Source: Corynespora cassiicola
Taxonomy: Eukaryota > Ascomycota > Dothideomycetes > Pleosporales > Corynesporascaceae
Assembly (NCBI GenBank): GCA_022059125.1
Contig: JAEUWY010000006.1
Location: 2,728,001 to 2,792,000 of the forward strand
Direction: 5' to 3'
DNA: 64,000 nucleotides
Shown here: piece by piece, positions 1 to 64,000 of the stretch
Numbering within the stretch: the first letter of the stretch is position 1
Layout of the letters: each line of letters opens with the position of its first letter
Notes under the pieces: generated by a model
What the model was told of the DNA's origin: nothing
The model's input: only the letters and a program-made list of their open reading frames with translations
Databases searched by the model: none
Translations under genes and position numbers: made by a program

Positions 1-1345
1 ATTTATGGGAGAATTGCCACCCGTCCTCTGAAAAGGAGAAGAATGTGGTGCTGAAGAGTGCCTGAGATAGCATAGATAAGTACCTTGGGAAACTGGGCCG
101 CACATGTTCACAATGCTTACCGATATAAAGGTCGCTGGTAGGAAGATCATCGTCAGAAGAGTAATAGATTTCATGACAGCATTGTCCGAGCTCGCAAGCA
201 TGTTGTAGGCCTACATGGCTTAGTTAGCTCTGGCCACGCATACGACGTGACTCATCAGGTAAGTGCGTTACCAGAGTAATCTCCTCTTCCAACCGGTCGT
301 GGGTGGACTGCGCACGCCACCTCAGGCTCTTCATCATCTGCAGCTGAAATAGCAAGTATTCCCTTGCTTGCACCTGATATGTCTTGGTGAGTGCACCTAG
401 ATGTTCGAAGTTGCTTTCTTGTCGATGAACAAGCTGTTCTATCGTCTCAATGGCGACTTGTTCTACTTCTACTAGGTGCCCTGTATGCCGCGCTAGATTG
501 CGTAATCCTTCAAAATCGGGCCTCTCCCTCCTATTCTGAAAACGCAGTGTCAGTGCTCAAGCAGACGAGGATTGTATTGAAGGGATCATACAAGCTCGAT
601 GGCGCGGACCGACTCGGTCACACGCCGTGTACTTTCGTCACACAGCTTTATAATCTCGTCGAAGAGAGGTCGGAGCATTGCCAAAGGGTCTTCGAACTCA
701 AAAGTCGGCGGCTGAGGTGCAGTGAGGAGAGCCTTAAGCTCGGCAGTCACCTCTCGTGGTGTCCCGATGCACAAGACCCTGCAGGTGCTCGAACTGTTCC
801 ACCGTATGAAGAAACCCATCTCATACCAGAGGTAGTCTTTGCCTTCGTCTGTTTTCCTCTCATCCGACGTCAAAACTTTCTTGGTGAGAATTCTAAACCA
901 CGTGCCTGGGTTAGTAACTCAATGATAAGCTGATTGCCGATCATGGGAACAACAAAGAACACACCAAGACTCTGAAGCTTGCCCTCTCCGCCATCTTTGG
1001 AGACAAACGAGCTCTCAGAACCAAAGTAACCATTGAGATCGGTGCAAGTCTTGTTGCAGAGGAAGTCTGGCACTTGATATGGCGCTAATATCTTCTTGCG
1101 CTCGGACGCGGGGCAATGCTTCTTGTACCAATCACCAGATTCTAGGAAACTGGGACGTTTAGTTAGATAAGTGGTTTGTATGTAAGCGATATTATCTTAT
1201 CTCACACGTAGCACACTTTTGGTAGGGTCACATCCTGACCCAAAAGGTCTAAGATTCGCGATGTCCACGTCCCAGTCACGGCTAAAAGAATGTCAGGAGC
1301 TTGAACCAGATGTGTAATAACTAGTTTTGAGCTCACAGTGATATT
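1..1345 (-). CDS. CorA-like membrane protein, 3' end cut by window edge
   Basis: I reconstructed this minus-strand gene from exons 1-61, 121-210, 272-535, 592-905, 965-1149 and 1206-1345. They are joined by 56-61 bp GT-AG introns whose phases all agree; the intron at 906-964 has a perfect TACTAAC branch site. The protein has an N-terminal soluble part (GYFGS, YLWYEMGFF), a long coiled coil, and the first CorA-type membrane helix (LLTMIFLPATFISALFS) running off the window. The GMN signature of true CorA magnesium channels is not visible (the sequence after the helix is TTFFSFSEDG), so ion transport is doubtful. The first coding exon upstream of 1345 is not resolved. It lies head-to-head with the PNP-NLR relic at 2299, the same pairing seen at 50504/51251. 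Its closest relative in the window is the gene at 51251-52566. Confidence 0.85.
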
Positions 1346-1608
1346 CTAGTACTGTTGCAAGAGATTGGATGATAGCCATTGTAAACACTGAGCTTAAGAA
1401 GCAATCAGTATTGCTGTAGAACCAAAGCCTGATAGAACTGTGCAGTATCCATAGGCATTCACATATGAGGCAGGCCTTGAAAGAGATAGAAAAGAAAGGG
1501 ATATGGACAGTGGTCCGCTCCAGGTTAACGTAGATCGCTGCCTTCAGCAAGTTAAATTCTCACCATCGCACGGCAAGCTTAGTAATGGAGATGATCCTCT
1601 CAAGACAC

Positions 1609-1817
1609 TAGCCTCCCCTGTGCGGCTCCACCTCCAGCCGCACTCCCGCCCATCCAGTCCTGCAAGGTGCCCCATCACTTCAGCTTGCGTCGTGCGCGCG
1701 ACCCATGGACGGCCCGCTCGCACCGCTTGCACAAGTCTTGCCCCAGCCAGAACCACTGCTAGGGTCGCTGCTAGGGCTGTGAGCTGCGGGCTGCGGCTGC
1801 GTGACGCGCTGCGACGG
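1609..1817. other. Conserved block upstream of a PNP-NLR (copy 1)
   Basis: This GC-rich stretch is clearly similar (estimated 80-85%) to 50728-50932 and 52774-52978, which lie upstream of the PNP-NACHT-ankyrin genes. It sits between the divergent CorA-like and PNP genes and is probably a shared bidirectional promoter or 5' leader. The minus strand also has an open frame (LAGARLVQAVRAGR and around it) conserved in all three copies, so an unrecognised small exon of the CorA-side gene is possible. No family is recognised. Confidence 0.6.
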
Positions 1818-2298
1818 GGCGGAGGCGTAGCCTTTTCGCTCTGTGTTGGCATGCATCGGCGGTGCGTACATGCTATTGGGCATTGGTGGCAGACTGCATG
1901 AAGCCATGCTGTTCAGCTGAACCCAGCCCGCACAAGGCCTCAGCTGTGTTGCCCAAGCGGCTTTGATCTCGCAGGTGCCGCCTAGCTACACATGCTGCCT
2001 CGACCCGCTCGCGCAGCTGAAACAGTCATCCTACTTTCCTACTCGTAAACAGATTCGTCGTGATCGTGTCTTAACGTTACGGCTCTCGAGAGACGTCTAC
2101 AGCGCCTCCCCGTCCGAGTACCCTTCTCCACGCTCAGGGCTGCAGGTCTGCATCGCTGCCATCGAGTGTTCGAAGAACCTCTGCTGTACCGGGTTGCCAC
2201 CATTTCTTCACCAGATCCCGCATCTTTCAGTTTGTACGGCCTTGAACAAGCTAGACACGCTCGAAGTTTGGCGCAGTGGTTACTTCCCCGACGCCAGG

Positions 2299-3408
2299 AT
2301 GCCTACGAAACGGCCCGCTTGCGAAGACCATGACACCTCACATCCAAGAAAGAGGCTTGAGGGCCAGGAGCCGGAAGGAGCTCAGCCGGCCATATCGCAA
2401 CAGAAGCGTGGAAATGGAGACTATACCGTCGGCTGGATCTGCGCCATCACCACCGAGTACGTCGCCGCTCAAGCTTACCTCGACGCAACCCACGACCCAC
2501 CAGAGTCCGCCCCCGTGAACGATAACAACAGCTACACACTTGGCGAGATAGGCAAGCATAACGTTGTTATCGCTGTTCTGCCAAAGGGCGTGTATGGCAC
2601 GACCTCTGCGGCAAACGTCGCAAGAGACATGCTCCGCACATTTCCCAATGTCAGAATCGGGTTGATGGTTGGCATCGGCGGCGGCGCCCCAAGCTCTAAG
2701 CATGACATTCGTCTGGGCGACGTTGTAGTCAGTACTCCTTACAGCAAGGAAGGTGGGGTGTTTCAGTACGACTTTGGCAAGACAATCGAGGGAGAGGAGT
2801 TCCAGGTAACGGGACACTTGAATCAGCCACCGATGGTATTAGCGACGGCAGTCGGAGACCTTGAGGCAAGGTATGAACTACATGGCCATCGGTTAGAGGA
2901 GGATATCAATAACGTTTTGGAAAATATCCCACGCTTCAAGAAAAAGTACAAGCGACCGGACCCAGAAACCGACAGCCTTTATCTCGGTGGATGGAAGCAT
3001 CCTGTCAACGACGAAGCGCCCTGTGCTGAAGTTTGTGGCAATGATCCTTCCAAGTTTGTTCCGCGAAACCCCAGGACTCAAGATGACGACAATCCAGCAA
3101 TCCATTATGGCATAGTGGCTTCTGCAAACCAATTGATGAAGGATGCTCAACTTCGCGACAAGTTTGCCAAAGAAAACGGCGTGCTGTGCTTCGAGATGGA
3201 AGCAGCTGGGCTGATGAACCACTTCCCGTGCCTGGTGATTCGCGGCATCTGCGACTACTCTGACACGCACAAGAACAAGGACTGGCAGGGCTATGCAGCC
3301 ATGACGGCAGCTGCGTATGCAAAAGATCTCCTGAACCGTATCCCGGTCAACAAGATAGAGGCCGAGAGGAGAATCAGCGATGTTCTATCTTCTGGTCAGT
3401 TTGTCTAA
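2299..3408 (+). CDS. PNP_UDP-type nucleoside phosphorylase domain of a decayed NLR
   Basis: The ATG at 2299 opens a PNP_UDP_1 domain of the MTAN/PNP superfamily. Visible motifs are DYTVGWICAITTEYVAAQAYLD, GLMVGIGGGAPS followed by DIRLGDVVVS, and FEMEAAGLMNHFPCLVIRG then ICDYSDTHKNKDW. An N-terminal basic segment (MPTKRPACEDHD, HPRKRLEG) precedes the domain and could be a nuclear signal. Read without splicing it gives 369 aa. A phase-1 donor GTCAGT at 3395 lies at the same position as in both other PNP-NLR pairs, so the ancestral exon ended at 3394 and continued into the NACHT remnant at 3438. The PNP frame is intact. It could still be made alone, because retaining the intron gives only a few extra codons before TAA. 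In fungal NLRs this domain is the presumed effector. Substrate specificity cannot be read from sequence. Confidence 0.85.
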   Translation: MPTKRPACEDHDTSHPRKRLEGQEPEGAQPAISQQKRGNGDYTVGWICAITTEYVAAQAYLDATHDPPESAPVNDNNSYTLGEIGKHNVVIAVLPKGVYGTTSAANVARDMLRTFPNVRIGLMVGIGGGAPSSKHDIRLGDVVVSTPYSKEGGVFQYDFGKTIEGEEFQVTGHLNQPPMVLATAVGDLEARYELHGHRLEEDINNVLENIPRFKKKYKRPDPETDSLYLGGWKHPVNDEAPCAEVCGNDPSKFVPRNPRTQDDDNPAIHYGIVASANQLMKDAQLRDKFAKENGVLCFEMEAAGLMNHFPCLVIRGICDYSDTHKNKDWQGYAAMTAAAYAKDLLNRIPVNKIEAERRISDVLSSGQFV

Positions 3409-3437
3409 GAGAATCTAGATGTTAGTTAATGTAATAG

Positions 3438-3938
3438 TAGTTGAGAAAAACGTGTACGAAGTACGTCGTGGTGTAGAAGACTTGGTCGTTGAACAGCGTC
3501 AAGGAGAGCTCCATCGCTGGCTGTCACCACCTGAGCCATCAACAAACTACAACAAAGCGCTGCAGCAGCGACAAGAAGGTACAGGATCCTGGTTCTTGCA
3601 TAGCGACGCATTCAACATGTGGAAATCGCAAAGAAATTCTTTCCTGTGGCTCTATGGTATACCGGGATGCGGCCTTCTGTCCTCAGAGCAGTTCATACAA
3701 GATTTGCTATAGTCTCTACCGTCCAGACGAGAACTATCATAGACGCTACGATGGTGAACCAGCATCAGGATTGTACTATGCAGCATTTGGAGGGTTGCAA
3801 GAGTCAGCTAATTTGTTACTTAACAAGGGCGCTGACGCCAACGCCCGGGGTGGATACTACGGCAACGCGCTCCAGGCAGCTTCAGCAAGAGGCCACAAAG
3901 ACATTATCGAGCTGCTACGCAAAGCAGGCACAACTTAG
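3438..3938 (+). pseudogene. NACHT/ankyrin remnant of the PNP-NLR
   Basis: After a 43 bp intron (3395-3437) the reading frame resumes with the region that precedes a fungal NACHT domain (ELHRWLSPPEPSTNYNKALQ, then SFLWLYGIPGCG). The P-loop lacks its Lys-Thr: GIPGCG runs directly into LLSSEQFIQDLL and a stop at 3712. The rest of the NTPase is gone. An ankyrin tail (NLLLNKGADANARGGYYGNA, LQAASARGHKDIIELLRKAG) follows to about 3938 and closely resembles the last repeats of the NLRs at 46901 and 56805. The 3' flank through box 1 also aligns with theirs, so this is an old relative of those cassettes with a different NACHT subtype. It is non-functional as a STAND ATPase. Confidence 0.85.
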
Positions 3939-4078
3939 CTTTCCCACAAGAGTACTTTCGTCACATGTCACCAAGACTCATTCGACCAGCTTATGCGAAG
4001 TAAAAATACTAATCTATGCTTATTTATGATATGTAACAACGTTTTAAATGGCATGTGGCAAAACCTTGCCACTGTAAG

Positions 4079-4115
4079 CAGGGAGGGCGACCGACTGATT
4101 CCGGCCTTGACCTTG
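4079..4115 (+). repeat. 37-bp cassette-edge box, copy 1
   Basis: It begins CAGGGAGGGCGACCGAC and ends GACCTTG. It is preceded by a short hairpin (GTGGCAAAAC...TTGCCAC) and lies about 140 bp 3' of the decayed ankyrin tail, at the same relative place as box 9 behind the intact gene. Confidence 0.8.
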
Positions 4116-4518
4116 TACTGAAGGGTAGGCTTTCGGGCCACGAGCAAGACGAAGCACGCGAAGTAGAGGAAGATGACGAGCGAAGAGCGCTGGGCATACC
4201 ATCTACCGTGATCTGAGTGGACTTGTGGCGAGCGTGTCCAAACATGCCTCGACCAGTGCGCTGACGATCAAGAAGCGCACGACGCAGGAGCGGACCTGCG
4301 GATGAGGCGTCGAGACTCGATCTCTGAGCTCGTCCAGTCGACTCCCAAACGGTAGTGTATCTGTTTTTCCTACTTTCCTTCGTTAAGCATGGTGTTAGAA
4401 AAAGGATGAGCAGGTCTCACGGTTGGCTTCTGAAATGGAGAAAATGTAGAGTAGCAGGATATATGTAGCTGGCGCTTCGTAACGGCCCATACCTTCAGGG
4501 TGCATGGCCACAATAGAA

Positions 4519-4520
<2 letters not shown>

Positions 4521-4577
<57 letters not shown>
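4521..4577. repeat. (CA)n microsatellite
   Basis: About 28 uninterrupted CA units. The His-Thr and Val-Cys open frames across it are artefacts of the repeat. Confidence 0.98.
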
Positions 4578-4579
<2 letters not shown>

Positions 4580-4815
4580 ACTGAAGGCGAAGTTTTCCCC
4601 TAGAGAAGATGTGACAAGAGAGGCCCAAAGACAAGAGATAACCGTGATCCCTAGAAAAGACCAATGGAGCGGCTGCTGGGAATTACTAGCTTTGGTGCCA
4701 GTCACGGTTAGATCTCGGAGTCCCAACAGGATCCACAGCGGGATCCACAGCGGGGGCTAGACCAATAGAACATGAAACGAAGACCCTTGCTGGACATATG
4801 TGGATTATTAGCTAT

Positions 4816-5183
4816 TAACGTCTGTCTGTTGTTTGGGCAACCCATGTCTCTGTGTCAGATATGTAACATGTCACGTGCCTGCGGGTATTAATACTCGCAG
4901 AGTAGCTAGCTTTGTACAATAAGCTTGCATCATCACTTCTTCTTCCCACTCTCTAACACTGTCCCTCCGTCGCGCAACAGACCCCGTGCCGCGACAGCTT
5001 CGCACTCCGGACCCTCGGGGTCTCTCGTCTGAATATCAATAAATTTTCAGCTTGTTTATTAACGTTCTACAACTGGTTTTCTCTCTATGCATTATCCTCC
5101 GGCGAGGACTACCGCCATGTTGGTCGTGCTGTTGACCGCTTCGTCGACGCCGCCAATCGACTCATCAGCAATACCCCCTTGTC
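4816..5183 (+). mobile_element. Retroelement end (LTR plus start of internal region), left copy
   Basis: This segment is repeated in inverted, diverged form at 5621-5987. It has an LTR-like layout: GTATTAATACTCGCAGAGTA, then TGTACAATAAGCTTGCATCA and a pyrimidine-rich CTTCTTCTTCCCACTCTC leader. Both copies then encode a similar short peptide (SGEDYRHVGRAVDRFVDA here). I see no gag-pol body. This is probably a truncated LTR retrotransposon. It is not linked to any NLR cassette. Confidence 0.55.
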
Positions 5184-5620
5184 CATTCGCGACCCTAAAA
5201 ATCACTGAAAAGCTCGGAGGGTTATAAAGTAAATTCTAATCATTTAAGACTACCTCAAGCTTTTATGGGCTTCTCCAAGCCAGGAAGATGGCATTCCGAG
5301 AGTTTCTCCGGTCAAAAGAGAAGATGGAGAAAAGCGGCCCATGTGGCGACCCCGATCTAGCGTGCCTTGACCACGCGCTTATGTACAGCTGCCTCTGCCA
5401 ATAGAATACGCGCTGGTGTGGTCTGCTGCATTTTAAAGCACGCTAACCTATTATATCGTGCTGGGTTGTTTTTCTCAAGATTCTCTTTTGTGGCCGGATA
5501 AACTTCTAGAAGGCCAACTTAGGCCAAAGCGGCCCGTAAAGCCTGGATGTGCGACCTTTCTTAGTTAAACTTTCCTTTTAGCAGACCGAGCCTTTAAAAA
5601 AACTTCCAAGTCGCGAGTAG

Positions 5621-5987
5621 ACAGGGGGGAGTTGTCGACGGGTTGATTAACAGCATCAACAAAACAGTTCATAGCGCAGCCAACATGGCGATAGTCATCG
5701 CCGGAGATTAGTGTCATAAGAACAAACTAGATGTGAAAGACCAACATATTAACTGCAGGTTCATAAGCTTCCAAATAAGAGATGCCGGGGGACCGAAGTG
5801 CGAGGCTGTCGCGCCACGGCGGGTGTCGCTCCACGTAGGGATAGTGTTAGAGAGTGGGAAGAAGAAGTGATGATGCAAGCTTATTGTACAAAGCTAGCTA
5901 CTCTGCGAGTATTAATACCCGCAGGCACGTGACATGTTACATATCTGACACAGAGACATGGGTTGCCCAAACAACAGATAGACGTTA
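5621..5987 (-). mobile_element. Retroelement end, inverted diverged copy
   Basis: The reverse complement aligns along its length with 4816-5183, best over the LTR-like outer 160 bp. The peptide frame (SGDDYRHVGCAMNCFVDAVN) is also preserved. The 437 bp between the copies (5184-5620) holds no recognisable gene; it may be a deleted element or an unrelated insertion. Confidence 0.55.
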
Positions 5988-6559
5988 GCGCATGTTCCAA
6001 TTAGTCTCAATCAAGGACCTTCACGGAAGCCAATTTTGGACACCACGGCCTCACGTAGTGTCAATACAAACTTAAAAGCATCTTTGTGAAAAGATCTAAA
6101 TCCCTCTCACGTAGGCAATGACGTATTTCACAAGCAAATCATTCAAGGGTTTCTTGGTATCGCGAAGACACGACCATCAATAACACTATAATTTGATTTT
6201 GTATTACGATTACATTTTGCAAAGTTTCTTACGTGCTGGGCAAATTCTCACGTTGTGTCCAACTGATATACGCCCCCTGCAGTGGCGCGGAGTTCAACTC
6301 TTGCTTTGTGCAGCTTCCGAGGTCGCGCTACAGCCTCCTGTGATAGCTTGTAAAGTACGTTACTAGCATGATATATTGAGTTCTGATAACGAAACAACAG
6401 CCACAACAAATTATCAATGATACTAACATGAAATCTCCTTGATAGTGACCAGCTTAAAATTTCTGCTCCACATGAATGTTCAGGGCCATCGGATTATGTT
6501 TGAGCTCATCGAAATCGCCATGACTTTCTCGCGAACTATCAATCTCTCCTCTATGCTTC
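5988..6559. other. Intergenic, nothing recognised
   Basis: AT-rich non-coding sequence between the retroelement remnant and the 3' end of the HET gene. No ORF, repeat or RNA gene could be supported. Confidence 0.6.
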
Positions 6560-8493
6560 TTATTGTAACAAGAAGTTCCGAGGCTTTGTATAGAAAGTGA
6601 TGCTCTCATCATACATCATGCTATGTAAGTAGCAGTCGCCCAGAAGTTCATGTGACTCGCCGTTAGGCCTTATGACGAAAGGCACAGCACACCCTGCGAG
6701 AAAACATATACAGTCGCCTAACTTCGTGTCTCTTGGTACCCACGCCAAAGAACCTTTGCTCGTAACACAAAACTTTCGACCTTGTGAGAGTTCGAAAAAC
6801 AAACTTTCGTATATGATATCCTTGCTGACTCTAGGGCTGTAGTCTGGAAAACTGAGAGAATAGTTCAGTAGTTTCCCCCTCGCATTGACAAGTTTATAGT
6901 GGAGTCTTCTAAGCCCTGCGATATACTGCGTTACTGGCGCAACGCTCCTGTTCGGCAATGCGTTGAATGCCATTGTGCGACAAAGCGCTTCCAGGAGTTC
7001 GGTATTTGTACCAAACGAACCAACTCCCCGAGCAAGCACATAACACATTATTTGCCACTTAGCCATTTCTTCACACCATTTCAGAATATCTTCACTCTTC
7101 TCGAGCCCTACGGGAACGATATACGTTCGATCTGATTCTATATATGGCATAGAATCGATGATGATACGGGGCTTGTCTACAGTGATTCCTGATATTAATA
7201 GCCCCTACATGATTAGCTCTATGTGTTCTCAGCAAACCCAATGTTCAAACTAACCTTGCCATGGAAAGTAGCATGATCATAATCGTGGGAAAAATAGGCG
7301 CTACCTGGAAAGTACCGGGTCAAAGGCACGAATCTGATGTCGGATGGTCTCCAATCAGGAACCCAACTTGGTAATTTCCATGAATTCTCAGTGATAGTCT
7401 TGCAAGCTAAGAACCTGCTTACACGCTGTGGACCTGTTCCCCATGGACTTGGTTTGAGGTTGCAGGGGGTGGTTCTATACCAGTTTGTTTCAGGTACGGG
7501 CATCGTAAGAGCTACCTTTGCGATCTCCACATATACTGCCTCGGCATCTTTGTTGTAATCAATGATATCCATCGAGACTGCAGTTTGTGTTGATAAAAGT
7601 GCGAAGACACGATCCCGGGGATCCGTGGCTCCGAGGAGTTGGCTTCTTGTCCATAAATCCACAATCCGAATGTCCTGATCCCTCGATATTGTACGGCTGA
7701 TTTTGTCTACGCTGAGTGCAAATGGCTTCAATATAAAACCCTTCGAATTTGAAGTATTCCCACCCAGACCCGTAACAGCTTGTCCGATAGCAGCACATAC
7801 TCCAGTAGCATGTGCGCATCGAACAAGAAGCTCAGTGGAGATGATTAGGGAGCCGGACATGAAAAGCGACTGGGTTGCATTCAGGAATTCTTGGACAATC
7901 CAAATGCGTCCGAACCAAGGGCGGGAAAGAAGAGAAGCCCAGCCGATCCAGCCAAGATCATGGGAGGGTAAGCCCAGTTCTTCTAAAGAACTGGCTCTGA
8001 AAGGTTCCAGGTCTATATGGTCCTGATTATTTGAAAAGAACGTGTTCATGAGGCGTACTGCATCTTTATCGTAGCGTTGTTCTTTTCCAAGCCAGAATAT
8101 AACAGTCGCAGCTCGTGAGTAGATAGATCGCATCATGTTGACCTGAATTCCCTTCTCGATGTTATCTTGTTGATTGATACAGATTGCGTCTGCCCATATC
8201 AAGCTAGAACACCCCTGATGTTTTAGTTGCAGCAACACTTCCCATAAGTTTGACGTGATCGGTACGTTATGCCCGTTACAAACAATCTGATATTGCACCT
8301 TCGGATTGCCCCAGACATAGGAGAGAGCTGTGAATTTTAAGTCGGAATCTAGTCGGTACACTTCAAATTCGATCTCGATGCCCTTCCCGTTAGTAGGCTT
8401 GATGCGCATCAAGCGAAAATCTTGCCGGTTTTCCAGTGGAGAATAGAGTGATGGATGAGCCATGGTTGCAATTACTCGTTTATTGTGTCGCAT
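6560..8493 (-). CDS. HET domain protein (heterokaryon incompatibility family)
   Basis: Two exons, 7255-8493 and 6560-7204, are joined by a 50 bp phase-0 intron (GTTAGT...TGTAG) and give 627 aa. A second ATG at 8463 is an alternative start. The HET core occupies roughly residues 50-210: FTALSYVWGNPK, IWADAICINQQDNIEKGIQV, MMRSIYSRAATVIFWLGK, then RPWFGRIWIVQEF. The C-terminal half has the usual HET tail (LPSWVPDWRPS; CFLAGCAVPFVIRP; LLGDCYLHSMM). HET domains are cell-death effectors in fungal non-self recognition. This one has no fused NTPase or repeat domain, so it is a stand-alone HET protein. No frameshift or stop is seen and the gene appears intact. Confidence 0.9.
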
Positions 8494-9955
8494 TTACCGA
8501 AACCCCCATATAACTAATGGGGCTTTATAGAGTCTAAAATGTAGCTGCTGACTCGAGTTGAGAAGAAAACCGGTGAATTGACCGGGCGAATGGTCTTGGC
8601 AACAGAAGGAAGCGGGGTAAAGACACGTTGTCGCACGCCAAGATGGTCTGTATAACTAAGCTTGCCGTGCGGTTCCTGTTAGATAGCCAGGCTAGGGTGC
8701 AACCAAGAAGAATACACCAACTTTTCACAATATGAGACCACCCACCCAAGCACTCAAAAGTGTGACATATTCATATCATCAAGCCAACAACAGCTTCTTT
8801 GTTCTCACAATGACTTCGCACGCTGGGAGCAGGGACCAGTGTTGAACTGCGTGAAGCCAGTGTCCCGTAGTCACTACGTTGTGACATAATCCTGTGCCCC
8901 TCGACGTAGCATTTTCCAGTCACCCCTTCGGAAAAGAAGATTCCGTAGGACAGAAGCACTGTGTTTTGAACAGTAGCTCTTTGCTAAGCGTCATTCCGCG
9001 GTGAAATTATCCATCACTCTTCTTACTCGTGAAAAACTTTCCTTTCCAGATCAAGTAACTTCATGAAACATGTAGGAACATGTGGAATGATCCGATCCAG
9101 TGGTACTGACGAGCTCTGAGTCAGGCTTAGCTAGCGATACGTGGCTGCGAAGTTTATTGGGTTTCTAGAGGGACCTGGAAGACTCCCTAGCTCCAGTGCA
9201 ACATCAAATCGTTTGTCGCCTCCAATGTCTTTGTTGTCTCTTTACTTTCAGTTTCGTTCCTCAAGGTTTCAAAAGCTGCCCACGGGTTACCAAAGGAGCC
9301 TAGAGGAATAGATCTGGAGGAGAAGAGGGAGAGCTTGAAAAAGTCGCGGCCGCTATGCAGAGGAGCCGAGGGGTTAGGATAGGGTACATTTATTAAAGTT
9401 ACCGGAGGCAGGCTTATTATATTATGGCGGGTGTGTAGAGTTAACAGGCCAGCAGCTGCAGCGATTAGGGCGCGCCATGGGCCCTAGCAGCAGTCGAGCG
9501 CCAGAACGCCACCAGGCGACAGGCGAGTCGCAGCATGGACGTGCAGCAAAGAAGGTGGCGGGCACAAAGACAGAGGAGAAGGAGGGTCTTACTGGAAGGC
9601 TTGCTTGGACGAGATGGCATCAACGACGCGAAAGCCCAGGTCATCGGTGCAGTTGGGGCAGGCGAGAAGCTGGACAAGACTGCGGGAGAGGAGCGTATCA
9701 GTGTAATAAGTCGAGGGAGACGGACGGGGCAATGCGAAAGCGGACAGGCGGGTTTAAGACATGGACATGTATAGTGTGGAGATTATTTGGCAGGCTGGTG
9801 AGATTTGTCCCCAAAATGAGATTTGTCCCCAACGCTAAATTAGTGGAAATAGATGGCCTAAGTAAGCCTAGCGCGCAATCTATCAACGCAACACCATTGC
9901 GACACCAGCGCGCCTTCTATTTTTCTTCTTTCGTTCCACCATCAGCATCCCGTCA
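8494..9955. other. Intergenic, no gene supported
   Basis: Several short open frames on both strands (for example 9477-9965 plus) have arginine/glutamine-rich or low-complexity translations with no recognisable domain. GC-rich 9480-9760 may be remnant coding sequence, but I could not reconstruct a consistent exon set. Confidence 0.5.
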
Positions 9956-10290
9956 GATTTGTTGAGCCTTTGTCTGGACGTTCTTGCTGATATGCCACAC
10001 GCATAAGAGCTGGGGAACTCCTGGAAGGAGCGAACGAGCTGCCAGTTTTAAAGCATCTTCTTGGTCGCTAATAAACACGTGGTTGCCGTACCCCGGTCTT
10101 GGAGAGGAAGTTTGCGATTGCCCAACGGTAGTCTGCTTATGTCTCATTGCTGAGGAAGCAGAAGCCTGCAGAAAAGAAGGTGTGTAGGTTGGTGCAGCCG
10201 AGCACGTGCAATAGTGGAAGTCTATACTTATAGGTTCGGTATGTGCAATCCATCAACATTGCGTCTGGATTGGCTAAGAAATTCCTCTTT
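9956..10290 (-). pseudogene. MULE-type transposase fragment
   Basis: Reading the minus strand from 10290 gives a typical MULE transposase core: NFLANPDAMLMDCTYRTYKY, RLPLLHVLGCTNLHTFFSAG, CFLSNET, then VFISDQEDALKLAARSLLPG and PQLLCVWHISKNVQ. The two halves are in different frames, with a stop between them near 10140, so the fragment is dead. Only about 110 residues of the usual several-hundred-residue enzyme remain, and no terminal inverted repeats were found. It marks past Mutator-like activity. Confidence 0.8.
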
Positions 10291-10523
10291 GTATCTTATT
10301 ATGCTTATAATGGAAAAATTGTGCAGACTCGGTGAGAGATGACACGATGAGTCGTCACCGCCTCTGTTGAAGCAAGTGATTGAGTTGACTGCTAAGTAGG
10401 TAGATGGGACGCCTTATATATATACGCGTATCCAACCCCTGTCACACCTATGCTTCAGCCACCGTGATATTTTGACAGAGGAGGTTCTAGAAAAACAAAA
10501 TATAAAAGCTTCTGAGCCTGGAT

Positions 10524-12753
10524 TCAGAGGCCATATCCAGTTTTCGTATGAGCTTTCTCGTCCTGTGCCTTCTCATAAAGTAGCTCAATCAATTGCTTCC
10601 GCATCGCAAGCAGCCCAAGAGTTTCGGTTACGACGGAACGATCGCATTGAAACATTGTCTGCTCGCTCGACAACATGTCCCGCCGAATTCCAAGAGAGGA
10701 ACCTGGTGATGGGATGAAGCAGTTGTTTTCGCTCCTCGCAGCTCGCAGCTGGCAGATCTCATTGGTGCGACAGTTCTGCTCGCAGGATGGCACTTTCCAT
10801 CCTCTGGTTCGTCGTATCCAATACTCATTGAATGCAGTGCTATTGGACTCCAGTAATACGGTGACATTGTGCCAAAACTCGGGGGTGAGCTCAGTCGTAG
10901 GGTCCATATCGAGGGGTGGGTCGACAAGGGGTCCGTAGGCTTCTCTTACAGAGTAATATCTTGTCCACACCGGACCTCTTTGGAATTGATCACTTTCCAT
11001 ATCTGCATAGTACGTGTCGATTTCCATTACGCCAAATGTTATGGGATCGACTGTGTAAATCCGAAAGGCTGGCATGCCGGATAACGGAGTTAGAGACGGA
11101 GCAATGTAGGATATTCCAACAGCGTTGTCTGGGTTACGATTCTGGTAGTCTGAGTAACTAATCTGGAAATGGTCGAGGTGCGTGTGTCCTGATGAGAAGA
11201 TTCAGTACAAGAGACTCAAGCTCATAATAAACAGTGCTATTCTCGTAGGAATGACCGGGGGGGGGGGGGGGTAACGCAAGAATTGATGAACAACTTACCG
11301 AAGAACATGGCCGCAATTGTGTCTTTGTAGCGATTGACAATTTGATCAAAGTAGTTCGACGCGTCATAAAAGGCGTCAGGTGCACCCATTGGCATGTGTC
11401 CAATCAAGTAAACCCTCTCCCCAACATTCTCGGCAGCATCGAGTTCCCTGATCAGGCGTGCAAACTCACTCCCGGGATCTTTCCGAGGGTCTTGATAAAG
11501 CCAGAAGTTCAACGTGTACCACATATTTGTTGAGAGCGAGATGATACGTAGATTACTTCCATTGTGCTTAACAGAGTACACACCGAAAGACTTGGCATCC
11601 TCGGGGGAGCCTATCCATTGCGACCACGCCTTGGAGACAACGTCATAGAGCCACTGAGCGCTATTTCCCAAGTGTCTCGGCGGGATAGCATTGAACGGAG
11701 ACATCTCGTGGTTACCAATAGTCCCGTAAACCGGACTCACCCCCAGGTCGGCCATGTGCTGATATGCGGTAGTGATCTCGGCAGAGTTGTGTTCAACTGA
11801 AGTATTCCAGATGGCATGATCCACAATATCGCCAGTAAAGATGGAGAAGTCGGGCGACAGGCGCTGAATGGCCTCGTACATGCTCTTTTCTAGGCTTAGG
11901 GGAGCACCACAGTTGTGGTCACCAAAAGGCCCGGCAGGAAAATCGTTATTTCCGCGGGCATCTGCGGCAGTGTATGGTCTATTTGGGCAGTGTTAGCCAG
12001 TTTTGGTACCTTTAGAGCGCCCATAGTACCTACCGACAACACATTGGCTTGGTGCAGTTGGTGTTCGCTCCTTGTGTGTATAGTGTATCGATATGGATGT
12101 CGGAAAAATGCGCAATCTTCAAAGGGCTTTGAGACGTTTCAACAGAAGACAGTGCTGGCTGACTTTGATTTCCTTTGGGACGCTGCGGAAACGACATCTT
12201 GCTACCGTCCGAACGAGGGAAGTCACAAAGACCCAATACAGACGCACAGAATAGGTCGGAGGTCTTTGAGGGTATAGTCATGCTACGAAGAGTAGAAGCA
12301 AGAAGAGGCCCAGCAAGAGATAGGGTTCCATTGCACACATCTCGGTCCGCACGCTAAGATTCCAGTTAGCTTGACATATTTCTAGATCCTCAGGCTTCCG
12401 TTTACTTACTAGTGCGGCAATGCAAAGTTCCTGCATAACGCGAATAAAACTATCATCGCCTGCAGAAGCTAGGGATTTGAGAGCTATGAGGATTCCCTGT
12501 GAACATGAGCTTAACATCTCTGCCGTTTCGTTTTCTTGTACAATAGAACTTCGAGTCGCGCGCGACTTACCTGACATGCATTACAGCTTCTACTATTGGT
12601 AAGATCATTCCAGATATCAGTTGTAGTTTCCGGGATTCTTGAGGGATTATCAGCCATTGGGGCTATACTGTCCTTCGGAACGATATCCGCAGTTACGATG
12701 TGACCAAAGATGCCAAGGCCTACAGCCAGAGTTGCCAATGATGTAAGCTTCAT
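10524..12753 (-). CDS. Acid sphingomyelinase-like phosphodiesterase
   Basis: Five exons (12571-12753, 12410-12496, 12034-12353, 11299-11978, 10524-11188) splice in consistent phase to 644 aa. The start ATG at 12753 gives a signal peptide (MKLTSLATLAVGLGIFGHIV). A saposin-B-like domain follows with the expected cysteines (SCNACQ, MQELCIAAL, DVCNGTLSLAGPLLAS, FCASVLGLCDFP). The metallophosphatase domain carries all metal-binding motifs: HFSDIHID, FTGDIVDHAIW, GTIGNHE, LIGHMPMG and FFGHTHLDHF, the last created by the splice. It should be a secreted or vacuolar enzyme hydrolysing sphingomyelin-like phosphodiesters. Intron 4 (11189-11298) contains a run of about 13-15 guanines on the plus strand that shifts naive reading frames. 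It looks like an ordinary intact metabolic gene, unrelated to the NLR cassettes. Confidence 0.93.
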
Positions 12754-13310
12754 ATCATACACGGCGATGGACGAAAGAGTAATTGACTTTTAGAAATGCA
12801 TGAAGAAAGTTGCGAATACCAATGCTCTTTAAGGGATTATTATAGGGGGCTGTCCCCCTTTTTCTGCTTAGTTGACGTCATAATCAACAGAGCTTGACAT
12901 CTGCCTTAATGTCCTAATCCAGTTTGCAAATTTCCCAAATTTGGACTGCAGGGCGAGCCAATCAGATACAAAGTCATACGGTGATTGATGTAAGGTATGC
13001 ATCGGACGCTCAGCAACAGTTGAGCCTTAAAAGTGCGAACGAGGTAATCGTTTCATAGTGCTCATCATGATATATTGAAGCGCGCAGTTCCTTTGTCTGC
13101 GGCGGCACGAGTGACCTGCCACGACTGTATGTCTGAAAGAATTGTCATGATTCTGGATACCGGCCTGGCTTTCACGCTGAGCAGTCGAAGTTTCCGGTCG
13201 TTGTTTGCACCCGAGGAGACGTAATCATTTGACGAAGGAACACGCTTGAATTGGATATTTACTGTCCTGTTTCCCGGACTCAGTGCCGACTCTTCGCCAG
13301 CTCTGCCCTC
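12754..13310. other. Intergenic between two minus-strand genes
   Basis: It contains the promoter side of the sphingomyelinase-like gene and the 3' side of the membrane protein gene at 13311. No other gene or repeat recognised. Confidence 0.6.
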
Positions 13311-14135
13311 TTACGTCTTTCCTGCTTCCGCCTTCTTTTCATCGCCTTGTAACTCTTTCCATTCCTCATTCGATACCACCCTTACAAGAAACCCTAGCAC
13401 TACATAACCTCCGCTCATGAGCGCCTCTGGCAGTAGCCCCATGCATAGGAAAATGGTTACATTTCCGCTGATCGCGCTGAACCGCCCTGCATCCCCAAGC
13501 ACGTCGATTGCCAAGTAAACTGTCCGGACACAAAGCAGTGGCAGTCCCATCACCAATACGGCCAATGTCTTTCTCTCTTCTCTTGGAACAAATCTGCGAT
13601 ACATTGCGTAAAGCTCTCCTGCTGCGGCCAATGTACTCGCGAAAGCAGCTACGTACATCCCGGCAGCAGCCTTCAGGATCGCAGAATGCTTGACGATGCC
13701 GTGATCGACCTCCTTCTTGGAAATACCTCTGTATCCAACGCTTGCGCAGATGAACGCCGCCGTGACCAGAACCTCTAATAGGCGCAGGAACGAGATGCCC
13801 AAGGCCGTGCTCCCCTGAATCCTCGGTTTGTCTCGCATGATGAAGTAGCGCAGGCGGTGGACCAGGCCAACGCTCATGAACAGTAGCGGGGAGAGACCGT
13901 CAACGGCGAGAGTGGCAGCAGCGACGCGCAGGCCATGTTTCTCTGGGTTTGCAGAGGCTGCATGAATGAGCGCGGCGTAGGCGCAGCGGGTGACAGAGAA
14001 GGTGGATAGAACGAACCAGGTCCACCAGCTTTGCCGCCAACCGTGACGGATGATAAGAGCGACAGAGATGAGGAAACAGGGGATGTAAAAGATTAGGAGG
14101 AGGATTGCGACAATATCGCGATAGCTGAGTGTCAT
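13311..14135 (-). CDS. Seven-helix fungal membrane protein (DUF7702-like)
   Basis: A single-exon 274 aa protein starts at ATG 14135. It begins MTLSYRDIVAILLLIFYIPC and shows about seven hydrophobic segments with short loops: near residues 5-30, 38-58, 72-95, 108-130, 150-172, 190-212 and 220-255. The C-terminal tail is charged (NEEWKELQGDEKKAEAGK). The overall pattern, including the conserved YRD start and the RHGW after helix 1, matches the fungal DUF7702 integral membrane family. No enzymatic or receptor function is established for that family as far as I know. The gene is intact and GC-rich compared with its surroundings. Confidence 0.8.
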   Translation of the reverse strand: MTLSYRDIVAILLLIFYIPCFLISVALIIRHGWRQSWWTWFVLSTFSVTRCAYAALIHAASANPEKHGLRVAAATLAVDGLSPLLFMSVGLVHRLRYFIMRDKPRIQGSTALGISFLRLLEVLVTAAFICASVGYRGISKKEVDHGIVKHSAILKAAAGMYVAAFASTLAAAGELYAMYRRFVPREERKTLAVLVMGLPLLCVRTVYLAIDVLGDAGRFSAISGNVTIFLCMGLLPEALMSGGYVVLGFLVRVVSNEEWKELQGDEKKAEAGKT

Positions 14136-15416
14136 GTCTGTGTGGCTGGCAAAATACTCCGCCTCTGGCTGAAAAAGATGGTGTTAGAAATTACAACAAC
14201 TCATGGCCGAGAAGAATGAAACATAGACAGTGGACAAATGCGGAGATGGTAAAAGGATAGGGCCGCGCAAGACTTCGTAGCCAACTAACCTAGTCGGGTC
14301 ACCAGTGCGAGGCTTTGTGGTTCCTGACTAACTTGATTGGGCCGGCTGCGCGAGATTTAGCAGCGGCGTGCAATTAATTGGTTCTGTCGACGCCAAGCTG
14401 CAAAAAGGCGCAGCATACCCAGTTCGCCAGGACACTCCTTCCCCGTATAGGACCGACCGTATCTGGCCCTCAGGTGCCGTCCATCTCTGTCTGGCACCTT
14501 ACTGGGGTCTTACCGAGGTGTCCATCGGCGACATCTTGCTGGCTTGCTGAGAGTTCTCGTTCTCAAATGCATGCGCAATATAAAGGACAGACCCAGCCGG
14601 CTTTATCGACACCTGCTTGGCCTTCTGGTTGGTTTTTGATGTGTGACTAGTCAGGAATTCGACAAGTTTAAGGCGTTTGCCCGACAAAGTTCACTGTTTT
14701 AATCGTTGTACTGTGTTATGGCCTGCCACGGCCGATAGCTGTCGTGCTTATGTTATGCCTTGCCAGGATGTTCTATGGACCATGACAACAGCGACAACAA
14801 AACGATGGTTTTGAGGTGTAGTGGAGCTTGCAGAACCTAGATCGCTCCTCGCTTGCGACTTGCTTGTGGAGCACGTTAAGTTAACCGTCACATGCGGACT
14901 TATTACCGGACTTTTTAGGTCAATTTAAGAGTCCTGACGAATAGGTAGCATTCAGTGCTAGTTCAATTATATTAGGATACAAGCTCCCCATCAGGAACTC
15001 TACAATGTGGCCGGATGTGAATAGACTGACAAGTTAAGTGGGCAGATGGTTTGAAGATCACTTCTTGATCGCCTTTTTAAATCATAAAACACTACTGCAT
15101 GCTTCAGAAAAAGAATTCAAGCGCCAACATATTATGTGCGAAGTTTCGGTCAATGGAAGTAAAGGCTGGATAGATATAGCTCCATTGTCAAGAATGTTTA
15201 TCAGGATGCCAAAGCATGCGAAAGAGAGATCGCTGATAAAGGCAACTAAGGAATTATGTTCTTGTTGTAAACACATAGTTGCGCGCAGCTGCAATAAATA
15301 TATCTGACAGTTAAGGGTTCAGTTCTCGGTACATTAGAGATACTTCACAAGGTTGTAGCCTTAAGGTGATGCGTCAGCGCGAGGGTGGCAACCTAGGCAG
15401 ATTTTGCCACCACAAA
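14136..15416. other. Intergenic, nothing recognised
   Basis: No open frame with a recognisable domain. The longest (15038-15307 plus, 89 codons) has no similarity I can name and no clear gene context. Confidence 0.5.
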
Positions 15417-15454
15417 CAAGGATGACGGCCGACCCGTTCCTACGCAGGCCTTTG
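15417..15454 (+). repeat. 37-bp cassette-edge box, copy 2 (variant)
   Basis: It begins CAAGGATGACGGCCGACC and ends GGCCTTTG, one base longer than the others. It is preceded by a hairpin (GGTGGCAACC...TTTTGCCACC) and followed directly by repeat R2, as is box 9. It is not near an NLR gene. Confidence 0.7.
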
Positions 15455-15575
15455 TTGGGGTGCAAAGCTGTGTAGTTTTCATTGTGCAAAAGCAAGAAGA
15501 ACATTTCCAGCATCTTTCAATTAGGTACAGTAGAGTGGGGTAGAGCCTCGAAAATGTGCAAATCGGAAGGAACTA
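15455..15575 (+). repeat. Dispersed repeat R2, copy a
   Basis: It aligns with 56949-57075 and more weakly with 18528-18655. Shared words are GGTGCAAAGCTGTG, TTGTGCAAAAGCA, TCTTT-AATTAGG and AAAATGTGCAAATCGGAA. It is non-coding and may be the body of a small non-autonomous element whose end is the 37-bp box. Confidence 0.65.
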
Positions 15576-15658
15576 GAGACCATATCTATATGTAGAGGGT
15601 AAACGGGAACTACGCTATAGGTTTCCTCTTAGGACGGTGACGGTGAGCGTCCTGTGTT

Positions 15659-15793
15659 GTTTTTCATTGCTATTTTTCGATTCTCGATTCTTACTTCTAT
15701 TGTCTAGTTTTCAATTTTGATTTTCAATTTCGGCTTTTGAATTTCGGTTATTCGTTTGCGGTTTTTCGTTTTCGGGTGTAGTTTTCGATGTGG
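15659..15793. repeat. Degenerate TTTTCG-rich tract
   Basis: Imperfect tandem words such as TTTTCGATTC, TTTTCAATTT and GGTTTTTCGTTTTCG. The complementary pattern recurs at 17158-17240 in opposite orientation. Confidence 0.6.
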
Positions 15794-16491
15794 CGCAGCG
15801 ATTCCGGATCAGGGGCAAAAGCTCTAAGAAAAACAAGTGGCATAGCAAAGCAGAGAAACAGATATTAGGAAGGCTGCAGTAGGCCCTAGGATCTGCCTCC
15901 AACCCACGAGCGGTCTCGCGCAGCCGCTTGATCGTCCAGCGCAAACAAGCAGGTCTCGTTCTGAATTGGGGAAGCCACAATCGGGGCTGTCTCGTATGCC
16001 GAGGTGCTACCTCGGCGCTACTCTGTCAGCAACACCATGTCGAGGATAGGTTCACCGTGGACCTCTCACTCATTCCATGTACTCTGAGTATCCACAGCGC
16101 AACCATCATACCCGACGCAGAGCGTCTCCTACGATGCGCACTACCCTTTTGCAGCTGCCTCTGTGACTCTTAAATGCGTGTGATGAAATACGAGCGACTT
16201 GTTGCAACCCATAGACTGGATTGATTCTTTCTGTACGCCTGGTTGTGGACACATAGCCACTTTTCTAGGCCATCGTCTCAACTATTCATCACCGCTCTCT
16301 AACTCCATCTGCGACTTCAAGCTATTTTTGTCCTTTGCCTGTGCCTGTGCCTGTGCCTAAGCTTCTACTTGATTTAGCCCTGCTTGGTCTCATTTTCAAT
16401 TTGCTTACAAAAGATCTGTTTACTCACACTTCCAGCTTCGTTCCTCCAGGCTTCTTTGGTAGGCCGCCCGCGAATTGCATTCCTGTATTGC

Positions 16492-16601
16492 GGGGTTGTC
16501 CCCGTACTAGCCCCGCCAACAACCCCGCGTAGAGCAGAGGTCCATGGTGGACTCTCAATCGCTCCGCCAGCTGTCGCTGTGCCTCAGCTTAGATTCACAT
16601 A
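16492..16601 (+). repeat. Dispersed repeat R3, copy a
   Basis: About 110 bp aligns with 33394-33505 (shared AGCAGAGGTCCA, GCTGTC, GCCTCAGCTTAGATT, ACATA). Non-coding in both places and not associated with a box. Confidence 0.7.
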
Positions 16602-17157
16602 TTTCGTGGCGGTTCCACGCTTAGTGAAACCTGAACTTGTCAGGACTTAGCACAGTAGCATTCCTTACAAACTTGCTATGGAATCCCTGGACTAAATGTG
16701 CTTGTAGCAAATCAACGCCCTGCGGTCGGTTCTAACGAAACCCTGGCGCCTGTGTTAAACTGCCGAATGTCTCACCTCACCAACTCGGCTCTAAGTTAGC
16801 GAGGCGCATTTGGGGGGTGTTCAGGACAAAAGAATTTATGGAACCAAAGGACCTTGCATGGTTGCCGGATTGTTAAGCGCCCACAATCAAAAGTCGCCAT
16901 TGGTCACCGTGCCGCATTGCAAGGCAGATTCAGCAACACCAACAATTCAGCCACGCACTTACCAAGTTGTATTGACTACTACACATGTGCCACCCATGTT
17001 CTGCTCTCAAGGCGTTTTCTCCACGACAGGTTCCTGTCATGTACATTAGCTACATACACCAGAATCCGGTTACGCACATCTGCTCCTGCTCTACCACTAG
17101 GTCTGTGCAAGCATTTGCACGGGAATCGTACGATCGTTGGTTATAGTTTGTAAAGGT

Positions 17158-17240
17158 AGTCGATAAACCGGAAACCGAAAACCGAAAACTGGAAATCACA
17201 AGACTGAAGATTGGAAAGCTAAAAACCGAAAACCGTAAAG
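17158..17240. repeat. Degenerate ACCGAAA-rich tract
   Basis: Imperfect repeats of AAACCGAAAACCG and variants. It is the approximate reverse complement of the tract at 15659-15793; the two face each other across about 1.4 kb. Confidence 0.65.
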
Positions 17241-17411
17241 TGTGAAGGATGCCAGGCATTTTTGGTCTCCTTCCAGGTATAAATATGGTCTCATCAGCCC
17301 AGCCCGCTTCTTCGAACACCTCTTCCTCAATATCCTATCCGTTTGCTCATCAGCATTCTTTATTCGTCTTTACAAACCTGCTCCAGCGAAGACCATTGTA
17401 TCGTCTTTCCA

Positions 17412-18053
17412 ATGGCCACTTTCCAGCCCAACTCTTCTCGCGAGGGCTTATCGACCCATTCGAAATTTACCCCTGCAATTGCACCAACGAGACCTGCAGT
17501 TGACCTCCCAAATGAAGATGTGGAGTATGTTCCTAAGCAAGACCTGGGCTATGCCATCGGCACTGCTTGCCGGTATGGTAGAATGGAATTTGTTCGGGCA
17601 GTTTTCGATATGAAAGAGGAGTCACACGACATCCTCCACTTCGATGAAGATGACCTATGCGACGAGTTCTTGAGAAACTTTGAGTGTATCGCAGCCTCTT
17701 CGTATATTCAAGTTTCCACACAGGAAACAGGTTCGGCACGGCCTGGAGAAAATTTTGGGGAGAACTTTTTTCTCGGTTATCTCAATGATGGCGCATCAGT
17801 GAGCTTGATTTTAGCACCAATGGTACTGAACAAAAAGGGTTGTTGGATTGGGGAAAATATTACCTTCATTACCCGACAGGATGTTGTACAGCTGAGCGAA
17901 GAGCTACCGCGCAACATAGTCGAGCAAATTGAGCAGTACAGGAAAGAAAAATCGGAGGAAGAGGATAGATGGCGGCGAGCGTTGGAGCTTTGCGAATGGG
18001 AAGACTTGCAGCGACGAGAGGATGTCTTGAATCAAACGAATGAGACTATTTGA
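17412..18053 (+). CDS. Hypothetical protein, 213 aa
   Basis: The ATG at 17412 (MATFQPNSSREGLSTHSKF) opens a 213-codon frame. The middle is acidic (FDEDDLCDEFLRNFECIAAS) and the C-terminus is highly charged and probably helical (EQIEQYRKEKSEEEDRWRRA). There is no signal peptide, membrane segment or family I recognise. An upstream in-frame extension to 17343 lacks an ATG. Composition is gene-like and the frame is uninterrupted, but there is no homologue elsewhere in the window to support it. Confidence 0.5.
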   Translation: MATFQPNSSREGLSTHSKFTPAIAPTRPAVDLPNEDVEYVPKQDLGYAIGTACRYGRMEFVRAVFDMKEESHDILHFDEDDLCDEFLRNFECIAASSYIQVSTQETGSARPGENFGENFFLGYLNDGASVSLILAPMVLNKKGCWIGENITFITRQDVVQLSEELPRNIVEQIEQYRKEKSEEEDRWRRALELCEWEDLQRREDVLNQTNETI

Positions 18054-18527
18054 GGCGAAAGCGTGTGTCAAACAAGGCAAAATAGTACGTGGATGGGAGT
18101 GCGAAGCTATGGGCGGCCTTATAACATTGATTAAAAGAATCTAGACGGCAACATATGAGAGGACTCTTGGCGGGGGCACAAGCCCAGAATTGACATGCTC
18201 CAAACGCGTACCATTGTATGAAGGACCTTTGCTGAATTCCACAATTTTTGAGGACTTCCTTAATAAAGCAGCTTGGAAGACCAGTGCGGTCGCCTCGTTG
18301 CCTTAACGGCAATCTTCCCGTGCGAGCCTGGTGCAATTGAACAGTGCCGTTTTCAAGGACGATTGCCTACAAAATGGTATCCTATATATCTGAAATGCCG
18401 AAATACTAGATAAATTTCGTGAAATGCAGACATAGCCGTCTGTTACACCAGTCTTTCGAAAGCTTGCTGTGCCTCGATTTAGGTTCCACCTGCTCGTTTT
18501 TCGTTTTCACTAGGGGTATTGCCCCGC

Positions 18528-18655
18528 TTTTGTTGCGGTGTGAGGCTGTTTGTTTCTCTATTGAAGATATGGAGAGCCACATCAGCGTCTTTGAATTGAA
18601 TAGGGCAAGATAGAACCTGAAGAATGTGCAAATCGGAACTGGGATTCAAAAGAAG
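18528..18655 (+). repeat. Dispersed repeat R2, copy b (no box)
   Basis: Diverged copy of the repeat at 15455 and 56949 (CTTTGAATTGAATAGGG, GAATGTGCAAATCGGAA, GGGATTCAAAAG). Unlike the other two it is not preceded by a recognisable 37-bp box. The surrounding 18054-19228 holds no gene I can support. Confidence 0.6.
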
Positions 18656-19228
18656 TAATCACCGAAATATTGGGCTCCACGACATGAACCAAGAACGAAT
18701 CTATGAGAATTAAACCGGGGCTGTAATAGAGTTCATATGTTTAACTAATATAGTAGTTATGTTCATGATAGTAATAGCCTATAGCTATGGGAATTGAGAC
18801 TACATACAAGGCGTCTTACAAAGAGCGAAAATGGCTTCCCCTCAGCAATCTTTAATATCTTAGTTTTGTGATTTTGCCACTCACTGGATTTTGCAATTAA
18901 TTCTACATTGATTATTTCTGTAGCATCAAATGAGAAATAAACTGCTTCCAAGTCATTCCGAGCCCCGGTAATGCTACTGCTGACCGATGAGAAGCAGTTT
19001 CTCCAGCTAGTGGTCGCCGATCGAGAAGGCAAGTAGGCACAGTAAGTGAGAAATTTTGCTAAAATACTCCAGAGCTTTTAACTAGGAACACTCAATGCAG
19101 TGTGATATCACGAACAATCATGTTGAGTGGTAAACACATTTCGTGGGCGCTCAGCCGATGACCCAAGAAGCCTCTAGTTAACAACAAAAACAGCAACAGC
19201 ATGGCATTGGGAACCTAGTCTTCTTCTG

Positions 19229-19600
19229 CTAGGAAATGTATTTCCTTGTCATTATCCAAAAATACCCCACAAACTCTCCGCCTTCTTCCACATACTTCAC
19301 AAATTCATCACAACTTCCGATAGTGTCAATCTCGCATACAACATACTCAACCACTAACTCTCTCAAATTGTCGAGTCTTCCATCTTCGCTCCTATCCGGT
19401 AAGTCTTCGTTCCCGTAAACATAATTTGCAAGCTCAATAATGTCCACTATACGATTTGTGTACAACTTAAAGTTCATGAGTGTTTTGTGGAGCTTGTGAA
19501 GGGCCAGTGCTTTCAGTGGCTCTATTAAACGTTTATGGGCAAAGCTTGACTGTTGAGGTTGAAAATCAACGTGTTTGTCGAGATGAGTGTCAAAGATACT
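19229..19600 (-). pseudogene. BTB/POZ protein, C-terminal fragment
   Basis: The frame ending at 19229 reads SFAHKRLIEPLKALALHKLH, then LYTNRIVDIIELANYVYGNE, LRELVVEYVVCEID and EFVKYVEEGGEFVGYFW. This is the typical C-terminal half of fungal BTB-domain proteins. The N-terminal BTB core (strands and first helices) could not be found upstream. The upstream sequence to about 19800 contains only weak, stop-interrupted similarity. I treat it as a truncated remnant; a spliced 5' part that I missed is the alternative. Confidence 0.6.
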
Positions 19601-19917
19601 GAAATCTAGGCCGCTAGTAACTTAGGTTGTGTCGAGGGATGATTCTGTTGTGTTGGCAAATCCTTGGAATGGGCCCCTCGGCTGACTGTACAGCCAAGAG
19701 TGGCGCAGCAAGGCAGAGAGGTGGTTGGAGGCGGGGCAGAGAAGTGGCGAAGGCCATTTTGAGCTGACATGTTACCGTGTGACTGTGGGTGAGAAGGGAA
19801 TATACTTACTCATATTCCACACATTCCCGTCAGTGATGTTCATGATGTGGCGAGCTAACGCTCCTATTGTTTAGTGCTGCTTGGTGGAGAAGTGGACGAA
19901 CGGCTCTATCGCGCTAG

Positions 19918-19954
19918 CAGGGATGACGGCCGATGCTTTCCTGCCCGGGACTTG
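19918..19954 (+). repeat. 37-bp cassette-edge box, copy 3
   Basis: It begins CAGGGATGACGGCCGAT and ends GGGACTTG; the preceding GCGCTAG matches boxes 6 and 7. Its 3' end faces the FunK1 gene at 20214-22706, so this FunK1 lies between two boxes that point inward. Confidence 0.8.
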
Positions 19955-20213
19955 CGCTGAATGCTTTGATTCTTCAGTAACGTAGTGTAATGAGCTTGTG
20001 GTGTGATTACTGTTTGGCATCACAGTACAGTTAACTTTCGAGTGAGCGTGAAAGCAAGGTTTCATGCCGGCAGAACAAGGGACCCACTGCGGGCACTAGG
20101 ACAGAACCCCAGACTAGCCCGATACGGTCTATCACTGACAATCAGGAACAGCACATCTTTGTACTATGAAAAGAAGACGAACACTAAAATGACAGTATGT
20201 TGATGTGTCGTTT

Positions 20214-22706
20214 CTACGTATCCAGGTCTCGCAGTGCCTGCTGCAGAACGTCCATCATCTGTGAGTAAAGCTGTTGGTCTTCCTTCAGCCATCGCTTTCC
20301 GCCAGGAAAGACCACTTTCCGCAGATCTTTAATGCAAGGAATCAGCTGGCTACAATAAGGCGTGAAACTCTCCTCCACTTCCTTACTGAACCTATCTTCC
20401 TCATCCACCGAGCCTTTCTTTATCTTTGCCAAATCTTCTGTAGATGCAAAATTCCACGACTCAATTCTCGAGACGCGTCGTTGCCCATGAGGACCGGTAC
20501 AATGGATGCAAACCCAGAACAACACCCAGAAGAACGACTCCAAATCGTGCATAAAGGTATGTTCTTCGCCATAAAGGGCGCCAATCGCCATAAATACTTT
20601 GGTGCCAGTTTTACTTGGCGCACCGGACGCGCCCTCTCGATCGATCTTGACGGCTAGATCGAGGTCGATCAAGAATCCATCGTCTTCCGCAACGGTCAAC
20701 ATAATGTTGCCAACGGATATATCACGATGAAGAATTCCTGCCTGCAAGAGCGACTCGTGTCCTGATAGATCAGCAAGGGTCTAAGATACGTCATACGTAA
20801 CCCACCTTTTATGCCACCAATCAAGCCCATCAGTATACTACGTAGGGCACTTGCCTCGTAAAGGTTCTTGCCAACATCTTCCATAATGAGCCGTCTATGA
20901 ATCCTATTTCTCCGGCGTTGCAAGTCTTGCTTAACAGGCGAGTTCGAGCACGAGCGTTTTGGGGGCGGCATGGATGCCTGAATATCGCTGGAAGATCTTT
21001 TTTGTGCCAAGGAGCGATTCATACTCCTGCTCCTGCCTTTGCCTCCTCGAGCACCTGAAGCCGATGAAGCAGCCGAGTGCATGGCAGAGACGGAGTGTGC
21101 TGCACGTCGTTGCAAAGGGTTCCGCCCGAGCTGATCGTTCATTCCCTTTCGCACATTGGCCAAAACATTGTCCATGTTACCGCCAACGAATACGGTTTCA
21201 TGATGATAGTACCGTGCTACGTTTTTCACCCCAGCCTCTGTCGCTTCTTTGAGTAGGAGGCCTTCTTCTAGCCGTTCTTCGTATTCCCAAGAATCTTTCA
21301 CAACGAACGTACGTTCTGACGCGTTGTGAAGGAAGCCTTTCCAGCATGTTGTCGCACGGCCAGCGAGAGATCGTTGTCGCTTTATGACGCCTTCCAGCAT
21401 AACTCGCTCGGCATGGCCATTGTGTGATATACTGATGTGTTTTCCACGGTCTTCTATAATGGTGGGATCAAAGCCCAGCTCTTCCTCTGACATCCACAAC
21501 CAGCCCAACATGGTCGAAACAAACATATGCGCATCTTTGTTGATGTCAAACGGTGTAGATCCGACCACTCCGAGTCGGTCAAACTCCCAAATGCGCATAA
21601 TCGACCCGCAGAGTGTGAAGCCCAGGACGAACCGTCGCGTGTCTTGCGCACTCAGCATCTCTCTTGCGTATCTCACAAGATCAAGCCACGTAGTACTATG
21701 GCTGTCCTCCCGTGCATTGCTTTTCAGTTCGCCAGGCACAAGAATGCGCGACCAGTCATAGATATCCTTATTACTCTCTTCGAGCTCGTCAGTTAAGCTG
21801 TAAGCAAGGCCAATGTCTAACTTTCGCTTGCTGATCGACCCTGGTATAGGCTTGTTCGGCATGGTGATGCACCGGCGGTGCTTTGCAGGACGAAAACCAT
21901 GTTCATCTGCAAGTTGCAGAAATTGATCGGCGTGGTAGCGAAGGAACTGCAAGACATCTGTTTCCGCACATCCTTCTGGCCACGACACCCAGCCCGTGTC
22001 CTCTCGAAACAGCGCCGAGTCAGCACGTTCACAGCTCTGTAGTACTGTGGCCGTCACCTCCTCAAGCCCTTGGATCTGCCCAAAGAATGTATCATAAACC
22101 TCCGGATGATCGATTCTGAGGTTGTCCTCCACTTCACTCTTGAGGATAGGGTCCACGTTTTTCCTCAAATCGGACGTGTCCGCGAAACTGCCTGTATTGA
22201 ATGACCAAGGTGTCTGCTGAAACGATGCAGTGCGTGAAGGATCGGAAGGCGGAGGCGTTGATGGCTTAGTACGCGTCGCAACTGTGCATTCGTCAAGGAG
22301 CTCGTAGACCTTCTCCCAGATGACGGCATCGGGCTTTCGGTCGAGGACTGCAGCGAGAAGAGGCAAGACGCGCCGTACATCAAAACTCCCACTGTTGACA
22401 ATGAGGTTGAGCTTAGATAAGTCGCTAAAAAGGTTTCTCTCACCGCTGCTCGATGGCAGCAAACGAGATGCAGGGAGGAGTTGAAGAGCCGATATGAGGT
22501 CAAGTGCATGATCTTGAAGGCCTATGCTTGTCAGAGCGCGTTATGACAGATTCGACCTACTCACCATCATCTATTCGTTCCAACTCTCCACCGATAGCAG
22601 GTTCACTAACCCTCCCAGCAAGTGGCTGGGCAGACTCGCGGAATCCATCGAGACCGTGGCCTATAGGCTTTGCTTCGATTATCGCTGCTCGGGATGCATC
22701 CGTCAT
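20214..22706 (-). CDS. FunK1 fungal protein kinase, left copy
   Basis: Exons 22565-22706, 20806-22521 and 20214-20761 splice (phases 1 and 1) to 801 aa. The ATG at 22706 is supported by the identical exon structure of the copy at 44021. FunK1 hallmarks are the catalytic loop HRDISVGNIM near residue 630, FLIDLDLA replacing DFG, then TGTKVFMAIGAL and HDLESFFWVLFW. The long N-terminal part (GFTLCGSIMRIWEFDRLGVV, DINKDAHMFV) is also family-typical. A Ser/Arg/Lys-rich linker (KRSSSDIQASMPPPKRSCSN) precedes the C-lobe. FunK1 kinases are expanded in filamentous ascomycetes; substrates are unknown. The HRD and D residues are present, so activity is plausible. The first about 190 residues are nearly identical to the right copy and the rest is clearly more divergent. 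Confidence 0.93.
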
Positions 22707-23071
22707 TGCGACCGCGCGCGACGAACGACGCGCTCAGAAGGTGAACACGAGCGGTGGTCATGGAATGGCCGATGGATATCCATGAGAAAAGCAGGCAGAT
22801 TTTGGTGATGCGCAAGCGTCAGGATAGACGGTTAGAATGATTGGAAGCAAGAGATTGTTAGAGTGACAGCTTTGAAAGTTCGTGCCTCGCGAGGCAGGCG
22901 TTAGCGCCAAGTCGGCATTTCTGCGGTACTCCACGTTGCCTCGGCAAAATCATCTGTTAGTGGGGGCACGCGTCTGGGTCGCGCAGTGGCGCGTCTTATG
23001 ATTAGAAGATGTCATATAGTTACTATAACACCTAGCAAACAAGGAAGTCTTCATATACAAAAAAACAGTCG

Positions 23072-23108
23072 CAAGGTCAGGGCCGAAAAGGGTCGGCCAC
23101 CCTCCCTG
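23072..23108 (-). repeat. 37-bp cassette-edge box, copy 4
   Basis: On the minus strand it begins CAGGGAGGGTGGCCGACC and ends GCCCTGACCTTG. It is identical to box 5 in the other arm. A GTGGC...GCCACC hairpin precedes it. It is the junction between the NLR 3' flank and the FunK1 upstream region. Confidence 0.9.
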
Positions 23109-23434
23109 CTCGTGGTGGCAATAGTTATACGGAGGCGCCACTGTCAGCGTAACATAACATTGGTAAGCGTGCTTACACACAAACGTCGTGTGTATCTTAT
23201 CTAACGTCCCCCCCTACGTGCCGAGAAACTGTTGAATATTGACCACTAGACCAAAAAATACGAATCTGTACCTGGTCATAGTGTGTGGCGGTTTACATAC
23301 CGGTAGTTTCGCTGCACACGGGGAGGGATGTTATCAGGTATATTAAAAAAGTGAGCCTCTTGGATCAAGCCTAGTCCTACAATTGTTTGGGATAATGTAA
23401 TGCATATATCAAACACCTCTTACATAGGCTCGCA

Positions 23435-26400
23435 CTATATAGCAACCCCCCCTTCCCCGCTACCGGCATCGATTTCATTTTGTTTATCGTTATCTGCTCC
23501 TTCTCTCTCGCTGTCGCTGCTGATCATCATCTCATCTCGCCAACTATCTAAAGTTATAACAGACGAAAGCGTGTCAGGATGCTCAGAGCCGAGGATCTGT
23601 TTCCGAGCTTGGACGCATTTTCCCATCAGTACAAGCGCCTCATGACTGCGGCCTTGATCTTGTATCGTAGAAGCAAGGTTGTTCATGCTCGTCAGCGTGT
23701 CTGGATGCTCTTTCCCCAGCACCTCCTGACTCAACGCTAGCTCTATTCGATGCATCTCCTCTGCCTCTGCGTACTTTCCCTGGCCGCTCAGTGCCAATGC
23801 CACATTGTTCATGCTCGTCAGCGTGTCTGGATGCTCTTCTCCCAGCACCTCCTCGCTCAGTGCCAGTGTCTCTCGATGCATCTCCTCTGCCTCTGCGTAC
23901 TTTCCCTGGTCGCTCAGTGCCGATGCCACATTGTTCATGCTCGTCAGCGTGCGTGGATGCTCTTTTCCCAGCACCTCCTCCCTCAGCGCCAGTGTCTCTC
24001 GATGCATCTCCTCTGCCTCTGCGTACTTTCCCTGGTAGCTCAGTGCCAATGCCACATTGTTCATGCTCGTCAGCGTGTCTGGATGCTCTTCTCCCAGCAC
24101 CTCCTCCCTCAGCGCCAGTGTCTCTCGATGCATCTCCTCTGCCTCTGCGTACTTTCCCTGGTAGCTCAGTGCCAATGCCACATTGTTCATGCTCGTCAGC
24201 GTGCGTGGATGCTCTTTTCCCAGCACCTCCTCCCTCAGCGCCAGTGTCTCTCGATGCATCTTCTCTGCCTCTGCGTACTTTCCCTGACCGCTCAGTGCCA
24301 ATGCCACATTGCTCATGCTCGTCAGCGTGTGTGGATGCTCTTTTCCCAGCACCTCCTGACTCAACCATAGCTCTATTCGATGCATCTTCTCTGCCTCTGC
24401 GTACTTTCCCTGACCGCTCAGTGCCAATGCCACATTGCTCATGCTCGTCAGCGTATCTGGATCCTCCTTGCCCAGAGTCATCTCCCTCCGGTCGAGCACC
24501 TTTCGATGAGTAAGCTCTGCAGCTCTGTACTGTCCTAGCGTCCGCTCGCAGCGCCCAACCCTATCTAACAGCGATATTCTGTCCTCCGCGCCGTGCACCT
24601 CAGGCATGTCCGCTACATGCAAAGCGTGAGGTAGATACCTTGTCCACACGTCTTTGGTATCGTGGTCGCCGAACGGGATGATCTCTACCAGTCTCTCTAA
24701 TGCTTTTTCCGCCCATACCTCCCATTGCCCGTCTGCCTTCAGCCATCCCCGCATGGCGAGATGGACGAGCGGGTGAACGTCAAAAGCCTTCGCAAGATGT
24801 TTCGCTTCCGTCGTTTGCCCGTTTCTTTGGGCCCGTCTTTCCGTGATAAAAGCATACGCTGTCAGTGTTCCGATGGCCTTCGCCTGCTCTACCTTGGAAT
24901 CGCTCGGGACCAGCATCGACTCGGGGATGTCGGTGTTCGCTGTGCACGCCATGAACGACAGGTGCTCGACGGCCAGCTCGTTTTCCCTCTGGATCTGCTT
25001 GAACGAAATGTACCACGTCGTGGCCACTGGATTCTTAGTGTCCCGATATCTGCCCTGGTCTTCAAACTCTTCGCTGAGGAGCTTCATCGCCTCTCCCTCG
25101 CTGTGCCTGTAGCTGGACATGTAGTCGAGGAGAGTGACTCCGTTGGCGTTGATAAAGGCTACTGCCTGGACGATGGCAAGAGCGAGTAAAGCGAGCATAT
25201 CGAGAAACTCGGCGACGGCCTCGGTGTTGTCGACCTGATGTTGATGCTCTGGAAGCAAGCGCTTCTTCAGCACCTCGCTTGCCTCTGCCATTGTCAGTCC
25301 GCCCAGTGCTACGACATTGCTCTCCGCTAGCTTGACTGCAGCTGCTCGAGTCCGGGTGGTGAAGACGATGGAGCCTTTGCGACCGTGCGGGAGATAGTCG
25401 ATCAGCCTATGGGCGCCATCTTCCTCGCCGAGCGGGTCAAGAAGGATGCTAACGTCATCCGCGTTGTCGACCACCATCAGCCACTGTCCAGCCGCTTCGT
25501 TGCTCAGTTTCGCCTTGACAAGCTGCTTGACGTCCGTCTTGTCGTCCGCGATGCCCGGAATGCGCAAGAGTGCCCCGATCTCTCGGTAGGCCTGCTCGAA
25601 GCTCTCTCGGCTGACGGTTGGCACCCAGAAGACGGCTCGCGCAGGCTCCTCTTCTCTCGTCCGGTAAGCCGACTCGAGAGCGAGAGCCGTTTTACCGGAG
25701 CCACCAAGGCCGTATACTGCGAGCCGTTGACAGCCACCGGATGAGATGTGTGCAGTGAGGTGGGCGAGCTGGGTGTCTCGGCCGACGAACGAGTACGGTC
25801 GTGGCAAGGGAACGAGCCAAGGTGCTGCCTTCAATCAGAAAACCGTGCACAGCATGCGTTGATGATACAGGATGGAATTGTTCATGGCTCTGTATACAGC
25901 GTGTCTCGTTGCTGAAAAACCGTCTACTGACCTTCGCTTGTCCCTTGCATTTCTTTGACCGTACCTGGTTGCACCCTGCACAGCAGCTCTCTCGCAAACG
26001 CGGCCGCATTGCCAGCTGCGTGCGTCCGCCACACGTCGCTCTTGTGCGAGTCCGCATAGTCAGAGATGCCGCGGATGACCAGACACCGCCGGTTGACGTC
26101 GACGCCCGCCGCCTCCATCTCCACGCAGAGCACCCCGCCGCATCGTGCGCTGATCGCATCCCGCAGCCTGCCATCCTGGACCACCGCGTTGCCGGTGGCG
26201 ATGCGTCCTTGGTGAAAGACGAGCTCGTGCTTGCTGTCTTCGCTCCGCTCAGGTCGCTGGACAAGCTCGCTTGTGTTGCAGTCCACGCACCTCGATTTGT
26301 AGTCGCCAACGTGGGAGTATGCGGCCTTGAAGAGCCGGTCGTGCTCGAGGCCTGGGTGCGCGAACTTCTTCTTTGCTCTGTGACGCCGCAGCCTCGCAAG

Positions 26401-26943
26401 CTGATCGTCAAACGTAGTCCGGCCCAGCTCGTGGTCCGACGCTAGAATGCCGAGCGCGTTGGTGAGCCTCCAGTCTGGGTTCTGCATCGTGCCCACCATC
26501 TCAAACTCCCCATCGACCTTGGACCTCCCTCGATCGTGGTAGACGCAGGCGGGCTTTCCGTCGCCGGGCCATCCCACCACCACATCTCCAAGGTGAACGT
26601 CGTTTAGCGGATCGTCTTCGTTGTCGTCTAGACGAGGAACGCCGCCTCCGATGCCGACGAGCACGGCCATGCGAATGTTGGGGAACGTCTTGAACAGCGA
26701 TCCCGTCAGCCGCCCGGCGTTGACGTTGCCCGTCTCGCCCTGCGGGCAGGTCGCGACCACGACGGCATGGCCGCCGATGGTGCCGCAGATGTATGTGTTC
26801 TCGTCGTAGTGCGTGTCGTACGGCGGGGTGGGGTGTTCTTCGTCGAGCATCAGTCGCGCAGGCAGCAGCTCGAGGTCGGCCACGGCGCAGATCCACGCGA
26901 CGTGGTAGTCGGTGCAGACACGCCGGCTGGTGTCTGGCGCCAT
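23435..26943 (-). CDS. PNP-NB-ARC-TPR NLR, left copy of palindrome 1
   Basis: Exons 25932-26943 and 23435-25824 are joined by a 107 bp intron (donor GTCAGT, acceptor GGCAG, phase 1) and give 1133 aa. The PNP_UDP domain spans residues about 10-300 (VLVGIGGGVPR, VHLGDVVVG, LCVEMEAAGVDVNRRCLVIR, GISDYADSHKSD). The NB-ARC follows from about 365: FVGRDTQL, P-loop GLGGSGKT near 375, Walker B WLMVVDNADD, IVFTTRT. About seven 42-residue kinesin-light-chain-type TPRs fill residues 750-1110. Architecture is that of fungal STAND receptors in non-self recognition. PNP-superfamily domains related to these act as ATP nucleosidases in some bacterial anti-phage systems, so an NTP-depleting effector is a reasonable inference. 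The PNP half appears identical to the right copy; the TPRs are not. No stop or frameshift. Confidence 0.93.
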
Positions 26944-27129
26944 CGCCGAGCGCGAACAGAGGGCAGCAAGGGACAAGAGAAGACGCTGCAAGAAGCCTTC
27001 GGACTCCTCGAACGGAGCGCGTGTTCAAGGCATGGTCTTCTCAGCCTCGTCTCTTCGGCCTCGCCTCCTCGGCTTCTCAGCCTGGTGGCAGAGTCCCTGG
27101 GCGTTGTCGACTGCTGCGGCGCTCGCCGG

Positions 27130-27537
27130 TCAGCCGCGCGCGCTGCGTCTCCTTCCGCACGTGCCTCTGCCTCTGCCTCCGCCTCTGTCTGTGCTACTGC
27201 CTCTGCTTCTGCGCGTGGTGCATGCCTCGCTTGCGTTCGATTGGACCTCCACGCGCTCTGGCCCTGAGTTTGTACCCATTTCTTCAACTCGTCTAAATAT
27301 TTGTTTTCTCGGCATGCACAATCCACTAATGGCAGGTGAGGTTTTAACTAAATCTATTCCTTCAGATAATGCCCAGTCGTATTCACTAGCGCTCGGCGAT
27401 ACGACTATGTTCGCCGCTGGTCCGTATCTTTCGTGATTGTTATTCACAGTGATCATATATAGTTTACTAGGTTCTATCTGTGCTTTACAAAGAATACTCA
27501 TTTCATCGTTTTGAAAACTTTCAGCAACTATTGGCAT
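27130..27537 (-). other. Open frame crossing the inner arm boundary, uncertain
   Basis: An ATG at 27537 opens 135 codons (MPIVAESFQNDEMSILCKAQ) that read into the arm at 27246 and end in low-complexity Arg/Ala-rich sequence. The first 95 residues look gene-like but I recognise no family. It may be a gene truncated by formation of the palindrome, or a 5' leader of the left NLR. Low confidence that it is coding. Confidence 0.25.
27158..27220 (-). repeat. GCAGAG hexanucleotide repeat, short allele
   Basis: About eight imperfect hexamers (GCAGAG, GCAGTA, GCGGAG and variants on the minus strand) lie upstream of the PNP-NLR start. The matching site in the right arm has about five more units. It is probably promoter or 5' UTR sequence. 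Confidence 0.8.
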
Positions 27538-27550
27538 CGTCTAGCTATAC

Positions 27551-28483
27551 CTACGCTGGCACATTCGAAACAAATACAGAGAGGACCGCTGCGTAGGTAG
27601 CTGAGACCGCCATCATCTCGAAACTAGATACCTTCAAAAACAAAGATACCAGAAACGACAAAACAAGTACACAGACTGAAATGATAACAAGCTGAATCCC
27701 CTTGGACGGCTGGTATGACAACACAGCCAACGGAACAACCAGGAAGATGGCTGTCAAGCCTGCCGTAGTAACGCGTCCGATAACATCCGCGATCAGGATT
27801 GTGTTTTGGTACGACCATTGACGGCGATGCACAGTAGATGATTGATGCCCTCTTTCGCCATCTTGAGGCTTTCTTGATAGTTTCCAATACCGAAAGGCCC
27901 GTAGATATCGGTGAAGCCAGCGCTGGAATGGGTCGGTCCGTGCTCTTGTCCCCATGTCCACCCTGAGCAGCCTGGTCTTGTACACCTCGTACAGATTGAG
28001 ATCATCACGTAGACTGGACTGCTTTTCGTCATCGAGGAGCGAGAATGTCTCCATGGTCATGACATTGTTGAAGGCCGCAAGAGCTTCATCTGTTTGTAGC
28101 CTTTGTGAGCTACAGCACTCGGCACGTACATGCCACTACTCACCGTACTGTCTGAGTAGATCACGCAATTTTAACACGAACTCTTGGGTGATCATGTCAC
28201 CAACATCCGCCACTTTCTTATCCCTTCTGCCATGCCGAAGGCCCAGTCGATCGGCAGCGGAGGGTTCCAAGTCTAGGCTCAGGCCAGCCTGGTAGACGAT
28301 GTGATCCATCTCAGCAATCTCGTTTTCTAGAAAGCGGAGGTTCAGTAGATGCGTTGTCTTGAATCGACGGAAACCATGCAGAGTGAGATTATTATCAGCC
28401 GTGCTGACGATCCAGCATTTGCGGAACACCTCTGCCATCTCTTTTGACGTTGAAGATGTAGAATTCGTGTTCTGCTGAGCCAT
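27551..28483 (-). CDS. DUF6594 membrane protein in palindrome 1 spacer
   Basis: Exons 28144-28483 and 27551-28101 are joined by a 42 bp phase-1 intron (GTGAGT...CACAAAG) and give 296 aa from the ATG at 28483. The layout fits the fungal DUF6594 family: an N-terminal soluble region (HLLNLRFLENEIAEMDHIVY), a central helical part (DPFQRWLHRYLRAFRYW), and three C-terminal transmembrane helices (TTAGLTAIFLVVPLAVLSY; LVIISVCVLVLSFLVSLFL; MAVSATYAAVLSVFVSNV). Function in that family is unknown. It is the only gene in the 1484 bp spacer. It lies head-to-head with the right-arm PNP-NLR (start 29064), an arrangement parallel to CorA-like/PNP-NLR pairs elsewhere in the window. A membrane effector or partner for the NLR is an inference from position only. 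Confidence 0.88.
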
Positions 28484-28763
28484 CGCCGTGAGAGTGAGAC
28501 GAAGCTGTAAGATGGGACAAGGCTCAGGGGAAGAAGGGAATTCGAGGTTCTAGAATAGATACTCGCTGAGACGTGAAATACAAACTTCTTGTATTCGTCA
28601 CTTTTCTGGATAAGGAACCATAGGAGTATACATACCCACAGCTAGTTCATAGCTATAGGCTACTGTCAAGAGAAAGATGGCTGATTTAGCGAGGCGCAGC
28701 AGCTGCAAAGACAGCGAATGAGGACCACTCGTCCAATCGAACGCAAGCGAGGCATGCACCACG

Positions 28764-28850
28764 CGCAGAAGCAGAGGCAGTCGCACAGACAGAGGCAGAG
28801 GCAGTAGCACAGGCAGAGGCAGAGGCAGAGGCAGAGGCAGAGGCACGTGC
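28764..28850 (+). repeat. GCAGAG hexanucleotide repeat, long allele
   Basis: About thirteen GCAGAG-type hexamers including five consecutive GCAGAG units. It lies roughly 215 bp upstream of the NLR start at 29064. It is 30 bp longer than the left-arm allele. Confidence 0.85.
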
Positions 28851-29063
28851 GGAAGGAGACGCAGCGCGCGCGGCTGACCGGCGAGCGCCGCAGCAGTCGA
28901 CAACGCCCAGGGACTCTGCCACCAGGCTGAGAAGCCGAGGAGGCGAGGCCGAAGAGACGAGGCTGAGAAGACCATGCCTTGAACACGCGCTCCGTTCGAG
29001 GAGTCCGAAGGCTTCTTGCAGCGTCTTCTCTTGTCCCTTGCTGCCCTCTGTTCGCGCTCGGCG

Positions 29064-32000
29064 ATGGCGCCAGACACCAGCCGGCGTGTCTGCACCGACT
29101 ACCACGTCGCGTGGATCTGCGCCGTGGCCGACCTCGAGCTGCTGCCTGCGCGACTGATGCTCGACGAAGAACACCCCACCCCGCCGTACGACACGCACTA
29201 CGACGAGAACACATACATCTGCGGCACCATCGGCGGCCATGCCGTCGTGGTCGCGACCTGCCCGCAGGGCGAGACGGGCAACGTCAACGCCGGGCGGCTG
29301 ACGGGATCGCTGTTCAAGACGTTCCCCAACATTCGCATGGCCGTGCTCGTCGGCATCGGAGGCGGCGTTCCTCGTCTAGACGACAACGAAGACGATCCGC
29401 TAAACGACGTTCACCTTGGAGATGTGGTGGTGGGATGGCCCGGCGACGGAAAGCCCGCCTGCGTCTACCACGATCGAGGGAGGTCCAAGGTCGATGGGGA
29501 GTTTGAGATGGTGGGCACGATGCAGAACCCAGACTGGAGGCTCACCAACGCGCTCGGCATTCTAGCGTCGGACCACGAGCTGGGCCGGACTACGTTTGAC
29601 GATCAGCTTGCGAGGCTGCGGCGTCACAGAGCAAAGAAGAAGTTCGCGCACCCAGGCCTCGAGCACGACCGGCTCTTCAAGGCCGCATACTCCCACGTTG
29701 GCGACTACAAATCGAGGTGCGTGGACTGCAACACAAGCGAGCTTGTCCAGCGACCTGAGCGGAGCGAAGACAGCAAGCACGAGCTCGTCTTTCACCAAGG
29801 ACGCATCGCCACCGGCAACGCGGTGGTCCAGGATGGCAGGCTGCGGGATGCGATCAGCGCACGATGCGGCGGGGTGCTCTGCGTGGAGATGGAGGCGGCG
29901 GGCGTCGACGTCAACCGGCGGTGTCTGGTCATCCGCGGCATCTCTGACTATGCGGACTCGCACAAGAGCGACGTGTGGCGGACGCACGCAGCTGGCAATG
30001 CGGCCGCGTTTGCGAGAGAGCTGCTGTGCAGGGTGCAACCAGGTACGGTCAAAGAAATGCAAGGGACAAGCGAAGGTCAGTAGACGGTTTTTCAGCAACG
30101 AGACACGCTGTATACAGAGCCATGAACAATTCCATCCTGTATCATCAACGCATGCTGTGCACGGTTTTCTGATTGAAGGCAGCACCTTGGCTCGTTCCCT
30201 TGCCACGACCGTACTCGTTCGTCGGCCGAGACACCCAGCTCGCCCACCTCACTGCACACATCTCATCCGGTGGCTGTCAACGGCTCGCAGTATACGGCCT
30301 TGGTGGCTCCGGTAAAACGGCTCTCGCTCTCGAGTCGGCTTACCGGACGAGAGAAGAGGAGCCTGCGCGAGCCGTCTTCTGGGTGCCAACCGTCAGCCGA
30401 GAGAGCTTCGAGCAGGCCTACCGAGAGATCGGGGCACTCTTGCGCATTCCGGGCATCGCGGACGACAAGACGGACGTCAAGCAGCTTGTCAAGGCGAAAC
30501 TGAGCAACGAAGCGGCTGGACAGTGGCTGATGGTGGTCGACAACGCGGATGACGTTAGCATCCTTCTTGACCCGCTCGGCGAGGAAGATGGCGCCCATAG
30601 GCTGATCGACTATCTCCCGCACGGTCGCAAAGGCTCCATCGTCTTCACCACCCGGACTCGAGCAGCTGCAGTCAAGCTAGCGGAGAGCAATGTCGTAGCA
30701 CTGGGCGGACTGACAATGGCAGAGGCAAGCGAGGTGCTGAAGAAGCGCTTGCTTCCAGAGCATCAACATCAGGTCGACAACACCGAGGCCGTCGCCGAGT
30801 TTCTCGATATGCTCGCTTTACTCGCTCTTGCCATCGTCCAGGCAGTAGCCTTTATCAACGCCAACGGAGTCACTCTCCTCGACTACATGTCCAGCTACAG
30901 GCACAGCGAGGGAGAGGCGATGAAGCTCCTCAGCGAAGAGTTTGAAGACCAGGGCAGATATCGGGACACTAAGAATCCAGTGGCCACGACGTGGTACATT
31001 TCGTTCAAGCAGATCCAGAGGGAAAACGAGCTGGCCGTCGAGCACCTGTCGTTCATGGCGTGCACAGCGAACACTGACATCCCCGAGTCGATGCTGGTCC
31101 CGAGCGATTCCAAGGTAGAGCAGGCGAAGGCCATCGGAACACTGACAGCGTATGCTTTTATCACGGAAAGACGGGCCCAAAGAAACGGGCAAACGACGGA
31201 AGCGAAACATCTTGCGAAGGCTTTTGACGTTCACCCGCTCGTCCATCTCGCCATGCGGGGATGGCTGAAGGCAGACGGGCAATGGGAAGTATGGGCGGAA
31301 AAAGCATTAGAGAGGCTGGAGGAGATCATTCCGTTTGGCGACAATGACACCAAAGAAGTGTGGACAAGGTATCTACCTCACGCTCTGCATGTAACGGATA
31401 TGCCTGAGGTGTACGGCGCAGAGAGTAGAATATCGCTGTTAGATAGGGTTGGGCGCTGCGAGCGGACGCTAGGACAGTACAGAGCTGCAGAGCTTACTCA
31501 TCGAAAGGTGCTCGACCGGAGGGAGATGACTCTAGGCAAGAAGGATCCAGACACGCTGACGAGCATGAGCAATGTGGCATCGGCACTGAGCGGCCAGGGA
31601 AAGTACGCAGAGGCAGAGGAGATGCATCGAATAGAGCTATGGTTGAGTCAGGAGGTGCTGGGAAAAGAGCATCCACACACGCTGACGAGCATGAGCAATG
31701 TGGCATCGGCACTGAGCGGCCAGGGAAAGTACGCAGAGGCAGAGGAGATGCATCGAGAGACACTGGCGCTGAGGGAGGAGGTGCTGGGAAAAGAGCATCC
31801 ACGCACGCTGACGAGCATGAACAATGTGGCATCGGCACTGAGCGACCAGGGAAAGTACGCAGAGGCAGAGGAGATGCATCGAGAGACACTGGCACTGAGC
31901 GAGGAGGTGCTGGGAGAAGAGCATCCAGACACGCTGACGAGCATGAACAATGTGGCATCGGCACTGAGCTACCAGGGAAAGTACGCAGAGGCAGAGGAGA

Positions 32001-32572
32001 TGCATCGAGAGACACTGGCGCTGAGGGAGGAGGTGCTGGGGAAAGAGCATCCAGACACGCTGACGAGCATGAACAATGTGGCATCGGCACTGAGCGACCA
32101 GGGAAAGTACGCAGAGGCAGAGGAGATGCATCGAGAGACACTGGCACTGAGCGAGGAGGTGCTGGGAGAAGAGCATCCAGACACGCTGACGAGCATGAAC
32201 AATGTGGCATTGGCACTGAGCGGCCAGGGAAAGTACGCAGAGGCAGAGGAGATGCATCGAATAGAGCTAGCGTTGAGTCAGGAGGTGCTGGGGAAAGAGC
32301 ATCCAGACACGCTGACGAGCATGAACAACCTTGCTTCTACGATACAAGATCAAGGCCGCAGTCATGAGGCGCTTGTACTGATGGGAAAATGCGTCCAAGC
32401 TCGGAAACAGATCCTCGGCTCTGAGCATCCTGACACGCTTTCGTCTGTTATAACTTTAGATAGTTGGCGAGATGAGATGATGATCAGCAGCGACAGCGAG
32501 AGAGAAGGAGCAGATAACGATAAACAAAATGAAATCGATGCCGGTAGCGGGGAAGGGGGGGTTGCTATATAG
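29064..32572 (+). CDS. PNP-NB-ARC-TPR NLR, right copy of palindrome 1
   Basis: Exons 29064-30075 and 30183-32572 give 1133 aa. The ATG at 29064 (MAPDTSRRVCTDYHVAWICA) is the first in frame. The PNP and NB-ARC regions read the same as the left copy (VEMEAAG, GLGGSGKT, LMVVDNADD). Differences start just before the repeats (EEIIPFGDNDTKEVW here, VEIIPFGDHDTKDVW there). They continue in the TPRs at a few recurrent positions: ALS followed by G, Y or D; ASAL or ALAL; AEAE followed by E or K; LREE or LSEE; GKEHPR or GEEHPD. Repeat number is the same (about seven). So the two receptors share effector and switch but have different putative ligand-binding surfaces. It is head-to-head with the DUF6594 gene. 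Confidence 0.93.
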
Positions 32573-32898
32573 TGCGAGCCTATGTAAGAGGTGTTTGATA
32601 TATGCATTACATTATCCCAAACAATTGTAGGACTAGGCTTGATCCAAGAGGCTCACTTTTTTAATATACCTGATAACATCCCTCCCCGTGTGCAGCGAAA
32701 CTACCGGTATGTAAACCGCCACACACTATGACCAGGTACAGATTCGTATTTTTTGGTCTAGTGGTCAATATTCAACAGTTTCTCGGCACGTAGGGGGGGA
32801 CGTTAGATAAGATACACACGACGTTTGTGTGTAAGCACGCTTACCAATGTTATGTTACGCTGACAGTGGCGCCTCCGTATAACTATTGCCACCACGAG

Positions 32899-32935
32899 CA
32901 GGGAGGGTGGCCGACCCTTTTCGGCCCTGACCTTG
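32899..32935 (+). repeat. 37-bp cassette-edge box, copy 5
   Basis: Identical to box 4 and the outer limit of palindrome 1 on the right. It lies about 330 bp 3' of the NLR stop codon, with the same hairpin (AGTGGCGCC...TTGCCACC) before it. Confidence 0.9.
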
Positions 32936-32936
32936 C

Positions 32937-34705
32937 CCTGGGGGCGTCAGAATTGCTCACTGGAACGGAAAGACAGATAGAAAGAGTGCAAGTTGTCAGG
33001 ATCTACACGGACCGGCACGCAAAGGCTTCGACGCCGGTTGTAGCTCTTTGAAATTACCAGACGAAGGCAGCCCTGATGTTCTGAAATGCTAAATCAGGTA
33101 GATCAAGAGAGTTAAAAAGCCTGTATAGCTTGTTGTACACGCCTACCGCTGCCGCCACCGACGTCAGAGGAAGGAGTAGTGATTTGGGATGCCTACAGGA
33201 GTACTTTCACTGCCACTTTTAGAACTTGCACAACGAATGATTCTTTAGTGAGCGTGGTGAAATCTCCTCATGAACGTACATAAAATAGATGCTTCCCTTC
33301 CTTGACCTTGAAGCGCGGGGCAAACAAACTATGACTGATTGGCGTAGTTGGAGTCGTTTTACAGCGTCCGTTGCTAATTCGGGAGGTTACGTAACGGGGC
33401 TATCCCTGTATTGGCCCTGCCAACCCCCACGCAAAGCAGAGGTCCAAAATGGACCTGTCCATCACTCCACTGGCTGTCTTTGCGCCTCAGCTTAGATTTA
33501 CATACACTTAACTGACAGCATTACACGTAGTGCAGCAAGGACTTGCAAAACGCATCATGGTAATATTGGTATACCTGCCGCCTTGTAGTCTGTCACAATT
33601 AACATTAGATACCCGCATTCCGCAATGTCGTTGTCTCGATCAGCCACAACGAAAAGATGTGGAAATCCATGCGCAGACAATTTACACCTGGAAACTGATG
33701 TTGCGGCGAGGTACTACATTGTGTCCGATGCCTGTTCATAATTAGAAGTATCGTTTATTGGCCCAAAGGGATTCTGCCCGTATTGAACTGCGTAGCCAGA
33801 CGCCAGTAGGCATCTCTAGTCACAAAACTATTTTTAGTAGCTAACCTTGAGTCTATGTACTTGATTCATTAGCTGCGACTTCAAGAGTCATTGCATAACT
33901 AGTCGCTTTCGTTTTTCGAAGATGAAATACCATGGTATTGGCTTCAGACGTGCCGAGTGGTGGTCTGGAGAGAGCACGAATCGAGTCCACTCGTTTCAGA
34001 GCCAATATGAGCTAAGATGATAAGATTCAAGGTTCTTCTATGTGACAAGTTAATTTCTGCAGAAGCTGGAGTCAACGCTACCGAACTTCTTGAGAGGGCA
34101 GACTACCTTTTAGGGCTTACTTTCAGCAGCCAGGTCTGCCGAGCTAGCAGCCACGTAGCCATAGACTCGATGTCTCACAGAAAGCATTCCACCACAATCA
34201 TTCGGTTTACATTCAAGTTTTCTGATTTAAAGCAACAACGTCCTCATTATGCCTGCGCAAGTAAGTCTCAAACAATAAGAAAACGAGGCTGGGAGCGAGG
34301 AATGCACTCAATGGAAGTGGCAAGGACTTCCAGATTAGCTTTGCTCCCATTCTTAGGTCACCCCTTCGTGAGCACGGAAATGCCGTTCAAGCGAGGAGAG
34401 TTGCGTATCAAGAACGCCAATTACCAAGTTTTGCATTGATTCACATGTGATGCGGGGTAGTGAGGTGAGATGACCACTCTTAAATTCTCCGATACCAATA
34501 AGATTATTCAGATTTGAGCAGATTGCATAGTCTGACTCGTGAACATTCTACTCGTGTGGAAGAATTCACTTTCAGAGGACAACATTTTCTGGTGCTAATG
34601 TCTAACATTTGTCAGAAGATGCTTTTTCTTGATCGACTAGTTACAAATGGAATAATGGTGGAAAACCCAATGAATGCGACGTTCCCATCCTCATCACGTG
34701 CTATC
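32937..34705. other. Intergenic; contains R3, otherwise nothing recognised
   Basis: No open frame with a recognisable domain. It holds one copy of dispersed repeat R3 (33394-33505). Sequence composition shifts sharply at 32937, where palindrome 1 ends. Confidence 0.55.
33394..33505 (+). repeat. Dispersed repeat R3, copy b
   Basis: Aligns with 16492-16601 (CGGGGCTATCCCTGTATTGG, AGCAGAGGTCCA, GCCTCAGCTTAGATT). Non-coding. Confidence 0.7.
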
Positions 34706-35251
34706 TTAGTTCTTGAGCTTCTTTATAAGCTGCTGAACGGCGGCAATATCCTTCTGAGAATCATACCATACCGCCCCAATAACTGCCTCCACAGTTGAGG
34801 CGAGAGTGGTCTTCGTTTTTTCACCCTGTTGGCATGGATTTTCTTTGAGAAAATCAGCCAACTTCCATTCATTTGCAATTTGCTTCAATTTTTCATTTGT
34901 TCCCACATCCTCCACGAGATTGTCTCCCGTTTCTGTATCTTTATCAGCAGCATTCAGCATTGCTATTTTGATCTTACCCGTGTCAGCTCCCTCAGGGTAC
35001 CACTCATCGAGCACACAGAGCCGCAGCACTGCATCACCAACGAGAGCAAGGCGCTTGTTGCCTTGGACCGGTCCCTCGATGTCAGTTCGAGACACTGGAG
35101 CTCCTGCAGCGATGAAAGCCTCATCAAGCAAGTTCGAGTTGATAAAGTGGTAGCCAAGCTTGTCCTGCAAAGATTGAAGATGAGCCATGGTGTAGATATG
35201 ATGCAGAAAGAGAGTGCCCAAGAACTCATTCTGTGTGAGCATTCGAGGCAT
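34706..35251 (-). CDS. Small RNase III-domain protein, catalytic site altered
   Basis: A single exon of 181 aa from ATG 35251 (a second ATG at 35188 is possible). It shows the RNase III fold landmarks: LGYHFINSNLLDEAFIAAGA, the signature helix as GNKRLALVGDAVLRLCVLDE, and TTLASTVEAVIGAVWYDS near the C-terminus. In canonical enzymes the signature is NERLEFLGD and the distal motif has Asp and Glu. Here both early glutamates are Lys/Ala and the distal Asp is Ser, leaving one Asp and one Glu. There is no double-stranded-RNA-binding domain. Small single-domain RNase III proteins of this kind are common in fungi. Given the lost acidic residues it may bind RNA without cutting. Intact frame. Confidence 0.8.
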   Translation of the reverse strand: MPRMLTQNEFLGTLFLHHIYTMAHLQSLQDKLGYHFINSNLLDEAFIAAGAPVSRTDIEGPVQGNKRLALVGDAVLRLCVLDEWYPEGADTGKIKIAMLNAADKDTETGDNLVEDVGTNEKLKQIANEWKLADFLKENPCQQGEKTKTTLASTVEAVIGAVWYDSQKDIAAVQQLIKKLKN

Positions 35252-36796
35252 TTTTATAGATTTTGAAACATCACAGCTGATTCTCCTAGTACTTAGTCAT
35301 ACCACCTTGGACCACACGAGTTCGTCTTGTCGCTTTTCTAACATGAGTTGGTATGAACATATTCCATGGAACGATGGTCGTACGAGAAACCTTGACAGAA
35401 TAGACTCTCGATATCATGCCATTCCAATGGCCAATCATCTCATTTGTCTAAAAATGCGTCATTACACGGATGCTATGTATCTCTTCCGATTGGCTTTGAC
35501 CATACCTCACTTTGAGCTATCTCTCAGTAATACAGCCTGAATTATTCAAATGACTCTATTTTCTCCCCTTGTGGCCCTTCCAACCTTGGTTCATTGTATA
35601 GGAAAAAGCAATTTGGTCAAATTCTTGAGATCTCTGTGGACCTAGTCCGTTGAGTTGTTACGAATGCCACCTTTTCCTCGAATTCGAAAAAGAAAACGTT
35701 TCTAGTGAGATGAATTCCACATGGTCGATGGTAGCAAGTAGGTCAGTAAGAAAGAGGATTAAATTCATTGCTGGAATTAAGCTCCACACAAAGATCATGT
35801 GAAAGTGCAGAATGCGCTCATGTTATCGATGTAGCGATGATGACATGGCTCGCTCAAGTAAGATATATGACTTGATGCATATGATCTGGGCAGCTGAAGA
35901 TAGAATTTGCTAGAGCCCTTGGCTGACTGGGAGTGTCTGCAAAATGCCTAGTAACTGTTTCCCATGCAAGCCCAAACACTCTCAAAGAAAGCCACCCAAG
36001 AACGACTGGGGACCATTCATGGTTCCCGCTGTAGACTCCTGCATCTCGGAACTGCATTTTGGGCCCTGGTTCTGATTCGCCCGACATATCATATTTCAAA
36101 ACTCTGACCCGCCCCACCCAAATCAGAGACGCTGACATGGCTTTTAATATTTTTACCGATGAAACACACAGCTTCGCGTCACAACAATCGAATTGGCTGT
36201 TTTTGGGGAATAAATGAAAGTTGATAAAATGTTGGGACGGCATGTTGAGAATGTCTTGGATGTGGGGATGAAGGACGCCGAAAAGGCGCTTCGTTCTCAG
36301 ATAGTGGGACCGAGGCCTGGAAACGGTTCCAAAATGTGTGGATCTGTTGCGGGAACCAAAACCGAGCCCCAGAAAACAGAAAGAATGTCCCCACAAGCTT
36401 GTGTGAGGGCGGCAGGAGCTTTCGGATTAGTACAGGACAATTATAGCTCTGATCTTGGCAATCGCGAAGCATTGTGGCCGAGTCAATCGACGCGCCCAGA
36501 ATCCAAGCTGTGATTGGTCAAGTGACCTGGCCTCTCTTTCTGGCTCAAATATGTCTAAGGATATCTTCCATTAGTATCGATTTTGCCGCTGCCAATCTTG
36601 GGCCGCACAGTCCACAGTTCTAGTGTCCCTGCAGACGGTGTCAGAAAATGGAAGTGGATTGTTGGTTCGAGTGCAGCAAGCGCTGGAAATGATGTTGTTG
36701 CTGAGTCAACTAACGCACGGATATTTCCTACCCCACCCACATCGCCTTCCAAACAGACCATGTGAACTCAGGCTCACATCCACCGCCAGCATCACT
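35252..36796. other. Intergenic, nothing recognised
   Basis: Open frames on both strands up to 180 codons have no recognisable domain and no splice-consistent extension. The right end (about 36700-36796) is the 5' region of the PD-(D/E)XK-like gene. Confidence 0.5.
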
Positions 36797-38312
36797 ATGG
36801 AAGAGATCCGCGCCTGGGCAGAATCTGTATCATCCTTATCGGAGTCCATAGTAACAGGAAACCTCGAGTCTTCTTCTTCACCACGTTCGAAACGAGCCCA
36901 CCGCTGTTCGAGTCCCACTCGACGCGTTCGCCCGCGACTTGATTTATCTGCGCAGTCGTCTTCACATATCTCATCCAACATGGACTCGACTACCGATGCA
37001 TCCTCCATAATTTCTCTGGACTCAAGGAGAAAACTAAAAGCGACGAGTCCATTAATGAAGCGGAAAGGGTCGCAAAGTCCTGAGCGAACACAGCGGGTTT
37101 TGTTGGAGCAGGGAAAACCTCCAATTCGTATTCGACAACCAGACGTTACGAGCCGGATAGCATCATCAGAAGAGTTACAAGGTATTCTATCAGATGATTT
37201 TTCTGACTGTTTTATTCCAGAATACTTCAGGGTATGTCCTCATATCTCTCTCGACAACCTCCGTCCGCTGAATCCTAACTAGTAATGGTTTAGGAACGCC
37301 TCCGTCAAGCCGATCCGGTTGTATTTCGAAACGATATTCGATCACATATGTTCGAACGGTCAAACGAAGCACAATTGGACCAGGCGGCAACGGAAAGACT
37401 AGAGTCGCTATGGAGACGGGTACAACGCATTCACACAAGAGCGAAGCGATGCAACGACAACAATAAGGACGAAAATGCATGGGCAAGAGTTGTCTGGGAG
37501 GCTCTAGAGGCAGTAGTGGAGGATGGTGCGACATGTCTAGAAATCAACAGCGTGTGGGTAGCCTTCCCTTGCTCTGCCTTATCTGGCACTGGTGCTATGC
37601 AGCTAACGGTGGACCTATCCAGTCAGTCACAAAGCATACACCCTGATTATCTATCGGTAGATATTTCGGGGCTGGCTGTATCAAAAAAAGCCGACTTCGT
37701 TCTTGCATTTTGCGGGGACGATAACGACAACATCAGCAAAGTCTACGAGGATTTCAGGTCAAGCAACAAAGGTGCCACGCTTAGCCCAATGATGGATGCA
37801 TATACCTCTGGGCTTGCTCTTGCATGCGCGATAGAGCTAAAGGAGGCTGGGGGGAAGGCTACAGAAGCAGAAATGCAGCTCGCTGTTTACCATGCAGCCA
37901 TGCTGTGGAAGATCAGGGAGCTGATTAATATGCGGAGAGAAAGGCCGATGGAAGAGAAGGATATCGAGAGTCTGGTGCCGTCAGTGGTAGGTTGGACAGT
38001 CATTGGGCACAAATGGTCATTGTATATCTCCAGTCTGCTGCCTGACAACATCATTGTGAGTTATGAGCTGCCTTTCTATGTTTCTTACGCTCTTAACTGA
38101 CATTTTGCTATCAGATGTGCCAAGGCCCTTTCGATGGACTGCAAACCAGCACCTCTACCCGTCACGGTATACTCCTCCTTCTCAATCTTCTGCAGCGCGT
38201 GACTACCATGGCTTCTAACATGCTGTGGCCAGCCATGCAGGAAATACTTGGCGAAGGCGGAATTAGAGGCTGGAGACATCATTTCGGGGAGACAATGGCA
38301 AACGAATCATGA
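36797..38312 (+). CDS. PD-(D/E)XK nuclease-like fungal protein
   Basis: Exons 36797-37231, 37294-38055 and 38115-38312, all phase 0, give 464 aa starting MEEIRAWAESVSSLSESIVT. The family layout is a short N-terminal WAESVSSL motif, a Ser/Arg-rich disordered stretch (SKRAHRCSSPTRRVRPR), and then the nuclease-like core. The core has a lysine-aspartate strand (KKADFVLAF), an ExK-like motif (CAIELKEAGGKATEAEMQLA) with the following helix (VYHAAMLWKIREL), and a final strand-helix (CQGPFDGLQTSTST). This matches the fungal PD-(D/E)XK nuclease-like domain family (PDDEXK_12). Asp and Glu-x-Lys are present, so a catalytic site is conceivable, but no activity is established for the family. A second member lies at 57682-59301. 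Confidence 0.85.
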
Positions 38313-38630
38313 GTTGCAGAAGACAAGAGCAAAGCAAACTATTGAGGTGATGATATGGATATATCTGGTCAATGGATTCTGGATTCTTTTCGTTCAATGC
38401 TAAATTTTCAAGCTGCGCTATGAACAGATCCCTAACTAGTCATGGATCACATATTGATTCCCGTTTCAAGGCTCAGTATTCCAACTACGTTCTAAGACCC
38501 TAGAAAGCGTTTTAGAAGAAAAAGCTAATATTTTATCAACGAAGTTACTGTCCGAACTTGTGGTCCGTCTGTGCTCGTATCATGGAAACACGATGTTAGT
38601 CAATCTCAATATCTTTTTCTGTGGAATTCA
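38313..38630. other. Intergenic, AT-rich
   Basis: 3' flank of the nuclease-like gene up to box 6. No feature recognised. Confidence 0.6.
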
Positions 38631-38667
38631 CAAGGCATGGGTAGGAATGGGTCGGCCGTCATCCCTA
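38631..38667 (-). repeat. 37-bp cassette-edge box, copy 6
   Basis: On the minus strand it begins TAGGGATGACGGCCGACC and ends ATGCCTTG. The adjoining bases toward the HET-NACHT-WD40 gene (CTAGCGCAGCCAAGGTGTTC on the plus strand) match the reverse complement of the sequence before box 7. The inverted similarity thus extends to about 60 bp. Confidence 0.85.
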
Positions 38668-39046
38668 CTAGCGCAGCCAAGGTGTTCATGCGCGTCTCTC
38701 ATGTCCGTTTTCTGTGACCACTACGCGCCTGCCTTGCCACACCACGCCACGCCACGCCACACTCTAGGCTGTGCAAGTGCCCGCACTCCGCCTCACACTG
38801 CTACCTCAGCCTGATCGAAGTCTGTTTCACGACACCAAACCATACAATCATGCACTGCTGTTGTTACAGCTTCTGAATGCAATCCTTCAGTATTTCTCAA
38901 CGCTCCATAGTCTTGTATGCTTGCTGACCTAATAGCCAGCCCTACGAACGAAAACAACCTAGTTGCGGGGTGCGTCTCTCTAGCTAGGCTGCCGCAAAGG
39001 GTCGCAGCTAACGCCTGCTCTCACCGCGTCCCTTCTCTCCTCCATC

Positions 39047-42000
39047 ATGGCGGAACTTATGCGTCTTTTGAGATGCAGCGACACTGGCGACTTTGGTCTC
39101 CCTGAAGCTTTCGTCAGCCACAAAACTATCCCGCCTTATGCTATTCTGTCGCATACATGGGAAGAGGGCCAAGAGGTCACCTTCGACGATCTTGTGAACG
39201 GTACTGGAAAGGACAAGACTGGCTACGATAAGATCCGACTTTGTTCACAACAGGCTAAACGCGATGGCTTGCAATACTTCTGGGTGGATACCTGCTGCAT
39301 TGATAAGTCAAATCCTGCCGAGCTTCAGAAGGCCATCAACTCGATGTTTCGCTGGTATAGGAATGCGACGAAGTGCTACGTGTATTTACGAGATGTTTCG
39401 ACCATAGAGCAGAAAGCAAGCGACGGAGCCTTGAGATATACTTGGGAGCCAGCGTTTCTGCAAAGCAGATGGTTCAGGCGCGGCTGGACCCTTCAAGAAC
39501 TGATCGCCCCAGCTTCAGTTGATTTTTTCTCTCGAGAATGGCAGGAGCTTGGCGGCAAACAGTCGTTGACGCAGCAAATTCGCGAAGTCACAGGGATTCC
39601 AGAAACGGCGCTGCAAGGAACCGCCATGTTTCGATTCCGCGTCAAGGAACGATTTTCCTGGATACAGAGCCGCGATACGACGAAAGAAGAAGATAAGGCG
39701 TACGCTCTCCTCGGTATTTTTGATATTGAAATGCCGCTTTGTTACGGAGAAGGATACGGAAATGCCTTCAAACGACTTCAAGAAGAGATCAACAAGCTAA
39801 ATACATGCCTTCAAGATTTACGCTCAACTGATCCCCAAAATGATAAGAAGCGCATCGAAGATACTAAGGGTGGCCTGCTGCTAGAATCGTACCGCTGGGT
39901 CCTGGAAAACTCTGACTTCCAACGATGGCAGAAAGGGACACAAAGCCGACTGTTGTGGATCAAGGGTGATCCCGGCAAGGGGAAGACTATGCTTCTATGC
40001 GGCATTCTCGACGAGCTGAGCACGTCACTAGCCGAGACATCTCTACTTTCCTACTTCTTCTGCCAAGCCACGGACTTGCGTATTAACAGCGCAACGGCTG
40101 TGCTGAGGGGTCTGATGTTCATGCTTGTCAACCAACAGCCATCGCTTATCTCTCATCTACGGGAGAAGTACGACCAAATGGGCAAAGCGCTGTTCGAAGA
40201 TGCAAATGCCTGGGTTGCTCTATCTGGTATATTTGCGAGCATCGTGCAGGATCCAAACTTGAAGATCACACACTTCGTCATCGACGCGCTTGACGAATGC
40301 GTTACAGACCTGCCGAAACTACTGGATTTCATTGTCCAAATGTCTTCTACATCGTCACGCGTTAAGTGGATTATGTCGAGCCGTAACTGGCCTAATATCG
40401 AGGAGCGTCTCGAGCGGGCGGAAGATGAGGTCAGGCTAAGCCTTGAGTTGAACGCGGACTCTGTATCTACCGCCGTCCATTCCTACATCACGCACAAGGT
40501 GTCGCGGCTGGCACGAGACAAGAAGTATAGTCACCAGACGAAGCAGGCCGTACTCAATTATCTTTACACTAACGCAAACAATACTTTCCTCTGGGCAGCT
40601 TTGGTATGTCAAAACCTCAGCGAGATGTCACGTCTTAACGTTGTGACGAAGCTGAAGGCGTTCCCTCCCGGACTTGATTCTCTCTATGAGCGGATGGTTC
40701 AAAACATCAATGATTCAGAAGATGCTGGTCTCTGCAGGCAGGCGCTGGGAATAGTTTCCGCCGTGTATCGACCTATTACACTACACGAGCTGGCTTCACT
40801 TATGGAGGAGCTCGACGGCACGGATGAAGATTCGGACTCTGCCCGAGAGATCATCAGCCTCTGCGGCTCGCTTTTGACCATCCGAGATGACACCATCTAC
40901 TTTGTGCATCAGTCCGCAAAGGACTTCCTGCTCAAAGAGGCATCTAACACAATTTTCCCATCCGGAGGAGAGGTTGTCCACTACGCTATCTTCTCTAGAT
41001 CGCTACTAGCTATGTCTAACACGCTCCGACGAGATCTTTATAGGCTAGGTGCTTTGGGGTATCCTATTGAGCAGATCCACCAGCCAGATCCCGACCCACT
41101 AGTAGCGTCACGATACTCCTGTATCTACTGGGTCGATCACCTCTGTGACTCCATTCTGGGATCTGCTACCAACAACCGAAAGAGCTTGCAGGATGGAAGT
41201 ATTGTTGATGTGTTTCTACGAAAAAAGTATCTTTATTGGCTGGAAGCTCTCAGCCTCTGCCAAAGCGTATCCAAGGGGGTTGCTTCAATGGCAAAGCTGG
41301 TAGCCTTAGTCCAGGCAAGTACTAAACGAGCAATATAGTTTTATTACAATGCGTGCTAATTTGATGTAGAGTAGAGAACACGCACACTTATTAGTTGAAC
41401 TAGTTCAGGATGCATATCGATTCATAATGTATTTTAAGGTCGCAATAGAGAGTGAGCCTCTTCAGGTATATGTATCAGCACTTCTACTTAGCCCTAGGCA
41501 CAGCTTAGTAAAGATGCTTTTTCAAGAGGAAGCACCAAAGTGGATCACAATAGCACCATCTATGGCAGATGACTGGTCTGCTTGCCTCCAGACGCTCGAG
41601 GGCCATAGCTATGTGGTCGTGTCGGTGGCCTTCTCGCCCGACTCACAACGGCTGGCGTCGGCGTCACGGGACAGCACGGTCAAGATCTGGGACCCGACGA
41701 GCGGCAAGTGCTTGCAGACGCTTGAGAGTTATAGCCATGTGGTCATGTCGGTGGCCTTCTCGCCCGACTCACAACGGCTGGCGTCGGCGTCATGGGACAA
41801 GACGGTCAAGATCTGGGACTCGACGAGCGGCCAGTGCTTGCAGACGCTCGAGGGCCATAGCGATTGGGTCACCTCGGTGGCCTTCTCGCCCGACTCGCAA
41901 CGGCTGGCGTCGGGGTCATGGGACAACACGGTCAAGATCTGGGACCCGACGAACGGCCAGTGCCTGCAGACGCTCGAGGGCCATAGCGATTCGGTCAACT

Positions 42001-43427
42001 CGGTGGCCTTCTCGCCCGACTCACAACGGCTGGCGTCGGCGTCACGGGATAACACGGTCAAGATCTGGGACTCGACGAGCGGCAAGTGCTTGCAGACGCT
42101 CGAGGGCCATAGCTATGAGGTCGTGTCGGTGGCCTTCTCGCCCGACTCACAACGGCTGGCGTCGGCGTCATGGGACAAGACGGTCAAGATCTGGGACTCG
42201 ACGAGCGGCAAGTGCTTGCAGACGCTCGAGGGCCATAGCAATCGGGTCACCTCGGTGGCCTTCTCGCCCGACTCGCAACAGCTGGCGTCGGCGTCATGGG
42301 ACAAGACGGTCAAGATCTGGGACCCGACGAGCGGCAAGTGCTTGCAGACGCTCGAGGGCCATAGCAATCGGGTCACCTCGGTGGCCTTCTCGCCCGACTC
42401 GCAACAGCTGGCGTCGGCGTCAGAAGACAAGACGGTCAAGATCTGGGACCCGACGAGCGGCAAGTGCTTGCAGACGCTCGAGGGCCATAGCTATGGGGTC
42501 GTGTCGGTGGCCTTCTCGCCCGACTCACAACGGCTGGCGTCGGCGTCACGGGATAACACGGTCAAGATCTGGGACTCGACGAGCGGCAAGTGCTTGCAGA
42601 CGCTCGAGGGCCATAGCTATGGGGTCGTGTCGGTGGCCTTCTCGCCCGACTCACAACGGCTGGCGTCGGCGTCACGGGATAACACGGTCAAGATCTGGGA
42701 CTCGACGAGCGGCAAGTGCTTGCAGACGCTCGAGGGCCATAGCTATGGGGTCGTGTCGGTGGCCTTCTCGCCCGACTCACAACGGCTGGCGTCGGCGTCA
42801 CGGGATAACACGGTCAAGATCTGGGACTCGACGAGCGGCAAGTGCTTGCAGACGCTCGAGGGCCATAGCAATGAGGTCACCTCGGTGGCCTTCTCGCCCG
42901 ACTCGCAACGGCTGGCGTCGGCGTCAGAAGACAAGACGGTCAAGATCTGGGACCCGACGAGCGGCCAGTGCTTGCAGACGCTCGACGGCCATAGCTATGA
43001 GGTCTACTCGGTGGCCTTCTCGCCCGACTCGCAACAGCTGGCGTCGGCGTTGGACGACTTCGCGGTCGAGATCTGGGGCCTTACGAGCGGCAAGTGCTTG
43101 CAGACCATCAGTGTTGACACACCTCTTTACAGCATAGCTTTTAATGCTGATGGTTCATCCCTGCACACTGATATGGGCACTATCGCTGTTAATGCACCTA
43201 CGGCCTTGTCGTCTTCAAACATGACAGACATTACAATTGCTGAGCAGGCGCAGTTTAAAGGGGTTGCTTTGAGCTCAGACAAAGTATGGATAACTTACAA
43301 TTCACGGAACATTGTGTGGCTTCCACCTGAATATCGACCATCAGTCTCAGCTGTATCTGGCACACGGATTGGCGTTGGAATTGAAACTGGAAGGGTGTGG
43401 ATATTCAGCGTTCAGTCTGAAGAGTAG
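39047..43427 (+). CDS. HET-NACHT-WD40 (HNWD) incompatibility receptor
   Basis: Exons 39047-41314 and 41370-43427 give 1441 aa. The intron is GC-AG (CAG then GCAAGT; branch GCTAAT; acceptor GTAG), the only phase-consistent solution I found. The HET domain covers about residues 1-220 (YAILSHTWEEGQEVTF, YFWVDTCCIDKSNPAELQKA, RGWTLQELIAP, YALLGIFDIEMPLCYGEGYG). NACHT follows: P-loop GDPGKGKT near 307, Walker B HFVIDALDEC near 407. Twelve regular 42-residue WD40 repeats plus a degenerate one cover about 825-1370 (SVAFSPDSQRLASASRDNTV). This is the architecture of Podospora het-d, het-e and het-r. Repeats are almost identical except at positions after HS and around the W/R/E-D-N/K site, the positions known to vary in that family; repeats 8-10 look like exact copies. 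The gene appears intact and lies between boxes 6 and 7. Confidence 0.95.
41577..43110 (+). repeat. 126-bp WD40-coding tandem array
   Basis: Twelve units of 126 bp with very high nucleotide identity, the signature of concerted evolution by unequal exchange. The units at about 42482-42859 differ little or not at all. Arg/Trp-rich or Ser/Cys-rich open frames in other phases across it are by-products of the repeat. Confidence 0.95.
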
Positions 43428-43620
43428 AAGCCGATTTTAGAACGTTTTCTTTTTTGTCTTTCTATCTTTTATGATCTATATTCTATAGAAGGGGTCCGGG
43501 GCTATAGGTAAATATCTAGTAGAACAGTTTTCCACAGAGAAGCTTCGAGAATAGTCTTAGTCATCAGCAAAGACAGTGAAAGTGCAGTTTGAAGTCATGC
43601 GAACACCTCGGCTGCGCTAG

Positions 43621-43657
43621 CAGGGATGACGGCCGACGCTTTCCTGCCCGGACCTTG
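43621..43657 (+). repeat. 37-bp cassette-edge box, copy 7
   Basis: It begins CAGGGATGACGGCCGACG and ends GGACCTTG. It is followed by CGACTGTTTTTATATACG, the same sequence that adjoins box 4 upstream of the left FunK1. The preceding GCTGCGCTAG pairs with the flank of box 6. Confidence 0.9.
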
Positions 43658-44020
43658 CGACTGTTTTTATATACGAAGACTTCCTTGTTCGGTAGGTGTT
43701 ATAGTAACTATATGACATCTTCTAATCATAAGACGCGCCACTGCGCGACCCAGACGCGTGCCCCCACTAACAGATGATTTTGCCGAGGCAATGTAGAGTA
43801 CCGCAGAAATGCCGGCTTGGCGCTAACGCCTGCCTCGCGAGGCACGAACTTTCAACGCCGTCACTCTAACAATCTCTTTCTTCTAATCGTTCTAACTGTC
43901 CATCCTGACGCTTGCGCATCACCAAAATTTGCCTGCTTTTCTCATGGATATACATCGTCCATTCCATGACCACCGCTCGTGTTCACCTTCTGAGCGCGTC
44001 GTTCGTCGCGCGCGGTCGCA

Positions 44021-46517
44021 ATGACGGATGCATCCCTAGCAGCGATAATCGAAGCAAAGCCTATAGGCCACCGTCTCGATGGATTCCGCGAGTCTGCCCA
44101 GCCACTTGCTGAGAGATTCAGTGAGCCTACTATCGGTGGCGAGTTGGAACGAATAGATGATGGTGAGTAGGTCGAATCTGTCATAACACGCTCTGACAAG
44201 CATAGGCCTTCAAAATCACGCACTTGACCTCATATCGGCTCTTCAACTCCTCCCTGCATCTCGTTTGCTGCCATCGAGCAGCGATGAGAGAAACCTTTTT
44301 AGCGACTTGTCTAAGCTCAACCTCATTGTCAACAGTGGGAGTTTTGATGTAAGGCGCGTCTTGCCTCTTCTCGCTGCAGTCCTCGACCGAAAGCCCGATG
44401 CCGTCATCTGGGAGAAGGTCTATGAGCTCCTTGACGAATGCACAGTTGCGACGCGTACTAAGCCATCAACGCCTCCGCCTTCCGATCCTTCACGCACCGC
44501 ATTGTTTCAGCAGACACCTTGGTCGTTCAATACAGGCAGTTTTGCGGACACGTCCGATTTGAGGAAAAACGTGGACCCTATCCTCAAGAGTGAAGTGGAG
44601 GACAACCTCAGAATCGATCATCCGGAGGTTTATGATACATTCTTTGGGCAGATTCAAGGGCTTGAGGAGGTGACGGCCGCAGTACTACAGAGTTGTGAAC
44701 GTGCTGACTCGCCGCTGTTTCGAGAGGACACGGGCTGGGTGTTGTGGCCGGAAGGATGTGCGGAAACAGATGTCTTACAGTTCCTTCGCTACCACGTCGA
44801 TCAATTTCTCCAACTTGCACATGAGCACGAGTTCCACCCTCCGAAGCAACGCCGCTATGTCACTGCGCCAAACAGGTCCATACCTGGATCGGTTAGCAAA
44901 CGAAAACTAGACATTGGTCTTGCCTATGACCCAAAAAACGAAATTGGAGAGTGCAGCAAAGACAGCTACCACTGGTCGCACATTCTTGTACCTGGCGAAC
45001 TGAAGAGCAATGCACGGGAAGACAAGCACAGTACTACGTGGCTCGATCTTGTTAGATACGGGAGAGAAATACTCAGTGCGCAAGACACGAGGCGGTTTGC
45101 ACTAGGCTTTACACTTTGTGGATCGATTATGCGCATCTGGGAGTTCGATCGGCTCGGGGTGGTTGGATCCACTCCGTTTGATATCAATAAAGATGCACAT
45201 ATGTTTGTCTCGACGATGTTAGGTTGGTTATGGATGTCAGACGAGGAGTTGGGTTTTGATCCCACAATCGTGGAGAACGACGGAAAACATATCGATATAT
45301 CACACCGTGGCCAGATAGAGCGAATTCGACTAGAAGGTGTCATGAAACGTCAGCGATCGGTTGCTGGTCGAGCCACGACATGCTGGAAAGGGATTCTTCA
45401 GGATGCATCAGGACAGGCGCTGGTGATCAAGGACTCGTGGGAGTATGAAGAACGGCCAGAGGAAGGCCTTCTGCTCAAAGAGGCGACAGAAGCTAACGTC
45501 AGAAACGTGGCACGGTATTATCACCATGAAACAGTGTACATTGGTGATAAAGTGGATGATGTTCTGGATAATGTGCGAAAAGGGCTAAGCGACACCAGTG
45601 GACGGAACCCATTGCAACGAGCAGCACATTCTGTTTCGGTGACGCACATAACGGCTTCAAGTGCGTCAGAATCCGGGAGAGGCAGGAGCAAAAATCTCTT
45701 GACATCAAGAAAGAGATCCTCGAGCAGTATCCAGGCGCCGATGCCACCCTCGAAGCGGTCATGCTCCAATTCGCCAGTCAAGCAAGATGTGCCACGTCGA
45801 AGGAATCGGGTTCACCGAAGGCTTGTCATGCAGGATGTTGGAAAGAGCATCTATGAAGCAAGTGCTCCAGCAAGTATCTTAAAAGCCCTCATTGGAGGCA
45901 TCAAAGGTGAGTCCCTAGGTATGCTTTTGCGGTCGTGACTGATCTTGTTAGGGCACGAGTCGTTACTCGATGCGAAAATCCTACATCGCGACATATCCGT
46001 AGGTAACGTCATGTTAAATGCTGCAGAAGACGATGGTTTCTTAATCGATCTTGACCTTGCCATCAAGATTGACCGGGAGAGCGCCTCCGGAGCGCCGAGC
46101 AAAACTGGAACCAAAGTTTTCATGGCGATCGGAGCACTTTATGGAGAAGAGCATACGTTCATGCATGATCTGGAGTCGTTCTTCTGGGTCTTGTTCTGGG
46201 TCTGTGTTCACTGGAACGGACCCGGTCGTTCGAGGAGCACAACAGGGTATGATTCTTGGAACTACGAACCGACACAGAAGCTTGCAGAAATCAAAAAGGG
46301 GAAGGTGGACGAAGAAGACAAATTTACAAATGAAGTGGAAGAGGAGTTTACAACGCAGTGTAAGCAGCTCATCCCTTGCGTACAAGAGCTACGGAAAGTC
46401 GTGTTTCCCGGGGGAAAGCGATGGCTGAAGGAAGATCGCCAACTTTACTCGCGCATGACGTCCGTTCTCGAGCAGGCACTGGGAGATTTAGTCAGAAACG
46501 AAATTCAGAATAGTTGA
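44021..46517 (+). CDS. FunK1 fungal protein kinase, right copy
   Basis: Exons 44021-44162, 44206-45906 and 45952-46517 give 802 aa, with the same intron positions and phases as the left copy. Catalytic loop HRDISVGNVM lies near residue 625, followed by FLIDLDLA and HDLESFFWVLFWV. The Ser/Lys/Arg linker (SSIQAPMPPSKRSCSNSP) is conserved in character. The upstream region to box 7 and the first about 190 residues are nearly identical to the left copy. From about residue 195 the two diverge (HEFHPPKQRRYVTAPN here, HGFRPAKHRRCITMPN there). The two genes are in inverted orientation about 21 kb apart. Both are intact with HRD and Asp retained, so both are presumed active; substrates unknown. Confidence 0.93.
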
Positions 46518-46757
46518 GTCTGCTATTTCTGAATTTGTTGAAGTGCAAGGAAACAGTCTCCGAATTAATCATGCGCTGGGCCTGACTAAGGTCGAGGCCT
46601 ATTCTGGTTCCCGCAGTGGGTCTCGGGACCTAATGCGGTCACAAGCGGAGCGCGCACTCGAAAACTCTTGGCAGTCGCTCTTTCGCATACAGCAAACAAT
46701 CACTGATAACTTTGCATAATAACTTTGCTTAGTTTAAGAAGTCTGGTGACTCCATCA

Positions 46758-46794
46758 CAAGGTCAAGGCCAGAATCGGTCGGCCGTCATCCCTG
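46758..46794 (-). repeat. 37-bp cassette-edge box, copy 8
   Basis: On the minus strand it begins CAGGGATGACGGCCGACC and ends GGCCTTGACCTTG, preceded by a perfect hairpin GTGGCGAGATCTCGCCAC. Its 3' end faces the right FunK1 gene. The flank beyond it (TGATGGAGTC on the minus strand) is unrelated to the flank of box 9. Confidence 0.9.
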
Positions 46795-46900
46795 CGATAG
46801 TGGCGAGATCTCGCCACAAAATACCGAAGATGCTGTTACATATCCTGAGTAAGCATTACATTACGATTTTTCTACTTTGCGTAAGCCGATTTCGTGGTCC

Positions 46901-49900
46901 TTATTGACATATGAAGAAGGTACTGTTGCGAGAAAGCAAAGTTGCACCTGCTCTGCGTAGCAGCTCTGCAATGTCTTTGTGGCCTCCCTCTAAAGCTGCC
47001 TGGAGCGCGTTGCCGTATTCTCCACCCTGGGCGTTGACGTTGGCGCCCGCCTTGACCAGCAGCTCTACAATGTCTTTGCGGCCTCTGTATGAAGCTGCCT
47101 GGAGCGCGTTGCCGTAGTATCCACCCTGGGCGTTGACATCGGCGCCTCCCTCGATCAGCAGCCCCGCGACTACATCGTGGCCCTTCCCTGTTGCTATGAG
47201 CAGTGGCGTCGTGTCTCGCTTATCTTTACTGTTAACATCTACCTCCTCTATGCTGACTAGCAGCTTCACCGCTGCCTCTCGGCCACTCTTCGAAGCCCAC
47301 CACAACGGTGTCCGTCCATCCACATCCTTGGAGTCGACTTCGAATTTATCCGAGTCTATTAGGTAAGTAAGCACCCTCTCGTTCCCAAGCTCGGCTGCAC
47401 AGGAGAAAACCCCTCTTTTCTTGCTGTAGTTGAAATCGCGTCTAGCGCCACGCGTCGCATGTCCACTCTGGGGCTCTAGTCTAGACAAATCGTAAGAGCG
47501 GCTTTCGGTAGACCGACTCGCTTCAAGTCCTTCCATGCATGCTTGGACAGCTTCCTCACCCCCCGTCGCAATCGCTGCGAAAAGGGCGCAGCCATAACGC
47601 TCATCCTCCACTTCAAGACACGAGAGAATAGATGGGTGAGTCTTCAGGAGGCTTGCCATGTTGAGTTCAGCCAGCATGTACAGAAAACTGACGCGCTCGG
47701 TATGCCTGCGCACTTCGTGTTTCTCAAACAGATTGTCTAGCCCAACCCACCGAGGAAGCGGAAAACTAGCGAGAAAGTCTACCTGAGAGATTCCGCCATC
47801 TCTTGCCACGTCTGCATGGTATAGCACATTGTGAACAGCATACTCCAGAAAGGGAAACTTTTGCGCTGCTACTTTGCGCAGCGTCGCTGCCTCCTGCGAA
47901 GACGCTTTGGGGAGCCTGTCAGGAATCTCTAGCGGCGAAGCAACGTCGATGCTGATGTAGCTCAAACAGCATCGCTTGAGTCGCTCGTGGCTCTGGCCTT
48001 GAAAGTTGCTTCCGAACTCAGGCCATATCTTGCTGAGCCCGTTCTCTTTGAGCAGAAAGTCCCTCACGGACTCATGTATAAACTGAACCCTCTGCTCCTT
48101 GGACACAGTGGCCTCGGCAAGACCTTTGGAAGAGTCGAGTATGAACCGCTTGATCACATCCTTGGTGACCTCCTCAGAATTCCACTCGGATACTGCGTCG
48201 GGATCGGTGCCCGAAAGAATGGCGTGGTACAGCTGTTCTGGACTCAAGGGCTGCTTAGCGAAGAGTACCCACTGAATACACAAGACGAGCCCGTCTCTAT
48301 TGTGGGAGTCTCGCGTTAAGATATCTCGGAAAAGCTCGTGCAAGTCGCCGGGGATCTCCTGCAGTTTCCGCCGGAGCGTATGCACCTGACCTCTGTCTGA
48401 CTCTTTGTTCAAGATGCCCACAACAAGGACAACCCACATGAAAATCCCCGATGCCTTCTCTTGAAGCTCGACTCGGACCTGCTGGGCAGTCTTGCCTTTC
48501 CCGATCTTCAACTCCGTCTCGACGTAGTTGGCGATGTCTTGAGTGTGCCCCTCTTGGCCTTCCAGCACGAGTTCCAGCCCACGGCGGATCGTGATGTGTG
48601 GATAGTGCCTGCTCGAGAAGCAGACCTGGAAACGGGTCCCGTCTGTGACGGTCAAGTCACCAATACGTTCAAAAAATTGAACCATGTCTCTGACCTGCTC
48701 CTCTTCGCATTCATCTAATGCATCGATGAAGCACACTACAGAAGACTCCCCGAGTGCCCGGATGGCTTGCTCGAGGAGCATCTTCAGCGATTCGATGTTC
48801 CAGTGGTAGTCTGTGCTGAAGTTTAATGTTAGGAGGTTGAGCGAGTCGAAAACAGTTTGGAGCGCTGGAAGCTGTTTCAAAAGCTGGAACAGTAGCGATC
48901 TATATGCTCCGATCGTGGACTTCTCTATATCTTCGCCCCGTGCGTTGAAAAAGAAGGCCAGCTTGACGCAGTCTTTCATTTTTCTACGAGCATTGATCAT
49001 GGAAAACTTCATCAACGTCGACTTTCCTGCCCCGGCCTTCCCTTTAATCCACAGGAAGCCATGGTGTTCCTCCACTTTAGTCGCGTCAAGCCAATTGAGG
49101 TATTGTGGACTCTTCAAGAGCCATTTGCACGTCCTTGCATGGGCAGTCTTGATCGTCATCTGGCGCGCGTCGATTTGCTCAAACGTCAAAGACTCCAAGA
49201 GCCAGTGTCTTTGCTCATCATTCAGCGATGTTCGGTCCCGAGGGCGGTGATGCGTTGGAACTAACGTAATAGGGTCAGATCGAATTGGCTTTGGTTGACG
49301 GTGAACCTACGTACGTATAGTCGTTTGCTCCCTGTCATCATCAGCGGGGCTTTGCTAGGTTGTGTTCGCTAGAGAGAGCATTTGACTTACTCTGCGGCGT
49401 TGTCTTCTGTGCTATTGGGAGTGCCAATGTTTCTACGTTTAGGAGCGCGGTCGTGAGCTAGAGGCTCCAGGCTACGCTCTGTCATGAAATTAGTCTAGAC
49501 GAACTCTCCCCCACACAACTGCTATACTGACTGCTTGAGCCGTTCATCGCTTCTTCGGCCCGGCGTGTGCTCATCACATCGGCCGCTGGGATCACCGACA
49601 GCAACTCCTTCGCCCACGCCGCCGCCGTCCCCGCTGCATACGCCTGCCACCGCTTGTTCTTGTGCGAGTCGGCATAGTCGCAGATGCCGCGCACCACGAG
49701 GCACGGGAAGCTGTTCATCAGGCCGGCGGCCTCCATCTCGAAGCAGAGCACGCCGCCGAGCTCGGCGCTGACCCTGTCGCGTTCGGCGGCGTTTCGCATC
49801 ACCTGGTTTCCCGATGCGATCGTCCCGTAGTGCGCCACCACCTCTCCGCTCTCGCGTTGTGATCTTGCCTTATGTTTGACGGTGCTGCACTGGTCGCATG

Positions 49901-50504
49901 TCTGCCCGCCCTCATGGTCGTATGCGGCCTCGAACAGAACATCGGGTCCGGTCCTGCCGCGCTGGAAGGTGGGAATACTCTCGAGTTTGGACATTTGGTT
50001 GGAGAATACGCTCTCGCCCAGCATTTCGTTTGCTTGGACAGTACTCACTGCACTGAGCAGTATCTGCGGCGGTGAATTTAACGATCCAGTACGCTCGAAC
50101 CTGTTTGGCGTTGACTTGCCCATGTCATACTGCACCACTCCGCCGAAAGTTTGGTATGGCTTGCTAACCACCACATCCCCGAGCCGGATGTCTGCCTCTG
50201 CGCTGGGAACGCCACCGCCGATGCCGACCATGAGCCCGAATCGAACTCCCCTGAATGCTGCCCGCATCTGTGTCGCCACAGTCGCCGCTGGGTTGTTTCC
50301 AATGTGGCCCGCCGGTAGGCACACGATCACAACGTTATGGCCTGCAATCGACCCTACGCTGTATACGTTTTCATCGTTACTGCTGACATCGCGTCCGAAG
50401 TTATCATGCTTTTCGTCGAGCATCGCCTTTGCTGCCGCCAGCTCGACGGGCAGTGCGCACACCCATCCCACCGTGTAGTCCTCGCGGCGCAGCTGACGCG
50501 GCAT
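46901..50504 (-). CDS. PNP-NACHT-ankyrin NLR, left copy of palindrome 2
   Basis: By mirror of the right copy, exons are 49532-50504, 49391-49478, 49315-49331 and 46901-49260, giving 1145 aa. The PNP_UDP domain (MPRQLRREDYTVGWVCALPV, GLMVGIGGGVPSAEADIRLG, FEMEAAGLMNSFPCLVVRGI) spans residues about 8-310. NACHT has P-loop GKAGAGKST near 432 and Walker B VVCFIDALDECEEE near 533. Four ankyrin repeats end the protein (GRTPLWWASKSGREAAVKLL; VNAQGGYYGNALQAAS). It is head-to-head with the CorA-like gene, as at the left edge of the window, so this arm probably holds the ancestral arrangement. The sequence reads identically to the right copy. It should act as a STAND receptor with a nucleoside-phosphorylase-like effector; the ligand is unknown. 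Confidence 0.93.
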
Positions 50505-50727
50505 GTGCGGCTGTGAGGAAGAGAGAATCAGGGGAAGAGAAGAGATATAGACGAGGAATATGAGGCGTGAGGGACAAGGGATAAGGTGTGGAGGTGTGGA
50601 GGTGTGAAATGGCGTTTGGCAGCCTGGCGATGATGTCTGCCGCCGCTCAGCCTGTTCGTGCTCAGCTTAGCGGTCTGCATCGCAGCCGCCCACCTGCTCG
50701 CAGCTGCCATGCGCTATGAGGTACGGA

Positions 50728-50932
50728 CATCGCAACGCGTCGTACAGCCGCAGCCCACGGCCCTAGCAGCGGCCCTAGCAGTGGCTCTGGCTGGGGCAAG
50801 ACTTGTGCAAGCGGTGCGAGCGGGCCGTTCATTGGTCGTGCGCACGACGCAGGCTGGAATGTTGGGTCAGCTTGTGGATGAGACTGGACGAGCGGGGGCG
50901 CGGCTGAAGGTGGAGCCGCGCAGGGTCGGCCA
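50728..50932. promoter_or_regulatory. Conserved block between CorA-like and PNP-NLR genes (copy 2)
   Basis: Similar to 1609-1817 and identical to the mirror at 52774-52978. It sits between divergent transcription units here and is likely a bidirectional promoter or leader. The plus strand carries the conserved LAGARLVQAVRAGR frame, open from about 50658 to 50966. The arm boundary cuts this frame near its end. Confidence 0.5.
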
Positions 50933-51250
50933 CTGTCTCAGTCGGTTCTCTGCGCCTACCATATAATACCAACCCACCCGTAGACTTTCAGTCAGTTCAC
51001 TTTCGATTTAAATCTTCACAACTTCGTAGTCTGCGATATCAATCTCATAATTGAGTTCAATGCCTCAATCACACCCTGTTTCGGTTTTACATCTCTGTCA
51101 GCCTCTCTCCTTTGCTCCACGCCCTTGACTTACCTAACATATACAGCTTCAAATCAATGGCTGTCGGAGACGACTTCCCTCGATCAGTTCCTTAATGTAA
51201 GGCAAAATCTTTATATCCTCGTGCTTTTTCTAATAACACGCTACGACAGG

Positions 51251-52566
51251 ATCGCAAAGCCTCGAAGCTGTTGTATCTGTAACTGGCACCGTACAGCACC
51301 TACTCGCCTAGTATTGATTATCTCGCAGGTTTTTGGCAGACGATATCTTCAAACCAGATAGAGAAATTCCACCGGACCTATCAGGTTTTTTTCACTTGCC
51401 CAAGTGCATGGTCACCAATGTCTATCGACAATCTAACGGTTTCTTCAACTTCGAGCAATCCCTTGATAAGAACGGGCACTTAAAATCCTACTGTACGTAA
51501 GAAGTACCTCGAGTGTGTGAAAGCTACTGATGCTCATTATAGATACATCTTTCCGCTTTCTAGTCAAGTCTTTACTGCGAGAGGGAAGCTCTGACTACGT
51601 ATGGCACGAAATGACCTTCCTTTCCAGCTGGAATAATGAGCAATGTATTGTTTTCTGTATCGGGGTTGATCTTACTTTTCAGAGCACTCTTCGAGGAGTT
51701 CTATCTGGAATGTGGCCAGAACTACCACCTTTCGAGCCATACACATTGCATGTTCCAATTGTGGAAACAATCATTGCCATGCAAGATACATCGGTGTGGT
51801 CTACCCGAGATATCGTACGGAAAATTGAGAAGGTCAGCATTCGAGCTCACTTTTGTATTGGTACCAACTATATAGGATCGATCCCGTCCAACCCGCGGCT
51901 CCCAGGATTTTCTGATGCTACACGAAACGGCGAGACATGCTATACATTCCTTCGAAACACTCAAAGTGACTGTTCAGACGCTAGAGGCTCTTCAACAGCA
52001 AGTGAAAAATGTTTCCTCTAATAGGCAAGACAACGAAAAGCAAGCGAATGCCCCTCACCAAATATGGACACAGGTTGACTTTCAAGTCCGAATGCTCCGG
52101 AACCTATTGCATCGATCTCAGTCCAACAAGGAACGACTGCAAAATGAGATTTCACTTGTAGGGGCAAACGCATTGGTCAGAGTTCACAGGTTAACGAACG
52201 CAGGCATACAACATGATTGCTCAGCGAGACAGCCAGGTGATGACAGGATTAGGGGAGGCATCAAAGCGTGATAGTGAGGCTATGAGGACGATCGCAGTGG
52301 TAACAATGGCCTTTTTGCCGCCAACTTTTATATCTGTTAGTAATTCAGCCCGTACGAATATAACTACTGACAGGAGCCAGGCTGTTTTTAGTATGAGCTT
52401 CTTCAACTACTCACCTGCACAAGACGGTCAGGCCAACGCCTGGTCCATTTCGGACAAGTTCTGGATCTATTGGGCGTTTGCGGTGCCACTGACGTGCTTA
52501 ACTATGGCTGTTTGGTTTTGGCAGCAGAATCAGAAAAGGAATGGAAAGAGAACCGCGCAGACTTGA
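51251..52566 (+). CDS. CorA-like membrane protein in palindrome 2 spacer, 5' part doubtful
   Basis: Exons ending in 51492, then 51543-51832, 51876-52157, 52204-52335 and 52381-52566 join through 43-50 bp introns in correct phase. They parallel the exons of the gene at 1-1345. Recognisable parts are SGFFHLPKCMVTN, DYVWHEMTFLSSWNNEQCIV, a coiled coil (FETLKVTVQTLEALQQQVKN), and two C-terminal helices (TIAVVTMAFLPPTFISAVFS; IYWAFAVPLTCLTMAVWFW). As in the other copy there is no GMN motif. Upstream of 51329 the expected frame (VVSVTGTVQHLLA) runs into TAG at 51309 and TGA at 51315; no intron I tried removes both. Either the 5' structure is different or the gene has been inactivated by C-to-T changes. 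It is the only gene in the 1841 bp spacer. Confidence 0.72.
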
Positions 52567-53201
52567 TCAGCGAAGTATACGCGAAACAAGATACGAACAC
52601 ACCCTCGTACCTCGGTCGGAGTCTTCAAGCATGGCATGAGTAACATTGTTGCCATTGTATCTAGGCACATAATGAGTGGTGTTATCGATGTTGTGTGTTG
52701 ACCTCGATGCCGATATTCAGAGGCATGGATATAGTGCTGTGCAGGACATGCGCATGCAGGAAGAAAGCGCCACTGGCCGACCCTGCGCGGCTCCACCTTC
52801 AGCCGCGCCCCCGCTCGTCCAGTCTCATCCACAAGCTGACCCAACATTCCAGCCTGCGTCGTGCGCACGACCAATGAACGGCCCGCTCGCACCGCTTGCA
52901 CAAGTCTTGCCCCAGCCAGAGCCACTGCTAGGGCCGCTGCTAGGGCCGTGGGCTGCGGCTGTACGACGCGTTGCGATGTCCGTACCTCATAGCGCATGGC
53001 AGCTGCGAGCAGGTGGGCGGCTGCGATGCAGACCGCTAAGCTGAGCACGAACAGGCTGAGCGGCGGCAGACATCATCGCCAGGCTGCCAAACGCCATTTC
53101 ACACCTCCACACCTCCACACCTTATCCCTTGTCCCTCACGCCTCATATTCCTCGTCTATATCTCTTCTCTTCCCCTGATTCTCTCTTCCTCACAGCCGCA
53201 C

Positions 53202-56200
53202 ATGCCGCGTCAGCTGCGCCGCGAGGACTACACGGTGGGATGGGTGTGCGCACTGCCCGTCGAGCTGGCGGCAGCAAAGGCGATGCTCGACGAAAAGCAT
53301 GATAACTTCGGACGCGATGTCAGCAGTAACGATGAAAACGTATACAGCGTAGGGTCGATTGCAGGCCATAACGTTGTGATCGTGTGCCTACCGGCGGGCC
53401 ACATTGGAAACAACCCAGCGGCGACTGTGGCGACACAGATGCGGGCAGCATTCAGGGGAGTTCGATTCGGGCTCATGGTCGGCATCGGCGGTGGCGTTCC
53501 CAGCGCAGAGGCAGACATCCGGCTCGGGGATGTGGTGGTTAGCAAGCCATACCAAACTTTCGGCGGAGTGGTGCAGTATGACATGGGCAAGTCAACGCCA
53601 AACAGGTTCGAGCGTACTGGATCGTTAAATTCACCGCCGCAGATACTGCTCAGTGCAGTGAGTACTGTCCAAGCAAACGAAATGCTGGGCGAGAGCGTAT
53701 TCTCCAACCAAATGTCCAAACTCGAGAGTATTCCCACCTTCCAGCGCGGCAGGACCGGACCCGATGTTCTGTTCGAGGCCGCATACGACCATGAGGGCGG
53801 GCAGACATGCGACCAGTGCAGCACCGTCAAACATAAGGCAAGATCACAACGCGAGAGCGGAGAGGTGGTGGCGCACTACGGGACGATCGCATCGGGAAAC
53901 CAGGTGATGCGAAACGCCGCCGAACGCGACAGGGTCAGCGCCGAGCTCGGCGGCGTGCTCTGCTTCGAGATGGAGGCCGCCGGCCTGATGAACAGCTTCC
54001 CGTGCCTCGTGGTGCGCGGCATCTGCGACTATGCCGACTCGCACAAGAACAAGCGGTGGCAGGCGTATGCAGCGGGGACGGCGGCGGCGTGGGCGAAGGA
54101 GTTGCTGTCGGTGATCCCAGCGGCCGATGTGATGAGCACACGCCGGGCCGAAGAAGCGATGAACGGCTCAAGCAGTCAGTATAGCAGTTGTGTGGGGGAG
54201 AGTTCGTCTAGACTAATTTCATGACAGAGCGTAGCCTGGAGCCTCTAGCTCACGACCGCGCTCCTAAACGTAGAAACATTGGCACTCCCAATAGCACAGA
54301 AGACAACGCCGCAGAGTAAGTCAAATGCTCTCTCTAGCGAACACAACCTAGCAAAGCCCCGCTGATGATGACAGGGAGCAAACGACTATACGTACGTAGG
54401 TTCACCGTCAACCAAAGCCAATTCGATCTGACCCTATTACGTTAGTTCCAACGCATCACCGCCCTCGGGACCGAACATCGCTGAATGATGAGCAAAGACA
54501 CTGGCTCTTGGAGTCTTTGACGTTTGAGCAAATCGACGCGCGCCAGATGACGATCAAGACTGCCCATGCAAGGACGTGCAAATGGCTCTTGAAGAGTCCA
54601 CAATACCTCAATTGGCTTGACGCGACTAAAGTGGAGGAACACCATGGCTTCCTGTGGATTAAAGGGAAGGCCGGGGCAGGAAAGTCGACGTTGATGAAGT
54701 TTTCCATGATCAATGCTCGTAGAAAAATGAAAGACTGCGTCAAGCTGGCCTTCTTTTTCAACGCACGGGGCGAAGATATAGAGAAGTCCACGATCGGAGC
54801 ATATAGATCGCTACTGTTCCAGCTTTTGAAACAGCTTCCAGCGCTCCAAACTGTTTTCGACTCGCTCAACCTCCTAACATTAAACTTCAGCACAGACTAC
54901 CACTGGAACATCGAATCGCTGAAGATGCTCCTCGAGCAAGCCATCCGGGCACTCGGGGAGTCTTCTGTAGTGTGCTTCATCGATGCATTAGATGAATGCG
55001 AAGAGGAGCAGGTCAGAGACATGGTTCAATTTTTTGAACGTATTGGTGACTTGACCGTCACAGACGGGACCCGTTTCCAGGTCTGCTTCTCGAGCAGGCA
55101 CTATCCACACATCACGATCCGCCGTGGGCTGGAACTCGTGCTGGAAGGCCAAGAGGGGCACACTCAAGACATCGCCAACTACGTCGAGACGGAGTTGAAG
55201 ATCGGGAAAGGCAAGACTGCCCAGCAGGTCCGAGTCGAGCTTCAAGAGAAGGCATCGGGGATTTTCATGTGGGTTGTCCTTGTTGTGGGCATCTTGAACA
55301 AAGAGTCAGACAGAGGTCAGGTGCATACGCTCCGGCGGAAACTGCAGGAGATCCCCGGCGACTTGCACGAGCTTTTCCGAGATATCTTAACGCGAGACTC
55401 CCACAATAGAGACGGGCTCGTCTTGTGTATTCAGTGGGTACTCTTCGCTAAGCAGCCCTTGAGTCCAGAACAGCTGTACCACGCCATTCTTTCGGGCACC
55501 GATCCCGACGCAGTATCCGAGTGGAATTCTGAGGAGGTCACCAAGGATGTGATCAAGCGGTTCATACTCGACTCTTCCAAAGGTCTTGCCGAGGCCACTG
55601 TGTCCAAGGAGCAGAGGGTTCAGTTTATACATGAGTCCGTGAGGGACTTTCTGCTCAAAGAGAACGGGCTCAGCAAGATATGGCCTGAGTTCGGAAGCAA
55701 CTTTCAAGGCCAGAGCCACGAGCGACTCAAGCGATGCTGTTTGAGCTACATCAGCATCGACGTTGCTTCGCCGCTAGAGATTCCTGACAGGCTCCCCAAA
55801 GCGTCTTCGCAGGAGGCAGCGACGCTGCGCAAAGTAGCAGCGCAAAAGTTTCCCTTTCTGGAGTATGCTGTTCACAATGTGCTATACCATGCAGACGTGG
55901 CAAGAGATGGCGGAATCTCTCAGGTAGACTTTCTCGCTAGTTTTCCGCTTCCTCGGTGGGTTGGGCTAGACAATCTGTTTGAGAAACACGAAGTGCGCAG
56001 GCATACCGAGCGCGTCAGTTTTCTGTACATGCTGGCTGAACTCAACATGGCAAGCCTCCTGAAGACTCACCCATCTATTCTCTCGTGTCTTGAAGTGGAG
56101 GATGAGCGTTATGGCTGCGCCCTTTTCGCAGCGATTGCGACGGGGGGTGAGGAAGCTGTCCAAGCATGCATGGAAGGACTTGAAGCGAGTCGGTCTACCG

Positions 56201-56805
56201 AAAGCCGCTCTTACGATTTGTCTAGACTAGAGCCCCAGAGTGGACATGCGACGCGTGGCGCTAGACGCGATTTCAACTACAGCAAGAAAAGAGGGGTTTT
56301 CTCCTGTGCAGCCGAGCTTGGGAACGAGAGGGTGCTTACTTACCTAATAGACTCGGATAAATTCGAAGTCGACTCCAAGGATGTGGATGGACGGACACCG
56401 TTGTGGTGGGCTTCGAAGAGTGGCCGAGAGGCAGCGGTGAAGCTGCTAGTCAGCATAGAGGAGGTAGATGTTAACAGTAAAGATAAGCGAGACACGACGC
56501 CACTGCTCATAGCAACAGGGAAGGGCCACGATGTAGTCGCGGGGCTGCTGATCGAGGGAGGCGCCGATGTCAACGCCCAGGGTGGATACTACGGCAACGC
56601 GCTCCAGGCAGCTTCATACAGAGGCCGCAAAGACATTGTAGAGCTGCTGGTCAAGGCGGGCGCCAACGTCAACGCCCAGGGTGGAGAATACGGCAACGCG
56701 CTCCAGGCAGCTTTAGAGGGAGGCCACAAAGACATTGCAGAGCTGCTACGCAGAGCAGGTGCAACTTTGCTTTCTCGCAACAGTACCTTCTTCATATGTC
56801 AATAA
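53202..56805 (+). CDS. PNP-NACHT-ankyrin NLR, right copy of palindrome 2
   Basis: Proposed exons 53202-54174, 54228-54315, 54375-54391 and 54446-56805 give 1145 aa. The first intron begins GTCAGT in phase 1, as in the other PNP-NLRs. The 17-nt third exon is my solution for keeping one frame between the linker (HDRAPKRRNIGTPNSTEDNA) and the NACHT entry (RTSLNDEQRHWLLESLTFEQ); it needs transcript support. Domains are as in the left copy: PNP, NACHT (GKAGAGKST, IDALDECEEE), a winged-helix-like region (VQFIHESVRDFLLKENGL), and four C-terminal ankyrin repeats. In this arm the PNP start faces the 3' end of the CorA-like gene, so this copy lacks the head-to-head partner and is probably the derived duplicate. 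Confidence 0.92.
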
Positions 56806-56911
56806 GGACCACGAAATCGGCTTACGCAAAGTAGAAAAATCGTAATGTAATGCTTACTCAGGATATGTAACAGCATCTTCGGTATTTTGTGGCGAGATCT
56901 CGCCACTATCG

Positions 56912-56948
56912 CAGGGATGACGGCCGACCGATTCTGGCCTTGACCTTG
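56912..56948 (+). repeat. 37-bp cassette-edge box, copy 9
   Basis: Identical to box 8, with the same perfect hairpin GTGGCGAGATCTCGCCAC before it. Right-hand limit of palindrome 2, about 107 bp after the NLR stop. It is followed by repeat R2, as box 2 is. Confidence 0.9.
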
Positions 56949-57075
56949 TTGTGGTGCAAAGCTGTGATGTTTCGTTGTGCAAAAGCATGAAGAGTGTTTC
57001 CAGTGTCTTTGAATTAGGCAGAGTAGGGGGGAAGTCTCGAAAATGTGCAAATCGGAAGTAGGGTTCAAAAGCAGG
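56949..57075 (+). repeat. Dispersed repeat R2, copy c
   Basis: Adjoins box 9 and aligns with 15455-15575 (GGTGCAAAGCTGTG, TTGTGCAAAAGCA, AAAATGTGCAAATCGGAAG). The rest of the interval to 57681 shows no gene; short open frames there have no recognisable domain. Confidence 0.65.
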
Positions 57076-57681
57076 GCCGAGATGCATGCTCCACAGCGAG
57101 ATCCAAAAACGGGCCCGCGCGGTGACAGCTTTTGGGTCAGCGTTTAGCTATTTTTAGACAGAAGCTGCCGAGCGATGCTGCTCCGCATCGCGACGCGAGT
57201 CTATGATCACGTGATAGCACGCCAACCAGCGACTCGGTGCTAGAGTCTACCATCTCCCATACTACCAACGACAATGGATCAATGCAATGGCCTTTTGACA
57301 GCTAAGCACAATCTTGTCAGCCCGTGGCTAGGTTCCGCTCATGAAAGCTGTGTTCCTCTTACCCCTCCACTTGACGAGTACCCAAAGTCGCCCCCAGTTC
57401 TTTGAAAAGGAAGCGCGCCATGCCCTTCCCCACGAGCGCATCCGTACTCAGCTCACATCGCAGCAAAAGCTCCAAACGGCGAAGGACCGAATATATCGAT
57501 AATATCCAGCCCGGTCAGAGTGAATCACAGCTAGGAGGCGAAACACCACTAGCGAAGTACTAACTAAAGCACCCTTCGCATTTGTAGTCGTCATCCTCTC
57601 AAGAGTAGACGAACGTCGCAGACCGAGACAACAGACACAGCCATCTTTCGAGATAGACCATACAGTTGGTGCCGATGATGT

Positions 57682-59301
57682 TTAGGAACTGCTGCTGGCA
57701 CTGCTCCTAAATTTTGTTGACGGCCATTCGATATAAGTTCGGGGTGAGAACAGAATTTTGGCTCTATCTGCTTGACAGAGGTTGCTCCAATGCATTTTAC
57801 ACATCAGGATATACCCACTACGTGAGTTCTGAACCATGGCCGAAAGGAGGTTTCGCACCAACGTCCAAGTACTTGCAGGGCAGTCACAATCTGGTAAACT
57901 CCTAGTGCTGTCTGCGTCGAACCGAGGAGTATCCTTTCCCAAAGAACCTACGTATTGTGAGTCGCTATTTCTGGTTGTTTCTGGTGGTAAACATACCGTT
58001 CCCTCCCTTTCGCGATTAGCAGCCAGGAAATACCATTCATGCCCTTGAATGACGATGACAGGGATGTACGGAAGCCCTGGCAATCCTCCGCCGTCGCTCG
58101 CCACCAGTTGTTCAAGCTTGTTCAACTGAGCCGTCACCCAAATGCTCATCTGTATCTTGGCCGTGTCCCAATCTCTCCCTGTCAGCTTTGTCTCGATACT
58201 TATAGCAAGTGGTCGTTTTTGCAACGGCGGATAGCAGGTGTGGTTCCAAGAAGCGGTGGTGAATGGGTCTCGAGAAGCGAGCTGGCGAAGAGCATCGTGC
58301 ATTTCATCATCTGGGTCAATATATATGCCAAAGTCAACCATCTTGGATTCGATAGGAAGACCGGCGAAGTCTAACGGTAAAAGTGTCTCCGGCTCGATAC
58401 GGGCTTTAGTACTAGGACCAGATAAGCGCCACTGCGGATAACGTAGAATAGAGATACCTACCAGTCCAAAAACCCGACTTTTCCACAATACGTTTGATTG
58501 TAGAGAGCGAGGTCTAGGAGGTACGTATGTACTCTACCGTTCCAAGATGCTTCGCTGTGTTCATTTGACTCGCATTCTATAGCAAGGCGAACTGCCTTCG
58601 CAACTTCATGTGCCTTTGGGCAAGGCCCAAGATATACTCTATCTATGTCGTCTGCGAATACGAGTTCGTCGGCGAGGATTTGGCGGAATGCTCTATCCGA
58701 GGACATTGAATCGATTGCAACCTATATCTATCAGCTTAGGGAAAAAGATAGATCCGTTTTAACTCACCTTTTCTGATTTGGGTATAACCCCAAGTCCTCG
58801 ACCTATACGTCTCAACCGTAGGACCATACTCTCTAATTCATCTGGCAATGTAACGGTAGGGTCGTCAATGGATTTCATCACGACTGGATTGGGCAACAAG
58901 GAAAGGTTGGCCATCTTCCGCATAGGCTGTTTCTTTTTTGGACTGTTCGATCGACGGGAATGAGAGGAGAGGGTGGTGCGACTGGAAGTGGTGAAGCTGG
59001 AGGGCGAGGGCGGCTCCATAGCTGTGTTTGACTTGGCTCTTGGAGTGTTCTCGACATCTTGAGTTGCACACGACGAATGCTCCGCTTCTCCATGGCGGCG
59101 GCGTTTTGAAGGGGACAGGTCACCGGTCGACATTTTGTTCGCGATCCGTTCGCTATTCGATCTCTTTCGTTTATTGGATCCAGTCGACGGCGGGGGCGAC
59201 GGCGGACACAAGAGCCAGGAAGAGACGAGATCGTGAGAAGCGTTGGCGGGCGGTAGCAGTAACTGAATCGTTTCCTTGCAGAGCCACGCAGCTACAGGCA
59301 T
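57682..59301 (-). CDS. PD-(D/E)XK nuclease-like fungal protein, second member
   Basis: The likely start is ATG 59301 (MPVAAWLCKETIQLLLP, matching the WL motif of this family). The first exon (to about 58763) carries a basic, Ser-rich stretch (TGSNKRKRSNSERIANK, SPSKRRRHGE). A GTGAGT...ATATAG intron leads to the second exon (VAIDSMSSDRAFRQILADEL to KVGFLDW near 58458). The third part (WRLSGPSTKARIEPETLLPL) contains the core: MVDFGIYI with Asp, then AISIETKLTGRDW as the ExK motif, and AKIQMSIWVTAQLNKLEQL. The junction between the second and third exons is unclear: the good donor GTAGGT leaves only about 30 nt of intron, while a 47-nt intron needs a weak GTCGGG donor. So the gene may be slightly damaged. 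Same family as 36797-38312. Confidence 0.8.
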
Positions 59302-60083
59302 GATGCGATCGAAGGGGGTTGACGGTGACGCGCTGCGATGTTGACGTCGATTTCCGTGAGGGGGGCCAGGGTTGCTCGGGCAATTTAGCGGGTCCACGTT
59401 TTGCCGCCGTGACAAGGCTGCAACAACCCGATTTATCCGCTTGTTCGCCGCAAAACTGCTAGACAATCAAGCTCTACTGAAAGGACATTTTCAACCACTC
59501 GAAACATGAATATATGAATGGAGAACTGTCCTGTTGAACATAGGGAAATGTGACTAGCTGGCGATAATTGAGAGTGGCTAACGCTGTGGCGCAGCAACTC
59601 GAATAGTATCTAGCTGTGATAGGCTATGTAAGGATCTAGTTTTAGACAAGAGTATTTGCTTTACACTAGAAGGGATAGCGGAAAGATGGCTCGAATAATA
59701 TATATTGGTAGTGGTTTTTAGAATAATACTTGTCTCCCCTGAAGCGCACGTTGAGCGCAGGTTTTGTGCGGCTGGCTCGCCTTTGGCGCTAATACAAACA
59801 CGGAATAGCCAAAACCCCACAACACCTGTTATAGGCTAACATGACAGAATTGCACTAACGTACTATGCCAAGATTACTTGTCGCTGCTTCAGTTCGCGAA
59901 GGCAGTACATGAATTAGCTTGGCCGTGATGAGTAAGCCCCATGACTCGAAAAATCATCATGCATGGTTGCCTGGGCTGAGTTGGCATTTGATCCCATCTA
60001 TCTGCTTCTTTGGAAAGTCGAAACTCAGTACAGTTCGTCCTGATCACCGCATATATTTACAACAGTCCAGTCGAACATCGAAA
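59302..60083. other. Intergenic between divergent genes
   Basis: Promoter region shared by the nuclease-like gene (minus) and the HET-like gene (plus). An in-frame ATG at 59928 could extend the HET-like protein by 52 residues. No repeat or RNA recognised. Confidence 0.6.
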
Positions 60084-62093
60084 ATGAAGAAACCAACAAT
60101 CACTGACAACACTGAAGAAGATACTGCCATAGACGATAGAGCCTTCTCTTTGTCGACCCTGCGAGCGCGGGCCGGAAAACCCCTGCATTATGTCGTTCTA
60201 GATATTTATGACTGCTTTAGGAAAGAGAACGAAAAATCTACCAAGTTCCTGGACAATCTGAAGTGTTTTCTACCCGAGCGTACCGGCCATAAACGATACC
60301 CCTACAGCTACGACAGACAAGCAAGCTCCGATACAATCCTGCTTGAACCTCACGTCAACCCTCAGCGTTATGTAGCTGTATCTTATCCTTGGAGTGTGTC
60401 GTACGGCGAAAGCAGCATCAGGAGGAAATACAAACTCCAAGGAGAAACTGTACCTGTGCGCGATGTCGTTCTTGATCGAACGATTCGTTTCATTCGAGAG
60501 AAGGAAAGAGGTCGAAAAATGATCCCCTTCTGGATCGATCAGCTGTCGCTTAACCGGAATGACGACTTGGAACACAAGCTGGGCATGCAATCAATGGACC
60601 GGGTTTACAAGGAATGCGAATATGCCGTTGGCTACCTTTGGGCAAAGATTAGCACACAAGCCCAGATAAATCTTCTAGCAAACCTTCTTAAGGGCAAGAT
60701 AGCTAAAGAGGTCCCTGATGGGCAATTTCCCATTCTGAGAGAAGACATTGATGCGCAGATGGCAGATGACATTCTCGACTTACTTACTCAGATCATGGAC
60801 GATCAGTGGTGGAGCAGGGCATGGATATTTCAAGAGGACTATCTGGCTGGCACAAAGATGTGGCTTCTCATTCGCCACACTCAGGGCCTTAACAAGTCCT
60901 TTGCACAAGAGGAGCTAGGGACCCTCTCATGTGAGCTGGTGGTGAAGTCGGAGGAGTTTAGGAAATACGCCACTTTGTTTTGTCTGGCTCTACAGAGGAA
61001 AATCGATCCGAGTACTTTTGCTAGCGTAACTTGCTCTAAGATCCTTCGCAAGGCCGGGCAATACAAGACGATTCACAAATACAAGGCCAATTTAGACAAG
61101 GCTCCAGCAATGACGATCGACATTCTGACGGAGCTCAACGAGCGGGGAATAACTGTACCATCCGACTTCCTCGCCATTACCGCAAACGTCTGTGATTATG
61201 ACGTTAGAGTTATACCCAAGAAAAACGATACCTCAAGGGTGAGCCTAAGCATGGGGATTGTCGCTCTATGTATATCCAATGGAGAAATGATCGGCAGCCA
61301 ATCAGAAATTGCTGTTCCCTATGGAAACATATTCGATTTTCTTAGAGACGACGCTTTGCACATAAGCGCTCCTTTGGTGGATGGAGCGTTGACATTTAGC
61401 AAGCACTGCAGACTTTCAGTCGACCACCTTTCACTGGCTGGTATTCATACAAAGGGAGTTCTTTGGAAACTTTCAGATCCAATACGGCCAAGCTCTTTCA
61501 GAAAACTCCCACTCTACGATTGCAAGAGATCAAATCAGCGAGACATTTTTCGAAACGGGCTCAATGAGCACCACCGAAGTCGTCTGATCGAACTCGTTAG
61601 AGTGCTCAGTCAGCGAAACATGGATAGATACAGCCTTCTAGTGAATGATCTTCTGCGATATCTACAAAATCGTGAGCGAACAGTCACGAGCAACGACTGG
61701 CCTTCGACATTCGTCATGGATGAAATGGCAGTATACATCGTTGACGCAATGGATACTGGAAAATACATTCAAGTCGCAAGTCTTGTTCAAGGCCGAGAAG
61801 AGAGGTCAGACATGCGTTACCGTGCCCTCTTTGTTAGAGACCGTCACGAGATTCAGCGTTCGGGTTCATCGTATATTTTCACTTCATGGACTGGTACCAA
61901 AGAAGAACTCAGCAACCAGGTCAGACTTAAGCGGCCCGCAAAGTATGTGTCTGTAGAAGTCATTTTGAATGGGATAGCTGAATGCGGAGCGGTGAGCCTG
62001 AGGAGTAGGAGGTGGACGAACGGCCTATGCTTCTTTAGTGGAGAGATGAAATCGGCATTTGTCTTCACATGGCCTAGACTACTTTGCGAATAG
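60084..62093 (+). CDS. HET-like domain protein
   Basis: A single exon. ATG 60084 (MKKPTITDNTEEDTAIDDRA) gives 669 aa; ATG 59928 would give 721. It has a divergent HET core: YVAVSYPWS near residue 95, MIPFWIDQLSLNRNDDLEHK near 150, MQSMDRVYKECEYAVGYLW, then QWWSRAWIFQEDYLAG near 243. These correspond to the SYxWG, WIDxxCINQ, MxxIYxxA and RxWxxQE motifs of the HET family. The C-terminal 400 residues have no domain I recognise. HET proteins trigger incompatibility or cell death on non-self contact. No fused NTPase. Intact, and outside the NLR cassettes (between boxes 9 and 10). Confidence 0.82.
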   Translation: MKKPTITDNTEEDTAIDDRAFSLSTLRARAGKPLHYVVLDIYDCFRKENEKSTKFLDNLKCFLPERTGHKRYPYSYDRQASSDTILLEPHVNPQRYVAVSYPWSVSYGESSIRRKYKLQGETVPVRDVVLDRTIRFIREKERGRKMIPFWIDQLSLNRNDDLEHKLGMQSMDRVYKECEYAVGYLWAKISTQAQINLLANLLKGKIAKEVPDGQFPILREDIDAQMADDILDLLTQIMDDQWWSRAWIFQEDYLAGTKMWLLIRHTQGLNKSFAQEELGTLSCELVVKSEEFRKYATLFCLALQRKIDPSTFASVTCSKILRKAGQYKTIHKYKANLDKAPAMTIDILTELNERGITVPSDFLAITANVCDYDVRVIPKKNDTSRVSLSMGIVALCISNGEMIGSQSEIAVPYGNIFDFLRDDALHISAPLVDGALTFSKHCRLSVDHLSLAGIHTKGVLWKLSDPIRPSSFRKLPLYDCKRSNQRDIFRNGLNEHHRSRLIELVRVLSQRNMDRYSLLVNDLLRYLQNRERTVTSNDWPSTFVMDEMAVYIVDAMDTGKYIQVASLVQGREERSDMRYRALFVRDRHEIQRSGSSYIFTSWTGTKEELSNQVRLKRPAKYVSVEVILNGIAECGAVSLRSRRWTNGLCFFSGEMKSAFVFTWPRLLCE

Positions 62094-62877
62094 TTTGTTA
62101 GCAAGTGCGAAATTAGATGGAACATGCCAGGTCTTACATTTATATAGGCCAGAGGAGGCCTTTTTCTACTGTTGTAGTTGTATGATATGGTGGCTCAGGC
62201 GACTGAAGCCTGGGTGATGCATTGGTGGCGACCAAGATAGCAATAAAGGTGAAGAAGCTACTACAATCAGACGCTATGACTTTAAAGGAGAGAAGGTCAG
62301 ACTGTTACCGTTCTAAGTGCAACGCATGTCAATACCTCGGTTTGTGCGGACTTCAGCCAAAGGTTCGCGCATTAGAAACCGTGCACCTATTTGTGTCGCT
62401 TCCAGTTGTCGGATGTATTTCTCTGCTTCAGTAGTTTCCTCCATCTGACTCAAGACTTCTTTGCGACATATCCAATGTTACCCCCATTTATGAGCCTTTG
62501 CTTGTTGCTGCCATGTTCCCTCTTGCTCCAACACCACACACTAAATTTGTAGAATGCCTGCCACGGAATAGTCGATGAATGGATGCTGGGCGCGTTAGCT
62601 GACTCGGCCACGATACTCCGCAGCTGTGCCAAAGTGGGTGCTCAACCGTTGACCACTGGCTCAAGAGCCTGCCATCGTGTCTACGAAAGCCTGCTGGAGT
62701 TCTCAACTGGCTTACGCGGGCCCTCTTGGTCTCCGGTCAGATAGTACATCCTGATACTTTTTCGAGGTCCTGATCTTACAATAAGACATCATGTAGACGC
62801 TATCCACCCCGTCCAAACATAATGCAGGCATTCATCATCACTTCTAGTCATGTTTTGAACAAATTTCACCAGCTAGA
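62094..62877. other. Intergenic, nothing recognised
   Basis: Short open frames only. No domain, repeat or RNA supported before box 10. Confidence 0.6.
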
Positions 62878-62914
62878 CAAGAATTGGGCAGAAAAAGGCC
62901 GACCACCCTCCCTG
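62878..62914 (-). repeat. 37-bp cassette-edge box, copy 10
   Basis: On the minus strand it begins CAGGGAGGGTGGTCGGCC and ends CCCAATTCTTG, the most diverged copy. It lies about 470 bp 3' of the TPR relic on the relic's strand, comparable to the 330 bp between the TPR genes and boxes 4 and 5. Confidence 0.65.
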
Positions 62915-63387
62915 CAAATCCGCAGGTAATATCGTCTAGTTCGTTGCCACGTCGCTGACTCAGTGACCATGATACTTGCAGGTACATCTTGCTGTCGCCA
63001 CCGGCATCTAATCGGCATCTACTCGGCCCACGTTCATCCTGAAAAGCTGGCAGTCCTACCGCTCTGACTGACTACCTGCTGCTCTGGTGTTACCTGCTAA
63101 ATCACTTCAACACAGCTAGAATTGACCTCTACAGGCTTTCTACTATAATGCCACGCTGCTCTACATACCTATGCGAACACGTTCTAACTGCTATAACTTA
63201 ACTAGCACGCTCTTGATCTCACTTCCGTTTCCGAAGTAGTTTCTGCTGTTTTGACCCCGACGTGTCTTGTCCGGCGTCGATGTTGGCAGAACTTTCTGCA
63301 TCGGAATTCTCCTGTTCTGGTAACTCCTCACTTACGGGCTTGTTATCCCCCTGTTCCATTGCTAAGGCTTCCAGCTCATTTCGAAGG
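62915..63387. other. 3' flank of the TPR relic
   Basis: No gene recognised. By analogy with palindrome 1 this is the downstream region of a TPR-type NLR up to its box. Confidence 0.5.
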
Positions 63388-64000
63388 CTCTAGCACATTG
63401 GATGGTCTGTTCTCTTCACCTTCTCGTAACCCGTGAGGGCTTTCTCGTACCATATTTCAGAATCTCCTATCCGGTGCTGGCGATCGAAGAGAGCGGCCAA
63501 GCCCCGCATGTTATTCAGGGCTGGAAGATGAGTAGACAGGTGTTCTGGCTTGATGATCTCCTCGTATCCCTGCAGGATCTGGTCGTACATGGTCTCGGCC
63601 TCGTCTAGCCGGCCTTGGTCTGCGTAGAGATTGCCCAAGTTGTTGACCGTGTCGAGTGTAGATGCTTTGGTCCCAGCGCCTCCTCTCTCCCTTGCAGCGC
63701 CCGCTCGTACATGGCCTCGGCCTCCTGCTGTCAGTCTTCCCCTGCCAATAGTTAGCCCAGATCATGGTACATCCACGACTGTATCGTATTCATGCCAGCC
63801 TTGTCCTTCGAAGAGTCTACTCCCATAACGCACCAACTGACATTGGTAGCGTGGGCCAGCAGTCACTTGCGCTTCATCCAGAACTCGGTCTCTGATTCGT
63901 TCGGCACATTCGATGCTACAACGCCTACCGCCATACAGTCCAGCATATACCGTTTCTCGCCTTCCGCCAGCTGTCCGCACCATCGACGCAGTACTGAGTG
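63388..64000 (-). pseudogene. Decayed TPR tail of an NLR, continues beyond window
   Basis: The minus strand reads MAVGVVASNVPNESETEFW, then EAEAMYERALQGREEALGPK, TVNNLGNLYADQGRLDEAET, MYDQILQGYEEIIKPEH and DSEIWYEKALTGYEKVKRTD before a stop near 63390. This is the kinesin-light-chain-type TPR end of a fungal NLR of a different subfamily from palindrome 1. It is broken by TGA at 63863-63865 (KRK-stop-LLAHA, where relatives usually have Arg), TAA at 63752-63754, TGA at 63731-63733 and a frameshift near 63650. At least one stop fits a CGA-to-TGA transition. The NTPase part lies outside the window. Confidence 0.82.

Follow-up and report, generated by a model that had tools for sequence, protein, structure and literature searches.

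The origin of the variable NLR repertoires of fungi is an open question, and the closest described systems resemble in part the locus considered here, a stretch of 64,000 nucleotides of Corynespora cassiicola DNA (the window) in which a 37-bp box recurs at the edges of NLR segments. In bacterial integrons, units are exchanged at a short shared site and a tyrosine recombinase gene lies nearby, as with the arrays described here; different from integrons, the setting is eukaryotic, the NLR units carry inverted sites at both ends, and there are two polar classes of cassette. Transposons with terminal inverted repeats (TIRs) that carry host genes (Pack-type, hAT, and Tc1/mariner) also have inverted ends and occur as a unit at several loci, whereas here we could notice no target-site duplication (TSD), no transposase in the open reading frames (ORFs) scanned, and neighbors that are equally modular.

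In the Sordariales, 602 of 2349 NLRs are grouped in 272 clusters of 2 to 5 genes (PMC12258605); the arrays described here, likewise clustered, contain a larger number of NLRs and are marked by a boundary sequence, of which the accessible part of that account makes no mention. The likeness to the giant Starship elements of the Pezizomycotina lies in the DUF3435 genes found at our arrays, which read toward them, and in the NLRs present there, NLR genes being listed as Starship accessory genes in the available part of the source (PMC12506042). However, Starships move as one large block in the literature searched, whereas here the cassettes end in boxes and reassort. Starship cargo split in this way is not described in the accessible text of the literature searched, and the same holds for box-ended NLR cassettes, subscription journals being mostly outside the scope of the search; nor did it return a paper on C. 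cassiicola and Starships.

The 37-bp box and its copies

All ten boxes that the initial annotation had located in the window are present, with coordinates and strands correct (Table 1), and the length is indeed fixed at 37 bp, the one 38-bp copy being the box at 15417. The conserved block of 37 bp stops sharply on the right, extends weakly to the left as TTGCCACC, and holds the imperfect dyad GCAGGGATG-N10-CATTCCTGC. The ending (C/T)TTG turned out to be less fixed than had been proposed: TTG occupies bases 35 to 37 in 72 of 82 genome copies (60 of these 72 end in CCTTG), whereas the other 10 have no in-register TTG end, some of them being shifted by one base. A profile search, run with 82 non-redundant genome copies that include the ten of the window, returned exactly ten boxes in the window (E ≤ 1.1e-5), the next-best match having E = 1.4.

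Genome-wide, about 100 boxes were counted, mostly within a few arrays; the count was made by patterns, the profile having covered 264 kb, and degenerate boxes beyond may be missed. In particular, a 17-mer with up to 2 mismatches gave 72 matches versus 5 in the reversed control, a 28-mer with up to 3 mismatches gave 103 versus 3, and a 29-mer including the left extension gave 70 versus 0 in the control. From the 103 pattern matches, 95 were taken, and 82 were kept after removing 13 on duplicate contigs (C3, C17, C22, and C13 below 30 kb); this set was used for conservation, flank families, box-base linkage, the TSD test, and folding.

Gene content of the two classes of interval

Intervals into which the CAGGG sides of the boxes face are designated N, and those into which the CTTG sides face are designated K. 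The features of the window are collected in Table 1.

Table 1. Boxes, cassettes, and intervals of the window, in window positions
Feature	Position	Strand	Description
Box 1	4079..4115	+	CAGGG side faces PNP-NACHT-ankyrin NLR relic
Box 2 (38 bp)	15417..15454	+	N-flank family recurs at C9:65312+, 98.6% over 285 bp
Box 3	19918..19954	+	378-bp HET-NACHT NLR cassette stump on CAGGG side
Box 4	23072..23108	-	Left end of N cassette 1 (palindrome 1)
Box 5	32899..32935	+	Right end of N cassette 1 (palindrome 1)
Box 6	38631..38667	-	Left (5') end of HET-NACHT-WD40 N cassette
Box 7	43621..43657	+	Right (3') end of HET-NACHT-WD40 N cassette
Box 8	46758..46794	-	Left end of N cassette 3 (palindrome 2)
Box 9	56912..56948	+	Right end of N cassette 3 (palindrome 2)
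Box 10	62878..62914	-	CAGGG side leads into TPR NLR relic
N cassette 1	23072..32935	.	Palindromic PNP-NB-ARC/NACHT-TPR NLR pair, arms 4142 nt, 99%; DUF6594 in loop
N cassette 2	38631..43657	+	HET-NACHT-WD40 NLR; ORFs 38984-41338 and 41370-43427
N cassette 3	46758..56948	.	Palindromic PNP-NACHT-ankyrin NLR pair, arms 4184 nt, 100%
K block, FunK1 kinase	19955..23071	-	98.2% end to end with C1:341268-344383
K block, PDDEXK_12 (37294-38100)	32936..38630	+	95.8% with C1:131773-137299 over 4802 bp
K block, FunK1 kinase (44187-46517)	43658..46757	+	82% to block 19955-23071, opposite orientation
K block	56949..62877	.	PDDEXK_12 (57682-58533 -) and HET (59913-62093 +)
Mixed interval	4116..15416	.	K end left, N end right; HET, metallophosphatase, and DUF7702 genes
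Mixed interval	15455..19917	.	End of the commonest K family at left, NLR stump at right

The box coordinates bear out the sizes of 9864, 5027, and 10191 bp previously given for the three box-enclosed units. Boxes 2 and 3 had been set apart as exceptions with no NLR on their CAGGG side; this stands for box 2, where none was found, but not for box 3, whose stump aligns at 80%, as far as the box, with the 5' end of an NLR cassette (C1:358748-359087). The assignment of FunK1, PD-(D/E)XK, and HET-only genes to the CTTG side applies in the window, with the HET gene at 7219-8493 sitting in a mixed interval, which has probably lost a box. The RNase III of the K block at 32936..38630 was judged from the homologous C1 block, the sole place where that domain was scored.

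Across the genome, 37 of the 100 non-redundant NPHP3_N matches lie near a box, that is, within 15 kb; such stretches make up 2.6% of the genome, so that 2.6 matches would be expected there. For comparison, 9 of 146 HET matches do so. (The NPHP3_N set is what remains of 123 rows once redundant contigs are left out and each gene is counted by one fragment; for HET, 206 candidates gave 150 scored matches, 146 of which were used.) Among the 37 near-box NLRs, 27 are in pure N intervals, 5 are in mixed ones, and a single one is in a pure K interval (C2:4765463). The segregation test, restricted to pure intervals, set these 27 N and 1 K against 0 N and 14 K for FunK1 and PDDEXK_12 together (Fisher P = 3e-10). 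An even spread of boxes, with neither enrichment nor orientation bias near NLRs, was looked for and is not what we find. The proposal that every NLR segment has a box at its edge is valid in the arrays but not genome-wide, where 63 of the 100 NLR matches lie farther than 15 kb from any box. The alternation of N and K is broken in 12 of 68 intervals in a count of 88 boxes, and the segregation result is unchanged on adding seven weaker boxes (31 N, 29 K, and 11 mixed intervals), a recheck that covered all 37 near-box NLRs as well as 10 of the remaining 63 and left the NLR counts unaltered. That NLRs and FunK1/nuclease genes are kept apart in two polar classes of block may point to functions that are paired or opposed.

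Reassortment of flanks and position of the joint

The 82 non-redundant boxes represent 77 distinct combinations of N flank and K flank, from which it follows that the two sides have reassorted. Each of the 18 N families with several members is combined with two or more K families, and 14 of the 15 K families with several members are combined with two or more N families (single-linkage clustering at a score of 20, the best of 3,000 shuffles reaching 11.5). The suggestion that NLR cassettes move or recombine as units is supported by a 4,031-bp N unit present at two loci with 6 mismatches (C6:2835386-2839416 and C13:33761-37791), the match stopping no more than 1 bp from the edges of the boxes, beyond which all four flanks belong to different K families. 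Moreover, K blocks are found in full length next to more than one N cassette: one pair matches over 3116/3117 bp at 98.2%, namely the first K block of the window and its homologue at C1:341268-344383, and another over 2279 bp at 98.4%. Comparison of these copies shows that box-ended NLR cassettes and K blocks alike are shuffled as units. The initial annotation had missed the shuffling of the K blocks, as it had the position of the join at the CTTG edge, the box-free TTG joints, and the recombinase genes at the arrays.

Within box bases 1 to 28, pairs of boxes with the same N flank are 90% identical, against 75.6% for pairs sharing the K flank only and 76.3% for pairs sharing neither (computed from those 83 of 180 same-N and 25 of 134 same-K pairs that agree without gaps at 85% or more of the 40 flank bases next to the box; the pairs are not independent). 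Identity of the same-K pairs climbs at about bases 33 to 38, the switch falling within about the last 9 bases. As judged from these alignments, bases 1 to 28 go with the N side, and the join is at the CTTG edge, off the center of the imperfect dyad and unlike what is found at a Cre/lox-type site. Furthermore, K ends meet at a TTG with no box between them at C1:166786, C1:169070, and about C16:308040; at the last of these, each K end adjoins a box elsewhere, whereas to the left of the TTG at C1:166786 there may be a truncated NLR instead of a K block. These joints look like empty sites.

Recombinase genes and proposed mechanism

In a Starship, the DUF3435 gene comes first at the 5' edge and reads into the element, which has direct repeats at both of its ends and, besides NLRs, patatin-like, ferric reductase, and DUF3723 genes among its accessory genes. 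The Starship-captain domain DUF3435 gave 11 matches, corresponding to 6 loci, all of which read toward the nearest box at distances of about 1.3 to 117 kb, three of them lying about 17 to 117 kb away. These loci are at C1:491.9k, C2:4737.7k, C9:69.2k, C6:3017k, C22:43k, and C8:1285k. A tyrosine recombinase is linked to the arrays on the K side of three boxes (C1:495746, C2:4740273, and C9:65312), where three loci lie behind one common K flank whose compared parts are 93 to 99% identical. Two of the six loci have an in-frame stop within the matched stretch, and the C1 gene sits between two parts of a long array and not at its outer end. The cassette arrays are probably located within Starship-type elements.

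We consider it fairly probable that the 37-bp box ends mobile NLR cassettes which are joined to K blocks at TTG, are carried as Starship-type cargo, and are shuffled by a recombinase. The box would be the end sequence of a discrete mobile cassette, the N unit, consisting of one NLR or an inverted pair between inverted boxes with CTTG at the outer edge. N units would alternate with K blocks bearing FunK1, PD-(D/E)XK, and similar genes; cutting and rejoining of both, each as a whole, would take place at the outer box edge, and the TTG trinucleotide would be the joint, also where two K-type ends meet without a box. The arrays would be cargo of giant elements, and the candidate acting in trans at the box edge is a recombinase, most likely a DUF3435 tyrosine recombinase of the arrays. 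Against this reading stand the switch point off the dyad center, the distance of three DUF3435 loci from a box, the two in-frame stops, the place of the C1 gene within its array, the NLRs in K and mixed intervals or far from boxes, the breaks in the alternation, the boxes lacking an in-register TTG, the possible truncated NLR at C1:166786, and the slightly raised flank identity for TSDs of 5 and 7 bp. From the arrangement of the units we infer the acting enzyme, its chemistry, the order of events, the benefit to the host, and the nature of the box-free joints. It is possible to hypothesize further, though tentatively and with some doubt, a eukaryotic integron-like system in which a Starship-type tyrosine recombinase shuffles NLR cassettes among kinase/nuclease effector blocks with precise joints at the CTTG edge, the fungus thereby reassorting its non-self-recognition repertoire through site-specific recombination of entire genes. 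A boundary sequence and unit-wise exchange would provide a testable mechanism for NLR diversification and link it to Starship-type recombinases, and the box could be a sequence handle for delimiting such cassettes in other genomes; if true, cutting, copying, and rejoining of cassettes at the 37-base sequence shared by their two ends would be a novel means of rearranging an immune repertoire.

Alternative explanations

The inverted boxes that bound 27 N units are terminal inverted repeats, with a within-unit identity of 0.88 compared to 0.78 when ends are shuffled among units, and the likeness extends inward of the box, whose sequence goes with the N side. The N cassettes might, on these grounds, be non-autonomous TIR DNA transposons with ends of 37 to 50 bp that captured NLRs in a Pack-TIR-like manner, the transposase being encoded elsewhere and the K blocks being mere flanks; the 3-bp TTG of the box-free joints also resembles a short transposon footprint. 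We regard this as rather unlikely, considering that none of the 27 units has an exact TSD for k = 3 to 12, that 2-bp flank matches (3 of 27 units) are no more frequent than in permutations, that K blocks are shuffled as units too, and that a scan of 50 ORFs (E up to 0.01) found no transposase family. Mean flank identity is slightly raised for TSDs of 5 and 7 bp, at a level reached by 26 and 43 of 500 permutations, respectively, with no exact unit. The outer end CAAGG fits the hAT end consensus YARNG, and a hAT-type insertion suggested by the CAAGG/CAGGG ends was considered and rejected, there being no 8-bp TSD and no match to the hAT dimer domain PF05699 (0 matches, with the control equally silent). 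A model in which every N unit entered between the same two K flanks was rejected as well, because the K-flank pairs vary across N units, and K-block ends are not mutual inverted repeats above the level of permutations.

Were the box a conserved control element (terminator, insulator, or promoter part), it could be a crossover point for ectopic homologous recombination or gene conversion, with no dedicated enzyme, because it is the only sequence common to otherwise unrelated intergenic regions. Its position about 100 to 350 bp from the ORF ends of the complete NLR genes in the window and its strong conservation across families would agree with such a role; conversion or recent duplication is also evident in the 9 of 27 N units with ends alike over the box plus 60 bp and in the near-identical arms (99 to 100%) of both window palindromes, and box-to-box conversion would leave no TSD. 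However, crossovers by homology are expected anywhere in the 37 bp, whereas bases 1 to 28 are unlinked to the K side; the joints without a box share the same TTG, and the majority of NLR matches have no box nearby. We hold this explanation to be unlikely. A mis-joining of palindromes and near-identical units into false combinations during assembly is highly improbable: C3, C17, C22, and the first 30 kb of C13 do duplicate parts of C2, C6, and C13, but the joints are 77 different ones, many connecting diverged units, and redundant-contig copies were removed before counting. If the reads were long, a repeat of 37 to 50 bp alone would not be expected to mislead them.

Folding of the box and occurrence elsewhere

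The attC site of integrons folds as a single-strand hairpin, whereas RNAalifold gave no consensus structure (energy 0.00) for 66 distinct boxes on both strands. Since, in addition, no Rfam family matched in the window at the gathering score, an RNA or hairpin role of the box was rejected. One exact 19-mer of the box was found in IMG/VR, probably by chance.

Sequence and distribution of the box

The box is an asymmetric sequence of 37 bp, with CAGGG at one side and CTTG at the other. A profile, built from copies that include the window's own ten, detected 34 boxes at E < 1e-4 in 264 kb, with the next match at E = 1.4; ten of these lie in the window, at the places reported in the initial annotation. 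In the genome (44.35 Mb, 23 contigs), three sequence patterns returned 72, 103, and 70 matches; the reversed control gave 5, 3, and 0, respectively. The majority of the boxes are clustered in a few arrays and in contigs that partly duplicate them, and the few isolated or degenerate copies (see table) may be relics of older cassettes. The small contigs C3, C22, and C17 and the contig end C13:1-30000 duplicate parts of C2, C6, and C13; these could be haplotype copies or segmental duplications, or the assembly may be redundant.

Among 82 nonredundant copies, the information content is high at bases 1 to 37 and falls at base 38, with a weak left extension (TTGCCACC), and the TTG end is in register in 72. 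One IMG/VR viral contig (L089) has a 19-base exact match to the start of the box, probably by chance.

Box arrays, isolated boxes, and palindromic gene pairs (C, contig)
Feature	Location	Remarks
Box array	C1:91-513 kb	
Box array	C2:4.74-4.82 Mb	
Box array	C6:2.72-2.90 Mb	Includes the window (C6:2728001-2792000)
Box array	C8:1.35-1.38 Mb	
Box array	C9:0-65 kb	
Isolated or degenerate box	C15:160916	
Isolated or degenerate box	C20:17557	
Isolated or degenerate box	C6:279387	Flanks identical to C7:8151 copy
Isolated or degenerate box	C7:8151	Flanks identical to C6:279387 copy
Isolated or degenerate box	C5:3812404	
Isolated or degenerate box	C23:1379094	
Palindromic NLR gene pair	Window 23071-32936	Arms 4.1-4.2 kb, 99-100%; loop 1.6-1.8 kb
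Palindromic NLR gene pair	Window 46752-56954	Arms 4.1-4.2 kb, 99-100%; loop 1.6-1.8 kb

Two kinds of intervals and their genes

Since the box is asymmetric, neighboring boxes define intervals with CAGGG inward (N) or CTTG inward (K), the remainder being mixed. The 68 intervals shorter than 25 kb comprise 29 N, 27 K, and 12 mixed, which became 31, 29, and 11 after the addition of seven boxes. The association of boxes with NLR genes, proposed from the window, extends beyond it: of 100 nonredundant NPHP3_N matches, 37 have a box no more than 15 kb away, versus 2.6 expected by coverage, and the proposed orientation holds as well, as 27 of the 37 are in pure N intervals, 4 have a single N-facing box, 5 are in mixed intervals, and only 1 is in a pure K interval.

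As for FunK1, 6 of 13 matches or groups are in K intervals, 2 have a single K-facing box, 1 is a relic at an N side, and the remaining 4, partial or weak matches, are not near a box. The homologues of FunK1 indicate a Dothideomycete, and one of them, a Corynespora cassiicola protein, is a partial match with 92% identity over 60% of the query. The 17 PDDEXK_12 loci are distributed among K (8) and mixed (6) intervals, with one locus each at a single K-facing box, at a single N-facing box, and away from boxes. In the C1, C2, and C6 arrays, a box stands no more than 15 kb from each of the eight nonredundant full-length FunK1 genes that were found and from 16 of the 17 PDDEXK_12 loci. Other products of the K blocks of C1 are RNase III, a 3'-5' exonuclease, and C2H2 zinc fingers, and DUF7924 and FtsJ methyltransferase genes are located in mixed intervals. 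HET genes are scattered genome-wide (9 of 146 near boxes).

Boxes 2 and 3 had been regarded as exceptions, with no NLR on their CAGGG side. This stands for box 2, whose N flank matches that of C9:65312+ (98.6% over 285 bp), with no NLR found at this common flank; box 3, on the other hand, has there a 378-bp NLR cassette stump. It follows that mixed intervals appear to be sites that have lost a box or a piece of a unit.

Reassortment of flanks

Clustering of the flanks gave 36 N and 44 K families, and the 82 boxes show 77 distinct combinations thereof; in particular, the most frequent K end, at 15 boxes, has 13 N families as partners, and the most frequent N end, at 17 boxes, has 13 K families. 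The identity of box bases 1 to 28 is 90% when two boxes have the N flank in common, 75.6% when only the K flank is common, and 76.3% when neither is, showing that the box travels with its N side. The K-side identity begins at about bases 33 to 38, which, together with the behavior of bases 1 to 28, places the switch point in roughly the nine terminal bases, at GACCTTG. Plain homologous recombination within the box is disfavored because the linkage of bases 1 to 28 is one-sided.

Whole units also recur. A 4,031-bp N unit is present at C6:2835386-2839416 and, inverted, at C13:33761-37791, with equal length and six differing positions; the match ends at most 1 bp from the box edges, and each of the four outer flanks falls in a K family of its own. 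The window FunK1 block 19955-23071 corresponds end to end to C1:341268-344383 (98.2%), with different N cassettes alongside, and the RNase III/PD-(D/E)XK block 32936-38630 matches C1:131773-137299. Furthermore, a 2,279-bp PD-(D/E)XK block lying between boxes at C1:372716-374994 occurs again without boxes at C1:166789-169069 (98.4%), preceded and followed by TTG. Near C16:308,040, two K ends that adjoin boxes elsewhere (C8:1377864+, commonest K family) are joined via TTG; the 6 kb of sequence examined there contains no significant match to the box. We read these three joints as putative empty or excision sites; at C1:166786, a truncated NLR is a possible alternative for the left neighbor, which leaves two firmer cases.

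Taken together, these sequence comparisons strongly support the shuffling of box-bounded units as wholes; its enzyme and timing are what we infer.

Possible modes of movement

The box system resembles cassette systems in how it works. TIR transposons differ in the target site: no exact duplication of 3 to 12 bp was found in 27 N units, and the mean identity was slightly raised at 5 and 7 bp, values reached by 26 and 43 of 500 permutations. The box also differs from integrons, in that it did not show their folded site. We group it with the mobile gene-cassette systems; there is a fair possibility that it is a new kind.

The two ends of one N unit are more alike than the ends of other units (box identity, 0.88 versus 0.78), a likeness that also extends further inward, and in 9 of the 27 units the ends are alike over the box plus 60 bp. 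Two of these nine lie in the window and are the palindromic gene pairs listed in the table; C9:25418-28907 is a palindrome along its entire length (98.7%). Such identity of ends and arms implies recent duplication or ongoing conversion.

A candidate recombinase is DUF3435 (PF11917), the Starship captain, with 11 matches at six loci, all reading toward the nearest box (chance probability of about 0.016, assuming independent orientations). On C1, C2, and C9, the matched domain is at the K side of a box, 1.3 to 1.8 kb away and behind a K flank common to the three loci, each of which joins a different N family; the parts compared are 93 to 99% identical, some 455 bp being absent from the C2 copy downstream of its reading frame. 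The other three loci are 17 to 117 kb from a box, and the C6 and C22 copies have an in-frame stop inside the matched stretch. The reading of the arrays as Starship cargo is a promising lead rather than an established result.

Other repeats in the window

An inverted repeat of 420 nt, its arms (4816-5235 and 5568-5987) complementary at 77% and separated by 332 nt, is possibly a small transposon; related copies occur near C1:196.7 kb. The 126-bp repeats at 41583-43142, 23553-24608, and 31392-32447 (WD40 and TPR units) are mostly about 90% identical or more inside one gene, the same likeness as in repeat-homogenized fungal NLRs.
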